From Candidatus Rokuibacteriota bacterium (GTDB taxonomy: Bacteria; Methylomirabilota; Methylomirabilia; Rokubacteriales; CSP1-6), in assembly GCA_016184365.1 (NCBI GenBank), contig JACPCW010000074.1:1-64000 (forward strand): a DNA stretch of 64,000 nucleotides, read 5' to 3'. Shown piece by piece: positions 1 through 64,000 of this stretch (positions are counted from its first letter, which is position 1; every line of letters begins with the position of its first letter). The translations under genes were made by a program, and so were the position numbers. The notes below the pieces were generated by a model, which was not told the origin of the DNA, searched no databases, and saw only the letters and a list, made by a program, of their open reading frames with translations.

Positions 1-342
1 GACCAGGCGCTGCGACAGCGGGATGCGCACGGGCTTGCCGGCATCGGGCAGATAGATCCAGAGATCGCGGCCGAGTCCCAGCAGCGATCGTCCGACGTTC
101 CGGGGCGGCGCGACGAACTTCACGAACGACTTCGCGCTGCCTTTGACGAACACCTCGAAGCCGTCGGTCGCCGGCGGCTTCGTTCCTTCCTGGCTCGTGA
201 CCGTGATCTTCCAGACGAAGCTGTCGGCCGGCCGGCGCGCGCGATCGGCATCGCGGACGATCTGCGCGGCGTCGTCGCCGCGCGCGGGCTCCGCCCACGC
301 GAGCGCGGCGGCCAGGACGAACAGCGCCACCGCCTTACACAT
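1..342 (-). CDS. outer-membrane lipoprotein-sorting (LolA-like) protein, partial
   Basis: The gene starts at an ATG at 342 and runs off the left edge, so only the first 114 codons are present; it is absent from the ORF track because of the edge. The N-terminus (MCKAVALFVLAAALAWAEPARG) is a clear signal peptide. The following residues (DAAQIVRDADRARRPADSFVWKI and later FVKFVAPPRNVGRSLLG, shown here only as landmarks) resemble the LolA-like 'outer membrane lipoprotein-sorting protein' family that accompanies MacB/LolCDE-type transporters. The start overlaps the stop of the upstream permease by 8 bases, so it is the last visible gene of a four-gene operon. By family it would act in the periplasm as a lipid or lipoprotein carrier; the substrate is unknown. 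Confidence 0.75.
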   Translation of the reverse strand, partial: MCKAVALFVLAAALAWAEPARGDDAAQIVRDADRARRPADSFVWKITVTSQEGTKPPATDGFEVFVKGSAKSFVKFVAPPRNVGRSLLGLGRDLWIYLPDAGKPVRIPLSQRLV

Positions 343-1564
343 GCCGCAGCGCCTCGACGACGTCGAGCCGCGCGGCGCGCCACGCGGGATAGAGCGACGC
401 GAGCGTCGCCGTCACGACGGAGAGCTCGAACGCCTGCCTCAGCACCTCGGGCACGACGAAGATCTGCACGAGGAAGCCGCGCGTCGAGCCGGGCGGCGGG
501 GGCAGCTGGATCCCGATCGCCGTGACCACCTTCGCGAGGACGATCCCGAGCACCACGCCGGCGATACCGCCGAGCACGCCCAGCGCGAGCCCCTCGAGCA
601 CGAACATCGACACGACACCGCGGCGGCGCGTGCCGAGCGCCATCACGGTGCCGATCTCGCGCGTGCGCTCGAAGATCGCCATGATCATCGTGTTGGTGAT
701 GCCGAAGACGACCATGATGGAGACGATCAGCGTCAGCACGCCGAAGATGCGGCCGAAGAGCTCGCGCACCTGGTGATACCGGAGCGCCAGGTCCTCCCAC
801 GTCTTGATCTCGAGCTCGAGCCCGCGCTCGCGCACGAGCCGTTCGACCGCGGCGCGCACCTCGGCCGTGTGCGCCGTCGCATCCAGCAGGACCACGACCG
901 ACTGCACCTCGTCGCCTTCGACCTCGAGCAGGCGCTGCACCTCGGTGAGCGGCGCCTTGAGGAAGCGGTCGTCGTACGCCTTCTCGGTCGACTCCCACGC
1001 GCCCCGCACCTTCACGGCGAGCGCGTTGATCGCGCCGCCCTTCGTCGTGCTGAGGAGCGTCAGATCGTCGCCGGGCCGCACACCGAACGCGCGGGCCAGG
1101 CCGACGCCCATGATGATGCCGCGCGGCTGGCGCGCGGCGAGGTCCTGGCCTTCGACGACGATCGCCATCGACGACAGCTCGGATTCGCCCTCGGGATCGA
1201 CGCCGATGCCCGCGAACGCCGTCGTCGTGTCGCCCGTCGACACCAGTCCGGAAAATCCGAGACGGCCCGTCACGACGTTCACGTGCGGAATCGCCAGCAG
1301 CTCCCGTCGCAGCGACGCGTAGTCGTGGATCAGGTAGTCGAACGGCGCGACGTTTCCCTTCTCGGAGAATCCCCTGCGGTAGAGCTGCAGATGCCCGATC
1401 TGGCTGCGGATCGTCGACTCGCGGACGCCCCAGTAGATCGAGTTCACGAAACCGCCGAAGACGATGATCGCCGCGGCGCCGAACGCCATCGCCGCCAGCG
1501 TGATCATCGTGCGGCGGCGGTTGCGGCCGACGTTCCGGATCGCGAGCTTGAGGTAGAGCGGCAT
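335..1564 (-). CDS. ABC transporter permease, MacB/LolC (FtsX) family
   Basis: This is a 409-aa permease. I chose the ATG at 1564 (MPLYLKLAIRNVGRNRRRT) rather than the longer ORF, because the upstream part is a shadow of the neighbouring gene. It has the family layout: TM1 right after the arginine-rich N-terminus (TLAAMAFGAAAIIVFGGF), a large periplasmic MacB-PCD-like domain at about residues 45-270, then three TM helices in the C-terminal FtsX domain, including GVLTLIVSIMVVFGITNT and the REIGTVMALGTRR segment that contacts the ATPase. The stop of the previous gene and this start overlap by one base. With the ATPase at 2112 and the LolA-like protein at 1 it probably exports or sorts a lipid or lipoprotein across the periplasm. 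Confidence 0.9.
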   Translation of the reverse strand: MPLYLKLAIRNVGRNRRRTMITLAAMAFGAAAIIVFGGFVNSIYWGVRESTIRSQIGHLQLYRRGFSEKGNVAPFDYLIHDYASLRRELLAIPHVNVVTGRLGFSGLVSTGDTTTAFAGIGVDPEGESELSSMAIVVEGQDLAARQPRGIIMGVGLARAFGVRPGDDLTLLSTTKGGAINALAVKVRGAWESTEKAYDDRFLKAPLTEVQRLLEVEGDEVQSVVVLLDATAHTAEVRAAVERLVRERGLELEIKTWEDLALRYHQVRELFGRIFGVLTLIVSIMVVFGITNTMIMAIFERTREIGTVMALGTRRRGVVSMFVLEGLALGVLGGIAGVVLGIVLAKVVTAIGIQLPPPPGSTRGFLVQIFVVPEVLRQAFELSVVTATLASLYPAWRAARLDVVEALRHV

Positions 1565-2115
1565 CACAGGCCCCCGAGCGACATCGGCCGTGGCGCCGCG
1601 ACGGGCGCGTCCTGTCCCGCACGCACGCGCGTCACGAGCGTGCGCTGCAGCAGCGCGAGCGCCATCACCGGCAGCGCGGCTCCGAACGCCGGATTGCCGC
1701 GGAACACGACCGACGCGGCCATGGCGAGACACGTGGCGCCGAGCAGGTACAGCGACGCACGGCGGATCGCCGCCGGCGGCGCATCGATCGCGCCGATGAA
1801 CCCCGCCGGCGCTGCGAGCGTCGTCACGACGCCGGCGCCGGCGATGAACAGAAAGATCCCGGATTCGCCGAGCACGCCGTACAGGCGCATGAGCCACCAC
1901 TGCTGCGTGAACGCGGCGAGTCCGCCCGTGAACAGCCAGACGTTCGCTCCGAGCACCAGCCGATTCATCGGCGGCGATTGCCGCAGGACGAAGATCAGCT
2001 GCGGCAGCGCGGTGACGCCGCCGAGCTGGAAGGCGGTGACCCACCGGTCGTCCGTCGGCACGCCGTAACGGAATGCGTAACCCGCAAAGATCGACAGCGG
2101 CAGGAACTGGATCAC
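1564..2115 (-). CDS. small integral membrane protein in ABC export operon
   Basis: This 183-aa protein starts at a GTG that overlaps the stop of the ATPase (GTGA) and ends one base into the permease start, so it is translationally coupled on both sides. It has about five hydrophobic segments, for example VIQFLPLSIFAGYAFRYG, LVLGANVWLFTGGLAAF, GIFLFIAGAGVVTTLAAPAG and ASLYLLGATCLAMAASVVF. I do not recognise the family. The position between an ATPase and its permease suggests an accessory membrane subunit of this transporter, which is an inference from context only. Confidence 0.75.
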   Translation of the reverse strand: MIQFLPLSIFAGYAFRYGVPTDDRWVTAFQLGGVTALPQLIFVLRQSPPMNRLVLGANVWLFTGGLAAFTQQWWLMRLYGVLGESGIFLFIAGAGVVTTLAAPAGFIGAIDAPPAAIRRASLYLLGATCLAMAASVVFRGNPAFGAALPVMALALLQRTLVTRVRAGQDAPVAAPRPMSLGGL

Positions 2116-2780
2116 AGGAGCCTCCCGTCGGAGATCTCGACCACGCGGTCCGCGGCCTTCATGATCCGCGGGTCGTGCGTCGAGAAGACGAACGTGGTGT
2201 GGCGCTCGCGGTTCAGGCGCCGCATCAGGTCGACGATCTCCTGGCCCGTGCGGCTGTCGAGGTTGGCGGTGGGCTCGTCGGCCAGCACGAGCGCGGGGTC
2301 GGTCACGAGCGCGCGCGCGATGGCGACGCGCTGCTGCTGGCCGCCCGAGAGCTCGGACGGACGGTGGCGTGCGCGGTCGCCGAGGCCGACGTCCGCCAGC
2401 GCGGCACGAACGCGGTCCGCGACGTCGGCGCGCCGGCGGCCGAGGAGCAGCGGGTATTCGACGTTCTCCCATGCGGTGAGCACCGGCAGCAGGTTGAACG
2501 TCTGGAAGACGAAACCGAGCTTGCCCGCGCGCAGCTCGGCGCGCCGGCTCGGTGACATCGCGCTGGCGAGCTCGCCGTCGATGACGATCTCGCCGGACGT
2601 CGGCCGGTCGAGACAGCCGAGCAGGTTGAGCAGCGTCGTCTTCCCGCTGCCCGATGGCCCCGCCACGGCGAGGAACTCGCCACGCTCGACGGCGAGCGAA
2701 ACGCCCGCCAGCGCGGTCACGGTCACCGTTCCGAGGCGGTACGTCTTGCTCACGTCCTTCACGGTCGCCAGGTCGCTCAT
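2112..2780 (-). CDS. ABC transporter ATP-binding protein, LolD/MacB type
   Basis: The 222-aa ATPase carries a Walker A (GPSGSGKTT) near residue 38, the Q-loop region FVFQTFNLLPVLTAWENV, the signature LSGGQQQRVAIARAL, Walker B (LVLADEPTANLD) and the H-loop STHD. The 'FQTFNLLPVLTAWENV' region and length are typical of LolD/MacB/FtsE-type ATPases that drive FtsX-family permeases. I chose the ATG at 2780 (MSDLATVKDV); the ORF track adds 14 residues with no homology feel. It is the first gene of the operon running leftward to the window edge and energises the permease at 335-1564. Confidence 0.92.
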   Translation of the reverse strand: MSDLATVKDVSKTYRLGTVTVTALAGVSLAVERGEFLAVAGPSGSGKTTLLNLLGCLDRPTSGEIVIDGELASAMSPSRRAELRAGKLGFVFQTFNLLPVLTAWENVEYPLLLGRRRADVADRVRAALADVGLGDRARHRPSELSGGQQQRVAIARALVTDPALVLADEPTANLDSRTGQEIVDLMRRLNRERHTTFVFSTHDPRIMKAADRVVEISDGRLL

Positions 2781-2822
2781 GCGCCGAGAATGACCCGGAC
2801 GGCCGCGGCCGTCGCCGGCCAT

Positions 2823-2864
2823 CGGACGAGCGCCCGGAATCGGGGGACGAACGGCCGGAATCGA
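2823..2864. repeat. two imperfect 21-bp tandem units
   Basis: In the divergent intergenic region two units line up: 2823-2843 and 2844-2864, both containing GGACGA(A/G)CG and CCGGAATCG. A third partial unit (ACGACGAACGAACGCG) follows. It may be a regulatory repeat upstream of the ABC operon or simple slippage. Confidence 0.5.
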
Positions 2865-2903
2865 ACGACGAACGAACGCGGTGGTACACTGCGACTGTCA
2901 CAT

Positions 2904-2939
2904 CCTGACACCGGCTCACTTCCGAGCCGCTTCGTCAGG
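2904..2939. other. interrupted inverted repeat (possible RNA hairpin)
   Basis: CCTGAC at 2904-2909 pairs with GTCAGG at 2934-2939, and inside it CGGCT pairs with AGCCG around an 8-base loop. It lies about 80 bp before the start of the gene at 3021. It could be a leader hairpin or protein site; nothing else supports a function. Confidence 0.3.
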
Positions 2940-3020
2940 CGCGCGTCACGGTGGCGTTTTCGGCGCCGGACGCGCCATTCCTTCAACGCGGAAGACGATA
3001 TAGGCGGGTCGTCCGGCACG

Positions 3021-3317
3021 ATGGCGAAGCGACGCAATTACGGCTTCGAGCGGCGGCAGAAAGAAACGTTGCGCCAGGCGCGACAGGCGGCGAAGCGCGA
3101 CCGCAAGACGGAGCGTGACGCCGAAGGACAGTCCGGACCCGAGATGGGAGCGCCGGAAGAGTCCGGGCCGCCGCCAGGTCAGTGGGAATGGTTCTCTCCG
3201 AGTCGTGGGCGGGTCGTGCAGACGAACGCCGGACAGCGTCCGGACGAAGCCCCGGACGATTGGATCCTCTTGACGGACAACGCGGAGGAGTCGGACGCGA
3301 CGGACCGCGACAGTTGA
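3021..3317 (+). CDS. conserved short basic protein (MAKRRNYGFERRQKE type)
   Basis: This is a 98-aa protein beginning MAKRRNYGFERRQKETL. That highly charged opening recurs in a family of short conserved proteins of unknown function in many Proteobacteria. The first half is a lysine/arginine-rich helix; the second half is acidic and proline-rich, with WEWFSPSRGRVV and DDWILLTDN. I chose the ATG at 3021 because it restores the family opening; the ORF track's start at 2790 lies in the intergenic repeat region. The FKBP gene follows 26 bp downstream, so the two may be co-transcribed. Confidence 0.8.
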   Translation: MAKRRNYGFERRQKETLRQARQAAKRDRKTERDAEGQSGPEMGAPEESGPPPGQWEWFSPSRGRVVQTNAGQRPDEAPDDWILLTDNAEESDATDRDS

Positions 3318-3343
3318 GATAGGGACAGAGAGAGGAGAGTCCG

Positions 3344-3781
3344 ATGACCGTCATCGCAAACGGGAGCCTGGTCGAGCTCACGTACACGTTGACGGATGCT
3401 TCCGGCAACGTGCTCGACGACTCCACGGAAGGCCAGCCCTTCACGTACGTGCACGGCGAGCAGCAGATCCTGCCGGCGCTGGAACAGGCGCTCGCCGGTA
3501 AGAGCGTCGGCGACGAAGCGAATTTGACGCTGCCTCCCGAGCAGGCGTACGGCGTCGTCGACCCCCAGGCGCTCACCGAAGTTCCGAAGCAGTCACTCCC
3601 ACCGGAAGCACTCGTCCCGGGCACCGAGCTCACGGCGAAGAAGAAGTCGGGCGAGAAGATGTTCGTCACGGTCAAGGAAGTGCGCGACGAGACCGTGGTC
3701 ATCAACATGAACCATCCGTTCGCGGGCAAGACGCTGCACTTCCATCTGCGCGTGCTGCAGGTGATCCCGCCGCCCGAGTAA
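3344..3781 (+). CDS. FKBP-type peptidyl-prolyl cis-trans isomerase, SlyD-like
   Basis: The 145-aa protein has the SlyD layout: an FKBP half-domain (VELTYTLTDASGNVLDDS, then FTYVHGEQQILPALEQAL), an inserted chaperone flap at about residues 65-120 (LPPEQAYGVVDPQALTEV), and the closing FKBP strand MNHPFAGKTLHFHLRVLQV. It catalyses prolyl isomerisation and helps folding in the cytoplasm. The histidine-rich metal-binding tail of E. coli SlyD is missing. The start is supported by a purine-rich ribosome site (GAGAGAGGAGAG) just upstream. Confidence 0.95.
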   Translation: MTVIANGSLVELTYTLTDASGNVLDDSTEGQPFTYVHGEQQILPALEQALAGKSVGDEANLTLPPEQAYGVVDPQALTEVPKQSLPPEALVPGTELTAKKKSGEKMFVTVKEVRDETVVINMNHPFAGKTLHFHLRVLQVIPPPE

Positions 3782-3798
3782 GGGCGGCGGGCCACGCA

Positions 3799-5355
3799 TC
3801 ACCCCCGCGCGCGCAGCTCGCGACGCAGCACCTTCCCCGTGAGCGTCTTCGGCAGATCGGCGACGAACTCGATCTCGCGCGGCGTCTTGAACGGCGCGAT
3901 CAGCCGGCGCACGTGCGCGCGAATCTCCTCGGCGAGCGCGTCGCTGCCCGCGAACCCGGGCTTGAGCGTCGCGTACGCCTTCACGCGCTGGCCCATCACG
4001 TCGTCGGGCACGCCGACGACACCGGCTTCGAGGACGGCCGGGTGTTCCATGATCGCGGACTCCACTTCCTTCGGCGAGATCGCGTAGCCCCGGCTCTTGA
4101 TCAGGTCGTCCGAGCGCGAGACGTACCAGTAGTAGCCTTCGCCGTCGACGTACGCGTAGTCCTTCGTGTAGTACCAGCCGTCGCGGTTCACCGCGGCCCA
4201 GCGCTCCGGATCGCGGTAGTAGCCGAGCGCGAGCCCCGGGTGATCGTTGCGCAACACGAGGTGTCCGGCGTCGCCGGCCTTCTGCGGCTGGCCGTCGTCG
4301 TCGACGACGCCCATGCGCCACGTCGGCAGCGGCTTGCCCATCGAGCCGGGCTTGATCCGCATGCCCTGATGGTTGCCGACGAACATGTGCGATTCCGTCT
4401 GGCCGATCCCGTCGTGAATGAACCCGCCGAACCGGTCGTACCACTCGCGGAACGTATCGGCGGGCAGTGGCTCACCGGCGGAGACGCCGAAGCGCAGCGC
4501 CGGCAGGCGCGCGGGTCGCGCGCGGTCCGGCACCGCGAGCATCATGCGGTAGATCGTCGGCACCGCGCAGAACACCGTCACGCCATAGCGCTCGAGCGTC
4601 CGGTACGCCTCGACCGGATCGAAGCGGCCGCGGGGGATGACGACCGCCGCGCCGCCGAGGAGCGGGTAGAGGAAGTTGCACCCGAGCGGATAGATGAACG
4701 ACCAGTCCTGCGGCTGGTAGCAGACGTCGCCGGGCCCGACCGTCAGCACGGCGGACAGGATCGGATCGCCGGTGGCGCGAATCCATCGATGCGCGTGCTG
4801 CACGCCTTTCGGCTCGCCCGTCGTGCCCGACGTGTACATCATGTACGCGGGCTCGTTGGCCTCGGTCGCTTCCGCGGTCGGCTCGTCGCTCGCGCGCTCG
4901 ATCAGTCCACGCAGCGTGGTGCCGGTCGCCTGGTCACCGGCGAGAATCAGATGCCGAAACTTCGGGCTCTTGCCGCGGGCGGCATCGACGACGCCGGCGA
5001 GCTCGGGCGTCGCCAGCGCCGCGACCGCTTCGCTGTTGGCGAGGATCGCGCCCACTTCGTGTTCGCGCAGCAGCGGTGACGACGGAATCGGCAGCGCGCC
5101 GATCTTGCAGGTACCGATGAACGCGAGCATGAAGTCGAGGGTGCTGCCGCAGCGGAGCAGCACGGACTCGCCGCGACGCACGCCGAGCCCGCGGAGCGCG
5201 TTGCCGAAGCGGTTCGACAGGCGCCGCAGCTCGTCGAACGTGTACCGGCGGTCGCCGTCGTAGACCGCGACGTCGCCGCCGCGGCCTTCCCGCACGTTCC
5301 GATCGACGACCTCGTCACCGAGATTGAGCCGGGGCGGAATCATGCCGAGCGGCAT
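3799..5355 (-). CDS. AMP-dependent acyl/aryl-CoA synthetase
   Basis: This 518-aa adenylate-forming enzyme starts at the ATG at 5355 (MPLGMIPPRLNLGDEVVDRN); a second ATG lies four codons later. Motifs are clear: the P-loop-like A3 motif YTSGTTGEPKGV, the A5-type motif DGIGQTES, GWYYTKDYAYVDGEG and the C-terminal lysine motif LPKTLTGKVLRRELR. The MACS/benzoate-CoA ligase-like pattern IGQTE suggests a medium-chain or aromatic acid substrate, but the acid cannot be read from sequence. It is followed in the same direction by the di-iron protein gene only 11 bp upstream, so the pair likely forms one unit that activates and oxidises an organic acid. Confidence 0.9.
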   Translation of the reverse strand: MPLGMIPPRLNLGDEVVDRNVREGRGGDVAVYDGDRRYTFDELRRLSNRFGNALRGLGVRRGESVLLRCGSTLDFMLAFIGTCKIGALPIPSSPLLREHEVGAILANSEAVAALATPELAGVVDAARGKSPKFRHLILAGDQATGTTLRGLIERASDEPTAEATEANEPAYMMYTSGTTGEPKGVQHAHRWIRATGDPILSAVLTVGPGDVCYQPQDWSFIYPLGCNFLYPLLGGAAVVIPRGRFDPVEAYRTLERYGVTVFCAVPTIYRMMLAVPDRARPARLPALRFGVSAGEPLPADTFREWYDRFGGFIHDGIGQTESHMFVGNHQGMRIKPGSMGKPLPTWRMGVVDDDGQPQKAGDAGHLVLRNDHPGLALGYYRDPERWAAVNRDGWYYTKDYAYVDGEGYYWYVSRSDDLIKSRGYAISPKEVESAIMEHPAVLEAGVVGVPDDVMGQRVKAYATLKPGFAGSDALAEEIRAHVRRLIAPFKTPREIEFVADLPKTLTGKVLRRELRARG

Positions 5356-5366
5356 GGGGCCGGTCC

Positions 5367-6110
5367 TCAGCGCGCCGGAACGCCGAGATCGATCTGCGGC
5401 GGCAGCTCGAGCGGCAGCTCCTCGCGCTTCGGGAACGCGAGGCCGCACGCGGCCATGACGGGGCGAATGCTGTCGACGTAGGCCGCCGCGATGTCGCCGC
5501 TGTCGCGGCTCTTGAGACCGACCTCGATGCAGTACTCGTTGCCCTTCGTGCCGGCGCGCCCGAAGATGCGCATCGACGCGACGAACCACTTCGGGAAGCG
5601 GCGCTGGATCTCGGCGCGCGTCGCCGGGTCCTTGCACATCTCCTCGAGACAGAGCTCGCCGAAGCTCTTGTGGCCTTCCTCTTCCTTCAGGATGACCTCG
5701 TTCGCCTTCGCGAGCGGCAGGTAGCTGCCGCGCGTGTACTCGGAGAGCTGGAACGTCGCGGCGCGGTCGATCATGAAGTTGAAGAGCGTCGCGTCGATCC
5801 AGTCCTGGATCTGCGTGTCGGCTTCCTCGCCGGTGAAGCGCGCGCCGGCGCGCTGGCGGTTCTTCACGTACGCGTCCATGTCCATGCCGAGATCGGACAT
5901 GAGCCGCGAGATCAGCTGGAAGTGCTTGAGCTCCTCGGCCTGAAAGCGCGTGATCCGGATCTTGTCGTCGACCGTCGGCGCATACAGCACGCACTGGCCG
6001 AACACTTCGGCCGTCGCGACCTCGCGGCCGGCCTGCTTGTCCATGAGCGTGAGCACCATCTTCTTGTAGGCCTCGTCCGGGATCGCATCCTTCGTCGCCA
6101 CCGTCGTCAT
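5367..6110 (-). CDS. ferritin-like di-iron protein, phenylacetate-CoA oxygenase (PaaA/PaaC)-like
   Basis: This 247-aa helical protein has two iron-ligating ExxH motifs, FQAEELKHFQ and LKEEEGHKSFGE, separated by about 90 residues, as in ferritin-like carboxylate-bridged di-iron proteins of the phenylacetate-CoA epoxidase family. The start at the ATG at 6110 (MTTVATKDAIPDEAYKKM) is the only methionine that fits. It lies upstream of and close to the CoA ligase, which could supply the CoA thioester it acts on. It is shorter than canonical PaaA (about 310 aa), and the other Paa subunits are not present here, so it may act alone or be a family member of a different specificity. Confidence 0.75.
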   Translation of the reverse strand: MTTVATKDAIPDEAYKKMVLTLMDKQAGREVATAEVFGQCVLYAPTVDDKIRITRFQAEELKHFQLISRLMSDLGMDMDAYVKNRQRAGARFTGEEADTQIQDWIDATLFNFMIDRAATFQLSEYTRGSYLPLAKANEVILKEEEGHKSFGELCLEEMCKDPATRAEIQRRFPKWFVASMRIFGRAGTKGNEYCIEVGLKSRDSGDIAAAYVDSIRPVMAACGLAFPKREELPLELPPQIDLGVPAR

Positions 6111-6218
6111 CCGCGCGCCTCCGTGTGTGCGAAGTGCGTCACTGTAGGCGGCGTTCGAGCGGAGTGTCAATCGACCGCCGGACCGGCCGGCGTGCCGGCG
6201 CGTGCTAGCATCCGCCCG

Positions 6219-7199
6219 ATGCGCGCCGTCATCTGCCGGGCCTGGGGACCGATCGACGATCTGCGGTTGGAGGATGTTCCGCCGCCGACGCCGAAGGCCG
6301 GGCAGGTGCTGATCGACGTCAAGGCGACCGGCGTCAATTACGCGGACTCGATCATGGTGGCCGGGCGTTACCAGACGAAGCCCGACTTCCCGTTCAGCCC
6401 CGGCCTCGAAACCGCCGGCGTCGTCGCGCGATGCGGCGACGGCGTCACGCGTTATCGGCTCGGCGACCGCGTGATGGCGATCCTGTCCTACGGCGGCTTC
6501 GCCGAGCAGGCCGTCGCCGACGAGGTCGAGACGTTCGCGATTCCGCCCGCCATGCCGTTCGACGACGCCGGCGCGTTCCCGATCGCGTACGTCTCGAGCC
6601 ACGTCGCGATCCGCTGGCAGGGGCGCCTGGAAGCGGGCGAGACGATGCTCGTCCTCGGTGCGGCCGGCGGCGTCGGGCTCACCGCCGTCGAGATCGGCAA
6701 GGCGATGGGCGCGCGTGTCATCGCGGCCGCGAGCACCGCGGAGAAGCTCGCGGTCGCGCGCGAGCACGGCGCCGACGACGTCATCGACTACTCGCGCGAG
6801 AAACTCACCGAGCGCGTCATGGAGCTCACCGGCGGCAAGGGCGCCGACGTGTGCTTCGATCCCGTCGGCGGCGACCTGTTCGACGCGGCGCTCTCGTCGC
6901 TCGGCTGGGGCGGTCGGATTCTGCTCGTCGGCTTCGTCGGTGGCATTCCGCAGATTCCGGCGAACCGGCTCCTCGTGAAGCACCGCGCGGCGCTCGGCTC
7001 GGCGCTCCGATATTTCCGGTGGCACGCGCAGGACAAGATGCGACGCACCGTGGACGAGCTGCTCGCGTGGTACGGAGCCGGCAAGCTGAAGCCGGCGGTG
7101 ACGCATCGCCTGCCGCTCGAGCAGACGGTGGACGCGATCCGCCTGCTCACCGACCGCAAGGCGTACGGCAAGGTCGTCGTCATGCCGGCGGGTACCTAA
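6219..7199 (+). CDS. NADPH:quinone oxidoreductase (zinc-free MDR family)
   Basis: The 326-aa protein is a medium-chain dehydrogenase/reductase of the quinone oxidoreductase class. It has the GroES-like N-terminal domain (ATGVNYADSIMVAGRYQ, FPFSPGLETAGVV), the nucleotide-binding glycine motif GAAGGVGLTAVEIGKAMG and the family segment GADVCFDPVGGDLFD. The zinc-binding cysteines of alcohol dehydrogenases are absent. The start is ATG at 6219; a -10-like TAGCAT ends 7 bp before it with no ribosome site between, so the transcript could be leaderless. The stop TAA abuts the palindromic element that separates this gene from the enoyl-CoA hydratase. Confidence 0.92.
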   Translation: MRAVICRAWGPIDDLRLEDVPPPTPKAGQVLIDVKATGVNYADSIMVAGRYQTKPDFPFSPGLETAGVVARCGDGVTRYRLGDRVMAILSYGGFAEQAVADEVETFAIPPAMPFDDAGAFPIAYVSSHVAIRWQGRLEAGETMLVLGAAGGVGLTAVEIGKAMGARVIAAASTAEKLAVAREHGADDVIDYSREKLTERVMELTGGKGADVCFDPVGGDLFDAALSSLGWGGRILLVGFVGGIPQIPANRLLVKHRAALGSALRYFRWHAQDKMRRTVDELLAWYGAGKLKPAVTHRLPLEQTVDAIRLLTDRKAYGKVVVMPAGT

Positions 7200-7435
7200 T
7201 GAGTCTCGCGGAATTGCTTGACGGCCCCGGCGCCCGCCGCCGCGGCTGGCTCGCCTGTCGCCGTCGCTCGTTCCGAGGCGGGACGAGCTTCGACCCCCCA
7301 TCCCCCTGCGGGGGCCGCGCGAGCGCTGCCAATCCGCGAGCCTCGCTCGTCCTGCGTCGGAACGAGCACGGCGACGACGGCTCGCCAGCCGCGGCGGCGG
7401 GCGCCGGGGCCGTCAACCAATTCCACGAGAGTCAT
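7199..7435. repeat. long palindromic intergenic element (copy 1)
   Basis: The arms 7199-7274 and 7359-7435 are imperfect inverted copies of each other, about 76 bp each. Both outer ends read ATGA(G/C)TCTCG(C/T)GGAATTG inward, followed by the shared run GACGGCCCCGGCGCCCGCC. The spacer contains a smaller hairpin (CCCCCTGCGGGGG). The element exactly fills the gap between the stop of the quinone oxidoreductase and the start of the enoyl-CoA hydratase. Both arms can be read as a peptide of the type MSLAELLDGPGARRRGW, which explains several spurious ORFs. A third arm lies at 44717-44786. It looks like a non-autonomous mobile or BIME-like element. Confidence 0.85.
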
Positions 7436-7438
7436 TAG

Positions 7439-8194
7439 ATGGAGCTCCGCGTCGAGCCGCACGGCGCGCACGTCGTCGTCATCACGATCGACAACCAGCC
7501 CCGGCGCAATGCGATGCCGCGCGCGATGATGGCCGAGCTCGCGGCGCTGTGGGACCGTCTCGAGCGCGACGCGTGCCGCTGCGTCGTGATCACCGGCGCC
7601 GGGGATCGCGCGTTCAGCTCGGGCGCCGACATGAGCGGCGATCTCTCCGCCGATCCCGACATGGCGCGGGTGGTGAGTCACGCGCTGCTCAAGCACCATC
7701 CGTTCTCGAAGCCGATCGTCGCGGCCGTCAACGGCGACTGCGTCGCCGGCGGCCTCGAGCTCCTGCTGTCGACGGATATCCGCGCCGCCGCGCCCCATGC
7801 GCGCCTCGGCTTGCCGGAAGTCCGCTGGTCCATCTATCCGTTCGGCGGCGCCACCGTGAAGCTCGTCCAGCAGATCGGCCACGTGCACGCGATGGAGCTG
7901 CTGCTGACCGCGAAGCTCATCGACGCGGCGGAAGCCGCGCGGATCGGCCTCGTGAACCGCGTGGTGCCGGCCGACCGGCTGATGCCGTGGGCGATCGAGA
8001 CGGCCGAGACCATCGCCGGCAACAGCCCGAGCGCCGTCCAGGCCGTGAAGCGCCAGATCAGCACGACGATCGCCGAGCACGCGCTGACGCGCGAGGCCCT
8101 GGAGCAGGAGCTCGGGGATCGCGTGCGCGCCAGCGACAACTTCCGTGAAGGCGTCCGCGCGTTCCTCGAAAAGCGCACGCCAAACTACACGTAA
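7439..8194 (+). CDS. enoyl-CoA hydratase/isomerase family protein
   Basis: This 251-aa crotonase-fold protein has the oxyanion-hole segments AFSSGADMSGD and AVNGDCVAGGLELLLSTD and the family helix LGLPEVRWSIYPFGGAT. In typical hydratases two glutamates act; here the first position lies in GLELLL and the second in GLPEVRW, so at least one acidic residue is kept, while the second site is uncertain. It likely acts on an enoyl-CoA made from the acid activated by the neighbouring CoA ligases. It starts four bases after the palindromic element, whose right arm therefore forms its whole leader. A shared direction and short spacing link it to the two amidohydrolases downstream. Confidence 0.92.
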   Translation: MELRVEPHGAHVVVITIDNQPRRNAMPRAMMAELAALWDRLERDACRCVVITGAGDRAFSSGADMSGDLSADPDMARVVSHALLKHHPFSKPIVAAVNGDCVAGGLELLLSTDIRAAAPHARLGLPEVRWSIYPFGGATVKLVQQIGHVHAMELLLTAKLIDAAEAARIGLVNRVVPADRLMPWAIETAETIAGNSPSAVQAVKRQISTTIAEHALTREALEQELGDRVRASDNFREGVRAFLEKRTPNYT

Positions 8195-8206
8195 CCGGAG
8201 GATCCG

Positions 8207-9892
8207 ATGCACGACCTCGTCATCGAAGACGCGCGGATCGTCGACGGCACGGGCGGCCCGTCACGCCATGGGAGCGTGGCCGTCCGCGACGGGCGGATCG
8301 TCGAGGTCGGCGGCGCCGCCGGGCAGCTCGCGCGCCAGCGTGTCAACGCCGCCGGCCGCGTCGTCGCCCCGGGTTTCATCGACCCGCACACGCACTACGA
8401 CGCGCAGGTCGCGTGGGATCCGCTCGTCACCTGCTCGTCGTGGCACGGCGTGACGACGGTCGTCACCGGCAACTGCGGCGTGGGCGTCGCGCCCGTCCGG
8501 CCGGACGCGCGCGAGATCCTCATGGGTGATCTGGTGAACGTCGAAGCGATTCCGCTCGACGTCATGCGCCGCGGCATCGACTGGACGTGGGAATCGTTCC
8601 CGCAGTGGATGGACGCGCTCGCGCGCGCGCCGCTCGGCATCAACGTGGCGCCGCTCGTACCGCTGACGCCGCTGCGCCACTACGTCGTCGGCGAAGCGTC
8701 GTTCGATCGTGCCGCGACGTCCGACGAGATCGTCACCATGGCGCGGCTCTTCGACGAGGCCGTTGGCGCGGGTGCGTTCGGCTTCTCGACGACGTTCCTC
8801 CGCAACCACGTCGGGCACGAGGGCCGGCCGCTCGCCTGCCGCAACGCGAGCGCCGACGAGCTGCGCGCGCTCTGCGGCGTCCTGCGCCGGCGCGGCCGCG
8901 GCGCGATCGAAGCCGCGCTCACCGCCCTCACCGATCGTGTGACCGACGAGGAGCTCGCCACGCTGACGTTGCTCGTCGAAGAGAGCCGGCGTCCCGTGAC
9001 GTACCTCGCGCTGTTCGCGCGCCCGGGCAAGCCGGCCGGCGCGCACGAGGAAGCGCTGACGCGCGTCGCCCCGCTGCTGAGCCGGAATCGCGCGGTGCCG
9101 CAGGTGTCGTGCCGGCCGCTGCGCGCCCAGTTCACGCTGAAGAATCCGTTCATCTTCGCCGGGATGGACGCGTGGGCGGGCGCGTTCAACCGCACGGTCG
9201 AGGAGCAGGCGGCGCTCTATCGCAGCGACGGGTTCCGGAAACAGTGGAAGGCGGACATGGAGCGGCGGCGCGCCGGCGGCGGACTCTGGCGCCGCATCAC
9301 GATCCGCGACGCGGCGACGCCGGGAGTCGCGGCGCTCGCCGGCCAGTCGATCACGGACATCGCGGCCGCGCGGAATGTCGATCCCGTCGACGCGTTCCTC
9401 GACGTCGCGCTGGACGACGGGCTCGAGGCGCTGTTCGACTTCCCCATTTTCAACCAGGATCCCGAAGCCGTCCGTCCGCTCGTGACCGACCCGCGCTTCC
9501 TGATCGGCCTGTCCGACGGCGGCGCGCACGTCGATCAGCTCTGCGACGCCGGGTACGCGACCTACCTGCTCGGGAAGTGGGTGCGGCAGTGGCAGGCGCT
9601 CACGCTCGAGAGCGCGGTGCACCGGCTGACGGGCGAGGTCGCCGACTTCTTCGGCATTCCGGATCGCGGGCGGCTCACCGCCGGCGCCGCGGCCGATCTC
9701 GTCGTCTTCGATCCCGACACCGTCGACGACTGCCCGCCGGAGTACGTGCGCGACCTGCCCAACGGCGCCAAGCGGCTCGTGGCGCGCGCGCGCGGCGTGC
9801 ACGCGACCGTCGTCGCCGGCCAGGTCGTCTCCGAGGACGACGAGCCGACGGGCGCGCGGCCCGGCACCGTGCTGCGCTCGCGAGGGAACTGA
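8207..9892 (+). CDS. amidohydrolase, D-aminoacylase (N-acyl-D-amino-acid deacylase) family
   Basis: The 561-aa protein shows the amidohydrolase superfamily layout: a small beta domain at the start (VIEDARIVDGTGGPSRHGSVAV), the metal motif GFIDPHTHYDAQVAWDP at about residue 65, a TIM barrel, the aspartate motif LSDGGAHVD near residue 433, and a closing beta domain (GRLTAGAAADLVVFDPDTV). The nearest families are D-aminoacylases and dihydropyrimidinase-like hydrolases; the substrate is unknown. A GGAGG ribosome site precedes the ATG at 8207. It sits 12 bp after the enoyl-CoA hydratase and 2 bp before the next amidohydrolase, so the three form one operon. Confidence 0.92.
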   Translation: MHDLVIEDARIVDGTGGPSRHGSVAVRDGRIVEVGGAAGQLARQRVNAAGRVVAPGFIDPHTHYDAQVAWDPLVTCSSWHGVTTVVTGNCGVGVAPVRPDAREILMGDLVNVEAIPLDVMRRGIDWTWESFPQWMDALARAPLGINVAPLVPLTPLRHYVVGEASFDRAATSDEIVTMARLFDEAVGAGAFGFSTTFLRNHVGHEGRPLACRNASADELRALCGVLRRRGRGAIEAALTALTDRVTDEELATLTLLVEESRRPVTYLALFARPGKPAGAHEEALTRVAPLLSRNRAVPQVSCRPLRAQFTLKNPFIFAGMDAWAGAFNRTVEEQAALYRSDGFRKQWKADMERRRAGGGLWRRITIRDAATPGVAALAGQSITDIAAARNVDPVDAFLDVALDDGLEALFDFPIFNQDPEAVRPLVTDPRFLIGLSDGGAHVDQLCDAGYATYLLGKWVRQWQALTLESAVHRLTGEVADFFGIPDRGRLTAGAAADLVVFDPDTVDDCPPEYVRDLPNGAKRLVARARGVHATVVAGQVVSEDDEPTGARPGTVLRSRGN

Positions 9893-9894
9893 CG

Positions 9895-11073
9895 ATGGCG
9901 AAGCCGATCATCTCCGCCGACTCGCACGTCACGGAACCGCCGGACACGTACGTCACGCGCATCGACCCGAAGTTCCGCGAGCGCGCGCCGCACGTCGTGC
10001 ACGACCCGAAGCGCGGCGATCTCTTCGTCATCGACGGGATGGACAAGCCGATCCCGATGGGTCTCATCGCCGCGGCGGGCAAGCCCGCCGAAGAGCTCCG
10101 CATGTTCGGCACGCGCTTCGCCGACATGCATCGCGGCGGCTGGGACCCCGACGCGCGCCTGGCGGACCAGGACCGGGACGGCGTCGCCGCCGAAGTCCTG
10201 TATCCGACGGTCGGGATGATGCTCTGCAACCATCCCGACGTCGACTTCAAGCACGCGTGCTTCGAGGCCTACAACCTCTGGATCGCGGAGTACGCGGGCG
10301 CGCATCCGGATCGGCTGATCGGCACCGGGCAGACGGCGATGCGCTCGGTGGACGACGGCATCCGCGATCTCCGCCGCATCAGGGAGCTCGGGCTCCGCGG
10401 CGTGATGATGACCGGCAACCCGGCCGTCGCCGACTACGACGATCCGATGTACGACCCCGTGTGGGAAGCGGCCGTCGATCTCGAGCTGCCGTTGAGCTTC
10501 CACATCCTCACGAGCCAGCAGGACAACTTCAAGACGCGCGGACCGAAGCTGAACTCGTTCATGTCGATCATCCGCGGCTGCCAGGACATCATCGGCCTGT
10601 TCATCCTGGGCGGCGTGTTCGAGCGGCACCCGAAGCTCCGGCTCGTCTGCGTCGAGGCCGACGCCGGCTGGGTGCCGCACTTCATGTACCGGATGGATCA
10701 CGCGTACAAGCGGCACCGCTACTGGCTCACCGCCGGCGCGCTCAGCCGGCTGCCGAGCGACTACTTCCGCGATCACGTCTACACGACGTTCCAGGACGAC
10801 TGGTCCGCCTTCCAGGTGAAGGACCTCTGCAACGTGCGGCGGCTGCTCTGGGCCAACGACTTCCCGCACAGCGATTCGACGTGGCCGCACTCGCAGGAGG
10901 TGCTCGCGAAGCACGCGGCGCATCTGACCGACGCGGAGCGCGATCTCGTGCTCCACGACAACGTCGCGGAACTCTATGGAATTGGGGGCCCCGACATGGC
11001 CCCCAAACCCCCCGACGCTCGGCGCGCCCCGGCAAAGCCGTGGCACGCCTCGAATCTCGGGCAGCCGAGCTAG
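9895..11073 (+). CDS. amidohydrolase, ACMSD-like (amidohydrolase 2) family
   Basis: This 392-aa protein belongs to the decarboxylase-like amidohydrolases: ISADSHVTEPPDTY at the N-terminus supplies the metal-binding pattern, with LPLSFHILTSQ and LWANDFPHSDSTWPHS further on giving the later His and Asp ligands. Such enzymes hydrolyse or decarboxylate cyclic or aromatic acids. I placed the start at the ATG at 9895, two bases after the previous stop. The natural fold should end near LHDNVAELYGI; the last ~30 residues (GGPDMAPKPPDARRAPAKPW...) are coded by a GC-rich hairpin and a REP-like repeat that also occurs at 42119, so they look like an acquired tail. Its stop overlaps the convergent dehydrogenase stop by 4 bases (CTAG). 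Confidence 0.9.
   Translation: MAKPIISADSHVTEPPDTYVTRIDPKFRERAPHVVHDPKRGDLFVIDGMDKPIPMGLIAAAGKPAEELRMFGTRFADMHRGGWDPDARLADQDRDGVAAEVLYPTVGMMLCNHPDVDFKHACFEAYNLWIAEYAGAHPDRLIGTGQTAMRSVDDGIRDLRRIRELGLRGVMMTGNPAVADYDDPMYDPVWEAAVDLELPLSFHILTSQQDNFKTRGPKLNSFMSIIRGCQDIIGLFILGGVFERHPKLRLVCVEADAGWVPHFMYRMDHAYKRHRYWLTAGALSRLPSDYFRDHVYTTFQDDWSAFQVKDLCNVRRLLWANDFPHSDSTWPHSQEVLAKHAAHLTDAERDLVLHDNVAELYGIGGPDMAPKPPDARRAPAKPWHASNLGQPS
11018..11052. repeat. REP-like hairpin (copy 1) in the 3' end of the amidohydrolase
   Basis: On the minus strand this reads CGAGGCGTGCCACGGC, loop TTT, GCCGGGGCGCGCCGAG: a near-perfect stem. It shares about 30 bases with the copy at 42119-42150. Directly upstream (10984-11005) lies another hairpin, GGGGGCCCCGACATGGCCCCC. 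Both are inside the reading frame. Confidence 0.8.
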
Positions 11074-12143
11074 ACGAGCGCCGCCGGCGGCTCGCCGCGG
11101 CGGACCCGCGCGACGTTGTCGAGCACCGCGTGCACGTCGCGCAGCAGATCGGTGCCGGAACCCGCCGCCACGTGCGGCGTGAGCACGACGGTCGGCAGAT
11201 GCGCGAGGCCCTCCGCATGCTTCGGCGGCTCTTCGGCCCGGACATCGAGGCCGGCCCCGCCCAGGTGACCGCTACCGAGCGACGCGATCAGCGCCGCCTC
11301 GTCGACCAGCCCGCCCCGCGACGTGTTCACGAGGATGGCGCCACGACGCATCCGCGCGAGCTCCGCGGCGCCGATCATGTGGCGCGTCTCCGGCGTCAGC
11401 GGCACGTGCAGGCTGACGACGTCGGAGTCGGCGATCAGCGATGCGAGCGACCGGAACTCGATGGCGAGCGAGCTCTCGAGCGTGGGATCGAGCCGGCGGC
11501 GCTGGGTGTAGAGGAGGCGCATGCCGAAGGGCCGCGCCTTGCGCGCGACGTCACGTCCGATCTCGCCCAGGCCGATCAGGCCGAGCGTCAAGCCGCGCAG
11601 TGATTGCACGCCGTCGAGGCGCGGCCAGTTGTACGAGCTCTCGCCGCGCGGCACGTCGCCGGTCGGCTTCACGGCGGCGGCATGCGACGGGAGCAGCCGG
11701 CGCACCGCGGCGAGCAACAGCAGCATCGTCTGCTCCGCGACCGCGGAGTTCGCCCACCGCGTGAGTGGCGCGACGGGGATGCCCCGCCGCCCGGCCGCGT
11801 CGAGATCGATGTTGCGGCAGTCCTCGCCGTGCTTCTGCACGAGCCGGAGGTCCGCGCCGCGCGCGAGCACGGCGTCGGTGATCTCGGCGCCTTCGACCAG
11901 CAGGTAGTGCACGCCGTCGACCTGCGTCTCGAGCGGGTCGCCGGACGCCACGACCGGCGTCACCTGGTCCGCGAGCCCGAGCCCAGCCCCGATCGCGCGT
12001 AACCGCGCGAGGCTCGCGTCTGGATCCGTGAGGAAGAAGCGCGACACCGCGGTCCGCATCCGCGCGTCGAGCGGCGCGCCGAGCGCGAGGCCGACGAGCC
12101 GCAGCGGCGGATCGTCCTCGGCGATCAGCAGGCGCTCAACCAC
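11070..12143 (-). CDS. D-isomer specific 2-hydroxyacid dehydrogenase
   Basis: This 357-aa NAD(P)-dependent dehydrogenase has the GLGEIGRDVARKA dinucleotide motif (residues about 190-203), the catalytic arginine region LVNTSRGGLVDEAAL, a glutamate in VRAEEPPKHAE and the histidine motif LTPHVAAGSG. These are the R-E-H residues of the family. It reduces a 2-keto acid or oxidises the D-hydroxy acid; the substrate is unknown. It starts with GTG at 12143, overlapping the stop of the MmgE/PrpD gene by 8 bases, so the two are co-transcribed. Confidence 0.92.
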   Translation of the reverse strand: MVERLLIAEDDPPLRLVGLALGAPLDARMRTAVSRFFLTDPDASLARLRAIGAGLGLADQVTPVVASGDPLETQVDGVHYLLVEGAEITDAVLARGADLRLVQKHGEDCRNIDLDAAGRRGIPVAPLTRWANSAVAEQTMLLLLAAVRRLLPSHAAAVKPTGDVPRGESSYNWPRLDGVQSLRGLTLGLIGLGEIGRDVARKARPFGMRLLYTQRRRLDPTLESSLAIEFRSLASLIADSDVVSLHVPLTPETRHMIGAAELARMRRGAILVNTSRGGLVDEAALIASLGSGHLGGAGLDVRAEEPPKHAEGLAHLPTVVLTPHVAAGSGTDLLRDVHAVLDNVARVRRGEPPAALV

Positions 12144-13515
12144 GGAGCACGTCCATCAGCGGCGCCACCGACGGCAGCGTCTCGAAGGTTTCCAGCATCG
12201 TCAGCGCGCGCGCGGCGCGGTCGGAATCGAGGCTCAGCCGCGCGCAGTCGCGGTACTTCGCATGCAGCTCGTCGCGGCTCATCGGATTCTCCGGGCTCCC
12301 GCGCGCGAACCGCACCGTGTCCGTGAATTCCGCGCCGTCGTCGAGCACGATCGTGACCGTCGTGCGGTCGCCCATCGGATCCGTCGCGACGGCCGGCTGA
12401 CCGCGCTCGAGCACCGGATCGACGTACGTCCGCACCTTTGCCATCATCGCGCGCGTCGCGGCGTCCCGGACGCGCTCGTCCGTGAAGGCGTCGAGACCGA
12501 GCCGGCCATCGAGCATCGCGACCGCGGCGCAGAACTCCAGGCTCGGCTTGCCCTCGAGCCCGGTGCGCGGCTCGGTGCGGATGAGCACACCCGTGAACAT
12601 GTAGCTCACGCCGACGCGGATCTCCCGCACGCGCTCCGGCCGGATGCGATGCCGCGCGCGGAGATCGAGGATCGCGTCGATCGCGCGCTGCAGCGGCGCG
12701 CCGCACGGATAGGGCTTCAGCACGTAGCCGGCGCGCTGGATCTCCCACGGATCGCCGAGCCCCTTCGTGAGCTGCTCGACGTCGGCGCCGTCGGCGCCGG
12801 CGAACAGCGCACAGTAACCCATGCGCGATTCGAGGATGCCGCGGTCGGCGCTGACGCCGCGCGCGGCGAGCTCCGCGGCCACGACACCGGCGCGCGCCGC
12901 CTGCCCCGCGTGGAGCGGCATCGTCATCGTGCCGAACTGCTGGCGTGACCCGCCCGCCATCGACGCCGCGATGCCGAGCGCCATCTCGACGTGATCGGCG
13001 TCGAGCTCCAGCAACCGCGCGGAGGCGGCGGCCGCCGCGACCGTGCCGAAGCTCACGGTCGCGTGCCAGCCCTTCTCGTAGTGCGACGGGTTCAGCGCGC
13101 GCCCGAGCTTGTTCGACACCTCGTAGCCGATGACGTAGGCGTCGAGCACGCGCCGGCCCGAGGCGCCGGAGAGCTCGCCGAGCGCGAGCAGCGCCGGCGC
13201 GAGCGCGACCGTCGTGTGCGCCATCGACACGAACGTCGTGTCCTCGTACAGGAGCGCGTGCGCCAGCGTGCCGTTGGCGAGCGCGGCCTGCGCCGTGCTC
13301 GTCTTGAAGCCGCTGGCCACGACCGTCGCCTGCGCGCTGCCGCCGGCCTCGCGCACCCAGTCGGTGACGATCCGGCCGACCGGCTGGGCGGCGCCGGCGA
13401 GCGTCGTCGCCGTGACGTCGACGAACGCCGTGCGCGCGAGCGCGATCGCCGGCGGCGGGATCGCCGCCGGATGCGTCTCCGCGACGAACCGCGAGAGCTG
13501 CGCGGTCGCGCTCAT
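12136..13515 (-). CDS. MmgE/PrpD family protein (2-methylcitrate dehydratase-like)
   Basis: The 459-aa protein has the two-domain MmgE/PrpD layout: an all-helical N-terminal domain (ALANGTLAHALLYEDT, and SFGTVAAAAASARLLELD) and a C-terminal alpha/beta domain (LKPYPCGAPLQRAIDAILDL). The family includes 2-methylcitrate dehydratase, itaconate-related and immune-responsive enzymes. The context here is not a methylcitrate cycle, since no prpB or prpC is visible; it sits between an importer for a small organic compound and a hydroxyacid dehydrogenase. The real substrate is therefore likely a different hydroxy acid brought in by that transporter, which is an inference. Confidence 0.9.
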   Translation of the reverse strand: MSATAQLSRFVAETHPAAIPPPAIALARTAFVDVTATTLAGAAQPVGRIVTDWVREAGGSAQATVVASGFKTSTAQAALANGTLAHALLYEDTTFVSMAHTTVALAPALLALGELSGASGRRVLDAYVIGYEVSNKLGRALNPSHYEKGWHATVSFGTVAAAAASARLLELDADHVEMALGIAASMAGGSRQQFGTMTMPLHAGQAARAGVVAAELAARGVSADRGILESRMGYCALFAGADGADVEQLTKGLGDPWEIQRAGYVLKPYPCGAPLQRAIDAILDLRARHRIRPERVREIRVGVSYMFTGVLIRTEPRTGLEGKPSLEFCAAVAMLDGRLGLDAFTDERVRDAATRAMMAKVRTYVDPVLERGQPAVATDPMGDRTTVTIVLDDGAEFTDTVRFARGSPENPMSRDELHAKYRDCARLSLDSDRAARALTMLETFETLPSVAPLMDVLRG

Positions 13516-13531
13516 GACGCGCGCGCGATCC

Positions 13532-14542
13532 TCACGGAAACTTCGTCGGCACGTAGCGCGTGTCGACCACTTCCTCGAACGCGGGCGGGCGCGTGATGAG
13601 CCCCGCGAACTTCAGCATCTCGCCGATGTTCGCCACGGCCTGCCTGGTGATGACCGGCCGATACGCCTTCATGCTGTCCTGGAGCGTCTGGCGCAACAGC
13701 TTCGGATCGATGCCCTCGAAGTACTTCTCGGCCACCTTCACCGCGTCCTCGAAGTTCTTCGGATCGGCGAGGAAGCGGTGCGTCTCGACGATCGCGGCGA
13801 CCATGCGCCGCGCCGTCTCGGGATTGGCGTCGAGGTACTCCTCCTTCGCGACCATGCTGTTGTACGCGTACTCGCGCAAAACTTTCGGTCCCTCGCCCTT
13901 CCGCATGTCGACCACCGGCTTCGCGATGGCGAGGCCGTGGACCGCCTGCGTCTGGATCGGCTCGAAGCCGATGAAGCCCTGGATGTCGCCTTTCGAGAGC
14001 GCGGCGAGGCTCGTCGAGACGCCCCCCGTCGCGATGATCGTGACGTCCTTGTCGGGGTCCAGCCCGCCATCGCGCAGCAGGAAGCGGAGCGTGAAGTCCG
14101 TGCTCGCGCCGCGGCCCGTGATGCCGAGCTTCAGACCCTTCAGGTCGCGCATCACGGCCGGATAGCCCTGGCTCGCGCTCGGCAGCGGCACTTCCTTGCG
14201 GACGATGAGGGTGAACGGCGAGTCCGTCAGGTTGGCGACGATCGCCTTCACGCGCAGGCCCTTGTCGCGGACCTGCGTGACGTGCTCGGTCGCGAGCGCC
14301 CCGAATTCGACCGACCCTGACACGACCGCCGTCGTCGTCTCGGCGCCGCTGCGGAAGTACACGAGCGAGGCGTCGAGGCCGTGCCTGGCGAAGATGCCGC
14401 GCGCCTCCGCGACGTACGGCGCGAAGTAGACGAACGCCGAACGGAGGACCGAGATCTTCACCGGCGTGCGGCCCTGCGCGTCGGGTCCGGACACCGTGAT
14501 CGCGGTCAGTACGAGAGCGAGCGCGAGAACGAAAACCTTCAT
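13532..14542 (-). CDS. ABC transporter substrate-binding protein, NitT/TauT (NMT1-like) family
   Basis: This 336-aa exported protein starts with a signal peptide (MKVFVLALALVLTAITVSG, cleavage near AQG). The first lobe carries YVAEARGIFARHGLDASLV and GSVEFGALATEHV, and the second RDLKGLKLGITGRGASTDF, which are hallmarks of NMT1/SsuA-like binding proteins. It captures a small organic ligand in the periplasm for the permease (14580) and the frameshifted ATPase (15416). An AAGGAG ribosome site lies 7 bases before the ATG. Confidence 0.93.
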   Translation of the reverse strand: MKVFVLALALVLTAITVSGPDAQGRTPVKISVLRSAFVYFAPYVAEARGIFARHGLDASLVYFRSGAETTTAVVSGSVEFGALATEHVTQVRDKGLRVKAIVANLTDSPFTLIVRKEVPLPSASQGYPAVMRDLKGLKLGITGRGASTDFTLRFLLRDGGLDPDKDVTIIATGGVSTSLAALSKGDIQGFIGFEPIQTQAVHGLAIAKPVVDMRKGEGPKVLREYAYNSMVAKEEYLDANPETARRMVAAIVETHRFLADPKNFEDAVKVAEKYFEGIDPKLLRQTLQDSMKAYRPVITRQAVANIGEMLKFAGLITRPPAFEEVVDTRYVPTKFP

Positions 14543-14579
14543 CGATCGGCTCCTTGTCCGGCGGGGCGCGTCGCGCCCG

Positions 14580-15419
14580 TCACAGGCCGGGAATCTGCGG
14601 CCGCCAGCGCAACAGCTTCTTCTCGGCGGCCTTCATGAGCTCGTTGAGCAGCATGGCGATGACCATGAGGATGATCAGCGCGCTGAAGACGCCGGTGGTG
14701 TTGAACACGCCGGCGTAGTGCGCGATGAGAAAGCCGAGCCCCGCCTGCGCGACGATGACTTCGCCGACGACGGCGCCGATGAGCGCGTACGCGAGGCCGA
14801 GGCGCAGCCCGGCGAAGATCCACGGGATGCTCGACGGCAGGATGACCTTGAGCGTCAGCTGCCGGCGCGTCGCGCCGAGCAGGCGCGCGATGATCACGAG
14901 ATCCTGGTCCACGTTGCGGGCGCCGGCGTGCGTGTTGACGAGCAGGATGAACACGACGAGCGAGAAGGCGAGCACGACCTTCGACGTGAGCCCGATGCCG
15001 AACCAGAGGATGAACAGCGGCGCGAGCGCCACCCGCGGCAGGCTGTTCAACGCGGTGACGTAGGGATCGAAGATGCGGGCCAGGCGGTCCCAGCGCGCGA
15101 GGGCAAAGCCGCCGAGAATGCCGGCCACGGCGCCGGTGACGAACCCGAGAAACGCCTCGTACAGCGTGACGCCGATGTGCAGGTACACCGCGCCGAGCGA
15201 GAACTGCTTCCAGAGGTCGACGACGATGAGGCTCGGGCTCGACACCCAGAACGGATTCACGAGCCCGCTCCCCGTCGCGCCTTCCCACGTACCCGCGATC
15301 AGGACGAGCACCACGAGGCGCCAGCCGTTCGTCCAGAGCTGCTCCTGGCGCCGCGCGCGCCGGCGGCGGTCGCGCGCTCCCGCCTCGACGGCGGCCGCGT
15401 CGCGCGGAATCGCGCTCAC
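14580..15419 (-). CDS. ABC transporter permease, NitT/TauT (SsuC-like) type
   Basis: The 279-aa permease starts at a GTG that overlaps the ATPase stop (GTGA). About six hydrophobic segments are visible, beginning WRLVVLVLIAGTWEGATG, and it ends with a polar tail after LIILMVIAMLLNELMKAAEK. The BPD-type EAA loop is present as ARLLGATRRQLTLKVILPSS. It forms the membrane channel for the solute bound by the protein at 13532. If the ATPase is really broken, this permease would need another ATPase to work. Confidence 0.93.
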   Translation of the reverse strand: MSAIPRDAAAVEAGARDRRRRARRQEQLWTNGWRLVVLVLIAGTWEGATGSGLVNPFWVSSPSLIVVDLWKQFSLGAVYLHIGVTLYEAFLGFVTGAVAGILGGFALARWDRLARIFDPYVTALNSLPRVALAPLFILWFGIGLTSKVVLAFSLVVFILLVNTHAGARNVDQDLVIIARLLGATRRQLTLKVILPSSIPWIFAGLRLGLAYALIGAVVGEVIVAQAGLGFLIAHYAGVFNTTGVFSALIILMVIAMLLNELMKAAEKKLLRWRPQIPGL

Positions 15420-16220
15420 GAGGGCGGGCTGCCCGCGGCCACGACTTCGTACCGCAGATCGTCCCAGAGCCGGTCGTACAGCTCCTGGAAATGCGGCCCG
15501 AACCGCCCACCGGTCACCGAGCGAGGCCTCGGCAGGTCGATGGCGACGAGGGACTTGATGCGCCCCGGTCGCGCGGAGAAGACGGCCACGCGATCGGCCA
15601 TCGCGATCGCCTCGAACAGATCGTGCGTCACGAAGATCACCGTCTTGCGGTCGCGTTCCCAGATGCGCAGGAACTCGTCCTCGAGCACCAGCTTCGTCTG
15701 CGCGTCCAGCGCGCCGAACGGCTCGTCCATCAGGAGCACGTCGGGATTCGTCGCGAGCGTGCGCGCCAGCGACACCCGCTGGCGCATGCCCTGCGACAGC
15801 TGGCTCGGATAGCTGCCTTCGAACCCGCCGAGCCCGGTGACGCGCAAGAGGTCGCGCGCTCTGGCCTCGCGGCGGTCGAGCGGCTGCTGCTGGAGCTCGA
15901 GGCCGAACGCGACGTTCGCGAGCGTCGTGCGCCACGGCAGGAGCGCGTCGCGCGCGAACATGTAGCCGATGCGCGGATTGATCCCGGTGACCGGTGCGCC
16001 GTCGACCGTGATGCGACCGGTCGCCGGGGTGAACAGGCCGGACACCATGTTGAGTGTTGAGCAGCGTCGATTTACCGCAGCCGCTCGGCCCGACGATGGC
16101 GAGGAACTCGCCCTCGGCGACGTCGACGCTGACGTCGTTGAGCACGGGGACATTGCGACCGTCGATGTCGAACGCGTGCGAGACGTGCGTGATGCTGATC
16201 TTCGGACGGATCGTTGACAA
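15416..16220 (-). pseudogene. ABC transporter ATPase, NitT/TauT (SsuB-like), frameshifted by a 7-bp tandem duplication
   Basis: Two reading frames together make a complete ATPase. The first, from a TTG at 16220 (an in-frame TAG lies four codons upstream), holds ISITHVSHAFDIDGRNVPV and Walker A GPSGCGKSTLLN. Translation then runs into nonsense (TQHGVRPVH). The other frame resumes at NMVSGLFTPATGRITVDG and carries the signature LSQGMRQRVSLARTL, Walker B VLLMDEPFGALDAQTK and the H-loop FVTHD, ending at 15416. The break is caused by CTCAACA repeated twice in a row. The span is 805 bases; removing one 7-base unit leaves 798, an exact 266 codons. Either the gene is inactivated, the clone is phase-variable, or it is an assembly error. 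Confidence 0.9.
16048..16061. repeat. 7-bp tandem duplication that breaks the ATPase frame
   Basis: TGTTGAG occurs at 16048-16054 and again at 16055-16061 (CTCAACA twice on the coding strand), directly after the Walker A codons. Deleting one unit restores the frame LLNMVSGLF. Confidence 0.95.
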
Positions 16221-16271
16221 CGCGCAGGGACGCTATCACAGTCGTCCGGGCGCTCGCAATTGAACGCCGCG

Positions 16272-17897
16272 ATGACGACGCCACCACGAAGCCGCACGCT
16301 CGGTCACCTGCTCGACGAGATCGCCGCGGCGCGCCCGGATGCGGACGCGGTCGTCTTCCGCGGGCGGCGGCTCAGCTACGCGCAGCTCACGACGGGCGTG
16401 AACGACGTCGCGCGCGCGCTGCTGGCGCTCGGCGTGCGCCACGGCGACCGCGTCGCGATCCTGCTCGGGAACCGGCCGGAATGGCTCATCACGCTCTTCG
16501 CCGCCGCGAAGGTCGGCGCCGTCACGGTCGGGATCAGCACGTTTTCGACCGCGCGCGAGCTCGCGTGGACGCTCGACCACGCGCGCCCGAGCGTCCTCGT
16601 CACCGCGGAGACCGTGCGCGGGCGCGATCACCTCGCCGCGATCCAGGAGCTCGTTCCGGAGCTCGACCATGCGACGCCCGGGGGGCTCCGAAGCGATCGC
16701 CTGCCGGAATTGCGCGCCGTCGTGACCGTTGGCGACGGGCCACACGACGGCCTCTATCGCTTCGACGAGCTCTCCGTGCCGGCGACGAACACGCGGGCGG
16801 CGGCGCTCCGCGAGGCGCACGCTGCCGTCGCGCCCGACGATGTCTGCTACATCCTCTATACGTCCGGCTCGACGGCCACGCCGAAGGGCGTGACGCTCGC
16901 GCATCGCGGCGTGATCGAAAACGGCTTCGCGATCGGCGAGCGCCAGCACCTGGGACCCGGCGACCGCGTGTGGCTCGCCGTGCCGCTGTTCTGGTCGTTC
17001 GGCTCGGCAAACGCGCTGCCGGCGATCGTGACCCACGGCGGCGCGATCGTGCTGCAGGAGACGTTCGAGGCCGGCGAAGCGCTCGCGCTCATCGACGAGG
17101 AGCGCTGCACCGTCTACTACGGGATGGCGAACATGGCGCGCGCGATGCTCGAGCATCCGGATCGCGCGCGCCGCTCGCTCGCGACGATGCGCACCGGGCT
17201 CACGATCGGCCTGCCGGAAGACATCGCGATGACGATCGACGCCGTGAACGCGCGCGAGCTCTGCAACGTCTATGGATCGACCGAGACCTACGGCAACTGT
17301 GCGGTGACCGATGCGCACGATCCGCTCGACCTGCGGCTGGCGACGCAGGGGCTGCCGCTGCCCGGCATGGAGATTCGCGTCGTCGATCCGGACAGCGGCC
17401 GCATCCTGCCGCACGGCGAGGTCGGCGAGCTGCACGTGCGCGGCTACATCACCCCGGGCTACTACCGCGATCCCGACGCGACGGTCGCCGCCATCGATGC
17501 CGACGGCTATTTCAAGACCGGCGACCTCGGTCTCGTCGGCGACGACGGCCGCGTCCGCTTCCGCGGCCGGCTGAAGGAGATCATCAAGACGGGCGGCGTC
17601 AACGTCGCGCCGCTCGAGGTCGAGGGCGTGCTGCTGTCGCACCCGGCGGTGAAACAGGCGTATGTCGTCGGCGTGCCCGATCAGACGCGGGGCGAAGCGG
17701 TCGTGGCGGCGATCGAGCTCCACGACGGCGCGACGGCGACGGCGGACGCGCTCGTCGCGTTCTGTCGCGAGAGCCTCGCGAGCTACAAGGTGCCGGCGCG
17801 CATCGTGTTCCGGAAGGCCGACGAGTTTCCGCGGACGCCGACCGGGAAGATCCAGAAGCCGCGCCTGAGAGACGAGCTGAGCGGCACCGCCCGTTGA
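16272..17897 (+). CDS. AMP-dependent acyl/aryl-CoA synthetase
   Basis: This 541-aa adenylate-forming enzyme shows LYTSGSTATPKGVTLAHRG, the A5 motif NVYGSTETYGN, the aspartate motif GYFKTGDLG and the C-terminal catalytic lysine motif RTPTGKIQKPRLR. I use the ATG at 16272 (MTTPPRSRTLGHLLDE); a TTG four codons earlier is the only alternative. It begins about 50 bp from the divergent ABC operon start, so the two directions share a short control region. The acid substrate is not evident; the alcohol dehydrogenase that follows could belong to the same alcohol-to-acid route. Confidence 0.9.
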   Translation: MTTPPRSRTLGHLLDEIAAARPDADAVVFRGRRLSYAQLTTGVNDVARALLALGVRHGDRVAILLGNRPEWLITLFAAAKVGAVTVGISTFSTARELAWTLDHARPSVLVTAETVRGRDHLAAIQELVPELDHATPGGLRSDRLPELRAVVTVGDGPHDGLYRFDELSVPATNTRAAALREAHAAVAPDDVCYILYTSGSTATPKGVTLAHRGVIENGFAIGERQHLGPGDRVWLAVPLFWSFGSANALPAIVTHGGAIVLQETFEAGEALALIDEERCTVYYGMANMARAMLEHPDRARRSLATMRTGLTIGLPEDIAMTIDAVNARELCNVYGSTETYGNCAVTDAHDPLDLRLATQGLPLPGMEIRVVDPDSGRILPHGEVGELHVRGYITPGYYRDPDATVAAIDADGYFKTGDLGLVGDDGRVRFRGRLKEIIKTGGVNVAPLEVEGVLLSHPAVKQAYVVGVPDQTRGEAVVAAIELHDGATATADALVAFCRESLASYKVPARIVFRKADEFPRTPTGKIQKPRLRDELSGTAR

Positions 17898-17922
17898 CCC
17901 GTCGCACGACGGGCGGTACCGT
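17893..17922 (+). promoter_or_regulatory. predicted sigma70-like promoter for the alcohol dehydrogenase
   Basis: TTGACC at 17893-17898, an 18-bp spacer and TACCGT at 17917-17922 precede the ATG at 17931 by only 8 bases. No ribosome site fits in between, so the message may be leaderless. The -35 overlaps the stop of the CoA ligase. Confidence 0.45.
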
Positions 17923-17930
17923 CTGCCCCC

Positions 17931-19016
17931 ATGCGCACGACGGCCGCCATCGCGCCCGCCAAAGGTCAACCGTTCGTCGTCGAGCCGATCGAGATCGAGG
18001 AGCCGCGCGCCGACGAAGTGCTCGTCCGGATCGTCGCGGCCGGCATGTGCCACACGGATCTCGGGTTTCGCGACATGTTCCCCTGGGACCGGCCGATCGT
18101 CCTCGGTCACGAAGGCGCCGGCATCGTCGAACGCGTCGGCGCGAACGTCACCGCGCTGGTACCCGGGGATCGCGTCGTCCTCACGTTCGATTCCTGCGGG
18201 CGCTGCCGCCGCTGCGCGCGCGGCAAGCCGTCCTACTGCGACCAGTTCCGGCCCCGGAACTTCGGCGGCGCCCGCGCGGATCGATCGAGCGCGCTGAAGC
18301 GTGACGGCGGACCGCTCGCCGGACATTTCTTCGGCCAGTCGTCGTTCTCCGGCCACGCGATCGCCACCGAGCGCAACGCCATCAAGGTCGCGGACGATCT
18401 GCCGCTCGAGCGCCTCGGCCCGCTCGGCTGCGGCATCATCACCGGCGCCGGCGCGGTGCTGAACTCGCTCGGTGTCCCGACCGGCGCGAGCATCGCGGTC
18501 TTCGGCGCCGGCGCGGTCGGCATCAGCGGCGTCATGGCCGCGCGCGTCGCCGGCGCGACGACGATCATCGCGGTCGACGTGAAGCCCGCGCGCCTCGCGC
18601 TCGCGATGGAGCTCGGCGCCACGCACATCGTGAACGCCGCGCAGGAGGACGTGGTCAAGCGCATTCGAGCGCTCACGCTCGGCGGCGCCGACTTCTCGAT
18701 CGACACGACCGGAGTTCCCGACGTGCTGCGCCAGGCCGTCGTGGCGCTCGCGACGCTCGGCGTGTGCGGCGTCATCGCCGGATCCGAAGCGCCGATGACA
18801 CTGCCGTGGCGCGACGTGCTCTACGGCCGTACGGTGCGCGGCATCCTCGAAGGCGACGCCATCCCGTCCGAGTTCATCCCGCTGCTGATCGAGCTGCATC
18901 GCCAGGGCCGGTTTCCGTTCGATCGGCTCGTGCGGTACTACCCGCTCGCGGAGATCAACCAGGCCGCGCAGGACTCGCTGAACGGCGAGACGGTCAAGCC
19001 GATCCTCACCTTCTGA
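17931..19016 (+). CDS. zinc-dependent alcohol dehydrogenase, aryl-alcohol (XylB)-like
   Basis: The 361-aa protein carries the catalytic zinc motifs GMCHTDLGFRD and GHEGAGIVERVG, the structural zinc cysteines in CGRCRRCARGKPSYC, and the NAD-binding motif FGAGAVGISGVMAA followed by an acidic residue (VDVKPARL), which favours NAD over NADP. The long loop between residues 100 and 135 (FGGARADRSSALKRDGG) is as in XylB-like benzyl alcohol dehydrogenases. It would convert an alcohol to an aldehyde, fitting the CoA ligase just upstream after a further oxidation step. Its stop overlaps the next start (TGATG). Confidence 0.92.
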   Translation: MRTTAAIAPAKGQPFVVEPIEIEEPRADEVLVRIVAAGMCHTDLGFRDMFPWDRPIVLGHEGAGIVERVGANVTALVPGDRVVLTFDSCGRCRRCARGKPSYCDQFRPRNFGGARADRSSALKRDGGPLAGHFFGQSSFSGHAIATERNAIKVADDLPLERLGPLGCGIITGAGAVLNSLGVPTGASIAVFGAGAVGISGVMAARVAGATTIIAVDVKPARLALAMELGATHIVNAAQEDVVKRIRALTLGGADFSIDTTGVPDVLRQAVVALATLGVCGVIAGSEAPMTLPWRDVLYGRTVRGILEGDAIPSEFIPLLIELHRQGRFPFDRLVRYYPLAEINQAAQDSLNGETVKPILTF

Positions 19017-19807
19017 TGGGCATCCGGACGCTCCTCGCCACGATCCTCGCCGCGTCCTCACTGGTCCTCTCGGTGCCGGGCGACAGCCGGGGCGCGCCCG
19101 TGCGCGTCGGCTTCGTCGAGGGCGCCGCGCACACCTTCCTCGTGCTGCGCGACGGGAACGCGAAAGCGATCGCTCATGGCGAGTGGTGGCAAGTCGCGGC
19201 GGGCGAGCGGCTCGAGGTCCACCTGCGCTTCCGGTTCGCCGACGGCTCGCTGTCCCATGAGACGTTCGTCCTCAACCAGCGTCGCGTGTTCACGCTGGCG
19301 TCGTACCGGCTCGTGCAGCGCGGCCCGAGCTTCCCGCGTGACGTCGACGCCACGATCGAACGGCCGAGTGGCCGGTACACGATCACGCATCGCACGCGGG
19401 GCGACGTGCAGGACATCGTCGACTCCGGCCGGCTCGACCTGCCGGACGATGTCTACGGCGGCAGCATGCTCCCGCTGCTCGTCAGGAACTTCGAGCCGAC
19501 GGTCGCCTTCAGCGTGCACGTCGTCGTGTTCACGCCGAAGCCGCGCGTCGTACGAGTCGACGTGAAGCGAGCGGAGGACGAGAAGTTCATGCTCGGCCCC
19601 GCGGAGCGGACGGCGCGGCGGTACGTCGCGCACCCGGAGCTCCGCGGCCTCACCCGCGTCCTCGCGTCGCTCACGGGCAAGACGCCGCCGGACCTCCACA
19701 TCTGGATGGCCGGAGAGGCGGTGCCGTCGTTCGTCCGGTTCGAAGGACCGCTCTATCCCGGCGGCCCCGTCTGGCGCATCGACAGCGCCGGGCCTCGCTG
19801 GAAATAG
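19016..19807 (+). CDS. secreted protein of unknown function
   Basis: This 263-aa protein starts with a signal peptide (MGIRTLLATILAASSLVLSVPG). The mature part is beta-rich, with HTFLVLRDGNAKAIAHGEW, FRFADGSLSHETFVLNQRR, and a C-terminal segment WMAGEAVPSFVRFEGPLYPGGPVWRID. I do not recognise a named domain; the pattern is of a periplasmic beta-sandwich or lipocalin-like protein. The start codon overlaps the stop of the dehydrogenase (TGATG), so it is co-translated with it. Confidence 0.75.
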   Translation: MGIRTLLATILAASSLVLSVPGDSRGAPVRVGFVEGAAHTFLVLRDGNAKAIAHGEWWQVAAGERLEVHLRFRFADGSLSHETFVLNQRRVFTLASYRLVQRGPSFPRDVDATIERPSGRYTITHRTRGDVQDIVDSGRLDLPDDVYGGSMLPLLVRNFEPTVAFSVHVVVFTPKPRVVRVDVKRAEDEKFMLGPAERTARRYVAHPELRGLTRVLASLTGKTPPDLHIWMAGEAVPSFVRFEGPLYPGGPVWRIDSAGPRWK

Positions 19808-19853
19808 GCGTCGCACGGGACGTGTACGGCCTCCCCGACGAAGGAGCGAGCTC

Positions 19854-20843
19854 ATGACGATCCGGGTCGCCGCGATCGAAGTCAGTCACTGGCACTCCCT
19901 CTGGGACTCGGCGTACCTGCGTCATCTCCGCGGCATGCCGGACGTCGAGCTCGTCGGCCTCCATGATCCCGATCCGGCGATCGCGGCGCATCGCGCCGCC
20001 GAGCTCGGGAACCCGCCGACGTTCACCGACTACCGGCAGATGATCGCGCAGACGCGGCCGGATTTCGTCATCGCGCTCGGCCGCCACGACCGCATGCCGG
20101 AGACGGCGCACTACCTCCTCGACGAAGGCGTGCCGTTCCTGATGGAAAAGCCGATGGGCGTCAGCGCGAAGGACGTCGAGTCGATCGCGGAGAAGGCGGC
20201 GGCGAAACGCGCGTTCGTCGCGGTGCCGCTCGGACAACGCTATCTGCCATTCACCGTCCGCGCGCGGGAGCTCCTGGCGCAGCAGCGATTCGGGCCCGTC
20301 TCGCACATCTACGTGCGGCTGAACCGTCCGACGTCGGCGCGGTATCCGGCGTGGGGCGCCACGTGGATGCTCGATCCGAAGCACGCCGGCGGCGGCTGCC
20401 TGCGCAATCTCGGGCCGCACGGCCTCGATCTGTTCCTGCATCTCACCGGCGAAGCCGCCGACGTCACCGGCGCGCAGCTCAGCCACCGCGCGCTCGGCCA
20501 GGCCGTCGAGGACTACGCCTCCGTGCTGCTGCGCTCGGCGAGCGGCGTGCTCGGGACGATCGAGGTCGGGAACACGTTCCCGCGGCCGGGGTACGACAGC
20601 CAGTGGAAGGTGTCCGGACGCGACGCGATCCTCGTCACGGGCGACGAGAAACTACGCTTCGTCACGGCGACGGGCGAGGAGGTCACCGCCGCCGAGCCGG
20701 ACAAACCGGTCGCGTGGTACGCGGTGCGCGACGCGCTCGATCACTTCCAGCGCGGCGCGCCGGCGCCGATCGGCGTCGAGGCCTGTCTGCGCGCCGTCCG
20801 TCTCATCGATCGCGCCTACGAGATCGCCCGCCGCGTTGGCTGA
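19854..20843 (+). CDS. Gfo/Idh/MocA family oxidoreductase
   Basis: The 329-aa protein has the Rossmann N-domain (LRGMPDVELVGLHDPDPA), the MEKPMGVSAKDVESI motif containing the conserved EKP, and a C-terminal alpha/beta domain with GGCLRNLGPHGLDLFLHLTG, where the histidine is the likely catalytic base. The family oxidises or reduces sugars and cyclic polyols using NAD(P). The glycine motif of the first loop is atypical because the protein begins VAAIEVSHWHSLWDS. An AAGGAG ribosome site precedes the ATG by 7 bases. The gene overlaps the next by 8 bases. Confidence 0.9.
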   Translation: MTIRVAAIEVSHWHSLWDSAYLRHLRGMPDVELVGLHDPDPAIAAHRAAELGNPPTFTDYRQMIAQTRPDFVIALGRHDRMPETAHYLLDEGVPFLMEKPMGVSAKDVESIAEKAAAKRAFVAVPLGQRYLPFTVRARELLAQQRFGPVSHIYVRLNRPTSARYPAWGATWMLDPKHAGGGCLRNLGPHGLDLFLHLTGEAADVTGAQLSHRALGQAVEDYASVLLRSASGVLGTIEVGNTFPRPGYDSQWKVSGRDAILVTGDEKLRFVTATGEEVTAAEPDKPVAWYAVRDALDHFQRGAPAPIGVEACLRAVRLIDRAYEIARRVG

Positions 20844-21843
20844 GCCGCGCTTCGGCTTCTTCTTCTGGCCGTACGCGGCGGACTACACGACGCGCATGGC
20901 GTCGCTGGGCGAGCGGCGCGGGTGGGACCTCGTCGGCATCGCGGACACGCCGGGCAACGCGATGGACGTGTGGGTCGCGCTGGCGCTGGCGGCGACGAAG
21001 ACCGAGCGCGTGCCGCTCGCGGCGTGCGTGACGAATCTCGAGTCGCGCCATCCCGCGATCACCGCGGGCGCGGCCGCGTCGACGGACGAGCTGTCGGGCG
21101 GCCGGCTGATCCTCGGTGTCGGCACGGGCCACAGCGGCGTCGTGAACGTCGGATCGAAGGCGACCGCGCCGGGCGCGTTCCGCGACGGCGTCGCGTTCAT
21201 GCGGGCGCTGCTCGCAGGCGAGCGCGCGACGCTCGACGGCGCGCCGGTGCAGCTGCCGCGCGTCACGCGGCGCGTCCCGGTGTACACCGCCGCGTCCGGT
21301 CCCGGCGCGCTGCGCACCGCCGGCGCCGCCGCGGACGGCGTGTTCGTCAACTACGGGCTCGGAGCGGAGCACGTCGCGCACGCGCGCGCGCTGATCGCCG
21401 ACGGTGCGCGCAAGGCCGGGCGAAACCCGGATGAGATCGACGTCTGGTGGATCGCGGCGCTCGACGTCGACGAGCGGCGCGACGTCGCGCTCGCGAAGCT
21501 CGGCAACATCCTCGGCTTCGTCGCGGCGTACATCCTCGGGCCGGCGCCGGAGCAGCGCGGCGTTCCGCCGGAGCTCATCCCGGCGATCCGCGAACTGCGC
21601 AAGACGTACACGACACATCGCGCAGCGATGGATCCGCAGCTCACACGACGTCTCGGGCTCTTCGATTACCTGCGCACGCGGCTCGCGGTGGCCGGCACGC
21701 CGGACGATTGCATCGCCCAGGTCCACGCCGCGATCGCCGCCGGCGCGACGCGGCTCATGTTCACGGTGAGCCTCGCATCGGATCCGGTAAAGACGGTCGA
21801 GCTGTTCGGGCGCGAGGTGCTGCCGAAGCTACGTTCGGCGTGA
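20836..21843 (+). CDS. LLM class flavin-dependent oxidoreductase (luciferase-like)
   Basis: This 335-aa protein is of the bacterial luciferase/F420-reductase family: GWDLVGIADTPGNAMDVWV, SRHPAITAGAAASTDELSGGRLILGVGTGHSG and VPVYTAASGPGALRTAGAAADG are family landmarks. It would use FMN or F420 with a reductant to attack an organic substrate. The start is a TTG at 20836 inside the end of the preceding gene, which fits the tight coupling; the next in-frame ATG (MASLG) would cut into the barrel. Confidence 0.88.
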   Translation: MAEPRFGFFFWPYAADYTTRMASLGERRGWDLVGIADTPGNAMDVWVALALAATKTERVPLAACVTNLESRHPAITAGAAASTDELSGGRLILGVGTGHSGVVNVGSKATAPGAFRDGVAFMRALLAGERATLDGAPVQLPRVTRRVPVYTAASGPGALRTAGAAADGVFVNYGLGAEHVAHARALIADGARKAGRNPDEIDVWWIAALDVDERRDVALAKLGNILGFVAAYILGPAPEQRGVPPELIPAIRELRKTYTTHRAAMDPQLTRRLGLFDYLRTRLAVAGTPDDCIAQVHAAIAAGATRLMFTVSLASDPVKTVELFGREVLPKLRSA

Positions 21844-21919
21844 CAGGTTTAGCCGGCGTCCGTTGGCGGCCTCGCCCTGCGGAGCTTGCTCATGTGAGCC
21901 GATTGACTAGGAGGAAACC

Positions 21920-22162
21920 ATGGTTCGACTCGTCGAGGCTCGCTACGTTCGCGACTACGTGATCTGGCTCCGCTTCAGCGATGGCGTCACGGGCGAAGTG
22001 GACTTGCGCGATGAGCTGGACGGCCCGGTCTTCGAACCGCTGCGCCAGACGGCCGTCTTTCAACGCGTTTGCCTGCATCCGGAGCTGCACACAATTGTTT
22101 GGCCGAATGGCGCGGATTTCGCGCCGGAGTTCCTGCATGAGCGAGTACGCGTTCACGCATGA
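21920..22162 (+). CDS. DUF2442 domain-containing protein
   Basis: This 80-aa protein matches the DUF2442 pattern (VEARYVRDYVIWLRFSDGVTGEVDL and a short acidic/proline tail). Family members are often found next to DUF4160 proteins in putative toxin-antitoxin-like pairs; no DUF4160 partner is visible here. The start has an excellent AGGAGG site 5 bases upstream. Confidence 0.85.
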   Translation: MVRLVEARYVRDYVIWLRFSDGVTGEVDLRDELDGPVFEPLRQTAVFQRVCLHPELHTIVWPNGADFAPEFLHERVRVHA

Positions 22163-22253
22163 CAAGCAGTTTCACCTGACGTCGGGCCTCGCCCCCTTCG
22201 ATCGCTCGGTCCGGCGCAGGTGCTGAACGGCGGCGTTGACGTCTCAGAGAAGA

Positions 22254-22535
22254 ATGAGGCACGACGAGTTCCGAATCGGGATCGAGTTTTGGTGCGGCGG
22301 CCGCCGGTGGCGCTGCACGGATATCGGCACCCGCACTGTGATCGCTATTTGTCTTGACCCACACGAGGTCGTTTCCGTCACGCGCGGCGTTGGAGCAGGC
22401 GATATGACAACGACACGAATGATCACGGCTGACGACTCTTGGTTCGCAGGACCGCCGTATGCCGTGGCCGAAGACGTCTTCGATGAATACTCGATCGAAG
22501 GGTGCAGTCTCTCGTCCGATGCGGTCGACGAGTAG
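22254..22535 (+). CDS. conserved short protein of unknown function
   Basis: The protein is 93 aa from the ATG at 22254 (MRHDEFRIGIEFWCGGRRW); the ORF track extends it upstream to a TTG. The opening RIGIEFWCGGRRWRCTDIGTRTV recurs in uncharacterised short proteins from Proteobacteria, usually of about this length. The C-terminal half is acidic (PYAVAEDVFDEYSIEGC). No domain with a known role is recognised. It is 91 bp after the DUF2442 gene. Confidence 0.7.
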   Translation: MRHDEFRIGIEFWCGGRRWRCTDIGTRTVIAICLDPHEVVSVTRGVGAGDMTTTRMITADDSWFAGPPYAVAEDVFDEYSIEGCSLSSDAVDE

Positions 22536-22636
22536 GTCCACGGACGCGGCAGCTCCTCGCCGCGGACCCTGAAAAGTTTTGCAGGGCGCGGGCGCCAACG
22601 CGCGCGGCGCGCGCGATCGTCCGGTACGATCGATAT

Positions 22637-23680
22637 GTGGCCGGTTTCGAGAGCGCGCCCCCTGACCTGAAGCCCCTGCTGTCGAAGCAGATCTGCAAGC
22701 TCGGGCTCAAGCTCGAAGGTTCGCCGATGGAAGGGTTCGTCGCCGAGCTCTATCGCGAGCTCGAGGGCAAAGGCCTGCGCCGGTTCCAGCCGCGCACGTA
22801 CCTCACGGACGAGTGGGGCTGCCCGTCGGAAGAACCGATCATCGGCATCCCGTTCTATCTCGCCGATCCGAAGCTCGCGCAGCTCGGCAAGCACGTCGAC
22901 GACCTCGAAGACGCGCGTGAGATCCGCATGTACCTCCGGCACGAGGCGGGACACGCGTTCAACTACGCCTACAAGCTCTACGAGACCCGCGACTGGCGCG
23001 ATCTCTTCGGGCCGTTCAACCGCCCGTACCGCGAGCGCTACAGGCCCGTGCCGTTCGACCGGAACTACGTGCGGCACATCGAGGGCTGGTACGCGCAGAA
23101 GCATCCCGACGAGGATTTCGCCGAGACCTTCGCGGTATGGCTGACGCCGGGTTCGCGCTGGCGCGAGCGGTATCGCGGCTGGCCGGCGCTGCGCAAGCTG
23201 CAGTACATCGACCGGACGGCGCGTCGCGTGGGCGATCTCGAGCCGATCGTCCGGATCGCGTCCACCGACATCACCGTCGAAGAGATGAACATGACGGTGG
23301 GCGAGTTCTTCCAGTGTCAGCAGCCGGCGCCGACGCCGATCGACGTGACGTTCGAGCACGATCTCCGCGATCTCTTCTCGCGCAAGCGCAAGGACCGGCA
23401 GCCGGCCGTCGACTTCGTGCGCGCGCACCGCGCCGACCTGATCAACAAGATCGAGTACTGGACCGGCGTGCCGCGCCCGGTGGTGCGCGCGCTCGTCGAC
23501 CGCATCACCGAAACGCTCGGCCCGCTGAGCGTCGCGGTGATTCCCGGTTGCGAGGAGATCACGCTCATCGAGCTCACGGCCTACGCGACGACGCTCACCA
23601 TGAACTACCTCACGTACGGCCGCTTCATTCCGAGATCGCGCCGGCGGCGCGACCAGCCGCGCGAGCGGAAGAGCGCGTAG
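22637..23680 (+). CDS. putative zinc-binding metallopeptidase
   Basis: The 347-aa protein carries the zinc motif LRHEAGHAFNYAYKL (HExxH variant HEAGH) near residue 101, with a downstream DEDFAETFAVWL that supplies the third ligand region. This resembles the 'putative zinc-binding metallopeptidase' family found next to ATP-grasp genes. I chose the GTG at 22637 (VAGFESAPPDLKPLL) because the ORF track start overlaps the preceding gene; the exact start is uncertain. It ends two bases before the ATP-grasp gene, so the two are an operon and probably act on the same peptide or amino acid. Confidence 0.75.
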   Translation: MAGFESAPPDLKPLLSKQICKLGLKLEGSPMEGFVAELYRELEGKGLRRFQPRTYLTDEWGCPSEEPIIGIPFYLADPKLAQLGKHVDDLEDAREIRMYLRHEAGHAFNYAYKLYETRDWRDLFGPFNRPYRERYRPVPFDRNYVRHIEGWYAQKHPDEDFAETFAVWLTPGSRWRERYRGWPALRKLQYIDRTARRVGDLEPIVRIASTDITVEEMNMTVGEFFQCQQPAPTPIDVTFEHDLRDLFSRKRKDRQPAVDFVRAHRADLINKIEYWTGVPRPVVRALVDRITETLGPLSVAVIPGCEEITLIELTAYATTLTMNYLTYGRFIPRSRRRRDQPRERKSA

Positions 23681-23682
23681 GC

Positions 23683-24687
23683 ATGCGCATCGCGGTCGCC
23701 CACGGCCCGGACGAGACCACGGACACGCCGAAGCGCGGTCAGAAGAAGACCGACGTCCAGGAGGTCGCCGCGATCCTCCGCGCCGCGCGCCACGAGGTCG
23801 TGGGCGTCGCCGTCGACGGCACGCCGGAATGTCTCAGGACGCTCGCGGGGCTCCAGATCGATCTCGTCTTCAATCTCGTGGAGTCGTTCGGCGGCGACAG
23901 CACGAAGGAGCCGAACGTTGCGGCGTACTACGACCTGCTCGGCCTGCCCTACACCGGCTCCGGCCCGCGCGGGCTCAGCCTCGCGATCGACAAGGCCGTC
24001 ACGAAGAAGCTCCTCGCGTTTCACGGGATCGCCACGCCGAAGTTCGCCGTGATGTGGCGCGGCCGGCTCGACTGGGCGCACGACATCGACTTCCCCGTCA
24101 TCGTGAAGCCCGTGCGCGAAGACGGCTCGATCGGCATCGGCTTCGACGCGCTCGCCGCGAACATCAAGGAGCTCATGGAGCGCATCGACCAGCTCCACTC
24201 CGAGTTCGACCATCCGGTGCTGATCGAGCAGTTCATCGACGGCCGCGAGGTGTACGTCGGCGTCCTCGGCAACGGCCAGCCCGAGGCGCTCCCGCCCGTC
24301 GAGCTCGACCTCTCCCACCTGCCGAAGGGCACGCCGCGCATCGCCGGCTCCGAGGTGAAATGGGAGGAGGGCACGCGCGCCTATCGCGGCAGCAAGGTCC
24401 GCATCCCGAAGCTGCCGGACGAGATGCGCGGCACGATCCAGAAGTACGCGCTCACGGCGTTCCAGGCGCTCGGGCTGCGCGACTACGCGCGCATCGACTT
24501 CCGGGTCGGGCGCGACGGCACCGTGTATCTCATCGAAGCGAATCCGAACCCGTACCTGCACTCGAACGCGGAGTTCATCCGCGGCGCGCGCGCGTCCGGG
24601 CGGACGCATCCGCAGACCATCCTCGAGATCGTGGCGCTCGCGCGGGCGCGCTACGCCGGCCGTGAGCTCGGCCGGCGCGCCAGCTGA
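23683..24687 (+). CDS. ATP-grasp ligase, D-alanine--D-alanine ligase-like
   Basis: This 334-aa protein begins MRIAVAHGPDETTDTPKRG and shows the ATP-grasp landmarks: YTGSGPRGLSLAIDKAVTKK, FPVIVKPVREDGSIGIG, VLIEQFIDGREVYVGV and the metal-binding RIDFRVGRDGTVYLIEANPNP. It resembles the Ddl-like branch seen with zinc metallopeptidases rather than the cell-wall Ddl, because the typical Ddl N-terminal domain loops are altered. It would join an amino acid or amine to a carboxylate at the cost of ATP. The role in this pair is unknown. Confidence 0.85.
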   Translation: MRIAVAHGPDETTDTPKRGQKKTDVQEVAAILRAARHEVVGVAVDGTPECLRTLAGLQIDLVFNLVESFGGDSTKEPNVAAYYDLLGLPYTGSGPRGLSLAIDKAVTKKLLAFHGIATPKFAVMWRGRLDWAHDIDFPVIVKPVREDGSIGIGFDALAANIKELMERIDQLHSEFDHPVLIEQFIDGREVYVGVLGNGQPEALPPVELDLSHLPKGTPRIAGSEVKWEEGTRAYRGSKVRIPKLPDEMRGTIQKYALTAFQALGLRDYARIDFRVGRDGTVYLIEANPNPYLHSNAEFIRGARASGRTHPQTILEIVALARARYAGRELGRRAS

Positions 24688-24723
24688 CACATCCCCCGGC
24701 ACCTGGCGTAGACTCACCCCGCG

Positions 24724-25524
24724 ATGCTCAGCAGCGGGGCGCACCTTCCGGCTGACTCTCCGGTCACCGTTCGCGATCGTTCCACGGTGCTGACGTGCGG
24801 CGCGCTGCTCGCGATCGCCGCCGTCGCCTGGGTCCACGTCGTCACATCGAGTACGGCATCCCACGACGACATGGCGATGGGGACCATGACGCCGACGCTC
24901 GTCGACGCGACGGCATTCGTCGCGGCCTGGGGCGTCATGATGACGGCGATGATGCTGCCGAGCGCGCTGCCGATGATCGCGCTCTACGGCGCGATCCGGC
25001 GCAAGGCAGCGGACGCCGCCACGAAGGGCGTCCCCGTCGCGGTCTTCACGCTCGTGTACCTCGCCCTGTGGGCGATCGCCGGCGTGCCCGTCTACGCCGG
25101 CAGCGTGCTCGTCGACGTCGTCGCCGCCGACCTCGTGCCGTACGGCGTGGCGCTCGTGCTCGTCGTCGCGGGCGTGTATCAACTGTCGCCGCTCAAGCAG
25201 GTGTGCCTGCGCGCATGCCGCAGCCCGCTCGGCTTCCTGCTCGGGCGCTGGCGCCCGGGCCACCGTGGCAGCCTGGCGCTCGCCTGGGCCCACGCGATGT
25301 ATTGCCTCGGATGCTGCTGGGCGCTGATGCTCGTGCTCGTCGTCGCGGGCGCGATGGGTCTGCCGTGGGTGCTGCTGATCGCCGCGCTCGTGACGGTCGA
25401 GAAGTTGTCGCCGGGTGGAGAATGGATCGCGCGAGTCGCGGGCAGCGTCCTCGTGGTGCTGGGACTCGTCCTGACGATGCGGCCGGACGTCGTGGCCATG
25501 CTGCGAGCCGGTCACGTGATGTGA
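24724..25524 (+). CDS. DUF2182 predicted metal-binding integral membrane protein
   Basis: The 266-aa protein has six or so hydrophobic segments with the DUF2182 hallmarks: methionine-rich WGVMMTAMMLPSALPMIALYG and HAMYCLGCCWALMLVLVV. The Met/His/Cys pattern is why the family is predicted to bind metal. It lies 23 bp before a DUF1326 gene; these two families are frequently neighbours, suggesting they work together in the membrane. Confidence 0.9.
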   Translation: MLSSGAHLPADSPVTVRDRSTVLTCGALLAIAAVAWVHVVTSSTASHDDMAMGTMTPTLVDATAFVAAWGVMMTAMMLPSALPMIALYGAIRRKAADAATKGVPVAVFTLVYLALWAIAGVPVYAGSVLVDVVAADLVPYGVALVLVVAGVYQLSPLKQVCLRACRSPLGFLLGRWRPGHRGSLALAWAHAMYCLGCCWALMLVLVVAGAMGLPWVLLIAALVTVEKLSPGGEWIARVAGSVLVVLGLVLTMRPDVVAMLRAGHVM

Positions 25525-25547
25525 ACCGACGACCGGGGAGGATCGAG

Positions 25548-26168
25548 ATGGCGAATCCGGAGTGGCAGATCACCGGCGAGTACTTCGAGGCGTGCAGCTG
25601 CGATTTCGTCTGTCCCTGTCCCACCTCCGGTCTCGCCGCGCGGCCGACGAAGGGCTTCTGCGACGCCGGGCTCGTGTTCCGCGTCGAGCGCGGCCGCCAT
25701 GGCGCCACGACGCTCGATGGGCTCGCGTTCGGCGTGCTGCTGCACACGCCCGGCGCCATGATCGAGGGCAACTGGACGGTCGGCGTGATCCTGGACGAGC
25801 GCGCGACGGCCGAGCAGCGGGCGGCGCTGACGACGATCGCGAGCGGCCAGGGCGGCGGACCGATGGCGGCGGTCGGCCCGCTCGTCGGGACATTCGCGGG
25901 CGCCGAGGCCAAGCCGATCCGCATCGAACGGGACGGCATGAAGCGATCGGTATCCATCCCGGGCATTCTCGACATCGCGATCGAGGCCGTGACCGGCGCG
26001 AATGGCACCGATCCGATCTACTTCGACAACATCGGTCATCCCGCCGCGACGAAGCTCGCGCTCGCGAAGGCGTCCCGCGGTCACATGCACGCGTTCGGCA
26101 TCAACTGGGACGACACGTCCGGCCGCAACAACGGCCACGTCGCGCCGTTCTCCTGGAGCTCGAGCTAG
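25548..26168 (+). CDS. DUF1326 domain-containing protein
   Basis: This 206-aa protein has the DUF1326 N-terminus WQITGEYFEACSCDFVCPC with its conserved cysteines (CSC, CPC), and the later NGTDPIYFDNIGHP. The cysteines may ligate a metal. I set the start at the ATG at 25548, with a GGGGAGGA-type ribosome site (GACCGGGGAGGATCG) just before it. The partner is the DUF2182 membrane protein. Confidence 0.9.
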   Translation: MANPEWQITGEYFEACSCDFVCPCPTSGLAARPTKGFCDAGLVFRVERGRHGATTLDGLAFGVLLHTPGAMIEGNWTVGVILDERATAEQRAALTTIASGQGGGPMAAVGPLVGTFAGAEAKPIRIERDGMKRSVSIPGILDIAIEAVTGANGTDPIYFDNIGHPAATKLALAKASRGHMHAFGINWDDTSGRNNGHVAPFSWSSS

Positions 26169-26194
26169 CCGGGACCGCGCGCGCGAAGATCGCC

Positions 26195-27127
26195 ATGCCG
26201 AAAGCGGTCGCCGCCGAATACCGGTCGGTCGTGCGCAAACCCGATGACTTCGACGCGTTCTGGAACGACGTGCTGCGGCAGGCCTCGACGATCCCGCTGG
26301 ACGCCGAGGTCGTTCCGGACCCGCTCCGGAGCTCGGACGACGTCGAGGTCTTCCAGGTCTTCTACACGAGCCTCGACCGCGTGCGCGTCGCCGCCTGGTA
26401 CTGCCGGCCGTCGCGCCGGGCGGAGCGCACGCCGGCGATCATGTTCACGCCGGGCTATCAGATGGATCCGCCGATCCCCAAAGACTGGGCGCGGAAAGGC
26501 TACATCGCGCTGTCGGTCGCGCCGCGCGGCAAGCTGCGCAGCATGCGGCAGTTCAATCCCGGGTATCCGAATCTCCTGACGCACGACATCGTCGACCGGC
26601 ACACGTACGCGTATCGCGGGTTCTACGTCGACACCTGGCGCGGCGTCGATTTCCTCCTCTCGCGCCCGGACGTCGACGCGGCCCGCATCGGCGTGACGGG
26701 CAGCAGTCAGGGCGGGGGCCTCACGATCACGACGGCCGCGATGCGACGGGAGGTGCGCGCGGCCGCCGCCGGCGCCCCGTACCTCTGCGGCTTCATGGAC
26801 GCCATCGAGCTGACGCACACGTATCCGTACGAAGAGATCAACGACTATCTGCGCCTCCATCCCGACCGGCGCCAGGCGGTCGCGGAGACCCTCGCCTACT
26901 TCGACGGGATCAACTTCGCGGACAGGATCACGTGCCCGGTCGTCGTGAACATCGGGCTTCGAGACAATGTGTGTCCGCCGGAAACGGGCTACGCGCTGTT
27001 CAACCGGATCGCCGCGAAGGACAAGCAGCTCCATCCCTACGACGGCCACGGTCACGAAGCGGGACGCGTGCATCACGGCGCGGTCGTCGACCGATTCTTT
27101 GCGGAACACCTGGGAGCCGCGACATGA
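26195..27127 (+). CDS. acetylxylan esterase (AXE1)-like alpha/beta hydrolase, intact triad
   Basis: The 310-aa protein is an AXE1/cephalosporin-C deacetylase-like esterase: WNDVLRQASTIPLDAEVV in the N-terminal cap, FTPGYQMDPPIPKDW, nucleophile elbow GVTGSSQGGGL, aspartate region NIGLRDNVCPPETG and histidine region YDGHGHEAGR. All three catalytic residues are visible. It would hydrolyse an ester of an unknown acyl compound. The next gene starts inside its stop (ATGA) and is a catalytically dead paralogue, so the two probably act as a pair. Confidence 0.9.
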   Translation: MPKAVAAEYRSVVRKPDDFDAFWNDVLRQASTIPLDAEVVPDPLRSSDDVEVFQVFYTSLDRVRVAAWYCRPSRRAERTPAIMFTPGYQMDPPIPKDWARKGYIALSVAPRGKLRSMRQFNPGYPNLLTHDIVDRHTYAYRGFYVDTWRGVDFLLSRPDVDAARIGVTGSSQGGGLTITTAAMRREVRAAAAGAPYLCGFMDAIELTHTYPYEEINDYLRLHPDRRQAVAETLAYFDGINFADRITCPVVVNIGLRDNVCPPETGYALFNRIAAKDKQLHPYDGHGHEAGRVHHGAVVDRFFAEHLGAAT

Positions 27128-28023
27128 CGGACGCGCGCGACGACTGGCAGCCGACGCTCGACGAGCTGGCGCGCTATCCGGCGCGCCCCGACATCGAGGT
27201 GCTGCCCCTGCGGAGCACCGCGTTCGCGACGCTGTACGGCGTTCGCCTCACCAGCCTCGGCCCGTACCGACTCTTCGGGTATCTGAGCATCCCGACCGGC
27301 AGCGGACCGTTTCCGGCGATCTACTATGCGCCGAAGTATCAGAGCGTCCTCGAGATCATTCCGCAGGGCACCGCGAATCTGCAGCGGAGCCGGTACATCA
27401 CCTGGAGCCTGGCCGGGCGCGGACAGCGCAACGCCGATTCGCCCTACGCCGCGATGTTTCCCGGGCTCCTCACCGACGGCATCGACGACGCGAGGGCGTA
27501 CGTCTTCCGCGGCATCGTGGCGGACAGCGTTCGAGGTCTGGAGTTCCTGCTCACGCGGCCGGAGCTCGATCCCGCACGCGTCGTTGTGTTCGGCAACGAC
27601 CTGGCGCTCATCACGGCCGCGCTCGCGCCGGGCGCCAGCCACGTGGTGACGACGCCGGCCCTGTTCCACGACACGGCGGCGCTGGCCCCGAAGACGCAGG
27701 CGTATCCGCTCGAAGAGATCAACGACTATCTCCGGCGATTTCCCGAGCGGATCGAGGCCGTGCACCGCACGCTGGCGGGCTTCGATCTGCGCGCGTTCGC
27801 GCCGCGCGTGACCGCCACCACGCTCCTCATGGCTGGCGCGCCGGGCAGCGCGCTGGACCGGCGCGCGCTGCAGCCACTCGCGGCGGCGCTCCGCGGCCCG
27901 GTGACCGTCTACGAATCACAGCAGTCGAGCTACAAGGACGGTCTCTACGTCGAGGAGTGGATGGCCGCCCGGTGCGGCATCACGGACGTGCAGGTGATCC
28001 TGCCGGAGCACTGGCGAGCCTAG
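27124..28023 (+). CDS. AXE1-like paralogue lacking the catalytic triad (pseudoenzyme)
   Basis: This 299-aa protein shares with its upstream neighbour the segments RGxxADSVRGLEFLLTRPELD and EEINDYLRRFPER, so it is a paralogue of the same fold. But the nucleophile elbow GVTGSSQGG is replaced by VVFGNDLALI (serine gone), the histidine region YDGHGHEAG by YESQQSSYKDG (no histidine), and the aspartate position by MAGAPGSALD. It is therefore likely non-catalytic, a structural or regulatory partner of the active esterase. The frame is intact and the overlap ATGA is kept, so it is not a decaying gene. Confidence 0.85.
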   Translation: MTDARDDWQPTLDELARYPARPDIEVLPLRSTAFATLYGVRLTSLGPYRLFGYLSIPTGSGPFPAIYYAPKYQSVLEIIPQGTANLQRSRYITWSLAGRGQRNADSPYAAMFPGLLTDGIDDARAYVFRGIVADSVRGLEFLLTRPELDPARVVVFGNDLALITAALAPGASHVVTTPALFHDTAALAPKTQAYPLEEINDYLRRFPERIEAVHRTLAGFDLRAFAPRVTATTLLMAGAPGSALDRRALQPLAAALRGPVTVYESQQSSYKDGLYVEEWMAARCGITDVQVILPEHWRA

Positions 28024-28047
28024 AATGGCGTCACGCCACCCGTGGCC

Positions 28048-28053
28048 TATACT
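28048..28053 (+). promoter_or_regulatory. -10 promoter-like hexamer TATACT
   Basis: TATACT at 28048-28053 lies in the only gap of this cluster, 27 bp before the ATG at 28081. No good -35 is seen. A GGGGGTG ribosome-site-like stretch follows. It supports a fresh transcription start for the genes from 28081. Confidence 0.4.
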
Positions 28054-28080
28054 CCGCTCACGTCCGTGGGGGTGACGCGA

Positions 28081-29637
28081 ATGGCGACGACGACCGCGGC
28101 TTCGACCGAGTCAGCGTCCGACGCTGACTACGCCCGTCTCGAAGAACGCATTCTCGCGCGGGATCAGCTCGGCGCGAGCCAGGCGCTCTATGGCCTGCTG
28201 AAGCGGAAACGGCCCGTCACGGACATCCTGCGCCAGACCATTCGCATCCACGCCCCCTACACCCACGTGCCGTATCACCAGCGCCTCGACGACGGCCTCG
28301 TGAAGTTCGTGAACAACGATCACTGCTTCCTCAGCGAGCGCGTCGGGCTGCCGCTCATGTCGATGATCCGCCCGGAGCTCGCGCTGCTCCCGCTCGCGCA
28401 GACCGTCTGGTACATGCCGACCGGCCTCGATCCATGGAACCAGCTCCTCGGCAAGGCGCCGGGGCATTACACGCGCCTCTACAACATCGCCGTGAACCAG
28501 GCGCCGCCGATGCCCGAAATCCACTGGCCCGATCAGGAGCCGGTGCATCTCGAGGGCCCGATCGGCGAGCGGCTCAACCACTGGCTCACGCTCGTGCAGC
28601 GCGGCGACGTGGTCGCGTCGTATCGCGTGTTCCTCGGCCTGATGGACGACGTACCGAACCGGCGCGCGGTGCTGGCGCAGCTCGCGTTCGCCGGGCTCAT
28701 CGACGTGCAGGACCGGATGTTCCACAACCGCTCCTACACGACGGGGCACAAGGCGTATCGCGCGCGCGCCACCATCGAGCTCGGCGAAGCGTTCGGATGG
28801 CACGACGCGCACAGCGTGCTCTATGCCGGCGTGCCGGACATCGCCGTCGGGCCGCGCTGGTATTCCACCTACGAGATGGGTGGCAACGTCGTGCAGAACG
28901 TCCTCGAGGGACGCGATCGCGAGCTGCTCGCGCAGCGCGAGCCGCTCACCGCCGCCGAAGAGGCGATGCTCGTCGAGACGATCACGCGCCAGCGCGAGCC
29001 GTCGGTGATCGACGCGGTGGTCGCGCTGCTCCGCGCCGGCCGGAGCCCGCGCCGCATCCTCGATGCGATCCAGATCGCCTCGGCGCAGGTCATCCTCGAG
29101 ACGGGCCATCCGACCAACTTCTCGATGTCGCAGCACGGCTACGAGTACTGCAACACGGTCGGCTGGTTCTTCGACACCTTCGAGCATCCCCATCGGCTGA
29201 AGCTGCTGTTCGTCGCCGCGGCGTTCATCACTCGCGCGGCCGAGCATCAGGCGATCACGCCGAACAACGGACGCCGCGCGATCACGATGCCGGCGGGCGC
29301 GGACACGCGGTCCGCGCCGCAGCTCCTCGAACGGCTGGAGACCGCGCTGCTCGCGCTCCGGCCCGACGAGTCGGTCGACCTGACGGCGGCGTATCTCCGC
29401 GCGGGTCACGATCGCGCGCCGCTCGTGCAGACGCTCGCGACGGCGGCGGCGAAGGTCGGCAACGATCCGCACAACCAGGAGCTCGGGCTCTGCCTGCTGG
29501 AGGATTACGGACACACCCAGGCGCACGATCGTGACCGGCTGCTGCTGGCGTCCGCGCAGCACACGGCCGGCCACCGCAAGTACGGCGACCATCTCGAGGC
29601 GTACCGCCGGTTCGCCGAGGCCTTCGACCTCCTATGA
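28081..29637 (+). CDS. unrecognised 518-aa helical protein in a dioxygenase cluster
   Basis: I use the ATG at 28081 (MATTTAASTESASDADYAR), which follows the promoter-like site; the ORF track starts in the promoter. The protein is soluble and mostly helical. Helical segments such as LGASQALYGLLKRKRPVTDIL and PSVIDAVVALLRAGRSPRRIL look like repeated units, and the region around QVILETGHPTNFSMSQHGYEYCN and LKLLFVAAAFITRAAEHQ has histidines that could bind metal. There is a faint resemblance in helix pattern to the questin-oxidase-like family, which I do not trust. Its stop overlaps the first possible start of the LigB-like gene (CTATGA), so it belongs to the oxygenase operon. Confidence 0.6.
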   Translation: MATTTAASTESASDADYARLEERILARDQLGASQALYGLLKRKRPVTDILRQTIRIHAPYTHVPYHQRLDDGLVKFVNNDHCFLSERVGLPLMSMIRPELALLPLAQTVWYMPTGLDPWNQLLGKAPGHYTRLYNIAVNQAPPMPEIHWPDQEPVHLEGPIGERLNHWLTLVQRGDVVASYRVFLGLMDDVPNRRAVLAQLAFAGLIDVQDRMFHNRSYTTGHKAYRARATIELGEAFGWHDAHSVLYAGVPDIAVGPRWYSTYEMGGNVVQNVLEGRDRELLAQREPLTAAEEAMLVETITRQREPSVIDAVVALLRAGRSPRRILDAIQIASAQVILETGHPTNFSMSQHGYEYCNTVGWFFDTFEHPHRLKLLFVAAAFITRAAEHQAITPNNGRRAITMPAGADTRSAPQLLERLETALLALRPDESVDLTAAYLRAGHDRAPLVQTLATAAAKVGNDPHNQELGLCLLEDYGHTQAHDRDRLLLASAQHTAGHRKYGDHLEAYRRFAEAFDLL

Positions 29638-29648
29638 AGGAGACGGAC

Positions 29649-30704
29649 ATGGGCGAGATTCTCGGGCTCGGCATGACGCACTATCCGCCGCTCGTCGGCG
29701 TCGACGAGAACATGGCGCACATCCTCAAGACCGTCCTGAAGGATCCTGGGCTACCGGAGCGCTATCGCGATCCCGCGAACTGGCCCGAGCCGCTGCGGCG
29801 CGAGTTCGGCGACGACGGCGGCAAGAAATCCGCCGCGGTGCATCGCGCCGAGCTGGTCCGTCATTTCCGCCACGCGCGAAAGCTCCTCGACGACTTCCGG
29901 CCCGACGTCGTCGTCATCTGGGGCGACGACCAGCACGAGAACTTCACCGAGGACGTCATCCCGCCCTTCTGCGTGCTCGCGTACGACGCGATCGAGGCGC
30001 GGCATCGCCCGCGCGACACCGCCGCGCCGAACACGTGGAACGAGACCGCGGAGACGGTCTTCCGGTACGCCGGGCACCGCGCCGCGGGCAAGTTCCTGGC
30101 GGCGCGGCTGATCGAGCAGGGCGTCGACGTGGCGTACGCGTACACGCCGCTCCATCACGCGGGCCTCGCGCACGCGTTCCTCAACACGCTGCTGTTCCTC
30201 GATTACGATCGCGCCGGCTTTCCGTATCCCGTCCTGCCGTTCCAGGTGAACTGCTACGGCCGGCGCGTCATCGCGCAGCGCGGGTACCGCAGCAGTCTCG
30301 CGAACCCGATCCCCGAGGCCGACCTGGATCCGCCGTCGCCGTCGCCGAAGCGCTGCATGGAGATGGGCGCGGCCGTCGCCCGCGCCGTGCGCGAGAGTCC
30401 CTGGCGCACGGCGCTCATCGCGTCGTCGAGCTGGTCGCACGCGTTCCTGGTCGACAAGCACTACCAGCTCTATCCGGACATCCCCGCCGACCGGCGGCTG
30501 TACGAGGCGCTGGCGCGCGGCGACTGGGACGCGTGGCGCCAGACGCCGCTCGCCGCCATCGAAGAATCCGGGCAGCACGAGATGCTGAACTGGTTCGCGC
30601 TCGCCGGCGCCATGGAAGAGCTCGGGCGCAAGCCCGACGAGTGCGAGTTCGTCGAGACGTGGACGTTCAACTCGAACAAATGCTTCGCGGTGTTCCGGCC
30701 GTGA
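29649..30704 (+). CDS. LigB-like class III extradiol ring-cleavage dioxygenase family protein
   Basis: This 351-aa protein begins GEILGLGMTHYPPLVGVDEN, carries VVVIWGDDQHENFTEDV, a histidine-rich YTPLHHAGLAHAFLNT, and ASSSWSHAFLVDKHY, giving the His/Glu ligands of the LigB-type iron dioxygenases. I place the start at 29649 because AAGGAG sits 7 bases upstream; the alternative ATG at 29634 lies inside the preceding stop. It would open an aromatic ring, or bind iron in a related role. It overlaps the Rieske gene by GTGA. Confidence 0.85.
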   Translation: MGEILGLGMTHYPPLVGVDENMAHILKTVLKDPGLPERYRDPANWPEPLRREFGDDGGKKSAAVHRAELVRHFRHARKLLDDFRPDVVVIWGDDQHENFTEDVIPPFCVLAYDAIEARHRPRDTAAPNTWNETAETVFRYAGHRAAGKFLAARLIEQGVDVAYAYTPLHHAGLAHAFLNTLLFLDYDRAGFPYPVLPFQVNCYGRRVIAQRGYRSSLANPIPEADLDPPSPSPKRCMEMGAAVARAVRESPWRTALIASSSWSHAFLVDKHYQLYPDIPADRRLYEALARGDWDAWRQTPLAAIEESGQHEMLNWFALAGAMEELGRKPDECEFVETWTFNSNKCFAVFRP

Positions 30705-31969
30705 CGACCGACCGCGCGAGCGGCGTCGTCCCGAAGCTCTCCGGCGACATCCGGCCGCTCATCCCGAAGCTCGGGCTCCGCAATTACTGGTACCCGGTCG
30801 TCGCCGATCGCAAGGTCGGCTCGCGCAAGCCGATGAAGGTCGCGCTGCTCGGCGAGGAGCTCTGTCTCTTCCGCGGCGCCGCCGGCAACGTCGTCGCCAT
30901 CCAGGACGTCTGTCCGCACCGCGGCGCGCGACTCAGCGAAGGCGACTGCCACTACCGCGGCACCGTCGCGTGTCCGTATCACGGCTGGGTGTACGACGAG
31001 GCCGGCAAGAACACGATGGTGCTGTCCGAAGGCCCGGGCTCCGGCGTGTGCGGCAAGCCGGGCACCGAGGCGCGCGTGTATCCGACGCGCACGCTGAAGG
31101 GCGTCGTGTTCGCCTGGATCGGCGACGGCGACCCGGCGCCGATCGACGAGGACGTGCCGGAGGAGTTCTTCGACGACGACGCGCTCGTGCTGACGGGGCA
31201 GGTCGAGTGGCGCTGCAACTGGGAAGTCGCGCTGGAGAACTCGATGGACTCGCACGTGAACTACGTGCACCGCGACGCGTTCGTCGTGGCGCGCAACGGG
31301 TTCATCGCGCGCGGCGCGCAGGGCGAGCATCCGATCTTCGTCGGCAACGGCTTCGGCGGCGACGTCGCGGAGAGCAACTATCTCCGCCGCAGCCCGCAGC
31401 ACGACCTCTATGCCGACGGCCGCGAGTGGCCGAAGACGAACTACCGTCGCTACTGGACGTGGCTCTTCCGCCCGCTCGCGGAGCGCGCGCGGCGACACAT
31501 TCCGGCGCCGAAGTCCGCGCGCTGGTGCGGTGGCCATCACCTGCCCGGCATGTTCCGCACGGAGTTCGCGTGGGATCTCTACACGCGGATGTGCGTGCCC
31601 GTCGAAAAGCACCTGACGCGCGTCTGGTACTACCACTGCGTGCGACCGAAGACGGCGCTCGGGCGCTGGTGGCAGACCGTCCTCTATTACGGCCTGCACC
31701 GCTGGATCATCGAGTACAACTTCTCGCGCCAGGACGAGAAGGTCATGGTGAACCAGCGCTACGACACGCCGGAGAAGCTGTCGGGCACCGACGCCGAAGT
31801 GATCCAGTGGCGCCGCCTCGTCGTCACCAAGCACTACGGCGGACGCGACGCGGCGTTCGAGTACCGGAACCCCGACGGTCTCGCTCCCGACGCCGTGCCG
31901 CTCGAGCGCGTGTCGGTCCGCTATCTGCAGGAGCAGGCGCGGCGCGCGAAGACGACGACGTCGCGGTGA
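30701..31969 (+). CDS. Rieske [2Fe-2S] aromatic ring-hydroxylating oxygenase, alpha subunit-like
   Basis: The 422-aa protein starts at a GTG overlapping the previous stop. It has the Rieske cluster motifs CPHRGARL and CPYHGW (residues about 70-95) and the mononuclear iron motif NSMDSHVNYVH, which supplies two histidines, with the third carboxylate further on. It would insert oxygen into an aromatic or related substrate, receiving electrons from an unseen reductase. In order with the LigB-like enzyme downstream of an unrecognised protein, this reads as a hydroxylation then ring-cleavage unit. Confidence 0.93.
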   Translation: MTTDRASGVVPKLSGDIRPLIPKLGLRNYWYPVVADRKVGSRKPMKVALLGEELCLFRGAAGNVVAIQDVCPHRGARLSEGDCHYRGTVACPYHGWVYDEAGKNTMVLSEGPGSGVCGKPGTEARVYPTRTLKGVVFAWIGDGDPAPIDEDVPEEFFDDDALVLTGQVEWRCNWEVALENSMDSHVNYVHRDAFVVARNGFIARGAQGEHPIFVGNGFGGDVAESNYLRRSPQHDLYADGREWPKTNYRRYWTWLFRPLAERARRHIPAPKSARWCGGHHLPGMFRTEFAWDLYTRMCVPVEKHLTRVWYYHCVRPKTALGRWWQTVLYYGLHRWIIEYNFSRQDEKVMVNQRYDTPEKLSGTDAEVIQWRRLVVTKHYGGRDAAFEYRNPDGLAPDAVPLERVSVRYLQEQARRAKTTTSR

Positions 31970-31985
31970 CGATACAATCCGATTG

Positions 31986-32174
31986 ATGGCACGCGAGGAA
32001 TCCGGCGACGACCCGACGTGGGACCAGCGCATCCTCGCGCTCGTCGACGCTGGCGTCGATGGCACGCTCATCGAAGAGAACCTCCGCCGGACGCCGACCG
32101 AGCGCCTGCGGCGCATGCAGGAGATGGCGCGGTTCCTCGAAGAGACGCGTGACCGACGTCCAGCGACTGCTTGA
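31986..32174 (+). CDS. short protein paired with nucleotidyltransferase
   Basis: This 62-aa acidic/basic protein (DPTWDQRILALVDAGVDGTLIEENLRRTPTERLRRM, landmarks only) has the look of short partners that precede MNT-type nucleotidyltransferases in toxin-antitoxin-like loci. It overlaps the next gene by 26 bases. A -10-like TACAAT ends exactly 7 bp before the ATG at 31986, so a leaderless message is possible. The preceding TTG codon gives an alternative start one residue earlier. Confidence 0.7.
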   Translation: MAREESGDDPTWDQRILALVDAGVDGTLIEENLRRTPTERLRRMQEMARFLEETRDRRPATA

Positions 32175-32625
32175 CGCACTGACGGCCGCCCGCGTCGATT
32201 TCGTGATCGTCGGCGGGGTGGCTCTCGTCCTCCGTGGCTCGTCGCGCGTCACGATCGATCTCGACGTCTGCTATGCCCGCGACCGGGACAACCTGCGCCG
32301 CCTCGCGGGCGCCCTCGCCCCGTTCCACCCCCGACTTCGAGGCGCTCCGTCGGACCTCCCGTTTCTCTGGGACGAGCGCACGCTGGCCAGCGGCCTGAAC
32401 TTCACGCTCACCACGGACCTGGGCGACGTCGACATCCTCGGGGAGATTCCCGGAATCGGCGATTACGCGAAGGTCGCTGCGGGTTCGTCGGATCTCTCCG
32501 TGGGATCGACGCGGGTGCTCGTGCTGGATCTGGATGCGCTCGAGCGGGCCAAGCGGGCCGCTGGACGCGCGAAGGATCTGCTCGACCTCGCCGAGATCGC
32601 CGAAATTCGCCGGCGCTCGCGATGA
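32149..32625 (+). CDS. nucleotidyltransferase (MNT/AbiEii-like)
   Basis: The 158-aa protein has the nucleotidyltransferase core FVIVGGVALVLRGSSRVTIDLDVCYA, where the GG and the D-x-D pair (DLDV) are the catalytic motif, and a later GDVDILGEIPG carries the third aspartate. The start is a GTG at 32149. Together with the 62-aa partner it looks like a two-gene MNT locus, which in other bacteria can be toxin-antitoxin or antiphage. It overlaps the SDR gene by ATGA. Confidence 0.8.
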   Translation: MTDVQRLLDALTAARVDFVIVGGVALVLRGSSRVTIDLDVCYARDRDNLRRLAGALAPFHPRLRGAPSDLPFLWDERTLASGLNFTLTTDLGDVDILGEIPGIGDYAKVAAGSSDLSVGSTRVLVLDLDALERAKRAAGRAKDLLDLAEIAEIRRRSR

Positions 32626-33440
32626 AGCTCGCCGGGAAGGTCGCCGTCGTCACCGGCACCAGCCCCAACATCGGCGGCGGCATCGCGCAGGGCCTCGCCG
32701 ACGAAGGCGCGCGCATCGTGTGCGTCGACGTGGCGGCCGACAACGCGCAGCAGTGCGCGGAGTGGATCGAGCGCCGCGGTGGCGAATCGCTCGGCGTCGT
32801 GTGCGATACGACCGACGAAGCGCAGGTCGAAGCCATGGTCACGCGCGCGCGCGACGCGTTCGGCGGCGTCGACATCCTCGTCAACAACGCCGGCATCCTC
32901 GGCGGCCAGAGCGTGCTCGACATGCCGCTCGAGCGCTGGACGCGCCAGATCTCCGTGAACCTGACGGGCACGTTCCTGTGCACGAAGCACGTGGCGCGCG
33001 TCATGGTCGAGCAGCAGCGCGGCGGCAGCATCATCGTCATCGTGTCGACCGCGGGGCATCAGGGCCAGGCCGGCAACATCGGCTACGGCACGAGCAAGAG
33101 CGGCCTCCTGAACTTCACGCGCGCGGCCGCGATGGATCTGGCGCCGCATCGGATCCGCGTCAACAGCCTCACGCCGACGGCGACCGACGTCGAGGAAGGT
33201 CTCGAGCGCGCCGTCGCGTGGGGCCGCGCGAGACCCGAGCGCCGCGGCCGGCTGCTCGACTTCCGGAAGATGATCCCGACCGGTCAGCTCCCGAGCCCGC
33301 GACATTACGCGCGCGCCGCGGTGTTTCTGGCGTCCGACGATGCGGAGATGATCACCGGCTTCGATCTCCGCGTGGACGGCGGCGCGCTCGCGAAGTACTG
33401 GCCCTGGATTCCGGGGGACGGCCCTCGGGAACGTGAATGA
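32622..33440 (+). CDS. SDR family NAD(P)-dependent oxidoreductase
   Basis: This 272-aa protein has the cofactor motif VTGTSPNIGGGIAQGLA, the NNAG strand VNNAGILGG, the catalytic serine region IVSTAGHQGQAG and the YxxxK motif GYGTSKSG. An aspartate at the end of the second strand (VCVDV) favours NAD. It reduces or oxidises an unknown hydroxy compound. Both ends overlap neighbours by 4 bases, joining the nucleotidyltransferase and the giant secreted protein in one transcript. Confidence 0.92.
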   Translation: MKLAGKVAVVTGTSPNIGGGIAQGLADEGARIVCVDVAADNAQQCAEWIERRGGESLGVVCDTTDEAQVEAMVTRARDAFGGVDILVNNAGILGGQSVLDMPLERWTRQISVNLTGTFLCTKHVARVMVEQQRGGSIIVIVSTAGHQGQAGNIGYGTSKSGLLNFTRAAAMDLAPHRIRVNSLTPTATDVEEGLERAVAWGRARPERRGRLLDFRKMIPTGQLPSPRHYARAAVFLASDDAEMITGFDLRVDGGALAKYWPWIPGDGPRERE

Positions 33441-36400
33441 AGCGGCGCGCGTTCATCGCGCGCGCCACCGCCGCGGCCGTCGGCGCCACGCTCGGCGGGC
33501 GCGTCGCGGAGACGGCGCCGCGGTGGATCGTCGCGCGCGGGCGCCGATCCGACGTCGCCGAGCCCGACAATCTGCTTCGCAACGCGACCTTCCAGGACGA
33601 CTGGCTCACGCGGCTTCCGACCACGCAGACCCTCCACTGGACGTATCCGTATGCGTTCTACAACCGGCGCGACTTCAATCCGGACGGGTGGCGCTGTCGC
33701 GGGAGCTGGGAATGGCTCGACGCCGATCGGCCGAACGGCGCCCGGCGCTTCGTGCTGCGCGGCCCCGGCGCCGAAGCACGGCAGCGCCTGCCCTGGATCG
33801 CGGTGCACGATGAATCGCGTCTGACGGGTTCACCCGACGCCGGCGGATTTCCTGAGTTACGGCCGCATCGCAGCCGCACCCCGGATCGGCTCGTCCGCGA
33901 TCTCACGCTCCGCGTGCTCGTGCACGGCGACGCCGTGCCGGACAACGCCGGCGCGATCGAGGTCGGCCTGGGCCCGCTGGGCGGAGCGACGGCCGGCGAT
34001 CCGCTCGGCGCCGTCGTCGCGCCGCTCGTGTCGAGCACGACGCCGCTGCCGTCCGGAACCTACGACTGGCGATGGATCGAGGCGCGGCTGCCGGCCGCCG
34101 CGTGGCTCGCGGCCGCGTCGCGCCTTCCGGCCGATGCGGCACAGCCCGGATCGTTGCTGCCCGCCGTCGTCTCGGTTGCGATCCGCTACGCGGCGGCCGC
34201 CGGCTCGATCGAAATCCGCACGGCGCACCTGTCGGCGGCGAACGCCGCCGGCACGAATCTCATCGCGAACGGCGCGTTCACCGCCGTGGACGGTGACGGC
34301 TATCCGGTCGGCTGGGGGCGTCCGGTGAAGTACCGCTACTTCCCGCCGCGCGAGTTCTACCTCTTCAACACGTGGCACAACGCACGCTTCGACAACCGCG
34401 GCCTCGTCGAACGCGATCGCCTCGTCACGCGGAGCGGGACGCCGAGCCTCAAGATGGTCGTGCCGTCCGGCGACGAGGTCGCCGTCGCCTCCGCGCCGAT
34501 CGCCGTGAACCAGCGCGCGCCGCGCCTGATCGAAGTCACCGCGCGCGTGAAGACGGATCGCCTCTGCATGCTGGACCTCGATGCGGTCGATGCGAGCGGC
34601 GCGCGGCTCGACGGCTTCCGCTTCGTGCACAAGGCGCCCGTCTCGATCGGCTCGGACGGCTGGCGCGTGCTGCGCCAGGTCTTCCGTCCGCGCACGCCGG
34701 TCGTGTCGTTCCGCCTCATGCTCTGCGCGCGCGGCGCGAACGGCTACACGCTGGACGCGACCGGTATCCAGCCGCACAACAACGTCGTCGGGACCGTGTG
34801 GTGGGACGAGATCCGCGTCGTCGAGCCGGAGAGCACCGCGCGGGAGTTCGCGGCCCGCGGCGTGAAGCCGACGGCCGACGCGCCCGGCGACCTCGCACCG
34901 TACGTCGAGGACGTCGACCTCGGTGAGCGGCTCCTCGGCGACAACGTGCTCGCGGCGCGCGTCGTGAACCCCGGTCGCGCGGCGACGTTCGCGCTCGCGT
35001 GGAGCTTCACGTCGCCGACGGGCAAACGCTCGGCGCGCCGCAGCGCGGCCGTGCGTGTCGCGGCAGGCGGCGACAGCGAGCTCCGTGTCCCCTACACGCT
35101 CGACGAGCCGTGCGCGACGGCCTACACGGAATACCGCGGCGAGCTCGCCTTGCTGCGCGACGGCGCGACGGTCGCGACCAGCGCGCTGTGGTTCACCACG
35201 TGGGCCGTGCCGATCGACGTCAGGCTCGGCGCGCTGTACCTCAAACCGGAACAGCGCCAGCTCGTGCGGGTGAATCTCGGATTCAGCGCGGCGACGATGC
35301 GGCAGCTCGCCAGCGTGCGATTCGAGATCGTCCGACGGCGGTCGGGCGAGGCGGTGCAGACCTCCGAGATCGCCGCGACACGGGACGCGATCCGCGCGCA
35401 GCGCGAGCGCATTCCCGCCGGCCTGCGCGGCGACTTCACGAACCTGCTGCTCGCCGATCTCGACGTCTCGGCGCTGCCGATCCAGCCATTCGACGAGCCG
35501 GACCGCCGGTGGCTCGTGCGCGCGACGGCGCTCGACCGCGCGCATCGCGGCGTCGCGACCGTCGACTCTCCGCCGTTCTGCCGGCAGGCGCCGGCGCCCG
35601 CGCAGCCGCCGGTTCGGGCCGTCGCCGTGGGACGCGACGGCGTGGCGCGCGTGAACGGCGAGCCGTGGATGCCGTGGGGCGGCGTCTACGGCTTCGCGCC
35701 GGCGTACGCCGGTCCCGCCGATCCCGGCGCCGGTGGCGCGCGCGACCTCCGTGCGCTGCCGGAGTGGTCGCTGTACGACCGCCTTTCGCCGGACCACTAC
35801 ATGCGCCGCGCGAACGACTTCAACGCCGCGCGCGACGTCGCCGGCACGATCACGCCGCGCGGGACCATCGAGCAGCGGTGGAACGACGACAACCGGTATT
35901 CGTCGACCGCGTTCGTCGCGGCGTCGCCGGCATTCTCGACGGCCGAGCTCACGCGGCAGGCCGGCGGACCGGCAGCCCTCGCCGCGCATCTCGACTTCAT
36001 CCGCAGCGCGCCGATGGTCGTGTCGACGGCCCCGGGGATCGAAGAGGCGTTCGGGCTGTTCCACGGCGCCACGGCGCCGCAGCTCGCGGGCTTGCGCGAC
36101 GTCGTCGAGTCGATCCGGCGCGCGACCGGAAAGCCCGTGATGGTCGGCCACGGCGGGTACTGGAACCGGTTCGAGTTCGAAAAGGTCCCGTACTTCGACA
36201 TCTACGATCCGGAGACGGAGCCGTTCTACCCGGCGAACCTGCACACGGACCTGGCGCCGCTCGTCCGTGACCAGGCGAAGGCGATCTGGCTGCGGCCGCA
36301 GATGTACGAGGACGTGCCGTACGAGCGGTGGCGCTTTCACGTGTACGTCGAGCTCATGCGTGGGTGCCGCGGCTGGCAGATCGCGCACGGCCCGGGTGAT

Positions 36401-37354
36401 GCGTCGCTCGCACGCGGGCTGCACGGCGAGCTCGCGTTCATGCGGCCGATCGCGGCGTCGTCCGACGCCGGCCCCACGGTGACGATCGAGCCGTGGATCG
36501 AACACTGGTCGCGGCGGTACCGCGGCAAGACGTACGTGATCGCCGCGACGACGCGCGGCATCGCGTTCGGCCGGTGGCGTCCGGGCGCGGACGCGGGCGG
36601 CGCGATCGGTCGCGCGCGCGTCACGGACGCGCCGCGTGAGCCCGCCGCCTACGCGGCCCACGGCATCCAGTACCTGCCGTCGGCGCGCGCGTGGCCGTCA
36701 GGCACCCGGCTCGTGCAGTGGGTGCGGCTCGATCCAGGCCGCGCACCGCGCGGCGTGCTCGTCGTCGTGAAGACGGACGGGCGATTCACGCACGCGACGT
36801 CGGCCGGCGCCTTCGACGTCGCCGCGATGCGCCGGGACGCGGCGCTCTGGTTTCTCGAGACGGCCTACCCGCACGCGACCGGGTTCCTCGGCTGGGACGA
36901 CAAGCGGCTCGGCGCCGCCCTGCCCTACGTCCCGGCGACCGCCGTCGACCTCGGCGCCCGGCCGGCGCCTGGAACGTGGACGCGGCTCGAGGTGCCGCTC
37001 GACGCGATCGGCGCCGCGGGCAAGCTCGTCGACGGCGTCGGATTCGTTCATCCGGCCGGCCGCGCGGAGTGGGGACGGACGTCGATCGTCGGGCCGAACG
37101 GCGAGGCGCTCGAGGTGTGGGGCGACACGATCGCGCTCGCGCCCGAACGCCTCGCGCGCACGAAGATCTCCGTGGCCGGGCTGCGCGCGGGCACGCGGGT
37201 CCGCGCGCTCTTCGAGGATCGTGAGCTGCGCGCGGCCGACGGCCACTTCGTGGACGACTTCCGCGGCCAGGATCTCTATCAGCGCTTCGGCGGCGGTCCG
37301 ACGCACGGCTACGGCGATGCGCCGGTCGCGCTGCACGTCTACGAGATCGGCTGA
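33437..37354 (+). CDS. giant secreted protein, possible glycoside-hydrolase-like (1305 aa)
   Basis: The protein begins with a Tat-type signal (MKRRAFIARATAAAVGATLG). About residues 90-460 read as two or more beta-sandwich (jelly-roll/CBM-like) domains, for example LIANGAFTAVDGDGYPVGW and LIEVTARVKTDRLCMLDLDAVDA. A beta-rich part with LVRVNLGFSAATMRQLASV follows, and residues 720-1010 look like a TIM-barrel: VNGEPWMPWGGVYGFAPAY, YFDIYDPETEPFYPANLH, AIWLRPQMYEDVPYERWRF and GCRGWQIAHGPGD. The order sandwich-sandwich-barrel and exported status suggest a polysaccharide-acting enzyme, but I cannot name a family or catalytic acids. It overlaps the SDR by ATGA. Confidence 0.7.
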   Translation: MKRRAFIARATAAAVGATLGGRVAETAPRWIVARGRRSDVAEPDNLLRNATFQDDWLTRLPTTQTLHWTYPYAFYNRRDFNPDGWRCRGSWEWLDADRPNGARRFVLRGPGAEARQRLPWIAVHDESRLTGSPDAGGFPELRPHRSRTPDRLVRDLTLRVLVHGDAVPDNAGAIEVGLGPLGGATAGDPLGAVVAPLVSSTTPLPSGTYDWRWIEARLPAAAWLAAASRLPADAAQPGSLLPAVVSVAIRYAAAAGSIEIRTAHLSAANAAGTNLIANGAFTAVDGDGYPVGWGRPVKYRYFPPREFYLFNTWHNARFDNRGLVERDRLVTRSGTPSLKMVVPSGDEVAVASAPIAVNQRAPRLIEVTARVKTDRLCMLDLDAVDASGARLDGFRFVHKAPVSIGSDGWRVLRQVFRPRTPVVSFRLMLCARGANGYTLDATGIQPHNNVVGTVWWDEIRVVEPESTAREFAARGVKPTADAPGDLAPYVEDVDLGERLLGDNVLAARVVNPGRAATFALAWSFTSPTGKRSARRSAAVRVAAGGDSELRVPYTLDEPCATAYTEYRGELALLRDGATVATSALWFTTWAVPIDVRLGALYLKPEQRQLVRVNLGFSAATMRQLASVRFEIVRRRSGEAVQTSEIAATRDAIRAQRERIPAGLRGDFTNLLLADLDVSALPIQPFDEPDRRWLVRATALDRAHRGVATVDSPPFCRQAPAPAQPPVRAVAVGRDGVARVNGEPWMPWGGVYGFAPAYAGPADPGAGGARDLRALPEWSLYDRLSPDHYMRRANDFNAARDVAGTITPRGTIEQRWNDDNRYSSTAFVAASPAFSTAELTRQAGGPAALAAHLDFIRSAPMVVSTAPGIEEAFGLFHGATAPQLAGLRDVVESIRRATGKPVMVGHGGYWNRFEFEKVPYFDIYDPETEPFYPANLHTDLAPLVRDQAKAIWLRPQMYEDVPYERWRFHVYVELMRGCRGWQIAHGPGDASLARGLHGELAFMRPIAASSDAGPTVTIEPWIEHWSRRYRGKTYVIAATTRGIAFGRWRPGADAGGAIGRARVTDAPREPAAYAAHGIQYLPSARAWPSGTRLVQWVRLDPGRAPRGVLVVVKTDGRFTHATSAGAFDVAAMRRDAALWFLETAYPHATGFLGWDDKRLGAALPYVPATAVDLGARPAPGTWTRLEVPLDAIGAAGKLVDGVGFVHPAGRAEWGRTSIVGPNGEALEVWGDTIALAPERLARTKISVAGLRAGTRVRALFEDRELRAADGHFVDDFRGQDLYQRFGGGPTHGYGDAPVALHVYEIG

Positions 37355-37471
37355 ACCTACCGGCCGCGAACGCGCTGCGAGCCGCTGCAGGAGTGCCGGA
37401 GGCCCGCGAGGCGCGCTACCATGCTGCCTGACGTGAGCGATCTTCATGCGGCTCGCGTCACGGAGAGGGCG

Positions 37472-38047
37472 ATGACCAGGTTCGGTTTTCTCGTGGCGTG
37501 CCTCTTGTCCGCGACGGCGTGTGCGACGACGACCGAGTCGAGGGATCCGGCGCGCCCCCCCAGCGCGGAATCGAGCACCGCACGGGACGATGCAGTCGAC
37601 GGCGCACGCGTCGCGCTCGTGATCGGAAACAGCAAGTATCAGCACGCGCCCCCGCTCGCCAACCCGCCGAACGACGCCCGGGCGATGACTCGCGTCCTCA
37701 AACGGCTCGGCTTCGACGTCGCGCGGTGTGTCGAACGGTCTCTACGCGCGACGGCGGAGCTCTGCGCCGAGTGGTACGGACGCGCCGTGCCGCGGCATCA
37801 GGTCACGCTCGACACGTATTACCTCGACCGCTTCGAGGTCACCAACGCCCGATTCGAGCGGTTCGTGCAAGCGACAGGGCACCGGACGACCGCGGAGATG
37901 GAAGGGCATGGGTGGTCGTGGCAGCAGAAAGACGGCAAATGGCAGTGGGTGCAGGTCGACAGCGCGAACTGGCGAACGCCGAATGGCCGTGCGTCCGTCG
38001 CCGAGTCGGATCATCCGGTCGTTCATGTTTCGTGGCACGACGCCTCG
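37472..38047 (+). pseudogene. remnant joining a caspase-like start to a truncated formylglycine-generating-enzyme domain
   Basis: The ATG at 37472 opens a lipoprotein-like signal (VACLLSATACATTTES). Next comes the first part of a caspase-fold peptidase domain (VALVIGNSKYQHAPPLANPP), which stops after about 45 residues, before its histidine and cysteine. It then jumps into a sulfatase-modifying/FGE domain (VTLDTYYLDRFEVTNARFERF) that breaks off at HPVVHVSWHDA, exactly where the convergent zeta-like gene begins to be read. The ORF only stays open to 38809 because it is antisense to that gene. It is the residue of an internal deletion plus 3' loss. Confidence 0.85.
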
Positions 38048-38641
38048 TTACAGCCCGCGGATTCCGCGGGCCCACGCAGGGATTGGCGGGCGGCGAACGG
38101 TCACCTGGCCGTCCGTGGAGACCGCGACGAGGCGATACGGGTCGTCGGCGGAGCTGTTGTCGAACAGGAACGCCTCGTCGACGAGCTCGATCGCAGCCCG
38201 GAGATTCTTCAACGTCCGCGGAAACCGCGCGCGCAGCTTCGCGTCCGGCACGTCGTGTCCGCCCTGCGCGACCCGCTGCATCACGCGCGCGATCGAGAGC
38301 GCGGGGCTTTCGAGGCCGATGAAGATCAGAACGACGACGAATCCCCGGGCGCGCGCCGAGCGGAGCAATCCGAGCTTCGCGCCCGCCGGGTCCGAGAACA
38401 CCGTCTCCGTGCAGAACGCCATCTGCGCCTGGACGAAGGCGGTCCGAAGCTGCTCGGCCGCGGCGAATGCGCGCCGGTCGACGTCACCGGCAGGTGCCGT
38501 CGGATCCGCCGCGCGCAACGCCGCCGCCACACGATCGGCGTTGACGTACGGCAGGCCGAGATCGGCCAGGTACCGCTCGAAGAACGTGGACTTGCCCGAC
38601 CCGTTGGGTCCGGCGAGAAAGATCAGAACCGGCGCAGTCAG
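38048..38641 (-). CDS. zeta-toxin-like AAA kinase of a toxin-antitoxin pair
   Basis: Reading this strand gives a 197-aa P-loop protein with Walker A FLAGPNGSGKSTFFERYL, the residues YVNADRVAAALR, FVQAQMAFCTETVFSDPAG and a DEAFLFDNS end, as in zeta-type kinases that phosphorylate UDP-GlcNAc or similar. No ATG, GTG or TTG lies in frame near the start; a CTG at 38641 overlaps the antitoxin stop as CTGA, in the same way other genes here overlap as GTGA. The ORF track starts 37 codons too late and loses the Walker A. Its 3' end overlaps the FGE/caspase remnant. Confidence 0.8.
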   Translation of the reverse strand: MTAPVLIFLAGPNGSGKSTFFERYLADLGLPYVNADRVAAALRAADPTAPAGDVDRRAFAAAEQLRTAFVQAQMAFCTETVFSDPAGAKLGLLRSARARGFVVVLIFIGLESPALSIARVMQRVAQGGHDVPDAKLRARFPRTLKNLRAAIELVDEAFLFDNSSADDPYRLVAVSTDGQVTVRRPPIPAWARGIRGL

Positions 38642-39099
38642 GCGGTTCGCCGCCCCGGGCGCTTCGGCCGCCGCGACACCTTGCGAGCCGCGATCTTCAG
38701 CGCCGGCGGATCCGCGACGAACCGGCGACCTTCGAGATGGCCCGGCGTCCGGGTGCCGTCAGGCTCGATCTGGACGAGCTTGCCGGGATACGCCGGATCC
38801 GTCGTGTAGATCGGCGTCCCGGCGGCACGGATCCGCGCCTTGACGTCCTCGCGGCGCGCGTCGTCCGCGACGGCCGCGAGCAGCGCGTGCACCTCGTCGT
38901 GCGGGACATGAGCCGGCACCGGCAGCGACTCGCCAGCGCGCTTGAGCGCGAGCACGTCGCGGTAGGCCATCATCGCCTCGACGGCCCGGCCGAGCGTCGC
39001 CCAGTGCTCGATCTGCGCCGTCGCCGAGCGATACGTGCCCTGCGCTTCTTCCTTCGCCAGCGCCAGGAGCCGATCCGAGACTTTTACCGGCGATGCCAT
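38638..39099 (-). CDS. ParD-like antitoxin
   Basis: This 153-aa protein (MASPVKVSDRLLALAKEEAQ) matches the ParD-like antitoxin family (ribbon-helix-helix start KVSDRLLALAKEEA, then a helical arm SATAQIEHWATLGRAVEAM). It would repress its own promoter and neutralise the zeta-like toxin encoded just after it. A GGAGG ribosome site precedes the ATG at 39099, and the operator at 39114 lies directly upstream. Confidence 0.85.
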   Translation of the reverse strand: MASPVKVSDRLLALAKEEAQGTYRSATAQIEHWATLGRAVEAMMAYRDVLALKRAGESLPVPAHVPHDEVHALLAAVADDARREDVKARIRAAGTPIYTTDPAYPGKLVQIEPDGTRTPGHLEGRRFVADPPALKIAARKVSRRPKRPGRRTA

Positions 39100-39113
39100 G
39101 TCGGCCTCCGTGT

Positions 39114-39151
39114 GGTAGCCCGTTGCTACCTCATGGTAGCACTTTACTACC
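39114..39151. promoter_or_regulatory. tandem palindromic operator for the ParD/zeta operon
   Basis: GGTAGC (39114-39119) faces GCTACC (39125-39130), and a second pair GGTAGC (39135-39140) faces CTACC (39147-39151). Two adjacent dyads with the same half-site GGTAGC are the usual pattern for a ribbon-helix-helix antitoxin that represses itself. Confidence 0.75.
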
Positions 39152-39167
39152 GCCGGGCCGCGACGGC

Positions 39168-40379
39168 TCACCCGAGCGCCCGGCGCGGCGACGCGAGCCA
39201 GAAGCACGCCGTGCCCGCGGCGCAGCAGGCCACCGCGATCAGGAACGCCACGCGATACGTCCCGGTCACGTCGAACATCGCGCCCGCGAACCACGGGCCG
39301 AGCGCGCCACCGATCCCGTTCCCGACCGACATGTACCCGTAGATCGCGCCGAAGCGGCGGCCGGGGAACCGCTGGGCGGCGATCGCGGTGATGATCGGAC
39401 CGCGCGCGCCGAAGCCGAGACCGAAGAGCACGCCGTAGACGTACAGCGCCGCGACGTGGGGCCAGACCTCGATCGAGAGGAGCGCGAGCGTTCCCGCCGC
39501 CGTGCAGCCGTAGGACATCGCCGCCGCTTCGACGCGGCCGACGCGATCCGCCGCGAACCCGAACACGATGCGGCCGACGATCGACATCAACCCCGTGATC
39601 CCGAAGATGCCCGCGACGAACAGCGGGTCGTAGCCGTGATCGACGGCGAAGGCGACCTGGTGCGTGATCACGGGAAAGACGGCGAGCGGCGTGAACACGT
39701 AGGCGGCGAAGAGCGCCCAGAACGCCCGCGTCCGCATGGCCGCGCGCACGTCGATGTCGGGCCGCGGAGGCAGCGCGTCGGCGCGCGGCACCCCGCGCGC
39801 CGTGCCCGCCGGGGCTTCTCGGACACCGAACCAGACGATCGGCATCAGGATCGCCAGGGTGCCCACACCGAGCGCGAGATAGGCGTACCGCCAGCCGTAG
39901 TGGACGATGAGCCACTGCGCGAGCGGCCCGAGCGTCAGCACGCCGACGCCCATGCCGGAAAAGACGAGGCCCATCATGCTCGCCTGCCGGTGCGCGAACC
40001 ATTGCGCGACGAGCGCGCCGCTCGGCACCTGGCCGACCGCGCAGAGCCCCACGGCGGTGAGCACGCCGACGACGAGATAGAGATGCCAGAGCGACGTGAT
40101 CCGGCTGGCGAGCACGCACGCGATGCCGAGCACGAGCGCCCCGGCCACGATGATCCGCCGCGGGCCGACGCGATCGACCAGGCCGCCGACGCCCGGCGAC
40201 AGCACGCCCTGCACGATGGCGGAGATCGAAAACGCGCCCGCGGCCACGCCGCGCGACCAGCCGAATTCCGCGAGCAGCGGGACGAGGAAGACGGAGAACG
40301 AAAACTGCAGGCCGTTCGCGAACCCCATCGTCAGCCACGCGCTGACGACCATGAAGGCGGCGGACGCGCGTGGCGGCAC
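39168..40379 (-). CDS. MFS transporter, monocarboxylate-like
   Basis: The 403-aa protein is a 12-helix major facilitator: TM1 (AAFMVVSAWLTMGFANGLQFSF), motif A-like GLVDRVGPRRIIVAGALVLG, and a C-half with LFGLGFGARGPIITAIAAQRFPG. I take the GTG at 40379 as start; an ATG nine codons later is possible. Its substrate is probably a carboxylate, by resemblance to monocarboxylate/oxalate-type members. It lies 13 bp from the hydantoinase B stop in the same direction, suggesting it imports that pathway's substrate. Confidence 0.9.
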   Translation of the reverse strand: MPPRASAAFMVVSAWLTMGFANGLQFSFSVFLVPLLAEFGWSRGVAAGAFSISAIVQGVLSPGVGGLVDRVGPRRIIVAGALVLGIACVLASRITSLWHLYLVVGVLTAVGLCAVGQVPSGALVAQWFAHRQASMMGLVFSGMGVGVLTLGPLAQWLIVHYGWRYAYLALGVGTLAILMPIVWFGVREAPAGTARGVPRADALPPRPDIDVRAAMRTRAFWALFAAYVFTPLAVFPVITHQVAFAVDHGYDPLFVAGIFGITGLMSIVGRIVFGFAADRVGRVEAAAMSYGCTAAGTLALLSIEVWPHVAALYVYGVLFGLGFGARGPIITAIAAQRFPGRRFGAIYGYMSVGNGIGGALGPWFAGAMFDVTGTYRVAFLIAVACCAAGTACFWLASPRRALG

Positions 40380-40392
40380 GTGGCGGGGCGCG

Positions 40393-42171
40393 CTACGCGC
40401 GCGGGTCGGAACCGCGGGCGCTGCGCAGCGCTCGCGTCGCGTCGGCGTCGACGTCGAGCGTGACCGGATCGATGGCGACGCCGTGCTCGCGTCGCGCGTA
40501 GTCGACGGTGATCTTGTCGTCGCGCACGTCGGCCGCAACGCGCGCGGGGTCGCGCGCGAACGGATCCCCGTGGCCGCCGCCGCCCGGCTGGTCGTGCTGG
40601 ACGACGTCGCCGCGCCGCAGCACCATCGCGAACTTCGCCGGCATGTCGCGCTCGTCGGGGCCGGGATTCAGGACGTTCCGCGTGCCACGCGCGGGCTGGC
40701 CGCCGGCGAGGCCGTACGGCCGGAACGCCATCCGATCGGACCTGAGCTGCAGCGTGGCCTCGTCGTTCAGCAGCGTGTAGCGCCGGCGCAGCCCGAGACC
40801 GCCGCGCCACCGGCCGGCGCCGCACGAATCCGGGATGAACCCGTACTCGTCGATGCGGATCGGATGCTGCGCCTCGAGCACTTCGACGGGTGCGTTCGAC
40901 ATGTTCTGCGAGGGGTTCGTGACCGCTTCCATCCCGTCGCGGTCCGGCCGGCCGCCCCACGCGCCGGTGATCATGTCGACCAGCACGAACGGCTTCCGCG
41001 CCGCCGTGAGGCCGCCGATCGACAGCACGGTGTTGCCGCCCTCGCCCGCGGCCGGGACGCGATCCGGCAGCGCCTGCGCGAGCGCGCCGAGCACGACGTC
41101 GAGCATGCGGTAACCGGTCAGCGCGCGCGCGGCGCACGCGCCCGGCAGTCGTGGGTTGAGCACGGTGCCCTCGGGCGCGACGACGTCGATGCACCGGAAG
41201 ACGCCGGCGTTGTTCGGCACGTCCTGGCGCAGCACCGAGCGCACCGACAGGTACGTGCACGACTTCGTGAACGACAGCGTCGAGTTCAGCGCGGCTCGCA
41301 CCTGCGGCGCGCTGCCCGTCCAGTCGCACGTGAGATGCCCGTCCGCGTGCACCGTGATCGCCACCGTCAGCGGCACGGGCGCGTCGCTCAAGCCGTCGCT
41401 GTCGAGGTAGTCGGTGAAGCGATACGTGCCCTGCGGCCAGCGCGCGATCTCGGCGCGGGTGACGCGCTCGGCGTAATCGAGCAGGTCGGTCATGTACGCG
41501 CGGACCGTGTCGCGGCCGTACCGCGCGAAGAGCCTGCCCAGCTCGCGCTCGCCCACCTTGCACGCGGCGTACTCCGCATCGAGATCGCCGAGCACGCGAT
41601 CGGGCACGCGCACGTTCTTCTCGATGATGCGCCGCATCGTGCGGCTCGGCACGCCGCGCTCGTAGAACTTCACCGGCGGGATGCGCAAGCCCTCCTGGTA
41701 GATCTCGGTGGAGTCGCTCGCGTTCGAGCCGGGCACGCGTCCGCCCATGTCGGTCTGGTGGCCGATCACGACGGTGAACGCCTCGATCCGGCCGTCGACG
41801 AACACCGGCATGAAGAGGAAGACGTCCGGGATGTGCATGCCGCCTTCGTACGGGTCGTTCATCATCACGACGTCGCCGGGATGGAGATCGCCGCGAAACT
41901 CGCGCCGCACGCTCTGCATCGCGTCCGGCACCGCGCCGAGATGCTGCGCGATGGTCTTCGCCTGCGCGATCAGCACGCCGTCGGCGTCGCAGAGCGCGGC
42001 CGAATAGTCCATGACGTCCTTGATGATCTCGGAGCGCGCGGTGCGAATGACGGAATACGCCATGTCGTCGACGATGGCGTCGAGCGCGCTCTTGATGACG
42101 GCGAAGGTGATGGGATCGCGACGCCCCGGCAAAGCCGTGGCGCGCCTCGAGGTTGACTCGGGATCTCTCAT
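40393..42171 (-). CDS. hydantoinase B/oxoprolinase family protein (HyuB-like)
   Basis: This 592-aa protein is the beta subunit of the N-methylhydantoinase/acetone-carboxylase type: PITFAVIKSALDAIVDDMAYSV, VMMNDPYEGGMHIPDV, FTKSCTYLSVRSVLRQDVPNNAG and the end YARREHGVAIDP. Its first 20 residues contain an insertion, MRDP-(16 residues)-ITFAV, whose DNA is the REP-like element at 42119. ATP-dependent hydrolysis of a cyclic amide, or ketone carboxylation, would need the A subunit at 42168. The two genes overlap by ATGA. Confidence 0.93.
   Translation of the reverse strand: MRDPESTSRRATALPGRRDPITFAVIKSALDAIVDDMAYSVIRTARSEIIKDVMDYSAALCDADGVLIAQAKTIAQHLGAVPDAMQSVRREFRGDLHPGDVVMMNDPYEGGMHIPDVFLFMPVFVDGRIEAFTVVIGHQTDMGGRVPGSNASDSTEIYQEGLRIPPVKFYERGVPSRTMRRIIEKNVRVPDRVLGDLDAEYAACKVGERELGRLFARYGRDTVRAYMTDLLDYAERVTRAEIARWPQGTYRFTDYLDSDGLSDAPVPLTVAITVHADGHLTCDWTGSAPQVRAALNSTLSFTKSCTYLSVRSVLRQDVPNNAGVFRCIDVVAPEGTVLNPRLPGACAARALTGYRMLDVVLGALAQALPDRVPAAGEGGNTVLSIGGLTAARKPFVLVDMITGAWGGRPDRDGMEAVTNPSQNMSNAPVEVLEAQHPIRIDEYGFIPDSCGAGRWRGGLGLRRRYTLLNDEATLQLRSDRMAFRPYGLAGGQPARGTRNVLNPGPDERDMPAKFAMVLRRGDVVQHDQPGGGGHGDPFARDPARVAADVRDDKITVDYARREHGVAIDPVTLDVDADATRALRSARGSDPRA
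42119..42150. repeat. REP-like hairpin (copy 2) inside the hydantoinase B gene
   Basis: The minus strand reads CGAGGCGCGCCACGGCTTTG then CCGGGGCGTCG. It is nearly identical to 11018-11052. GGGATC occurs on both sides (42112-42117 and 42160-42165), 48 bp apart, as a target-site duplication would. The insertion keeps the reading frame (16 extra codons). Confidence 0.8.
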
Positions 42172-44276
42172 CGGACGAGCACGAGGTTGCCGAAGGCATC
42201 GCGCGCGATCGTCGCCTCCGGTGGCACGACGACCGTCGAATCGTAGCTTTCGACGACGAGCGGTCCCGGCCGCGCGGTCGTGCCGACGTCCGCGCGTCCG
42301 ATCACCGGCGTCTCGATCGGCGCCGCGCCCCGCCGGAAATGCACGGGCCGGGTGCGCGCCGCCGTCGAGGGCTCGTCCGCGACACCGACCGCCCGGAAAT
42401 CGAGACGCCGGTCGCTCAGCCCGCGGGCGACCAGGCGGACGTTGACGAGCTCGAGCGCCTCGTCGCTCGCGTAGCCGTACGTCGCTTCGTATTCCGTCTG
42501 AAACGCGTCGCGCAGCGCGCCGAGCCGCGCGGCATCGAGCGTTCCGCCGGGGAGCGGGACGATGAGCTCCGACGCCTGGCCGGCGTAGCGCAGGTCGGCC
42601 TGCGGCTCGAGCCGCGTGCGCGCGTCGTCGTATCCCTCCGCCGCCAGCGTCGCCACGGCCTCGCGGCGCAGCCCGGCGAGGCGCTCGCGCGCACGCTCGA
42701 GGGCGCCGGCATCGCCGAGCAGGCCGCCGGCGGCGCGGACGAAGTGGTGCTCGACGTCGCTGGCCAGCATGCCCACGGCGGTGAAGACACCGGGCGACAC
42801 CGGAACGAGCACGCGGCGGATCTCGAGCGCCGCGGCGACGTCGCACGCGTGGACCGGCCCGCTGCCGCCGAACGCGACCAGCGTGAAGTCGCGCGGATCG
42901 CGACCGCGCTCGATCGTCACCGCGCGGATCGCGCGCGCCATGCTCGCGTTCGCGACGTCGCGGACGCCGTGCGCGGCCTCGACGACGGACAGCCCGAGCG
43001 GCCGCGCGACGTGCCGCGTGATCGCGTCGCGCGCCAGGTCCGCGCGCAGCTTCAGCCGGCCGCCCGCGAGCTGCTCCGGATTGAGATAGCCGAGCACGAC
43101 GTTCGCATCGGTGATCGTCGGCGTGTCGCCGCCGATGCCATAGCAGGCCGGTCCCGGTCGTGCGCCCGCCGATCTCGGACCGACGCGCAGCAGGCCGCCG
43201 TCGTCGATCCACGCGATCGATCCGGCACCGGTCCCGACTTCCGCGAGGTCGATCGCCGGCACTTTCAGCATCACGCCGCCGGCCTTGATGAAGCGGCTCG
43301 ACGTGCTGATGCCTTCGCGGAACTCGTACTCGGTCGTGAGCGCCGGCCGGCCGTGCTCGACGAGCGCGGCCTTGGCCGTCGTGCCGCCCATGTCGAACAC
43401 GATCAGGTTCGGCTCGTCGATCGCGACGCCGAGCCGCGCGGCGCCGGCGACGCCGGCGGCCGGTCCCGAGCCGACGACGAACGCCGGCCGCTCCGCCGCC
43501 TGGCGGGCGCCCATCACGCCGCCGTTCGACGCGACGACGAGCAGCGGCGCGTCGATGCCGAGGCGCTTCAGACTCGCCGCGAGGGTGTCGAGATACCGGC
43601 GCATCACGGGCAGGAGATACGCGTTCGCGACGGTCGTGCTCGTGCGCTCGTATTCCTTGATCTCCGGCAGCACGGCGTACGAGGCGGTGACGTCGACGTC
43701 CGGGAAGCGGTCGCGCACGAGACGCTCGGCCTCCCGCTCGTGCGCGGGATTCGCGTAGCTGTTGATGAAGCAGATCGCGATCGAGCGGATCCGCGCCTCG
43801 ACGAGGTGCTGCGCGGCCGCGACCACCCCATCGCGATCGAGCGGACGCACGATCGAGCCGTCCGCCGCGATGCGCTCGTCGACTTCGCGCCGATGGCGCC
43901 GCGGCACGAGCGGCGGCGGCTTGACCCACGTGAGGTCGTAGAGGTCGGGCGTGCGCACCCGTCCGATCTCGAGCACGTCGCGAAAGCCGCGCGTGGTGAT
44001 CAGTCCGGTGGCCGGGCCGGTCTTCTGCAGCACGGCATTGGACGCGACGGTCGTGCCGTGCACGATCTCCCGGACGTCGCCCGCGGCGACGCCCGCGACG
44101 CGCAGCAACTCGGCGAGACCGTCGACCACGGCGACGCCGGGATCGTCCGGCGTCGACGACACCTTGCTGACGCGGAGCGAGCCGTCGGGAAGCGCGAGCA
44201 CGATGTCCGTGAACGTGCCGCCGATGTCGACGCCGACACGCGGCGCGACACGCGTGACGCGCGGCTTCGTGATCAT
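42168..44276 (-). CDS. hydantoinase A/oxoprolinase family protein (HyuA-like)
   Basis: The 702-aa protein shows the acetate/sugar-kinase-like ATP-binding fold of hydantoinase A: RVGVDIGGTFTDIVLALPDG at the start, VHGTTVASNAVLQKTG, the second phosphate motif FDMGGTTAKAALVEHG and FGGSGPVHACDVAAAL. It uses ATP for ring opening of a cyclic amide (hydantoin, oxoproline) or for related carboxylation chemistry. I use the ATG at 44276; another lies six codons upstream. With the B subunit and an MFS transporter it forms a three-gene unit. Confidence 0.93.
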   Translation of the reverse strand: MITKPRVTRVAPRVGVDIGGTFTDIVLALPDGSLRVSKVSSTPDDPGVAVVDGLAELLRVAGVAAGDVREIVHGTTVASNAVLQKTGPATGLITTRGFRDVLEIGRVRTPDLYDLTWVKPPPLVPRRHRREVDERIAADGSIVRPLDRDGVVAAAQHLVEARIRSIAICFINSYANPAHEREAERLVRDRFPDVDVTASYAVLPEIKEYERTSTTVANAYLLPVMRRYLDTLAASLKRLGIDAPLLVVASNGGVMGARQAAERPAFVVGSGPAAGVAGAARLGVAIDEPNLIVFDMGGTTAKAALVEHGRPALTTEYEFREGISTSSRFIKAGGVMLKVPAIDLAEVGTGAGSIAWIDDGGLLRVGPRSAGARPGPACYGIGGDTPTITDANVVLGYLNPEQLAGGRLKLRADLARDAITRHVARPLGLSVVEAAHGVRDVANASMARAIRAVTIERGRDPRDFTLVAFGGSGPVHACDVAAALEIRRVLVPVSPGVFTAVGMLASDVEHHFVRAAGGLLGDAGALERARERLAGLRREAVATLAAEGYDDARTRLEPQADLRYAGQASELIVPLPGGTLDAARLGALRDAFQTEYEATYGYASDEALELVNVRLVARGLSDRRLDFRAVGVADEPSTAARTRPVHFRRGAAPIETPVIGRADVGTTARPGPLVVESYDSTVVVPPEATIARDAFGNLVLVR

Positions 44277-44342
44277 GTCGGTGCACTGTATCATCGGCGC
44301 TCGTGTCCGCTCGGCACGCGACGCCAGAGCCGCCGTACGCGT

Positions 44343-44663
44343 GGGCTGCCGGTGCTCTACGTGCTGAGCGCGCTCTTCGGGCTCGGCTTCAGCGGCGTGA
44401 TGACGTCGATCTGGGTGTCGCTCCGCGAGCTCGTGCCGCCGCGCGTGGCAGCGACGTCGCTGGCGACCGTCGTGATGTTCGCGTGGATGGGCATGGGCTT
44501 CGGCGGCTGGTACGGCGGCCACGTCTTCGACATGACGGGCGGCTACACGCACTCGTATGCGCACGCCGTCGTGAGCGGCGTCGTCAACGTCGCGATCGTC
44601 GCCGCGCTCGTGCGGCACGTCGGCCGCGCGCGCGCGGCACTGGTTGCGCACCCTGCGGCCTGA
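44343..44663 (+). pseudogene. 3' remnant of an MFS transporter
   Basis: Only the last three membrane helices of an MFS protein remain: LPVLYVLSALFGLGFSGVM, then FAWMGMGFGGWYGGHVFDMTG and VVSGVVNVAIVAALVRH, ending in a TGA. There is no start codon or ribosome site for this frame, and the upstream bases belong to the divergent hydantoinase. The remnant ends 53 bp before a copy of the palindromic element, so the loss may be linked to it. Confidence 0.85.
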
Positions 44664-44716
44664 CATGGCGAAGTGGTCCTTTACCGCCTCGCGGCGCCAC
44701 ACTCAACGAACCTCGC

Positions 44717-44786
44717 GGAACGGCGTGCGGGCGAGCCCGCTGCGGCCGCCGTGGGCGGGACCGTTGACCAATTCCGCGAGACTCAT
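44717..44786. repeat. arm of the palindromic intergenic element (copy 2, half)
   Basis: The minus strand starts ATGAGTCTCGCGGAATTGGT and continues CAACGGTCCCGCCC, matching both outer arms of the element at 7199-7435. The second arm is missing. It lies between the truncated MFS remnant and the intact MFS gene at 44799. Confidence 0.75.
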
Positions 44787-44798
44787 GAGCGTGCGCTG

Positions 44799-46022
44799 AT
44801 GCATCGTACCCGCCTCATGGCGACGCTGTTCGTCGCCCAGGTCTGCGGCAGCACCGGCCACTCGATGAGCCTCGCCGTCGGCAGCATCATCGCGGCCGAG
44901 ATCACCGGCACGAACGTCTGGTCCGGACTGCCCGTCGCGATCGGCTCCGTGGGCACCGCGCTCGCCAGCTGGCCGCTCGCGCGCCTGATGGGGAGGTTCG
45001 GACGGCGTCCGGGGCTGGCGCTCGGTTACGGGCTCGCGGTCATCGGCGCGGCGGGCGGCATGGCCGGCGTCATCGCCGGGAGCTTCGCCGTCATGCTCGT
45101 CGGCATGGCGCTCTTCGGCATCGCGAACACATCGAACCTGCTCGCGCGCTACGCCGCCGCCGACATCACGCCGGTCACCGAGCGCGGCCGCGCGATGGGG
45201 CTGATCGTCTGGGGCTCGACGGCGGGGTCGATCATCGGACCGAACCTGATGGGCCTCGCGGTCCAGGCCGGCAGGCACGTCGATCTCAGTCCGGCCGGCA
45301 GCGCGTTCCTGATCAGCATCGCGGGCTACGGGCTCGCGATGATCCTCGTGCAGATCTTCCTGCGCCCGGATCCGCTGCTCATCGCGCGCGAGATGCAGGC
45401 GCGCGTCGCGACCGACCGCGCGCCCGCCGCCGCGCGGGAGTTCTGGACGATCGCGCGCGAGCCGCGCGTGCGCGTCGCGCTCGGCGCACTGACGCTCGGC
45501 CAGTTCGTCATGATCGCGACCACGTCGACGTCACCGCTCTATCTCCACGACCAGGGCCACGCGGTCGGCGTGATCGGCATCGCGGTGTCGATGCACCTGG
45601 CCGGGATGTACGTCGCGTCGCCGCTGTCCGGCTGGCTGAGCGACCGGTTCGGGCGCATGCCCGTCATCATCGCCGGCGGCGTCGGGCTCATCGGCGCGGT
45701 GCTGCTCGCCGGCTTCGTGCCCGGCCATCAGGGCGCGCTCGTCATCTTCGGCCTGTTCCTGAACGGGATCGGCTGGAACCTCTCGTTCGTCGCCGGCAGC
45801 GCCCTCCTCACGGATGCGCTCGCGCCGACGGAGCGCGCATCCGTGCAGGGACTCGCGGACCTGGCCCTCGGGATGTCGGGGGCGCTCGGCAGCACGGTCG
45901 GCGGCATGATCCTCGGCACGCTCGGCTTCACGGTGCTGAACGCCGCCAGCGCGGTCCTGGTCGTCGGCTCGCTATTCGCGCTGCGATTCGCGCGCCGGCC
46001 GGTCCGGCTGACGACCGCCTGA
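44799..46022 (+). CDS. MFS transporter
   Basis: This 407-aa major facilitator has the loop 2-3 motif LMGRFGRRPGLALGYGLAV, the loop 8-9 copy WLSDRFGRMPVIIAGGVGL, and a C-terminal half ending FTVLNAASAVLVVGSLFAL. The ATG at 44799 lies 12 bp after the repeat arm; the ORF track start at 44673 is inside the repeat. The substrate is unknown. The pattern of strong G/A/D motifs suggests a drug or metabolite exporter. Confidence 0.9.
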   Translation: MHRTRLMATLFVAQVCGSTGHSMSLAVGSIIAAEITGTNVWSGLPVAIGSVGTALASWPLARLMGRFGRRPGLALGYGLAVIGAAGGMAGVIAGSFAVMLVGMALFGIANTSNLLARYAAADITPVTERGRAMGLIVWGSTAGSIIGPNLMGLAVQAGRHVDLSPAGSAFLISIAGYGLAMILVQIFLRPDPLLIAREMQARVATDRAPAAAREFWTIAREPRVRVALGALTLGQFVMIATTSTSPLYLHDQGHAVGVIGIAVSMHLAGMYVASPLSGWLSDRFGRMPVIIAGGVGLIGAVLLAGFVPGHQGALVIFGLFLNGIGWNLSFVAGSALLTDALAPTERASVQGLADLALGMSGALGSTVGGMILGTLGFTVLNAASAVLVVGSLFALRFARRPVRLTTA

Positions 46023-46039
46023 GCGGTCCTCGGGCGAGT

Positions 46040-46249
46040 TCAGGCAAGCACGAGCGCGACCTCGTCACGCCGCTCGGCCTCGGACAGGCGCAACAGTTCC
46101 TTCCTCCGATGCAGGAGGTCGCACATCAGGCGATTGGTGATCGCCCATCCGGCCTCGCTGTCCCGCTGGCTCGCACACCAGTGGTGGAGCGCGTCATCCG
46201 TCGCGTCCGTCTCCAGGGTGATCGCGTTGCCGCACATCGCGCATGTCAT
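46040..46249 (-). CDS. small zinc-ribbon-like protein
   Basis: This 69-aa protein starts MTCAMCGNAITLETDATDDA with a CxxC pair, followed by a histidine-containing helix (LHHWCASQRDSEAG). It overlaps the preceding gene by ATGA, so the two Cys-rich proteins are co-translated. A zinc-binding role is likely from the cysteines; nothing more can be said. Confidence 0.65.
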   Translation of the reverse strand: MTCAMCGNAITLETDATDDALHHWCASQRDSEAGWAITNRLMCDLLHRRKELLRLSEAERRDEVALVLA

Positions 46250-46470
46250 CGTTGCCCCCATACCCCGCCGAGAGCGAGGCCCGAGAGGAGCATCACAACC
46301 GCCGCACCGCAGTAGGAGCATCGCCCGTCCGCGCACCGATGGCACTTCAGGCGCACGTCGCAGCCGCACACCGAGCACCGTGGCTGGAGGGGCGCCACCG
46401 AGCGCTGACGGAGCCTTCGACGCTCTGCGACCGGCGTCCCGGTCAGCCCAGGAGGAGAAGTTCTGTCCAT
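46246..46470 (-). CDS. small Cys-rich protein with a C-terminal hydrophobic segment
   Basis: The 74-aa protein has three CxxC-type pairs in a row (CSVCGCDVRLKCHRCADGRCSYC) followed by VVMLLSGLALGGVWG, which may anchor it in the membrane. A purine-rich ribosome site (GAGGGAGAGGGGGCG) precedes the ATG at 46470. Its partner is the small CxxC protein overlapping its stop. Confidence 0.65.
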   Translation of the reverse strand: MDRTSPPGLTGTPVAERRRLRQRSVAPLQPRCSVCGCDVRLKCHRCADGRCSYCGAAVVMLLSGLALGGVWGQR

Positions 46471-46784
46471 CGTGCGTCGCCCCCTCTCCCTCTCGTTCTG
46501 CCCGACTCCGCAATGCAAGAAGAGCGCCCAACCGCGCCGTATAGAGAAATCGATGAGTTATGACGGCGTGCCATGAACGCCTGGGTGATTGCTTGACGGA
46601 CGGCCGGATCGATCTGGCACGTCGTCGACGTCTTGCGCAGGAGCCGATCCGCAGCACGGACCACTCGACGGCGCCCGCGCCGGCGCCCGCATCCCGGTCG
46701 GTCGGATGGTGTACTATTCGAGTGGTACAGATTCCGTGCTCTGGCGATCCCGTCGGTCGTGCGCGTCCGCCGCCGCGCTCGCAC
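46471..46784. other. control region upstream of the glucan synthase
   Basis: This ~310-bp stretch separates the divergent Cys-rich gene from the glucan synthase. ORFs that cross it on both strands look like shadows. It holds the 20-bp motif at 46710-46729 and an extended -10-like TGGTACAGA within it. I see no other gene. Confidence 0.6.
46710..46729 (+). promoter_or_regulatory. shared stress-regulon motif, copy 1 (TGTACTATTCGAGTGGTACA)
   Basis: The 20-base site is symmetric at its ends (TGTAC...GTACA) and matches the sites at 56693 and 58861 in 12 or more positions. The right half contains TGGTACA, an extended -10-like element. It faces the glucan synthase. Confidence 0.7.
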
Positions 46785-49700
46785 GTGGTGTCCGGTTTCC
46801 CTCTCCAGAAAGGCGGCTTGCCGATCGCTCCGAAGTCCCTCGAGCCTCCGATCCGTGCCGAGATCTTCGGCATCGAGCGCTTCGAGCAGCACGCCGAGAC
46901 CCTCGCGGCCGCCCAGCGCGTGGCCGGACCGTCCGGCCGCGGCAAGCGCTTGCTGTCGCGCGTGGAAGACAACGGCCGCGTGCTGCGCGACTCGTACCGC
47001 GCGATCGCCGAGGCGATCCGCGAGGAGCGCGCGATCACCCCCGCGGCGGAGTGGCTCGTCGACAACTTCCACGTGGTCGACGAACAGCTGCGCGAGATCC
47101 GCGACGATCTACCGCCCGGGTACTACCGCGAGCTGCCCAAGCTCGCCGACGGACCGCTCGCCGGATATCCGCGCGTCTACGGGCTCGCATGGGCGTTCGT
47201 CGCCCACACCGACAGCCGCTTCGATCCCGAGACCCTCCGGCGCTTCGTGCGCGCCTACCAGCGCGTGCAGCCGCTGACGATCGGCGAGCTGTGGGCGGTG
47301 GCGATCACGCTGCGCGTCGTGCTCGTGGAGAATCTTCGCCGCCTGGCGGAAGCCATCGTGCGCGGGCGCGCCGCGCGCCAGGAGGCCGACGCGCTGGCCG
47401 ACGATCTGCTCGGCGTCGGCGACGGCGTGGTCACGCCCGCGGCGAAGGCGCTCGCGCACTACGAGGGCGGCCCGCTGATGACGGCGTTCGCGGTGCAGCT
47501 CGTCCAGCGGCTGCGCGAGCAGGATCGCGCCGTGACGCCGACGCTCGTCTGGCTCGACCGGCGGCTCGAGGCGCAGGGCACGACGGCCGAGGACATCGTC
47601 CGCGTCGAGCATCAGCGGCAGGCCGCGATGAACGTGACCGTCCGCAACGTGATCCTGAGCATGAGCCTGATGTCCGCGCTCGACTGGACGGAGTTCTTCG
47701 AGGCCGTCAGCCTCGTCGACGACGTGCTGCGCACGGGCCCGAACTACGGCGCGATGGACTTCGCGACGCGCGACGCCTACCGTCATGCCGTCGAGGACCT
47801 CGCGCGGGGATCGAGCCGCCCCGAGCAGGACGTGGCGCGCGAGACCGTGGCGCGAACGCGCCCGGCGGATGCGAGCGGCGACGATCGGCGAACCGATGCC
47901 GGCTTTCACCTGATCGGCGCCGGACGCGCGACCCTCGAGCTGGCGCTCGGCTACCGCGCGCCGCTGATGCGCCGGCTGCTTCGCGGCTATCTCGCGGCGG
48001 CGACGCCCGGGTATCTGGGAATGATCGCCGTGCTGAGCGGCCTCGTGTTCATGCTGCCCGTCCTCGCGGCCGGAGCTTCCGGCGTGGGGCCGATGGGCCT
48101 GCTGCTGCTCGCGTTGCTCGCCGTCATCCCGGCCTCGGACCTCGCCATCGCGCTGCTCAATCGAAGCGTCACGGCGCTCGTCCCGCCGCGCGCGCTGCCG
48201 CGACTCGAGCTCGGCGACGGCATCCCGCCGTCGCTGCGCACCCTGGTCGTCGTGCCGATGCTGCTGACCGATCGCGCCGAAGTCGCCGAGCAGGTCGAGC
48301 GGCTCGAAGTGCACTACCTGGCGAATCCGGACGGCGACGTTCGCTTCGCCGTGCTGTCCGACTGGACGGATGCGCCGTCGGAGGCGATGCCGGGTGACGA
48401 GGCAGCGCTCGGCGCCGCGCGCGAGGGGATCGCCCGTCTCAACCGGCGCCACGGCCTGGTGCCGGATGGCGGCGAGCGGTTCCTGCTCTTCCACCGCCGC
48501 CGGCTCTGGAACGAGAGCGAGCGGGTCTGGATGGGATGGGAGCGCAAGCGCGGCAAGCTCCACGAGCTGAATCGGCTTCTGCGCGGAGCGGCCGACACCA
48601 GCTTCGTGACCGGCAGCACGCCGCCCGCCGGTGTCCGTTACGTCGTCACGCTCGACTCGGACACGCGGCTGCCGCGGGGCGCGGTGCAACGGCTGGTCGG
48701 CACGCTCGCGCATCCGCTCAACCGGCCACGCTTCGAGCCCGCCGGACGGCGCGTCGTCGAGGGGCACGCCGTGCTGCAGCCGCGCGTGACGCCGCCGCTC
48801 CCCGGACTCGAAGGCTCGTTCTTCCAGCGGCTGTCGTCCGGTCCGGCGGGCATCGATCCATACGCCGCGGCCGTGTCCGACGTGTACCAGGACCTCTGGG
48901 GCGAAGGCTCGTACACGGGCAAAGGCATCTACGACGTGGACGCCTTCGAGACGGCGCTGGCGGGCCGGGTGCCGGAGAACGCGCTGCTGAGTCACGATCT
49001 GTTCGAAGGCGTGTTCGCGCGGGCCGGGCTCGTCACGGACGTCGAGCTGTTCGAGAGCGCGCCATCGCACTACGGCGTGGCGGCCGCGCGGCAGCACCGG
49101 TGGGCCCGGGGCGACTGGCAGCTCCTGCCGTGGATCGTCCGCAGCCGTATCCCGGTCATCGGACGCTGGAAGATGCTGGACAACCTGCGCCGCACGCTGT
49201 CCGCGCCGGCCGCCTTCCTGACCCTCGTGGTCGCGTGGACGCTGCCCGGCACGTCACCGCCGCTCTGGAGCGCCTTCATCCTGGCGACCGTGGCCGTGCC
49301 GGCGGTCCTGCCGGTGCTCGGCGGCGTGATCCCTCGCCGACGCGGCATCTCGAAGCGCAGTCATGGCCGCGCCGTGGGCCGAGACGTGGTCCAGGCGACT
49401 TCACACGTCGGACTCGCCGTCACGATGCTCGCGTACCAGGCCTGGCTGATGAGTGATGCGATCGTCCGGACGCTCGCGCGCCTGTACGTCACGCGCCGCC
49501 GGCTGCTGGAATGGATGACCGCGGCGCAGGCGAAAGCCGGGCTGCGTCTCGATCTGCGCGGCTTCGGCCAGCGCATGGGCGGCGGGCTCGCGCTCGCCGC
49601 CGCGGCGGCGCTCGCGGTGGCGTGGGGCCGGCCCGACGCGTGGTCGGCCGCGCTGCCCTTCGTGCTGCTGTGGCTCGCGGCGCCGGCGATCGCCCGATGG

Positions 49701-52700
49701 ATCAGCCTGCCGCGCAGCACCGCGCCGTCCCGGCCGCTCGCGCCGACGGAGGTGGAAGCGCTCCGGTTGATCGCGCGGCGCACGTGGCGGTTCTTCGCGA
49801 CCTTCGTCGGTCCCGACGACCACGCGTTGCCGCCCGACAACTTCCAGGAATCGCCGAGCCCGGTGATCGCGCATCGCACGTCGCCGACGAACATCGGGCT
49901 GTACCTGCTGTCCACGGTGGCGGGGCGCGATTTCGGCTGGCTCGGCACGGTCGAGACCGTCGAGCGGCTCGAGGCGACGGTCGCGACCATGAACTCGCTC
50001 GACCGCTTCCGCGGCCACTTCTACAACTGGTACGACACCGAGCACGGCCGTCCGCTCGAGCCCATGTACGTCTCGTCGGTCGACAGCGGCAATCTCGCCG
50101 GCCATCTCATCGCGCTGGCGCACGCCTGCGAGGAGATGATCGCCCGCCCGCGCCTCGACCGCGCGGCGCTCGCCGGCATCGACGACACCGCGCGGCTCGT
50201 CGGCGTGTCCGCCGCGGCCGTCGGCGGCGCCCGCCACGGCGGCACCACGCACGACCGGCTGACGCAGGCGCTCGACGGCGTCGCGGCGGCGGTCCAGGAG
50301 CCCCCGCGCGACCCGTCGTCGTGGGGCGCGCGGCTGGCGGCGCTGCAGGCGCACGCGCGCGCGGTGCTGGACGCCGCGCACGCGTTCGTCGACGAGGACG
50401 CCGAGCGCGCGCGGACGGACGTCCTCGTCTGGGCCGAGGCGCTCTGCGCCACCGTCGACAGTCACGCGCGTGACCTCGCCGCGACCGACCCGCTGGCTCC
50501 GCGCCTCTCCGCGCTCGCCGGGCACGCACGCGCCCTGAGCCGCGGCATGGACTTCGGCTTCCTCTTCGACCCGATGCGGAAGCTGTTCGCGATCGGCTAT
50601 CGCGTCGCGGACGGCAGCCTCGATCCCGGCCGGTACGACCTGCTCGCGTCGGAAGCGCGGCTCACGAGCTTCGTCGCGATCGCGAAGGGCGACGTCCCCG
50701 TGTCGCACTGGTTCCGGCTGGGCCGGTCCCTCACCCCGGTAGAACAGGACTCGGTGCTCGTCTCCTGGTCGGGGTCGATGTTCGAGTACCTGATGCCCGC
50801 GCTCGTCATGCACACGCCGGCGGGCAGCCTCCTCGAACAGACGTCCCGGCTCGTCGTGCGCCGGCAGATCGCGTACGGCGCCGAGCGTGGGGTGCCGTGG
50901 GGCGTCTCGGAGTCCGGCTACAACGTGCGCGACCGCCACATGACCTACCAGTATTCGAACTTCGGCGTGCCCGGGCTCGGGCTGCGACGGGGACTCGGCG
51001 AGGACGTCGTCGTGGCGCCGTACGCCACCGGACTGGCAGCGATGATCGACCCGGGGGCCGCGCTCCGTAACTTCCGGCGGCTGGCGGCGGCGGGCGCGAG
51101 CGGGGCGTATGGCTTTTACGAGGCGGTCGATTACACGGCGCCGCGCCTGCCCGAGTCGGCCGAGCTCGCGGTGGTCCGCGCCTACATGGCGCACCACCAG
51201 GGCATGGTGATCGTCGCGATCGCGAACGCCCTCCACGACGGCGCGATGCGCGCGCGCTTCCATGCCGAGCCGAGCGTCCAGGCGACCGAGCTGCTGCTCC
51301 AGGAACGCACCCCGCGCGGCGTGGCGGTCGCGCGGCCGCGCGCGGAGGAGGTCGAGGCCGCCGGCGATGTGCGCGACCTCGTGCCGCCGGTCGAGCGGCA
51401 TTTCACGTCGCCGCACGCGTCGACGCCCCGCACCCAGCTCCTCTCGAACGGGCGCTACGCGGTCATGCTGACGGCGGCCGGCTCGGGGTACAGCCGCTGG
51501 CGCGATCTCGCGATCACCCGCTGGCGTGAGGACGTCACGCGTGACGCGTCGGGGACGTACGTGTTCGTCCGCGACGCGGACAGTGGCGCGACCTGGTCGG
51601 CCGGGTACCAGCCGTGCGGCACCGAGCCAGACTCGTACGCGGTCACGTTCTCCGAGGATCGCGCCGAGATCGTCCGGCGCGACGGGGACATCACCACCAC
51701 GCTGCAGGTCATCGTGTCGCCCGAGGACGACGCCGAGGTCCGTCGCGTCTCGCTGACGAACTTCGGCGCGAGGAGCCGTGACGTCGAGCTGACGTCGTAC
51801 GCGGAAGTCGTGCTGGCGCCCCCCGCGGCCGACGCGGCGCATCCGGCGTTCTCCAACCTGAGCGTGCAGACGGAGTGCGTCCCCGAGCTCGACACGCTGC
51901 TGGCCCGGCGCCGGCCGCGGTCGCCCGGTGAGACCGAGGTCTGGCTCGCCCACGTGGCGGTCGTCGACGGCGAAGCGGCCGGAAGCCCGGAGTGGGAAAC
52001 CGATCGCGCGCGGTTCCTCGGGCGCGGGCGCGGCATCCGGAATCCCGCCGCGGTGCTGGACGGGACTCCGCTCTCCGGCACCGTCGGCGCGGTGCTCGAT
52101 CCGATCGTGAGCCTCCGGCGGCGCGTGCGGCTTCGTCCGGGCGCGACCGCGCGCATCACGTTCTCGACGCTCGTCGCGCCGTCGCGCGCCGAGGCGCTGG
52201 GCCTGGCCGAGAAGTATCGCGACGCGTCGACGTTCGACCGCGTCCGGACGCTCGCGTGGACGCAGGCGCAGGTCCAGATGCACCACCTCGGCATCGGTCC
52301 GGACGAGGCGCACCTCTTCCAGACCCTCGCCGGTCGCGTGCTCTATTCCGACCGGGCGCTCCGGCCGGCGCCGGACGTGCTCGCGCGTCACGCCGGCGGT
52401 CAGGACGCGCTCTGGGCGCACGGGATTTCCGGCGACCTCCCGATCGTCCTCGTGCAGATCGACGAGCCCGAGGACATCGGCATCGTGCGCCAGCTGCTTC
52501 GCGCGCACGAGTACTGGGGGATGAAACGTCTCGCGGTCGACCTCGTGATCCTCAACGAGCGCGCGCCGTCCTACCTGCAGGACTTGCAGTCGGCGCTCGA
52601 GACGCTCCTGCGCACGAGCCGGTCGATCGGACCGGACGACGGACACGCGCCCCATGGCCACGTGTCGATCGTGCGAGGGGACCGCGTGACGGCGCGGCAA

Positions 52701-55268
52701 CGCGACGTCCTCCAGGCCGTCGCGCGCGCGGTGCTGTCGGGCCGGCGCGGGACGCTGGCCGAGCAGCTCGCGCACGCGCAGCGCCCCGACAGCGCGCCGG
52801 CGGCCGCGCCGCGGCGAGCGACGGCGACGAAACCCGAGCCCGGCGCAGCGGTCACGTCGCGGGATCTCGAGCTCTTCAACGGGCTCGGCGGCTTCGCGGC
52901 GGACGGGCGCGAGTACGTGACGATCCTCGAGCCGGGCGCATGGACGCCGGCGCCCTGGATCAACGTCATCGCGAATCCGGGGTTCGGCTTCCAGGTCTCC
53001 GAGTCGGGCGCGGGGTACACGTGGTCGATCAACAGCCGCGAGAACCAGCTCACCCCGTGGTCGAACGATCCGGTCCTCGACCCGCCGGGCGAGACGATGT
53101 ACGTGCGCGACGAAGAGACGGGCGCGGTGTGGGGACCGACGGCGCTGCCGATCCGCGAGCCCTCGCCGTACGTCGTCCGGCACGGCCAGGGGTACACGCG
53201 CTTCGAGCACGTCTCGCATGGCGTGTCACTCGAGCTCCTGCAGCTCGTGCCGGTCTCCGACTCGATCAAGCTCTCGCGCCTGACGCTGACGAACCTCTCG
53301 GGCCGCGCGCGACGGCTGTCGGTGACCGCCTATGTCGAGTGGGTGCTCGGGGTCTCGCGCAGCGACGCCGCGCCGCACGTCGTCACCGAGGTCGACGGAG
53401 CGACGGGCGCGATCTTCGCGCGGAATTCGTGGAGCCGCGAGTTCGGCGGCCGCGTCGCGTTCGCGGATCTCGGCGGGCTCCAGACGGCGTGGACCGCGGA
53501 CCGCACGGAGTTTCTCGGGCGTCACGGCACCATGGATCAGCCGGCGGCGCTCCGGCGAAAGGATCGTCTCTCGGGACGGGTCGGCGCCGGCCTCGATCCG
53601 TGCGGCGCCCTGCAGGCGACGTTCGACCTGCCCGCTTCCGCGCGAATGGACGTCGTGTTCTTCCTCGGCGAAGCGGCGAGCGCCGGGCAGGCCCGCGAGC
53701 TCATCGAGCGCTATCGAACGTCGGACGTGGCCGTCGTCCTCCAGGCGGTCCGCGCGGGCTGGGACGACCGGCTCGACACCGTGCAGGTGACGACGCCCGA
53801 TCGGTCCCTCGACCTGCTGCTCAACCGCTGGCTGCTGTACCAGACCCTCGCGTGCCGGGTCTGGGCGCGCGCGGCGTTCTATCAGGCCGGCGGGGCGTAC
53901 GGCTTCCGCGATCAGGTCCAGGACGTGATGGCGCTCGCGATCGCCGATCCCGCGATCGCGCGCGAGCATCTGCTCCGCGCCGCGGCGCGGCAGTTCACCG
54001 AGGGCGACGTCCAGCACTGGTGGCATCCGCCCGGCGGTCGCGGCGTGCGGACCCGGATCACGGACGATCTCCTCTGGCTGCCGTACGTCGCGCGCCGTTA
54101 CGTCGACGTCACGGGTGACGAGGGCATCCTCGACGAGATCGTCGCCTTTCTCGACGGGCCCACGCTCGATGCCGGGCAGACGGAGTCGTACTTCGAGCCG
54201 CGCGTCTCGGACGAGCGGGCCGCGCTGTACGAGCACTGCGCGCGCGCCCTCGACTGGAGCCTGACGGTCGGCGCGCACGGCCTGCCGCTCATGGGCACGG
54301 GCGACTGGAACGACGGGATGAACGAGGTGGGCGCCGGGGGGAAGGGCGAGAGCGTCTGGCTCGGATGGTTCCTGCACGTCGTCCTGTCGGAATGGGCGGA
54401 CGTGGCCGACGCGCGCGGCGACGGCAAGCGCGCCGACCGGTGGCGGGACCACGCGCGCGCGCTCGGAGCATCGCTCGAGCGCGAGGCCTGGGACGGTGAC
54501 TGGTACCGGCGCGCGTACTTCGACGACGGCACGCCGCTCGGCTCCGCCACCAACGACGCATGCCGCATCGATTCGATCGCGCAATCCTGGAGCGTCATCT
54601 CGGGCGCGGCCGACCCTGCCCGCCAGGCGCGCGCCATGGCGGCGGTCGACGAGCGCCTCGTCCGTCGCGCCGATGGCCTCGTGCTGCTGTTCACGCCGCC
54701 GTTCGACGACACGCGCCTCGAGCCGGGCTACATCAAGGGCTACGTGCCCGGCGTCCGTGAAAACGGCGGCCAGTACACGCACGCGGCGATGTGGGTGGCC
54801 ATCGCCTTCGCCATGCTCGGCGACGGCGACGCGGCCGCCGAGATTCTCGCGCTGTCGAATCCGATCAACCGCTCCCGCACCGCGGCGGACGTGCGGCGGT
54901 ATCGCGTCGAACCCTACGTCGTCGCGGCCGACGTCTACGCCGAGCCGCCGCACGTGGGGCGCGGCGGCTGGACGTGGTACACGGGGTCCGCGGGCTGGAT
55001 GTATCGGGCGGGGCTCGAATCGGTGCTCGGATTCCGGCTGCGGGGCACGCGGCTCGTGATCGACCCGTGCATCCCGCGCGCGTGGCCCGGGTTCGAGATC
55101 GCGTTCCGCTATCGCTCGGCGCGCTATGCGATCGTCGTGAGCAATCCGCGCGGCGTGTCGAGCGGCGTGTCGTCGGTGGACGTCGATGGCGTCGTCCTCG
55201 CCAGTGCCCCCGCCATCATGCTCGCGGACGACGGCCAGACGCACCGCGTCCGGATCGTGCTCGGCTGA
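46785..55268 (+). CDS. ndvB: cyclic beta-1,2-glucan synthase (NdvB-like)
   Basis: This ~2,827-aa protein has the full NdvB layout and length. From a GTG at 46785 (TTG at 46818 is also possible), the N-terminal helical part (ERFEQHAETLAAAQRVAGP) leads to membrane segments near 48,000-48,180 and a glycosyltransferase-84 domain with TLDSDTRLPRGAVQRLVG and a QHRWARGDW-type motif (RQHRWARGDWQLLPWI). A glycoamylase-like domain follows (WGVSESGYNVRDRHMTYQYS; RAYMAHHQGMVIVAIANAL). Two glycosyltransferase-36/GH94 beta regions and a catalytic (alpha/alpha)6 domain come last, with MGTGDWNDGMNEVGAGGKG carrying the general acid. It makes osmotically regulated periplasmic cyclic glucans. No ndvA-type exporter is nearby. 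The shared motif at 46710 suggests stress control. Confidence 0.93.
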   Translation: MVSGFPLQKGGLPIAPKSLEPPIRAEIFGIERFEQHAETLAAAQRVAGPSGRGKRLLSRVEDNGRVLRDSYRAIAEAIREERAITPAAEWLVDNFHVVDEQLREIRDDLPPGYYRELPKLADGPLAGYPRVYGLAWAFVAHTDSRFDPETLRRFVRAYQRVQPLTIGELWAVAITLRVVLVENLRRLAEAIVRGRAARQEADALADDLLGVGDGVVTPAAKALAHYEGGPLMTAFAVQLVQRLREQDRAVTPTLVWLDRRLEAQGTTAEDIVRVEHQRQAAMNVTVRNVILSMSLMSALDWTEFFEAVSLVDDVLRTGPNYGAMDFATRDAYRHAVEDLARGSSRPEQDVARETVARTRPADASGDDRRTDAGFHLIGAGRATLELALGYRAPLMRRLLRGYLAAATPGYLGMIAVLSGLVFMLPVLAAGASGVGPMGLLLLALLAVIPASDLAIALLNRSVTALVPPRALPRLELGDGIPPSLRTLVVVPMLLTDRAEVAEQVERLEVHYLANPDGDVRFAVLSDWTDAPSEAMPGDEAALGAAREGIARLNRRHGLVPDGGERFLLFHRRRLWNESERVWMGWERKRGKLHELNRLLRGAADTSFVTGSTPPAGVRYVVTLDSDTRLPRGAVQRLVGTLAHPLNRPRFEPAGRRVVEGHAVLQPRVTPPLPGLEGSFFQRLSSGPAGIDPYAAAVSDVYQDLWGEGSYTGKGIYDVDAFETALAGRVPENALLSHDLFEGVFARAGLVTDVELFESAPSHYGVAAARQHRWARGDWQLLPWIVRSRIPVIGRWKMLDNLRRTLSAPAAFLTLVVAWTLPGTSPPLWSAFILATVAVPAVLPVLGGVIPRRRGISKRSHGRAVGRDVVQATSHVGLAVTMLAYQAWLMSDAIVRTLARLYVTRRRLLEWMTAAQAKAGLRLDLRGFGQRMGGGLALAAAAALAVAWGRPDAWSAALPFVLLWLAAPAIARWISLPRSTAPSRPLAPTEVEALRLIARRTWRFFATFVGPDDHALPPDNFQESPSPVIAHRTSPTNIGLYLLSTVAGRDFGWLGTVETVERLEATVATMNSLDRFRGHFYNWYDTEHGRPLEPMYVSSVDSGNLAGHLIALAHACEEMIARPRLDRAALAGIDDTARLVGVSAAAVGGARHGGTTHDRLTQALDGVAAAVQEPPRDPSSWGARLAALQAHARAVLDAAHAFVDEDAERARTDVLVWAEALCATVDSHARDLAATDPLAPRLSALAGHARALSRGMDFGFLFDPMRKLFAIGYRVADGSLDPGRYDLLASEARLTSFVAIAKGDVPVSHWFRLGRSLTPVEQDSVLVSWSGSMFEYLMPALVMHTPAGSLLEQTSRLVVRRQIAYGAERGVPWGVSESGYNVRDRHMTYQYSNFGVPGLGLRRGLGEDVVVAPYATGLAAMIDPGAALRNFRRLAAAGASGAYGFYEAVDYTAPRLPESAELAVVRAYMAHHQGMVIVAIANALHDGAMRARFHAEPSVQATELLLQERTPRGVAVARPRAEEVEAAGDVRDLVPPVERHFTSPHASTPRTQLLSNGRYAVMLTAAGSGYSRWRDLAITRWREDVTRDASGTYVFVRDADSGATWSAGYQPCGTEPDSYAVTFSEDRAEIVRRDGDITTTLQVIVSPEDDAEVRRVSLTNFGARSRDVELTSYAEVVLAPPAADAAHPAFSNLSVQTECVPELDTLLARRRPRSPGETEVWLAHVAVVDGEAAGSPEWETDRARFLGRGRGIRNPAAVLDGTPLSGTVGAVLDPIVSLRRRVRLRPGATARITFSTLVAPSRAEALGLAEKYRDASTFDRVRTLAWTQAQVQMHHLGIGPDEAHLFQTLAGRVLYSDRALRPAPDVLARHAGGQDALWAHGISGDLPIVLVQIDEPEDIGIVRQLLRAHEYWGMKRLAVDLVILNERAPSYLQDLQSALETLLRTSRSIGPDDGHAPHGHVSIVRGDRVTARQRDVLQAVARAVLSGRRGTLAEQLAHAQRPDSAPAAAPRRATATKPEPGAAVTSRDLELFNGLGGFAADGREYVTILEPGAWTPAPWINVIANPGFGFQVSESGAGYTWSINSRENQLTPWSNDPVLDPPGETMYVRDEETGAVWGPTALPIREPSPYVVRHGQGYTRFEHVSHGVSLELLQLVPVSDSIKLSRLTLTNLSGRARRLSVTAYVEWVLGVSRSDAAPHVVTEVDGATGAIFARNSWSREFGGRVAFADLGGLQTAWTADRTEFLGRHGTMDQPAALRRKDRLSGRVGAGLDPCGALQATFDLPASARMDVVFFLGEAASAGQARELIERYRTSDVAVVLQAVRAGWDDRLDTVQVTTPDRSLDLLLNRWLLYQTLACRVWARAAFYQAGGAYGFRDQVQDVMALAIADPAIAREHLLRAAARQFTEGDVQHWWHPPGGRGVRTRITDDLLWLPYVARRYVDVTGDEGILDEIVAFLDGPTLDAGQTESYFEPRVSDERAALYEHCARALDWSLTVGAHGLPLMGTGDWNDGMNEVGAGGKGESVWLGWFLHVVLSEWADVADARGDGKRADRWRDHARALGASLEREAWDGDWYRRAYFDDGTPLGSATNDACRIDSIAQSWSVISGAADPARQARAMAAVDERLVRRADGLVLLFTPPFDDTRLEPGYIKGYVPGVRENGGQYTHAAMWVAIAFAMLGDGDAAAEILALSNPINRSRTAADVRRYRVEPYVVAADVYAEPPHVGRGGWTWYTGSAGWMYRAGLESVLGFRLRGTRLVIDPCIPRAWPGFEIAFRYRSARYAIVVSNPRGVSSGVSSVDVDGVVLASAPAIMLADDGQTHRVRIVLG

Positions 55269-55561
55269 TCCGCGCCGCCCACGGACACGCGACGGCACTG
55301 GAACGACACGCACCTCAGCTTCGGGAAATCGAGCACGGTCGTGGCGATCCCCGCGGGCGCTGCCGCCGCGACCCGGCGGCGAAGCTCGCCCGCGCACGCC
55401 CCCGTCCACGCCTCCAGGTCGGCGTGCTGCATGTGCAGCAGGCGATCTTCGGTGAACCCGAAGCTCGCCTGCCGCAGGAGCTCGAGCTTCCGATCGACGA
55501 GGGCGTGCTGGCCGTCGGTCAGCGGCGGTTCCGGCTCAGGTCGACGCCACGGGATCCTCAC
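55124..55561 (-). CDS. protein of unknown function at end of the GlsB-like operon
   Basis: A GTG at 55561 overlaps the preceding stop (GTGA), as expected for a real third gene of the operon. The first 100 residues are plausible (TDGQHALVDRKLELLRQASF, LLHMQHADLEAWTGACAGEL). The last third lies antisense to the 3' end of the glucan synthase (145-bp tail-to-tail overlap), so that part is less convincing. No family recognised. Confidence 0.45.
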   Translation of the reverse strand: MRIPWRRPEPEPPLTDGQHALVDRKLELLRQASFGFTEDRLLHMQHADLEAWTGACAGELRRRVAAAAPAGIATTVLDFPKLRCVSFQCRRVSVGGADQPSTIRTRCVWPSSASMMAGALARTTPSTSTDDTPLDTPRGLLTTIA

Positions 55562-55779
55562 GCGCTTGTCGAGCGCGCCCCGGCATCCGGCCGTGGTGTC
55601 CAGCCTCCGGCCGCGTACTCCGTCAAGGCCTGCACGAACACGGCGCGCAGCGTCGTCCCGTCGCGAACGGCGCGGGCCCGCGCCGCGCGCCGAAGATCGC
55701 GTGAGACGCCGTGCACGCGGTAGATCCGCGTCGGGCCGACCGGAGCGGGCACGCCGGGCAGCGACGTCTGCCGCGGCAT
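55558..55779 (-). CDS. short protein with ribbon-helix-helix-like segment
   Basis: This 73-aa protein starts at an ATG one base into the stop of the GlsB-like gene. The central segment VSRDLRRAARARAVRDGTTLRAVFVQALTEYAAG has the spacing of ribbon-helix-helix DNA-binding proteins (landmark only; read the middle 20 residues as the helices). It could regulate this operon or partner with the protein downstream; neither is shown. Confidence 0.6.
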   Translation of the reverse strand: MPRQTSLPGVPAPVGPTRIYRVHGVSRDLRRAARARAVRDGTTLRAVFVQALTEYAAGGWTPRPDAGARSTSA

Positions 55780-56609
55780 CACTTGCCCGCGCCGATGGAG
55801 ACGGGGATGCGGACGGTCTCCTCGCGGTACGGCGACGGGATGTAGACGAGCTCGAGCCGCATCTCCTTCAGGTTCTTCGCCTTCAGCGCCTCGGTGGGAA
55901 AGTCGACGTCGAGCGCCTCGATGGCGTCCTGCCCCGGGTCGAGCCGCTCGCTCCCGGAGGCGGTGAACTTGAAGCTGGGCGCGCTCCGCGGCATCTCCAT
56001 CTCGATCGGGCGCCCGGCGGTATCGAGGTAGTGGAGCTTCGCCCCGACGAGCCGGACCGTCTGGTTCGTGGAGGTGTTCGTCAGCCGGAGCATGCCCGTG
56101 AGCCTGGCGGCCGAGACGACCTGGGCGGAGCCCGTGTCCACGCGCTCGACGACCTTCAGGTTGTCGATCTCACCGGCGACGATGCCGGCCTTCACCTTCA
56201 TCGACGCCGGCGTCACCGCGTAGGTCCGGTCCTCGACCATCGCGGCCGTCGCGGCGGGCTGCTGCGTGGGGCCGAGGGTCAGCCAGAGCACCGTGACCAC
56301 GGCCGCGGCGGCCAGACCCCATTGCCACACCGCCGGCTTCCGCTCGCCGGCACCGTCCGTCGGGCGGAGCTTGCGCTGCGCGACGATCGCCAGCGCCGCG
56401 CCGACGAGCGCGATCACCGCCGCCAGCACGAGGCTCGAGCCCGAGACGATCCCCATGGCCCGGAGCATCCAGCTCAGCCCGACGCTGCCGAGGAGGCCGA
56501 GCGTGATGTCCCACCGCCGCCCGGATCCGCCCTGCGCCACGACCATGCCGGCGAGCCCGCCGGCCAGCAGCCCCACGAGAATCCACGTCGCGAAAATCCC
56601 CAGCGTCAT
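55779..56609 (-). CDS. GlsB/YeaQ/YmgE-type membrane protein with C-terminal soluble domain
   Basis: The first ~80 residues are a GlsB/YeaQ/YmgE (transglycosylase-associated) membrane domain: MTLGIFATWILVGLLAGGLAG, then DITLGLLGSVGLSWMLRAMG. A further TM (WQWGLAAAAVVTVLWLTLG) leads to a ~160-aa extracytoplasmic domain, beta-rich, with RLTNTSTNQTVRLVGAKLHY resembling a domain that binds or scaffolds at the envelope. The 276-aa length is far above the ~85 aa of ordinary YmgE proteins. The start has an excellent AAGGAGGA site and a TTGACA-N17-TAATGT promoter upstream. Confidence 0.85.
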   Translation of the reverse strand: MTLGIFATWILVGLLAGGLAGMVVAQGGSGRRWDITLGLLGSVGLSWMLRAMGIVSGSSLVLAAVIALVGAALAIVAQRKLRPTDGAGERKPAVWQWGLAAAAVVTVLWLTLGPTQQPAATAAMVEDRTYAVTPASMKVKAGIVAGEIDNLKVVERVDTGSAQVVSAARLTGMLRLTNTSTNQTVRLVGAKLHYLDTAGRPIEMEMPRSAPSFKFTASGSERLDPGQDAIEALDVDFPTEALKAKNLKEMRLELVYIPSPYREETVRIPVSIGAGK

Positions 56610-56659
56610 GTCTCTTCCTCCTTCGCCCGGTGGCCCGGGCTCGAGCCATCTGTATGCTT

Positions 56660-56688
56660 ACATTAGTACAGTTGACCTCCGGTGTCAA
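56660..56688 (-). promoter_or_regulatory. sigma70-type promoter for the GlsB-like operon
   Basis: On the minus strand TTGACA (56688-56683), a 17-bp spacer and TAATGT (56665-56660). The expected transcript start is about 45 bp before the ATG at 56609. The spacer and -35 are inside the inverted repeat 56665-56698. Confidence 0.7.
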
Positions 56689-56698
56689 CTACTGTACT
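56665..56698. promoter_or_regulatory. inverted repeat overlapping the GlsB-like promoter
   Basis: AGTACAGTTGAC (56665-56676) faces GTCAACTACTGTACT (56684-56698); the right arm has three extra bases. A repressor dimer here would cover the -35 and spacer of the minus-strand promoter. It overlaps the first bases of the 20-bp motif at 56693. Confidence 0.65.
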
Positions 56699-56712
56699 AC
56701 TTGAGTACTACA
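56693..56712 (+). promoter_or_regulatory. shared stress-regulon motif, copy 2 (TGTACTACTTGAGTACTACA)
   Basis: Same 20-base pattern as at 46710 and 58861, in the same orientation. It faces the ppx/ppk remnant, about 30 bp upstream of its first codons, so it once served a working gene there. Confidence 0.7.
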
Positions 56713-56743
56713 GACAGGAATGACGCCGCGCGGCTGACTCGCC

Positions 56744-57134
56744 TTGCCCGCCGGCACGACTGAAGTCGTCGCCGTCGTCGATCTCGGCTCGACGGCCGTG
56801 GGCTTTCTGCTCGCGCGGGTCGTCCGGGCGGGACGCCGCAAATCGCGAACGGCTCCTCGAACCGCTCCGGCGCCGCGAGGGCATCGACGTGCGCACCGCG
56901 GTCGAGAACGGCAAGGAGGTGACGGTGCTGGTGGAGCTGCAGGCGCGCTTCGACGAGGAGGCGAACATCCGCTGGGCGCGTGCGCTCGAGGCCGTCGGGG
57001 CCCACGTCGTCTACGGCGTCGCCGGCTTCAAGACGCACTGCAAGGCGTGTCTCGTCGCGCGCATCCGGGCGGACGGCGCGCCGGCGCTCCGGTCCCAGGA
57101 CCGCCTGTACGAGGTGACGGGCGCGGAGCGGTAG
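56744..57134 (+). pseudogene. fused remnants of exopolyphosphatase (ppx) and polyphosphate kinase 1 (ppk1)
   Basis: One frame from the TTG at 56744 gives the start of a Ppx/GppA protein ([19 protein letters not shown]) and dies at once. A second frame then gives a piece of PPK1: [39 protein letters not shown] and [13 protein letters not shown], corresponding to the conserved region of the C-terminal catalytic part. Full PPK1 is about 690 aa; only about 80 residues survive. Large internal deletion of a ppx-ppk gene pair is the simplest history. Confidence 0.85.
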
Positions 57135-57143
57135 GGGCGGCCG

Positions 57144-57542
57144 CTACCCGACGGGCGCGGAATTCACGCCGGCGGGCGCGTCGGGCTGCAGGCTCTTGAA
57201 GCGCTCGTTGAGCTGCTGGATCCGCTCCCGCTCCCTGATCTCGGTGTCGATGCGCGTGGCCCGCTCGTGACGCTCCCGCTCGACGGTCGTGGCATGCCGC
57301 ACGTTCGTCGCGGCGATCCACCGGTCGAGCGACCGGATCCAGAGCTCCACGTGCTCTTCATCGCTCTTGAAGAAGGCGGTCTCGCGGTCGAAGACGACGC
57401 GCTGCGGAATGATGGTCGCGGACGAGTCCGGCAGCCGTCTGAAGAGGTCCAGCCACTCGCGCGACGGGCTCGCGCCGAGCTGCACTTCCCACTGCCGTCC
57501 GTTCCTGGTCTCCGGTGCGGTCGTTCGCTTGATGTCATCCAT
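57144..57542 (-). CDS. protein of unknown function
   Basis: A 132-aa soluble protein, opening MDDIKRTTAPETRNGRQWEV. Its centre (PQRVVFDRETAFFKSDEEHV) and a long charged C-terminal helix (ERERHERATRIDTEIRERER) that is probably a coiled coil are visible. No family recognised. The gene lies 12 bp downstream of the Tim44-like gene, so it is likely its operon partner. Confidence 0.7.
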   Translation of the reverse strand: MDDIKRTTAPETRNGRQWEVQLGASPSREWLDLFRRLPDSSATIIPQRVVFDRETAFFKSDEEHVELWIRSLDRWIAATNVRHATTVERERHERATRIDTEIRERERIQQLNERFKSLQPDAPAGVNSAPVG

Positions 57543-57554
57543 GGGTGTCCCTCA

Positions 57555-58427
57555 TCAGGCCTCGATGGCCGACAGCATCCAGAAGTGCAGGCCGCGCGGC
57601 CGCGTGAACGTCCAGAATTCTTCGACGACCCGGGCGATCGTCCGCGAGCCGCTGACCACACGGGCGCTCGCCTCGTCGACGGTGTAGTCGACGATCGAGC
57701 CGCCGATGTACGCGGTGACGTAGTCGCGACCGCTCTCCTGCCACGCCTCCGTGACCTCGGCCGTGATCTCGATGTCCTCGACGCGGTTCACGCGGCGGAC
57801 GCTTCGCAGCCGGTCGTCCTCGGCCTGCAGCGCTCCGTGCAGCTCCGCGGTGACGCGGTCACGCAGGGAACCGACGTCCCGCGCGACCCACGCACGCTGC
57901 GCGTCGCGGAACATCATCCCCGCGTATCCGACGAACCGGCCGGGATCGAAGCCCGGGTCCGTACGGCGGATGTCCCGCACGCCCGCGTCGAGGCTCGAGT
58001 CCGCGGGCGGCGCGGCCGGCACGGCGGGCGCCTCCACGAGAACGGGAATGGCGAGCGGCGCGCGCGCCGGCGACGCGGACGCGAACTGCCAGCGGCGCAG
58101 CACCAGCAGCACGACGACGAGGCCGCCGCCGAGCAACGGCGCGATGAGGGCGACGTCCGCAGCCCCGAGGTCGTGACCGAAGGCGCGGAAGACGACGGCG
58201 CCGAGCAGGCTCGCGGCGGCCAGACCCGCCACCCGGCCCATCCATGCCTCGGGACGCGCGGCTGGCGGCGCCGGCCGCGTGATCACCGGCGGCGGGGGTG
58301 GCTGACCGCGATCGGGGACCGGACGCGCGGCCGCCGCGCCGCGTGAGCCGCGGCTGCCGATCCGACGTGTCGGGTAATCGAAGAAGATGATGCGGCTCCG
58401 ATCAGAAGGGCGTCCGCGCCGCGGCAC
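57555..58427 (-). CDS. Tim44-like domain membrane protein
   Basis: The 290-aa protein has two hydrophobic segments ([20 protein letters not shown] and [18 protein letters not shown]) followed by a C-terminal Tim44-like domain: [40 protein letters not shown] and [20 protein letters not shown]. The start is a GTG at 58427; no ATG exists near it. Family members usually begin with a signal peptide, which is missing here, but a 36-aa hydrophobic ORF in another frame lies just upstream (58402-58512). Its role is unknown; the domain binds membranes or partner proteins. Confidence 0.8.
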
Positions 58428-58512
58428 GATACACGGCGACGTCGTGCCAGAGCACCCAGCCCGACAACAGCGTCACGACGAGCGCCCCACGGCGGCCGCC
58501 CGGGAACGTCAT
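58402..58512 (-). CDS. possible 36-aa membrane peptide (or frameshifted signal sequence)
   Basis: ATG at 58512 opens [20 protein letters not shown], a basic start and a hydrophobic stretch, ending in a TGA at 58402. It overlaps the GTG start of the Tim44-like gene in another frame. It may be the real signal peptide of that protein separated by a frameshift, or a small membrane peptide. Not in the ORF track. Confidence 0.35.
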
Positions 58513-58520
58513 CGTCGGGG

Positions 58521-58796
58521 CTACGCGGCGATCAGCGGGGCGCGCCAGAACATCCGCTGAGCGGCGATCGCCAGCGCCGCGCCGGCAAACCCGACCCCGA
58601 ACATCCCCGGCATCCCGGCGTCGATCGAGAAGACGGTCCAGACGGCCGCGCCCGCGACCACGCTGCCGGCGAGACCGACGGCCACGTCGTGAAGAAAGCC
58701 GTAGCCGCCCGCGCGCGAGCTCGCTTCGGCGACCCAGCCGGCCATGAGCCCGGCGAGCCCCAGCATGGGGCCCATGTGCACGATGTCATCGAGCAT
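58521..58796 (-). CDS. GlsB/YeaQ/YmgE-type small membrane protein
   Basis: The 91-aa protein has three glycine-rich hydrophobic segments ([39 protein letters not shown] and [18 protein letters not shown]), the layout of the transglycosylase-associated family linked to envelope stress. It starts at the ATG at 58796. A TTGACA-N17-TACCCT promoter lies 25-60 bp upstream, and the operator motif at 58861 sits just behind that. Confidence 0.8.
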
Positions 58797-58827
58797 GACG
58801 TGACCGCCTTTCCGTGTCTGTATGCCC

Positions 58828-58856
58828 AGGGTAGGACGGACCGGAGTGTCTGTCAA
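58828..58856 (-). promoter_or_regulatory. sigma70-type promoter for the small GlsB-like gene
   Basis: On the minus strand TTGACA (58856-58851), 17-bp spacer and TACCCT (58833-58828). It fires away from groES, with the shared motif between the two promoters. Confidence 0.65.
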
Positions 58857-58860
58857 CGAG

Positions 58861-58880
58861 TGTACTATTTCAGTGATACA
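58861..58880 (+). promoter_or_regulatory. shared stress-regulon motif, copy 3 (TGTACTATTTCAGTGATACA)
   Basis: The site extends to a perfect 7-base dyad GAGTGTA (58857-58863) and TACACTC (58877-58883) around 13 bases. The right half holds an extended -10-like TGATACACT (58874-58882) for groES. It differs from the CIRCE element (TTAGCACTC-N9-GAGTGCTAA), so HrcA is not the obvious regulator. Confidence 0.75.
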
Positions 58881-58923
58881 CTCACCTCGCGCGGCGCCCG
58901 GCCGTGCGCAAGGAGATCTGCCC

Positions 58924-59228
58924 ATGACTCAGGCCACGAAGACCATCCTCCGCCCGCTCCACGACCGCGTGCTCGTCAAGCGCCTCGCCGCGCAGGACGA
59001 GAAGCACGGCAGCCTCATCATCCCCGACACCGCCAAGGAAAAGCCGCAGGAGGGCCAGGTGATCGCCGTGGGCCCCGGCCGGGTGACCGACGACGGCACC
59101 AAGCTGCCCCCCGCGCTGAAGCAGGGCGATCGCATCCTCTTCGGCAAGTACTCCGGCAGCGAGGTCACGCTGGACGGCGAGGAATTCCTCGTCATGAAGG
59201 AGGACGACGTCCTCGGGGTCGTCGGCGC

Positions 59229-59232
<4 letters not shown>
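58924..59232 (+). CDS. groES: co-chaperonin GroES
   Basis: The 102-aa protein has the GroES landmarks: [20 protein letters not shown], the mobile loop region [20 protein letters not shown], and [20 protein letters not shown]. It forms the heptameric lid of the chaperonin. An AAGGAG site lies 8 bases before the ATG. The start is coupled to groEL by ATGA. Confidence 0.97.
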
Positions 59233-60809
<1,577 letters not shown>

Positions 60810-60815
60810 AGAACC

Positions 60816-60845
60816 CGCCGCCGCGAGCCCGGTCTCGCGGCGGCG
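60816..60845 (+). terminator. 12-bp perfect hairpin after groEL
   Basis: CGCCGCCGCGAG (60816-60827) pairs with CTCGCGGCGGCG (60834-60845) around a 6-base loop, 6 bp after the groEL stop. No U-run follows, so it may end transcription weakly or protect the 3' end. Confidence 0.6.
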
Positions 60846-60876
60846 ACGGTCGGGCTCTCGAAGAAGGGAGGACTCC

Positions 60877-61035
60877 ATGCTCACCACGCACCGATGTGTC
60901 TCGTGCACGGCCGAGCTGCCGAGCGGAATCGAAGGCAACTGCACCGTGTGTTTCCTGAAGGCGGGGCTCAGCAAACGCTTCCCCGGACGCACGGCCGCGC
61001 GGCGACGCCGCCGACGCGGCGGCCGCAGGCGCTAG
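60877..61035 (+). CDS. 52-aa zinc-finger-like protein
   Basis: Too short for the ORF track. The ATG at 60877 follows a strong AAGGGAGGA site. The protein starts MLTTHRCVSCTAELPSGIEG with two CxxC pairs (CVSC, CTVC) spaced as in a zinc ribbon, and ends in a run of arginines (RRRRRRGGRRR). That basic tail suggests RNA or DNA binding. Confidence 0.7.
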   Translation: MLTTHRCVSCTAELPSGIEGNCTVCFLKAGLSKRFPGRTAARRRRRRGGRRR

Positions 61036-61110
61036 CCCGGACCGGTGGTAGTCGCCGCGTGCGCACGTCCACGAAGGCGCGTAGAGTCTGATCTCCACGG
61101 GGGCCATGAC

Positions 61111-61521
61111 GTGACAGCCGCGGCGGAACTCTTCGATCTTCTCTGGGAGTCGCTCGCCGACGATGCGCCCACTGTGCTGGAAGTCGTGACCGTCATCCTC
61201 ACGCAGGATGGCGCCAGGGTCACCGCCGTCGGTTCCGCGGAGGAGGCGCTCGCCGCGCTGCAAGGGGAGCGCCCCGACGTCCTCCTGAGCGATCTCTCGA
61301 TGCCAGCAAAGGGCGGCTACTGGCTGATCGGGGAGGTTCGGGCGCTGCCACCCGAACTCGGCGGAGTCACACCCGCCGCCGCGCTCACGGCCCACACCGG
61401 TCCCGCACACCGCGCGAGCGTCCTGCGCGCGGGATTCCAGCTCCATGTGGAGAAGCCCATTCGTCTCGATGAGCTGATCGAGGCCGTGGCGATACTGGCA
61501 CTCAAGGAACACGCGCCGTAG
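61111..61521 (+). CDS. stand-alone receiver-domain protein
   Basis: The 136-aa protein is a response-regulator receiver: acidic pair in SLADDAPTVLEVVTVILTQD, phosphoacceptor aspartate in PDVLLSDLSMPAKGG, the threonine region AAALTAHTG and lysine VEKPIRLDEL. There is no output domain. The first beta strand before the acidic pair is replaced by ELFDLLWES, so the N-terminus is odd. I use the GTG at 61111. No histidine kinase is visible next to it. Confidence 0.8.
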   Translation: MTAAAELFDLLWESLADDAPTVLEVVTVILTQDGARVTAVGSAEEALAALQGERPDVLLSDLSMPAKGGYWLIGEVRALPPELGGVTPAAALTAHTGPAHRASVLRAGFQLHVEKPIRLDELIEAVAILALKEHAP

Positions 61522-61536
61522 CTCCGGGAGGCACCC

Positions 61537-61749
61537 ATGTCACGCCGATCGGTCACGCCTCGCCACGCGGACACGCCCGAACGAAGCTCGGACGAGCAGA
61601 CCATCCGCGCGCGTCTGTTCGACGTCGATGTGGATCGCAAGAAGCAGATCGACGACACCATCGACTACTTCGGCGAGGGCCGCGCGCGGCGGTCCGTCGT
61701 CACGTCGGATCCGGCCAGTTGCCTCGGCACGGGCTGGAACATGAGGTGA
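61537..61749 (+). CDS. short protein of unknown function
   Basis: A 70-aa charged protein (MSRRSVTPRHADTPERSSDE) with a central RARLFDVDVDRKKQIDDTID. The ATG has a GGGAGG site 6 bases upstream. It lies 15 bp after the receiver gene in the same direction. Confidence 0.55.
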   Translation: MSRRSVTPRHADTPERSSDEQTIRARLFDVDVDRKKQIDDTIDYFGEGRARRSVVTSDPASCLGTGWNMR

Positions 61750-61791
61750 TCGTGGACGAGAGGGCGCAACAGGCCCTTGCGCCAGAAGGGG

Positions 61792-62205
61792 TCAAGCCGG
61801 TTCGCGAGACTCGAGAAGGCGCAGCGCAGCCGAACGGTTGTGCTCGAGGAAGTCGCCCGCGCGCTGATGACGCGCGCGCCTCCACCAGCCGCCCAGGACG
61901 ACCAGCGAGAGCGCGATCACGTTCAGCGTGACCGGCAGGATCTTGCCCCGCGTCGACACGGTCGACAACGAGTAGCCGAGCGTCCCGGCCAGGAGCAGCG
62001 GGACCAGCACCACCGCCGGCGGCGGCCAGACGCGGCGCCACCAGCGAAGCAGGCCATCGCCGAACTCTCCCTCGAGCCGGTGGTGGACGACCGCCCACAC
62101 GACGAACGCGGCCACGAAGAGCGCGGGCATCCATTCGTGCAGCCAGATCACGCTGGTGACGATGAGGAGCACGCCGGCCGCGCGCCGCCGTTCCAGGCCG
62201 CTCAC
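61792..62205 (-). CDS. membrane protein downstream of desaturase
   Basis: This 137-aa protein starts at a GTG overlapping the desaturase stop (GTGA). It has four hydrophobic stretches, for example AAGVLLIVTSVIWLHEWMPA, LFVAAFVVWAVVHHRLEG, PPPAVVLVPLLLAGTLGYSL and LPVTLNVIALSLVVLGGWWR. No family recognised. The tight coupling suggests it assists the desaturase in the membrane. Confidence 0.75.
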   Translation of the reverse strand: MSGLERRRAAGVLLIVTSVIWLHEWMPALFVAAFVVWAVVHHRLEGEFGDGLLRWWRRVWPPPAVVLVPLLLAGTLGYSLSTVSTRGKILPVTLNVIALSLVVLGGWWRRARHQRAGDFLEHNRSAALRLLESREPA

Positions 62206-62969
62206 CCTCGAGGCTCGCGGTTGGCGGGAACGCGCACGGGCTCGCCAACGACCATGGCCAGCCGCATCGCCGCCAGGGCGCGGATCACCAGCCACGACGG
62301 ATCGAACTCGAGCCGCCGCATGCTGAACTTCGGCGCGCGTGGATGCGCGTGATGATTGTTGTGGAGACTCTCCCCGGCCGTCAGCCACGCCAGCACCGTC
62401 GAGTTGTACGCGGTGTTGCCGAAGTTCTGTGCCCCTCGCCAGTGTCCGAGCCCGTTGATGAGCGGCGCCGCGACGAAGACGTAGAGGACGGCATGGAGCA
62501 GCGCCGCCAGGAGACCGGGGACGACGCCGAGCACGACGCAGAGCAGGGCAATGCCGAGCGCGGGACCGACCAGACCACGCGAGAAGGCGACACGATCCAG
62601 CCAGTCCGGCGCGAGGTCGCGCGCGAACTTCGCGATCGTGTCCGGGTTGCGCGCTTCCCGGATGTAGTAGACGACGTTCAGGAGCTGGACGCGCCAGAAC
62701 CCGAGGACGAGCGGGCTGTGCGGATCCCCCTCGCGGTCGGTGAACGCGTGGTGTTTGCGATGGACCGCGACCCACTCCTGGCGGCTCTGTCCCGTCGTGA
62801 TCCAGAGCACGATCCGGAACAGCACGTCCGCGCCGGGCGTCACGACGAGCGCCCGGTGCGCGAGCGCCCGGTGCAGGTAGACCGACGTCGCGATCAGCGC
62901 CAGCTGGGTGACGGCCACCGCGACGACGGGAACGATCCAGATGTCGGACCACACGAACATTCCACTCAC
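62202..62969 (-). CDS. fatty acid (acyl-CoA/acyl) desaturase
   Basis: The 255-aa membrane protein has the three histidine boxes of the di-iron desaturase family: HRALAH near residue 33, HRKHH near residue 70 and HNNHH near residue 203, with four membrane segments between them. It would introduce a double bond (often delta-9) into membrane acyl chains. It starts at the ATG at 62969. The gene follows the 114-aa protein by 3 bp, so it belongs to the minus-strand operon. Confidence 0.9.
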   Translation of the reverse strand: MSGMFVWSDIWIVPVVAVAVTQLALIATSVYLHRALAHRALVVTPGADVLFRIVLWITTGQSRQEWVAVHRKHHAFTDREGDPHSPLVLGFWRVQLLNVVYYIREARNPDTIAKFARDLAPDWLDRVAFSRGLVGPALGIALLCVVLGVVPGLLAALLHAVLYVFVAAPLINGLGHWRGAQNFGNTAYNSTVLAWLTAGESLHNNHHAHPRAPKFSMRRLEFDPSWLVIRALAAMRLAMVVGEPVRVPANREPRG

Positions 62970-62972
62970 GGA

Positions 62973-63317
62973 TCAGGCCTCCCCGCCGTCGTCCCGGTAT
63001 GGATCACGGTCCAGGCTCGGCGCGGAACCGTCGCCGAGGGACTCGCCATCGATCGTGATGAAGACGATGGCCTGCGGCCACGGCGCGCGATTCACCCAGA
63101 TGGCCGACGCGACCGATCCCGTACGCGTGTTCACGCCCTGCCAGAGACCACCGGCCGGACGGATATCGCGGCGGCTCGTCGTCATCTCGCGCTTGCATTC
63201 GTCGAAGCCGTCCTTCGACAGGGCGCCGATCACGTCGTCCGGCGCCGCCATCCAGCCCTGCTCCTGCTGGACCCAGTCCATCCCGCCCTGGCGGCGAAGG
63301 TCGTCGAGGCCGTGCAT
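62973..63317 (-). CDS. protein of unknown function in desaturase operon
   Basis: A 114-aa soluble protein. It opens MHGLDDLRRQGGMDWVQQEQ and has a conserved-looking middle (MTTSRRDIRPAGGLWQGVNT, WPQAIVFITIDGESLGDG). Five bases separate its start from the stop of the GntR-like gene, so the three genes are co-transcribed. No family recognised. Confidence 0.7.
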   Translation of the reverse strand: MHGLDDLRRQGGMDWVQQEQGWMAAPDDVIGALSKDGFDECKREMTTSRRDIRPAGGLWQGVNTRTGSVASAIWVNRAPWPQAIVFITIDGESLGDGSAPSLDRDPYRDDGGEA

Positions 63318-63322
63318 CGGCT

Positions 63323-64000
63323 TCAGCGCTTCGCCCGCAGCGTCGTCGCCACGGTGCTGGATGAACGAGTGCGCGTCCGGCGGGCGCCGTCGGCGCGCGC
63401 CGGGGCCGTTCCATCCCCGTCGCGTCGCACGAGGACGGCCGCCAGCATTTCGATCGCGCGCGGGTCGAGCGCCCGGTCATCGACGATCACGCGCACCGCG
63501 GCGCGCGCCAGCCTGCGGACCCGCTCGGCCGCGGCGGTCGAACACACGATGGCGTCCACCCGATCGAGCAGGCGCGCCAGCGGCGGACCTTCGACGGGAC
63601 ACGCACCGGCCAGCACGATGTTCGGCAGGCGGGCGTTGGCGATCGAGTGCTCCAGGTTGTGTGCGGTCTCGCCGGCGGTCGAGACCACGCCCACGCGCGT
63701 TCCCGCCGGCAGCTGGGCGAGGGCATGAAGGGTCTCCAGATGCGCCTCGGCGAGCAGCGCGATCACGGGGACGCCCAGGCCGCGCAGGAGCCGCTCCACC
63801 TCCGGGAGATGCGTGAAGCTCGTGACCGCCGCCCGCCACCGCGCGTCCCGCTTCCGGCGCCGCACGGCGGTGGCCAGCTCGCCCAGCAGCACCTCGTCGA
63901 TGCGCACGGGAAGCTGAGCCTCGAGCTGCCGGGCGAAGAAGTCGAGCTCCGGCGGACTGCATTCCACCAGGAGGACGTCGACGGTGCCCTGCACCGCGGC
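63323..64000 (-). CDS. GntR-like transcription regulator, effector-binding part (partial)
   Basis: The reading frame is open to the right edge, so the N-terminus (where a winged-helix domain would be) is outside the window. The visible ~225 residues carry VDVLLVECSPPELDFFARQL, GVPVIALLAEAHLETLHALA, STAGETAHNLEHSIANARL and VIVDDRALDPRAIEMLAAVL, a pattern I associate with the effector domain of GntR-family proteins in high-GC soil bacteria. This assignment is moderate. It is the first gene of the operon with the 114-aa protein, the desaturase and a membrane protein, so it may regulate membrane lipid adaptation. Confidence 0.55.
   Translation of the reverse strand, partial: AAVQGTVDVLLVECSPPELDFFARQLEAQLPVRIDEVLLGELATAVRRRKRDARWRAAVTSFTHLPEVERLLRGLGVPVIALLAEAHLETLHALAQLPAGTRVGVVSTAGETAHNLEHSIANARLPNIVLAGACPVEGPPLARLLDRVDAIVCSTAAAERVRRLARAAVRVIVDDRALDPRAIEMLAAVLVRRDGDGTAPARADGARRTRTRSSSTVATTLRAKR

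Follow-up and report, generated by a model that had tools for sequence, protein, structure and literature searches.

A palindromic intergenic element in a Rokubacteriales genome is very probably a non-autonomous IS630-type MITE that enters CTAG, frequently at stop codons

The window, the whole 64,000-nucleotide stretch of Candidatus Rokuibacteriota DNA that was analysed, contains a 237-bp inverted repeat placed precisely between two adjacent, co-directional genes: one for a zinc-type alcohol dehydrogenase, which ends at 7199, and one for an enoyl-CoA hydratase, which starts at 7439. The palindrome described by an earlier reading of the letters without database searches (the sequence-only reading) is present as it was stated, at 7199-7435 and far above chance. 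Complementarity between its outer arms, 7196-7255 and 7379-7438, reaches 92%, 7266-7288 and 7345-7367 form a second, inner pair of arms, and the element strand folds with -203 kcal/mol compared with -118 +/- 5 kcal/mol for shuffled sequences (z = -16). Three occurrences of the end motif were counted in the window, against a chance expectation of 0.03. The features of the element are collected in Table 1.

The site at 44.7 kb had been taken for a third arm, a half-copy of the element. This was rejected, as both ends are found at 44706-44786, the left terminus ACGAACCTCGCGGAAC and the right terminus GACCAATTCCGCGAGACTCAT. The middle is missing and the TA flanks are mutated, and the site is therefore a decayed deletion derivative. 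The 102-aa remnant beside it, previously regarded as a truncated MFS gene, is only weakly MFS-like (Pfam MFS_1, E=0.02), and its comparison with the neighbouring MFS gene revealed no similarity. The copy adjoins the 3' side of the remnant, away from its truncated 5' end, and with no visible link between the two the suggestion that the element moved or recombined there is unsupported. Similarly, the copy was dropped as the cause of the MFS truncation since it keeps both ends and the remnant is unlike the neighbouring MFS gene. A 2902-codon open reading frame (46560-55268, plus strand) lies near this second copy.

Table 1. Features of the element in the window, and loci of the related order-wide repeat in other genomes
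Feature	Position	Strand	Basis
Full MITE copy, IS630 type, 237 bp	7199..7435	+	genome-wide family, termini and flanks common to ~25 copies, fold
Left TA of the duplicated target (in C-TA)	7197..7198	.	flanks; reconstructed empty site CTAG compared with relatives
Right TA of the duplicated target (in TA-G)	7436..7437	.	flanks; reconstructed empty site CTAG compared with relatives
Left terminal inverted repeat ATGAGTCTCGCGGAATTGCTTGACGGCC, common to IS630 parents	7199..7226	+	IS/MITE end alignment
Right terminal inverted repeat	7408..7435	-	IS/MITE end alignment
Left variable self-complementary arm segment	7227..7249	+	varies among subfamilies, pairing kept
Right variable self-complementary arm segment	7387..7407	+	varies among subfamilies, pairing kept
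Conserved core (CTCGCCTGTCGCCG ... GACCCCCCATCCCCC ... ACGGCTCGCC), relative of the order-wide structured repeat	7250..7386	.	sequence comparisons
Regenerated TAA stop of the upstream alcohol dehydrogenase gene (target TA + first A of the element)	7197..7199	+	
Decayed copy that lacks its interior but keeps both termini, ~81 bp	44706..44786	+	
~200-nt repeat in G018, G077, G074, G071, G016 and others	L241, L243, L238, L228, L232, L234, L235-L237, L240, L266-L283		

The element belongs to a family dispersed through its own genome (G000, a draft of 5.58 Mb in 146 contigs, ~90% complete), where at least about 25 copies with uniform ends were found; some are cut at contig ends and all copy counts are lower bounds. 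Nearly all intact copies read ...C-TA/ATGAnnCTCGCGG ... CCGCGAGnnTCAT/TA-G..., slashes marking the borders of the element, and these flanks therefore reflect insertion into CTAG with duplication of the TA. Such a target is known for IS630, which prefers the TA in CTAG and whose cut-and-paste mechanism is described as established (PMC2170065, citing Tenzen and Ohtsubo 1991). A few copies display a left flank CTG in place of CTA, presumably through a later change of the stop from TAA to TGA, and others are internally deleted or one-armed. In the one-armed copy at 13627-13862 of L030 (contig C63) the core is joined without a gap to ATGACGCGCATCGCC..., and the copy may in this way provide a gene with its upstream region. 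Several contigs (C28, C81, C90, C111, C128 and C143) end inside or beside MITE copies; the family thus probably breaks the assembly, and its true copy number would be higher. An exact-pattern scan for the MITE end in public named genomes, a set that perhaps omits the own genome and its near relatives, gave no match.

Empty sites in relatives, the test of mobility proposed with the sequence-only reading, were found. The flanks of ten copies were joined with a single TA and compared with 57 genomes of the family, and for several copies a continuous orthologous match extends across the junction in many relatives. The window copy has empty orthologous sites in G001, of the same genus, and in G005, G007, G009, G017, G026 and G028. 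The CTAG is kept at some of these sites, in G017 for the window copy and in G027 for the copy on contig C92.

The ends of the family are also those of an autonomous element. The own genome contains one IS630-type DDE fragment, the 3' end of a transposase (DDE_3) on contig C33 that is followed by the MITE terminus, ..CAGCGAGACTCAT/TAG or CCTATTCAGCGAGACTCAT/TAG. With this fragment as query, related transposases were identified in 18 of the 57 family genomes. Complete elements of 1117-1128 bp with both ends and CTA/TAG flanks occupy five loci, in G005, G009, G014, G019 and G062, and the parent class anticipated by the sequence-only reading is thereby found in five related genomes. IS and MITE ends align over ~28 bp, while the inner part of the ends differs (GGAATTGGTTGAC in the MITE vs GAATAGATTAAC in the IS). 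The parent transposase comprises an IS630-type HTH and a DDE_3 domain, which in G009 (L056) lie in different frames around a slippery CTAAAAAAAACG run at ~1115, an arrangement that suggests programmed frameshifting at CTAAAAAAAACG; the DDE part of an IS630 in G009 is identical to one in Candidatus Rokuibacteriota bacterium. An intact parent was not found in the G000 draft, ~90% complete and broken at repeats, and the family is presumably inactive there at present, the only transposase piece being a broken one. Relatives also carry other MITEs with the same ends, in families of 273 bp (G078, G080, G011), 207 bp (G080), 80 bp (G020, G073) and 70 bp (G011), together with one short element in G027.

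Many of the elements sit on stop codons. In the window, the site before insertion reads ACC-TAG-ATG, a stop abutting the next start, and after insertion ACC-TAA...TAG-ATG. The element begins with A and TAG thus becomes TA/A, leaving the upstream protein unchanged. For 14 of 22 own copies, the flank together with the element's first base makes an in-frame stop codon for a gene whose codon composition is of the coding type; the same holds for 16 of 22 elements of relatives, IS included. Background CTAG sites pass the same test in 27 of 70 cases, classified by a simple codon-position test in the own genome only. The difference is significant for all elements (30/44 vs 27/70, p = 0.002) and for those with both flanks readable (25/32, p = 0.0002), yet the excess is moderate because so many background sites also pass, and a claim of pure stop-codon targeting was cut to a partial one on this result. 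Target-site composition thus accounts for part of the placement. CTAG itself is scarce, at 0.17/kb vs 2.75/kb expected from base composition, a 16-fold deficit. The literature searched mentions the CTAG preference of IS630 but not the preservation of stop codons, which need not mean novelty.

Across the families, the ends and a central core of ~140 bp are conserved, whereas each family has arms of unrelated sequence that nevertheless remain self-complementary. Within G000, 25 pairs carry double changes, in 39 cells vs 15 in shuffles. Among 95 genomes of the phylum, the core motif GCGACCCCCCATCCCCC is present in 10, and all of these belong to this order. Core-related elements extend over three of its families; their arms or ends often differ, or no ends are recognisable, and one of them, in G036, matches an own-genome copy directly (E = 6e-9). 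A covariance model built from 25 related core elements finds matches in 21 of the 95 genomes, all of them within the order, and a single genome holds as many as 19 copies. These 25 elements have more than 50 invariant columns in common, their helices covary (48 double changes vs 15 in shuffles, 0/500), and one strand folds much better, with more G-U than A-C exceptions. The order-wide repeat spans ~200 nt; its internal-loop sequences are invariant and its helices covary, while the complementary outer arms are specific to each copy. L232/L234 and L235/L236 apparently occupy orthologous positions in genomes of different genera or species. The window copy, a derived member, goes unrecognised by the model (10.6 bits, E about 1), and its link to the order-wide repeat thus rests on pairwise DNA similarity and intermediates. 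Two core elements, in G018 and G016, likewise start at a TA/A stop and end in TA-G, but their terminal repeat is another one, and the core has thus been carried by two or more types of end; further copies of this second end type, AATAGGCCGTCATGATTTGGAGT, and its autonomous parent were sought in five genomes and none was found. In G016 (contig C119; L239 / L285) half a core element and the start of a different IS630-like transposase gene are ~130 bp apart, which may point to a parent or to an interrupted copy. The window has no Rfam match at the gathering score, and representative core elements have no relevant match at E<=1; the exception is an unrelated c-di-GMP-I-GGC riboswitch (RF03167, E=3.5e-16) at 2716-2796 of L241 (G018), near a core element.

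Taken together, the palindrome is almost certainly a non-autonomous IS630/Tc1-mariner MITE, presumably moved into CTAG by the transposase of a ~1.12-kb IS630-family element, an explanation that builds on the family, the target, the duplication, the empty sites, the parent ends and the stop-codon positions. As in MITEs, the element is short and without coding capacity, has 28-bp TIRs and a hairpin body, and occurs as dispersed copies with uniform ends; its target TA is duplicated and relatives have empty sites. This duplication, like the ends in common with an element encoding an IS630-type DDE transposase, is that of the IS630/Tc1-mariner group. The transposase would act in trans, excising elements that bear the ~28-bp ends and pasting them into CTAG, where the central TA would be duplicated. 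CTAG is rare in this high-GC genome and many such sites are stop codons (..C-TAG); an insertion would turn TAG into TAA, leave the upstream protein intact and hence survive, and this survival is the presumed cause of the placement bias. The body is a near-perfect hairpin with conserved ends, arms that change but stay complementary and a conserved central core.

Palindromic, intergenic and multicopy with a strong hairpin, the element recalls the REP/BIME type, in which a single-strand transposase, RAYT (TnpA-REP), spreads short palindromes. REP/BIME elements lack a target duplication and depend on this HUH enzyme, whereas the present copies have defined ~28-bp inverted termini and duplicate the TA of CTAG, and their ends recur in an element of the double-strand DDE type (IS630), making such an origin a poor fit and extremely improbable. 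The hairpin might instead owe its retention chiefly to a role at the end of the upstream gene, terminating transcription or stabilising the 3' end of the mRNA, as most copies begin at a stop codon and would form a very stable 3' hairpin. This is improbable, although less so: a U-tract after the hairpin is not seen among the copies listed, the window copy lies between adjacent co-directional genes, the CTAG distribution partly explains the position at stops and relatives with empty orthologous sites do without the element.

A function of the core would be compatible with the MITE explanation and add to it. The core may be a functional structured RNA of the order, or structured regulatory DNA, with IS630-type ends as one spreading vehicle; this is a minority reading, favoured by the recurrence of a ~145-nt core with unrelated arms and different or no recognisable ends in three families, by the invariant columns and covarying helices, by the G-U excess on the better-folding strand and by the absence of the core from Rfam. 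The failure of the model on the window copy speaks against it, and covariation in palindromes also arises from shared ancestry and from template-switch correction, which could yield part of the signal and keeps the RNA reading tentative. Slightly less probable still is the fuller version, an undescribed Rokubacteriales structured RNA/DNA module that swaps IS630-type vehicles with different ends and is placed harmlessly at stop codons. The core of the MITE may be a structured module, acting as RNA or as DNA, or else a neutral remnant whose pairing is maintained by template-switch correction of the palindrome. If it is a structured RNA, discrete transcripts with protected ends would be expected from the GGGGGATGGGGGG strand of the related core elements.

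Correia/NEMIS elements of Neisseria and ERIC/RU-1 elements of enterobacteria have TA-type ends. Going by their descriptions, both resemble the present family as small palindromic mobile elements with strong RNA hairpins; they inhabit another host phylum, and the accounts consulted describe neither stop-codon placement nor a cross-family core for them. NEMIS hairpins are proposed RNase III targets (PMC2229807). The RUP element of Streptococcus pneumoniae, which occurs with IS630-Spn1, is likewise an IS630-type MITE, intergenic and multicopy with IS630-like ends and a TA target (PMC2229807, PMC3049150). RUP is 107 bp long and AT-rich, with no reported functional motif; in contrast, the window element is 237 bp long, G+C-rich and nearly fully palindromic, and its core is common to other element families. 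The autonomous IS630/Tc1-mariner elements IS630 and ISY100 share with the present system a DDE transposase (in the parent) and the TA duplication, and IS630 prefers CTAG (PMC2170065), whereas the window element has no gene and its parent type apparently reads the transposase in two frames around CTAAAAAAAACG. SPRITE of S. pneumoniae is similarly enriched near gene 3' ends and was suggested to be co-opted as terminators, but has AAAA/TTTT ends and, in the account cited, no known duplication or parent (PMC3049150).

The element is thus ordinary in class, an IS630-type MITE, and new as a family; what is unusual is the structured core in common with other families and the stop-codon-preserving insertion. 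It adds an IS630-type MITE family and its parent class to an uncultured soil lineage for which the literature searched contained none. It also makes harmless gene-adjacent insertion simple, requiring a CTAG target and A as the first base, by which TAG becomes TAA. The core, a repeated, covarying and order-specific segment outside Rfam, would be a candidate for a new RNA class that is directly testable.

Follow-up and report, generated by a model that had tools for sequence, protein, structure and literature searches.

A widespread bacterial protein family of four helical repeats and four conserved histidines, with a possible role as a non-heme iron oxygenase

The 518-residue protein (P518) encoded within the 64,000-nucleotide stretch of Candidatus Rokuibacteriota DNA analysed here (the window) belongs to a family that is widespread in bacteria, absent from the catalogues and no orphan. 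By analogy with AflY, BTG13 and PaD, we consider that P518 most likely works as a four-histidine non-heme iron oxygenase and shares no conserved pathway with its neighbours, a proposal that we hold with evenly balanced confidence. If it is right, it would give a function open to testing, and four specified residues, to a family that the catalogues miss and that GTDB species genomes encode at about 250 places, among them soil and marine lineages not in culture; the four-histidine family itself is the most useful outcome. The gene and its surroundings comprise the following features.

26195..27127, + strand: AXE1-type esterase with nucleophile motif GSSQGG (Pfam AXE1 2e-69; conserved pair)
27124..28023, + strand: AXE1 paralogue without the nucleophile serine, FGNDLA (Pfam AXE1 1.7e-18)
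28081..29637, + strand: P518, 518 aa, nameless four-repeat, four-histidine family (translation, homologues, model, conservation)
29637..29642, + strand: AAGGAG ribosome-binding site of the LigB-like gene (sequence)
29649..30704, + strand: LigB-like protein, 351 aa (Pfam LigB 1.7e-11)
30701..31969, + strand: Rieske non-heme oxygenase, carbazole-dioxygenase-like, 422 aa (Pfam PF00355, motif)
32622..33440, + strand: short-chain dehydrogenase (SDR), recurring partner of the Rieske gene (78-84% orthologue elsewhere)

The window belongs to a 92.8-kb contig, and the nearest named relatives of its genome are Candidatus Rokubacteria MAGs. The open frame at 28081-29637 is genuine and supported by homologues. 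An initial annotation, made from the sequence alone, had been unable to place its product in a known family, and this held: searches of Pfam, NCBIfam and the PDB with the P518 sequence gave no match, a PDB profile search with the P518 family likewise returned none, and the plasmid collection contains no match to P518. In a sample of 95 genomes of the phylum, homologues occur in 27 other genomes of the same taxonomic family, mostly at 59-81% identity, and in none outside it. Scanning the GTDB species genomes turned up 251 places that encode relatives, the best 80 of which are in Rokubacteria, Alphaproteobacteria (Reyranella, Bradyrhizobium, Acetobacteraceae), Chloroflexota, Entotheonella, Binatota and Tectomicrobia; a second P518-type copy, of about 37% identity, is also present in Rokubacteria. 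Still remoter branches occur in Chloroflexota and Alphaproteobacteria and are matched to the P518 family by hhalign at 97-98%. Reciprocal profiles connect the family both with the group of one such relative, L180 (3.6e-19, and 4.8e-12 in the return direction), and with a group carrying a fused Rieske domain (2.6e-10, and 6.6e-8 in return).

The AlphaFold model of P518 (pLDDT 91.6, pTM 0.91) is all-helical, as the annotation had expected, and its helices form four repeats, each consisting of two hairpins. The internal repeats suspected earlier are thus fourfold in the model and weak in sequence (P = 3e-4 for repeats 3 and 4, P = 8e-4 for repeats 1 and 3). The model of L180 has the same repeat plan, and in both models the third helix of each repeat has one histidine close to its beginning. 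The helices of the P518 model and the codons of interest are as follows.

Repeat 1, helices 29-41/46-60/81-93/103-115 (AlphaFold model)
Repeat 2, helices 177-189/191-206/223-238/244-250 (AlphaFold model)
Repeat 3, helices 306-318/323-339/347-366/372-392 (AlphaFold model)
Repeat 4, helices 428-440/445-458/463-478/485-497 (AlphaFold model)
28321..28323, + strand: His81 codon, repeat 1 (VNNDH); His in 79/82 and 86/103; start of helix 81-93
28747..28749, + strand: His223 codon, repeat 2 (TTGHK..R); His in 102/103; start of helix 223-238
29134..29136, + strand: His352 codon, repeat 3 (SQHGYEY); His in 102/103; within helix 347-366
29470..29472, + strand: His464 codon, repeat 4 (DPHNQE); His in 102/103; start of helix 463-478
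29479..29481, + strand: Glu467 codon, three residues past His464; spacing as BTG13 His374-Lys377

P518 contains 24 histidines, and only those at positions 81, 223, 352 and 464 recur in 79 or more of 82 sequences; the next best, His66, is kept in 76 of 82 and is gone from the remote branches. The two motifs put forward earlier as candidate metal-binding sites fared differently, since SQHGYEY contains the conserved His352, whereas the histidine of ETGHP (His343) is a histidine in just 5 of 82 sequences. The sole exception to the conservation of His223, His352 and His464 among 103 relatives is L183, in which all four histidines are replaced together (by N, Y, N and R). Such joint retention and joint loss would be expected of residues that share one metal ion. 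Position 467 varies by subgroup among the 103 relatives (E59 Q20 K13 R10 A1), being Glu in P518, Lys in its paralogues, and Gln or Arg in other branches.

The proposed mode of action draws on the questin-oxidase family PF14027, which takes in AflY (8yxs, labelled a non-heme iron dioxygenase in its structure entry), BTG13 (7y3w) and the hydroquinone dioxygenase PaD (8z4q). In a Foldseek comparison, AflY aligns weakly with the P518 model, with TM 0.37/0.41, an E-value of 0.97 and a probability of 0.47, and among the 50 PDB matches listed it is the only full-length one with TM > 0.3. The bacterial questin oxidases collected here have four invariant histidines in the same order (H28/H117/H234/H303 in A3), with D-x-H-x-x-K at the last, and P518 likewise has one conserved histidine per helical unit (H81/H223/H352/H464). 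Both are all-helical and both place a side chain three residues past the last histidine: Glu467 relative to His464 in P518, and in BTG13 Lys377, a carboxylated lysine ligand of the iron, relative to His374. By analogy, each P518 repeat would contribute one histidine from near the beginning of helix 3, and His81, His223, His352 and His464 most likely come together at a single metal ion, with Glu467, one helical turn past His464 and E, K, Q or R according to subgroup, as a possible fifth ligand or base. P518 would then most likely be a mononuclear non-heme iron oxygenase that acts by itself on a small substrate of aromatic or quinone-like character.

A stronger form of this explanation, that P518 is a far-diverged true member of PF14027, homologous as well as analogous, is possible, although we lean against it. 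It would account for the full-length fold match, which only AflY gives, for the shared motif order with D-x-H at the last histidine and Arg four residues past the second, for the matching positions of Glu467 and BTG13 Lys377, and for a suboptimal in-phase alignment of 300 columns. Against it, P518 has 518 residues versus about 340-470 in the questin oxidases and no match to PF14027 at E<=1; the family is absent from the Pfam matches of all 55 P518-family members searched, and the window's own genome contains no PF14027 protein. Direct HMM and hhalign comparisons, with or without bridging branches, were not significant, the hhalign probability between the P518 family and the bacterial questin oxidases being 0.1-4%. 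The lysine three residues past the last histidine, replaced by Glu in P518, occurs in just 13 of 103 relatives, and a structure search with the L180 model gave no questin-oxidase match. A repeat-against-repeat comparison of 16 pairs gave a best P of 0.0013 (R1 to QO_R3); this match is out of phase and was discounted as evidence. Because the sequence homology tests failed, the TM values do not reach 0.5 and the search with the L180 model did not retrieve these structures, we claim that P518 works like a questin oxidase, not that it is one.

The redox part of the proposal is addressed by two remote branches (L186, L222) in which a Rieske ferredoxin domain is fused N-terminally to a P518-type helical part, with the layout CPHxGFPL...CHWHHARFD followed by the helical domain. 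Of 24 genomes from one Chloroflexota order, 20 encode this Rieske-fused branch, and 19 of these 20 matches have the CxH..CxxH motif in frame; the branch also occurs in two Alphaproteobacteria. The helical part of the fusion proteins is homologous to P518 and retains three of the four histidines; they differ from P518 in the additional N-terminal domain and in lacking the first histidine (the His81 position), the latter being a point against the proposal. That the helical part shares its chain with a Rieske ferredoxin domain speaks for redox chemistry at the putative metal site of the helices, which would receive its electrons from the fused [2Fe-2S] domain. If this is right, the fused branch would represent a new architecture for electron delivery to a non-heme metal site. 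More tentatively, the family may represent a superfamily of mononuclear metal oxygenases not described before, whose fold consists of four one-histidine repeats; it would be present in hundreds of species, and in some branches Rieske domains would be fused to this scaffold instead of the classical Rieske-oxygenase domain.

It is less probable, and on balance unlikely, that P518 belongs to another metal-dependent class (hydrolase, lyase or isomerase) on the same four-histidine scaffold, with the Rieske fusion as a separate branch. The histidine conservation in P518 would suit any metal, P518 and most of its relatives carry no redox domain, and the gene neighbours of the family include enoyl-CoA hydratases, hydrolases and transporters. 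However, Rieske-fused branches in two phyla favour redox chemistry, and all-histidine sites are commoner for iron or copper than in zinc hydrolases. A non-catalytic helical scaffold akin to the RarA/clamp-loader collar domain, with structural histidines, appears improbable. It would explain a local match of the P518 model to the RarA/MgsA C-terminal domain (PF12002, 3bge; probability 1.00 over 107 residues, with 107 alignment columns superposing at 2.1 A), a BFVD search that returned only RarA-like (RarA of Orpheovirus) and weak nameless matches, and weak Pfam MgsA_C matches in 3 of 55 family members. The RarA match spans only about one repeat, however, P518 has no AAA+ domain, and a scaffold leaves both the joint conservation and loss of the histidines and the Rieske fusion unexplained; we know of no four-histidine set in RarA.

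The initial annotation had coupled P518 to the esterase pair and to the LigB-like and Rieske genes, which do lie directly downstream, and had named the lack of a conserved neighbourhood as evidence that would count against this coupling; such a lack is what the comparison showed. In tblastn searches with AXE1a, AXE1b, LigB, Rieske and SDR of the window against the best 80 of the 251 loci, none of the 80 had an AXE1 or LigB-Rieske neighbour, and the LigB and Rieske matches were distant only (25-31% identity). Clustering of the ORFs within 8 kb of 80 P518-family loci revealed no common partner, and none emerged when 109 flanking genes were tallied by Pfam family, enoyl-CoA hydratase accounting for 10; the neighbours range from enoyl-CoA hydratase to aldolase. 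In other genomes the genes form separate groups: the AXE1 pair is adjacent in 13/13 that have it, P518 and the Rieske gene lie on different contigs in 13/13 that hold both, and in 6 of 7 contexts the Rieske gene is accompanied by the SDR gene (78-84% identity) downstream on the same contig, with LigB beside it in 4. P518 is flanked by two independent modules, the AXE1 pair of esterase and pseudoesterase on one side and the group of LigB-like, Rieske and SDR genes on the other, and as far as conservation can show, what looks like a pathway reflects local gene proximity. Co-occurrence of the window genes across 57 genomes, which had been suggested as a check, is significant (P 1e-6 to 2e-4); since all of these genes cluster in the same genera within one family, however, this is little indication of coupling. 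That the five genes constitute one pathway, in which an unknown compound undergoes ester cleavage, hydroxylation and ring cleavage, is very improbable: their common direction, gaps of -4 to 57 nt and significant co-occurrence favour it, but all five are adjacent only in this genome, the modules lie on separate contigs elsewhere, the co-occurrence is confounded by phylogeny, the second esterase is without a nucleophile and the LigB-like protein is without a second metal histidine. In this genome the five genes may well be co-transcribed.

Two details of the local reading change as well. The LigB-like gene had been thought to overlap P518; its start is placed at ATG 29649, 11 nt past the P518 stop, because of the conserved N-terminus MGEILGLG and the AAGGAG site. 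The promoter-like site reported at 28048 is a lone TATACT, and a sigma-70-like scan of 26-33.5 kb found 0 sites with 0.4 expected. In the esterase pair, the second AXE1 protein is probably a pseudoenzyme, since FGNDLA (MGNDMA in its orthologue) replaces the GSSQGG of the first. The LigB-like protein scores 44.2 bits against the Pfam LigB cut-off of 26.3, and H11, H264 and E311 are invariant in its group; the His-His-Glu metal triad is incomplete there, an invariant Gln95 occupying the position of the second metal histidine of MhpB/LigB. The Rieske protein matches PF00355 at 2.6e-20 and contains the CxH..CxxH motif with C71/H73/C91/H94 invariant; its iron motif ENSMDSHVNYVH reads D-x1-H-x4-H, the first histidine being one residue off D-x2-H-x3/4-H. 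A small gene lies between the Rieske gene and the SDR.

In the four-repeat helical family of the 518-aa protein (P518), a relative at L183 has lost all four conserved histidines at once (replaced by N, Y, N and R) while the family signature is retained, making it a putative natural metal-free control for the four-His family. One family repeat locally resembles the C-terminal domain of RarA/MgsA, weakly in Pfam (a member at L107) and in fold (the AlphaFold model of P518 against 3bge); this resemblance possibly reflects the origin of the family's repeat. In unnamed proteins of one Chloroflexota order (most of its genomes) and some Alphaproteobacteria, the four-repeat helical domain is joined to a Rieske ferredoxin domain.

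Features discussed (L, loci elsewhere, each with its own coordinates)
L183:733-2169, P518 relative without the four histidines
L107:10001-11581, family member; RarA/MgsA-like repeat, residues 324-372
L186:463-2229, L222:655-2655 and L197-L216, Rieske ferredoxin/four-repeat helical fusions
Window 27124-28023, AXE1 paralogue without nucleophile serine
Window 29931-29933, LigB-like gene, codon for Gln95
Window 30701-31969, Rieske oxygenase, mononuclear iron motif ENSMDSHVNYVH
L151:8080-12526 and L143:8816-17375, Rieske gene with ABC-transporter-like genes (sequences only)

Around P518, the LigB-like subfamily carries an invariant Gln in place of the second metal His of class III extradiol dioxygenases (WGDDQ[HY]ENF versus APDHYNGF). 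The iron motif of the Rieske oxygenase is invariant within its subfamily; compared with carbazole dioxygenase, the first His of the motif comes one residue sooner. The nucleophile-less AXE1 paralogue is probably a conserved pseudoesterase, its pairing with an intact AXE1 gene being kept in 13 other genomes.

Judging by sequence alone, two genomes carry apparent ABC transporter genes (binding-protein, ATPase, permease) after the Rieske gene, whose products may import the Rieske enzyme's substrate. Elsewhere in the window, one open frame (46785-55268) spans 2827 aa.
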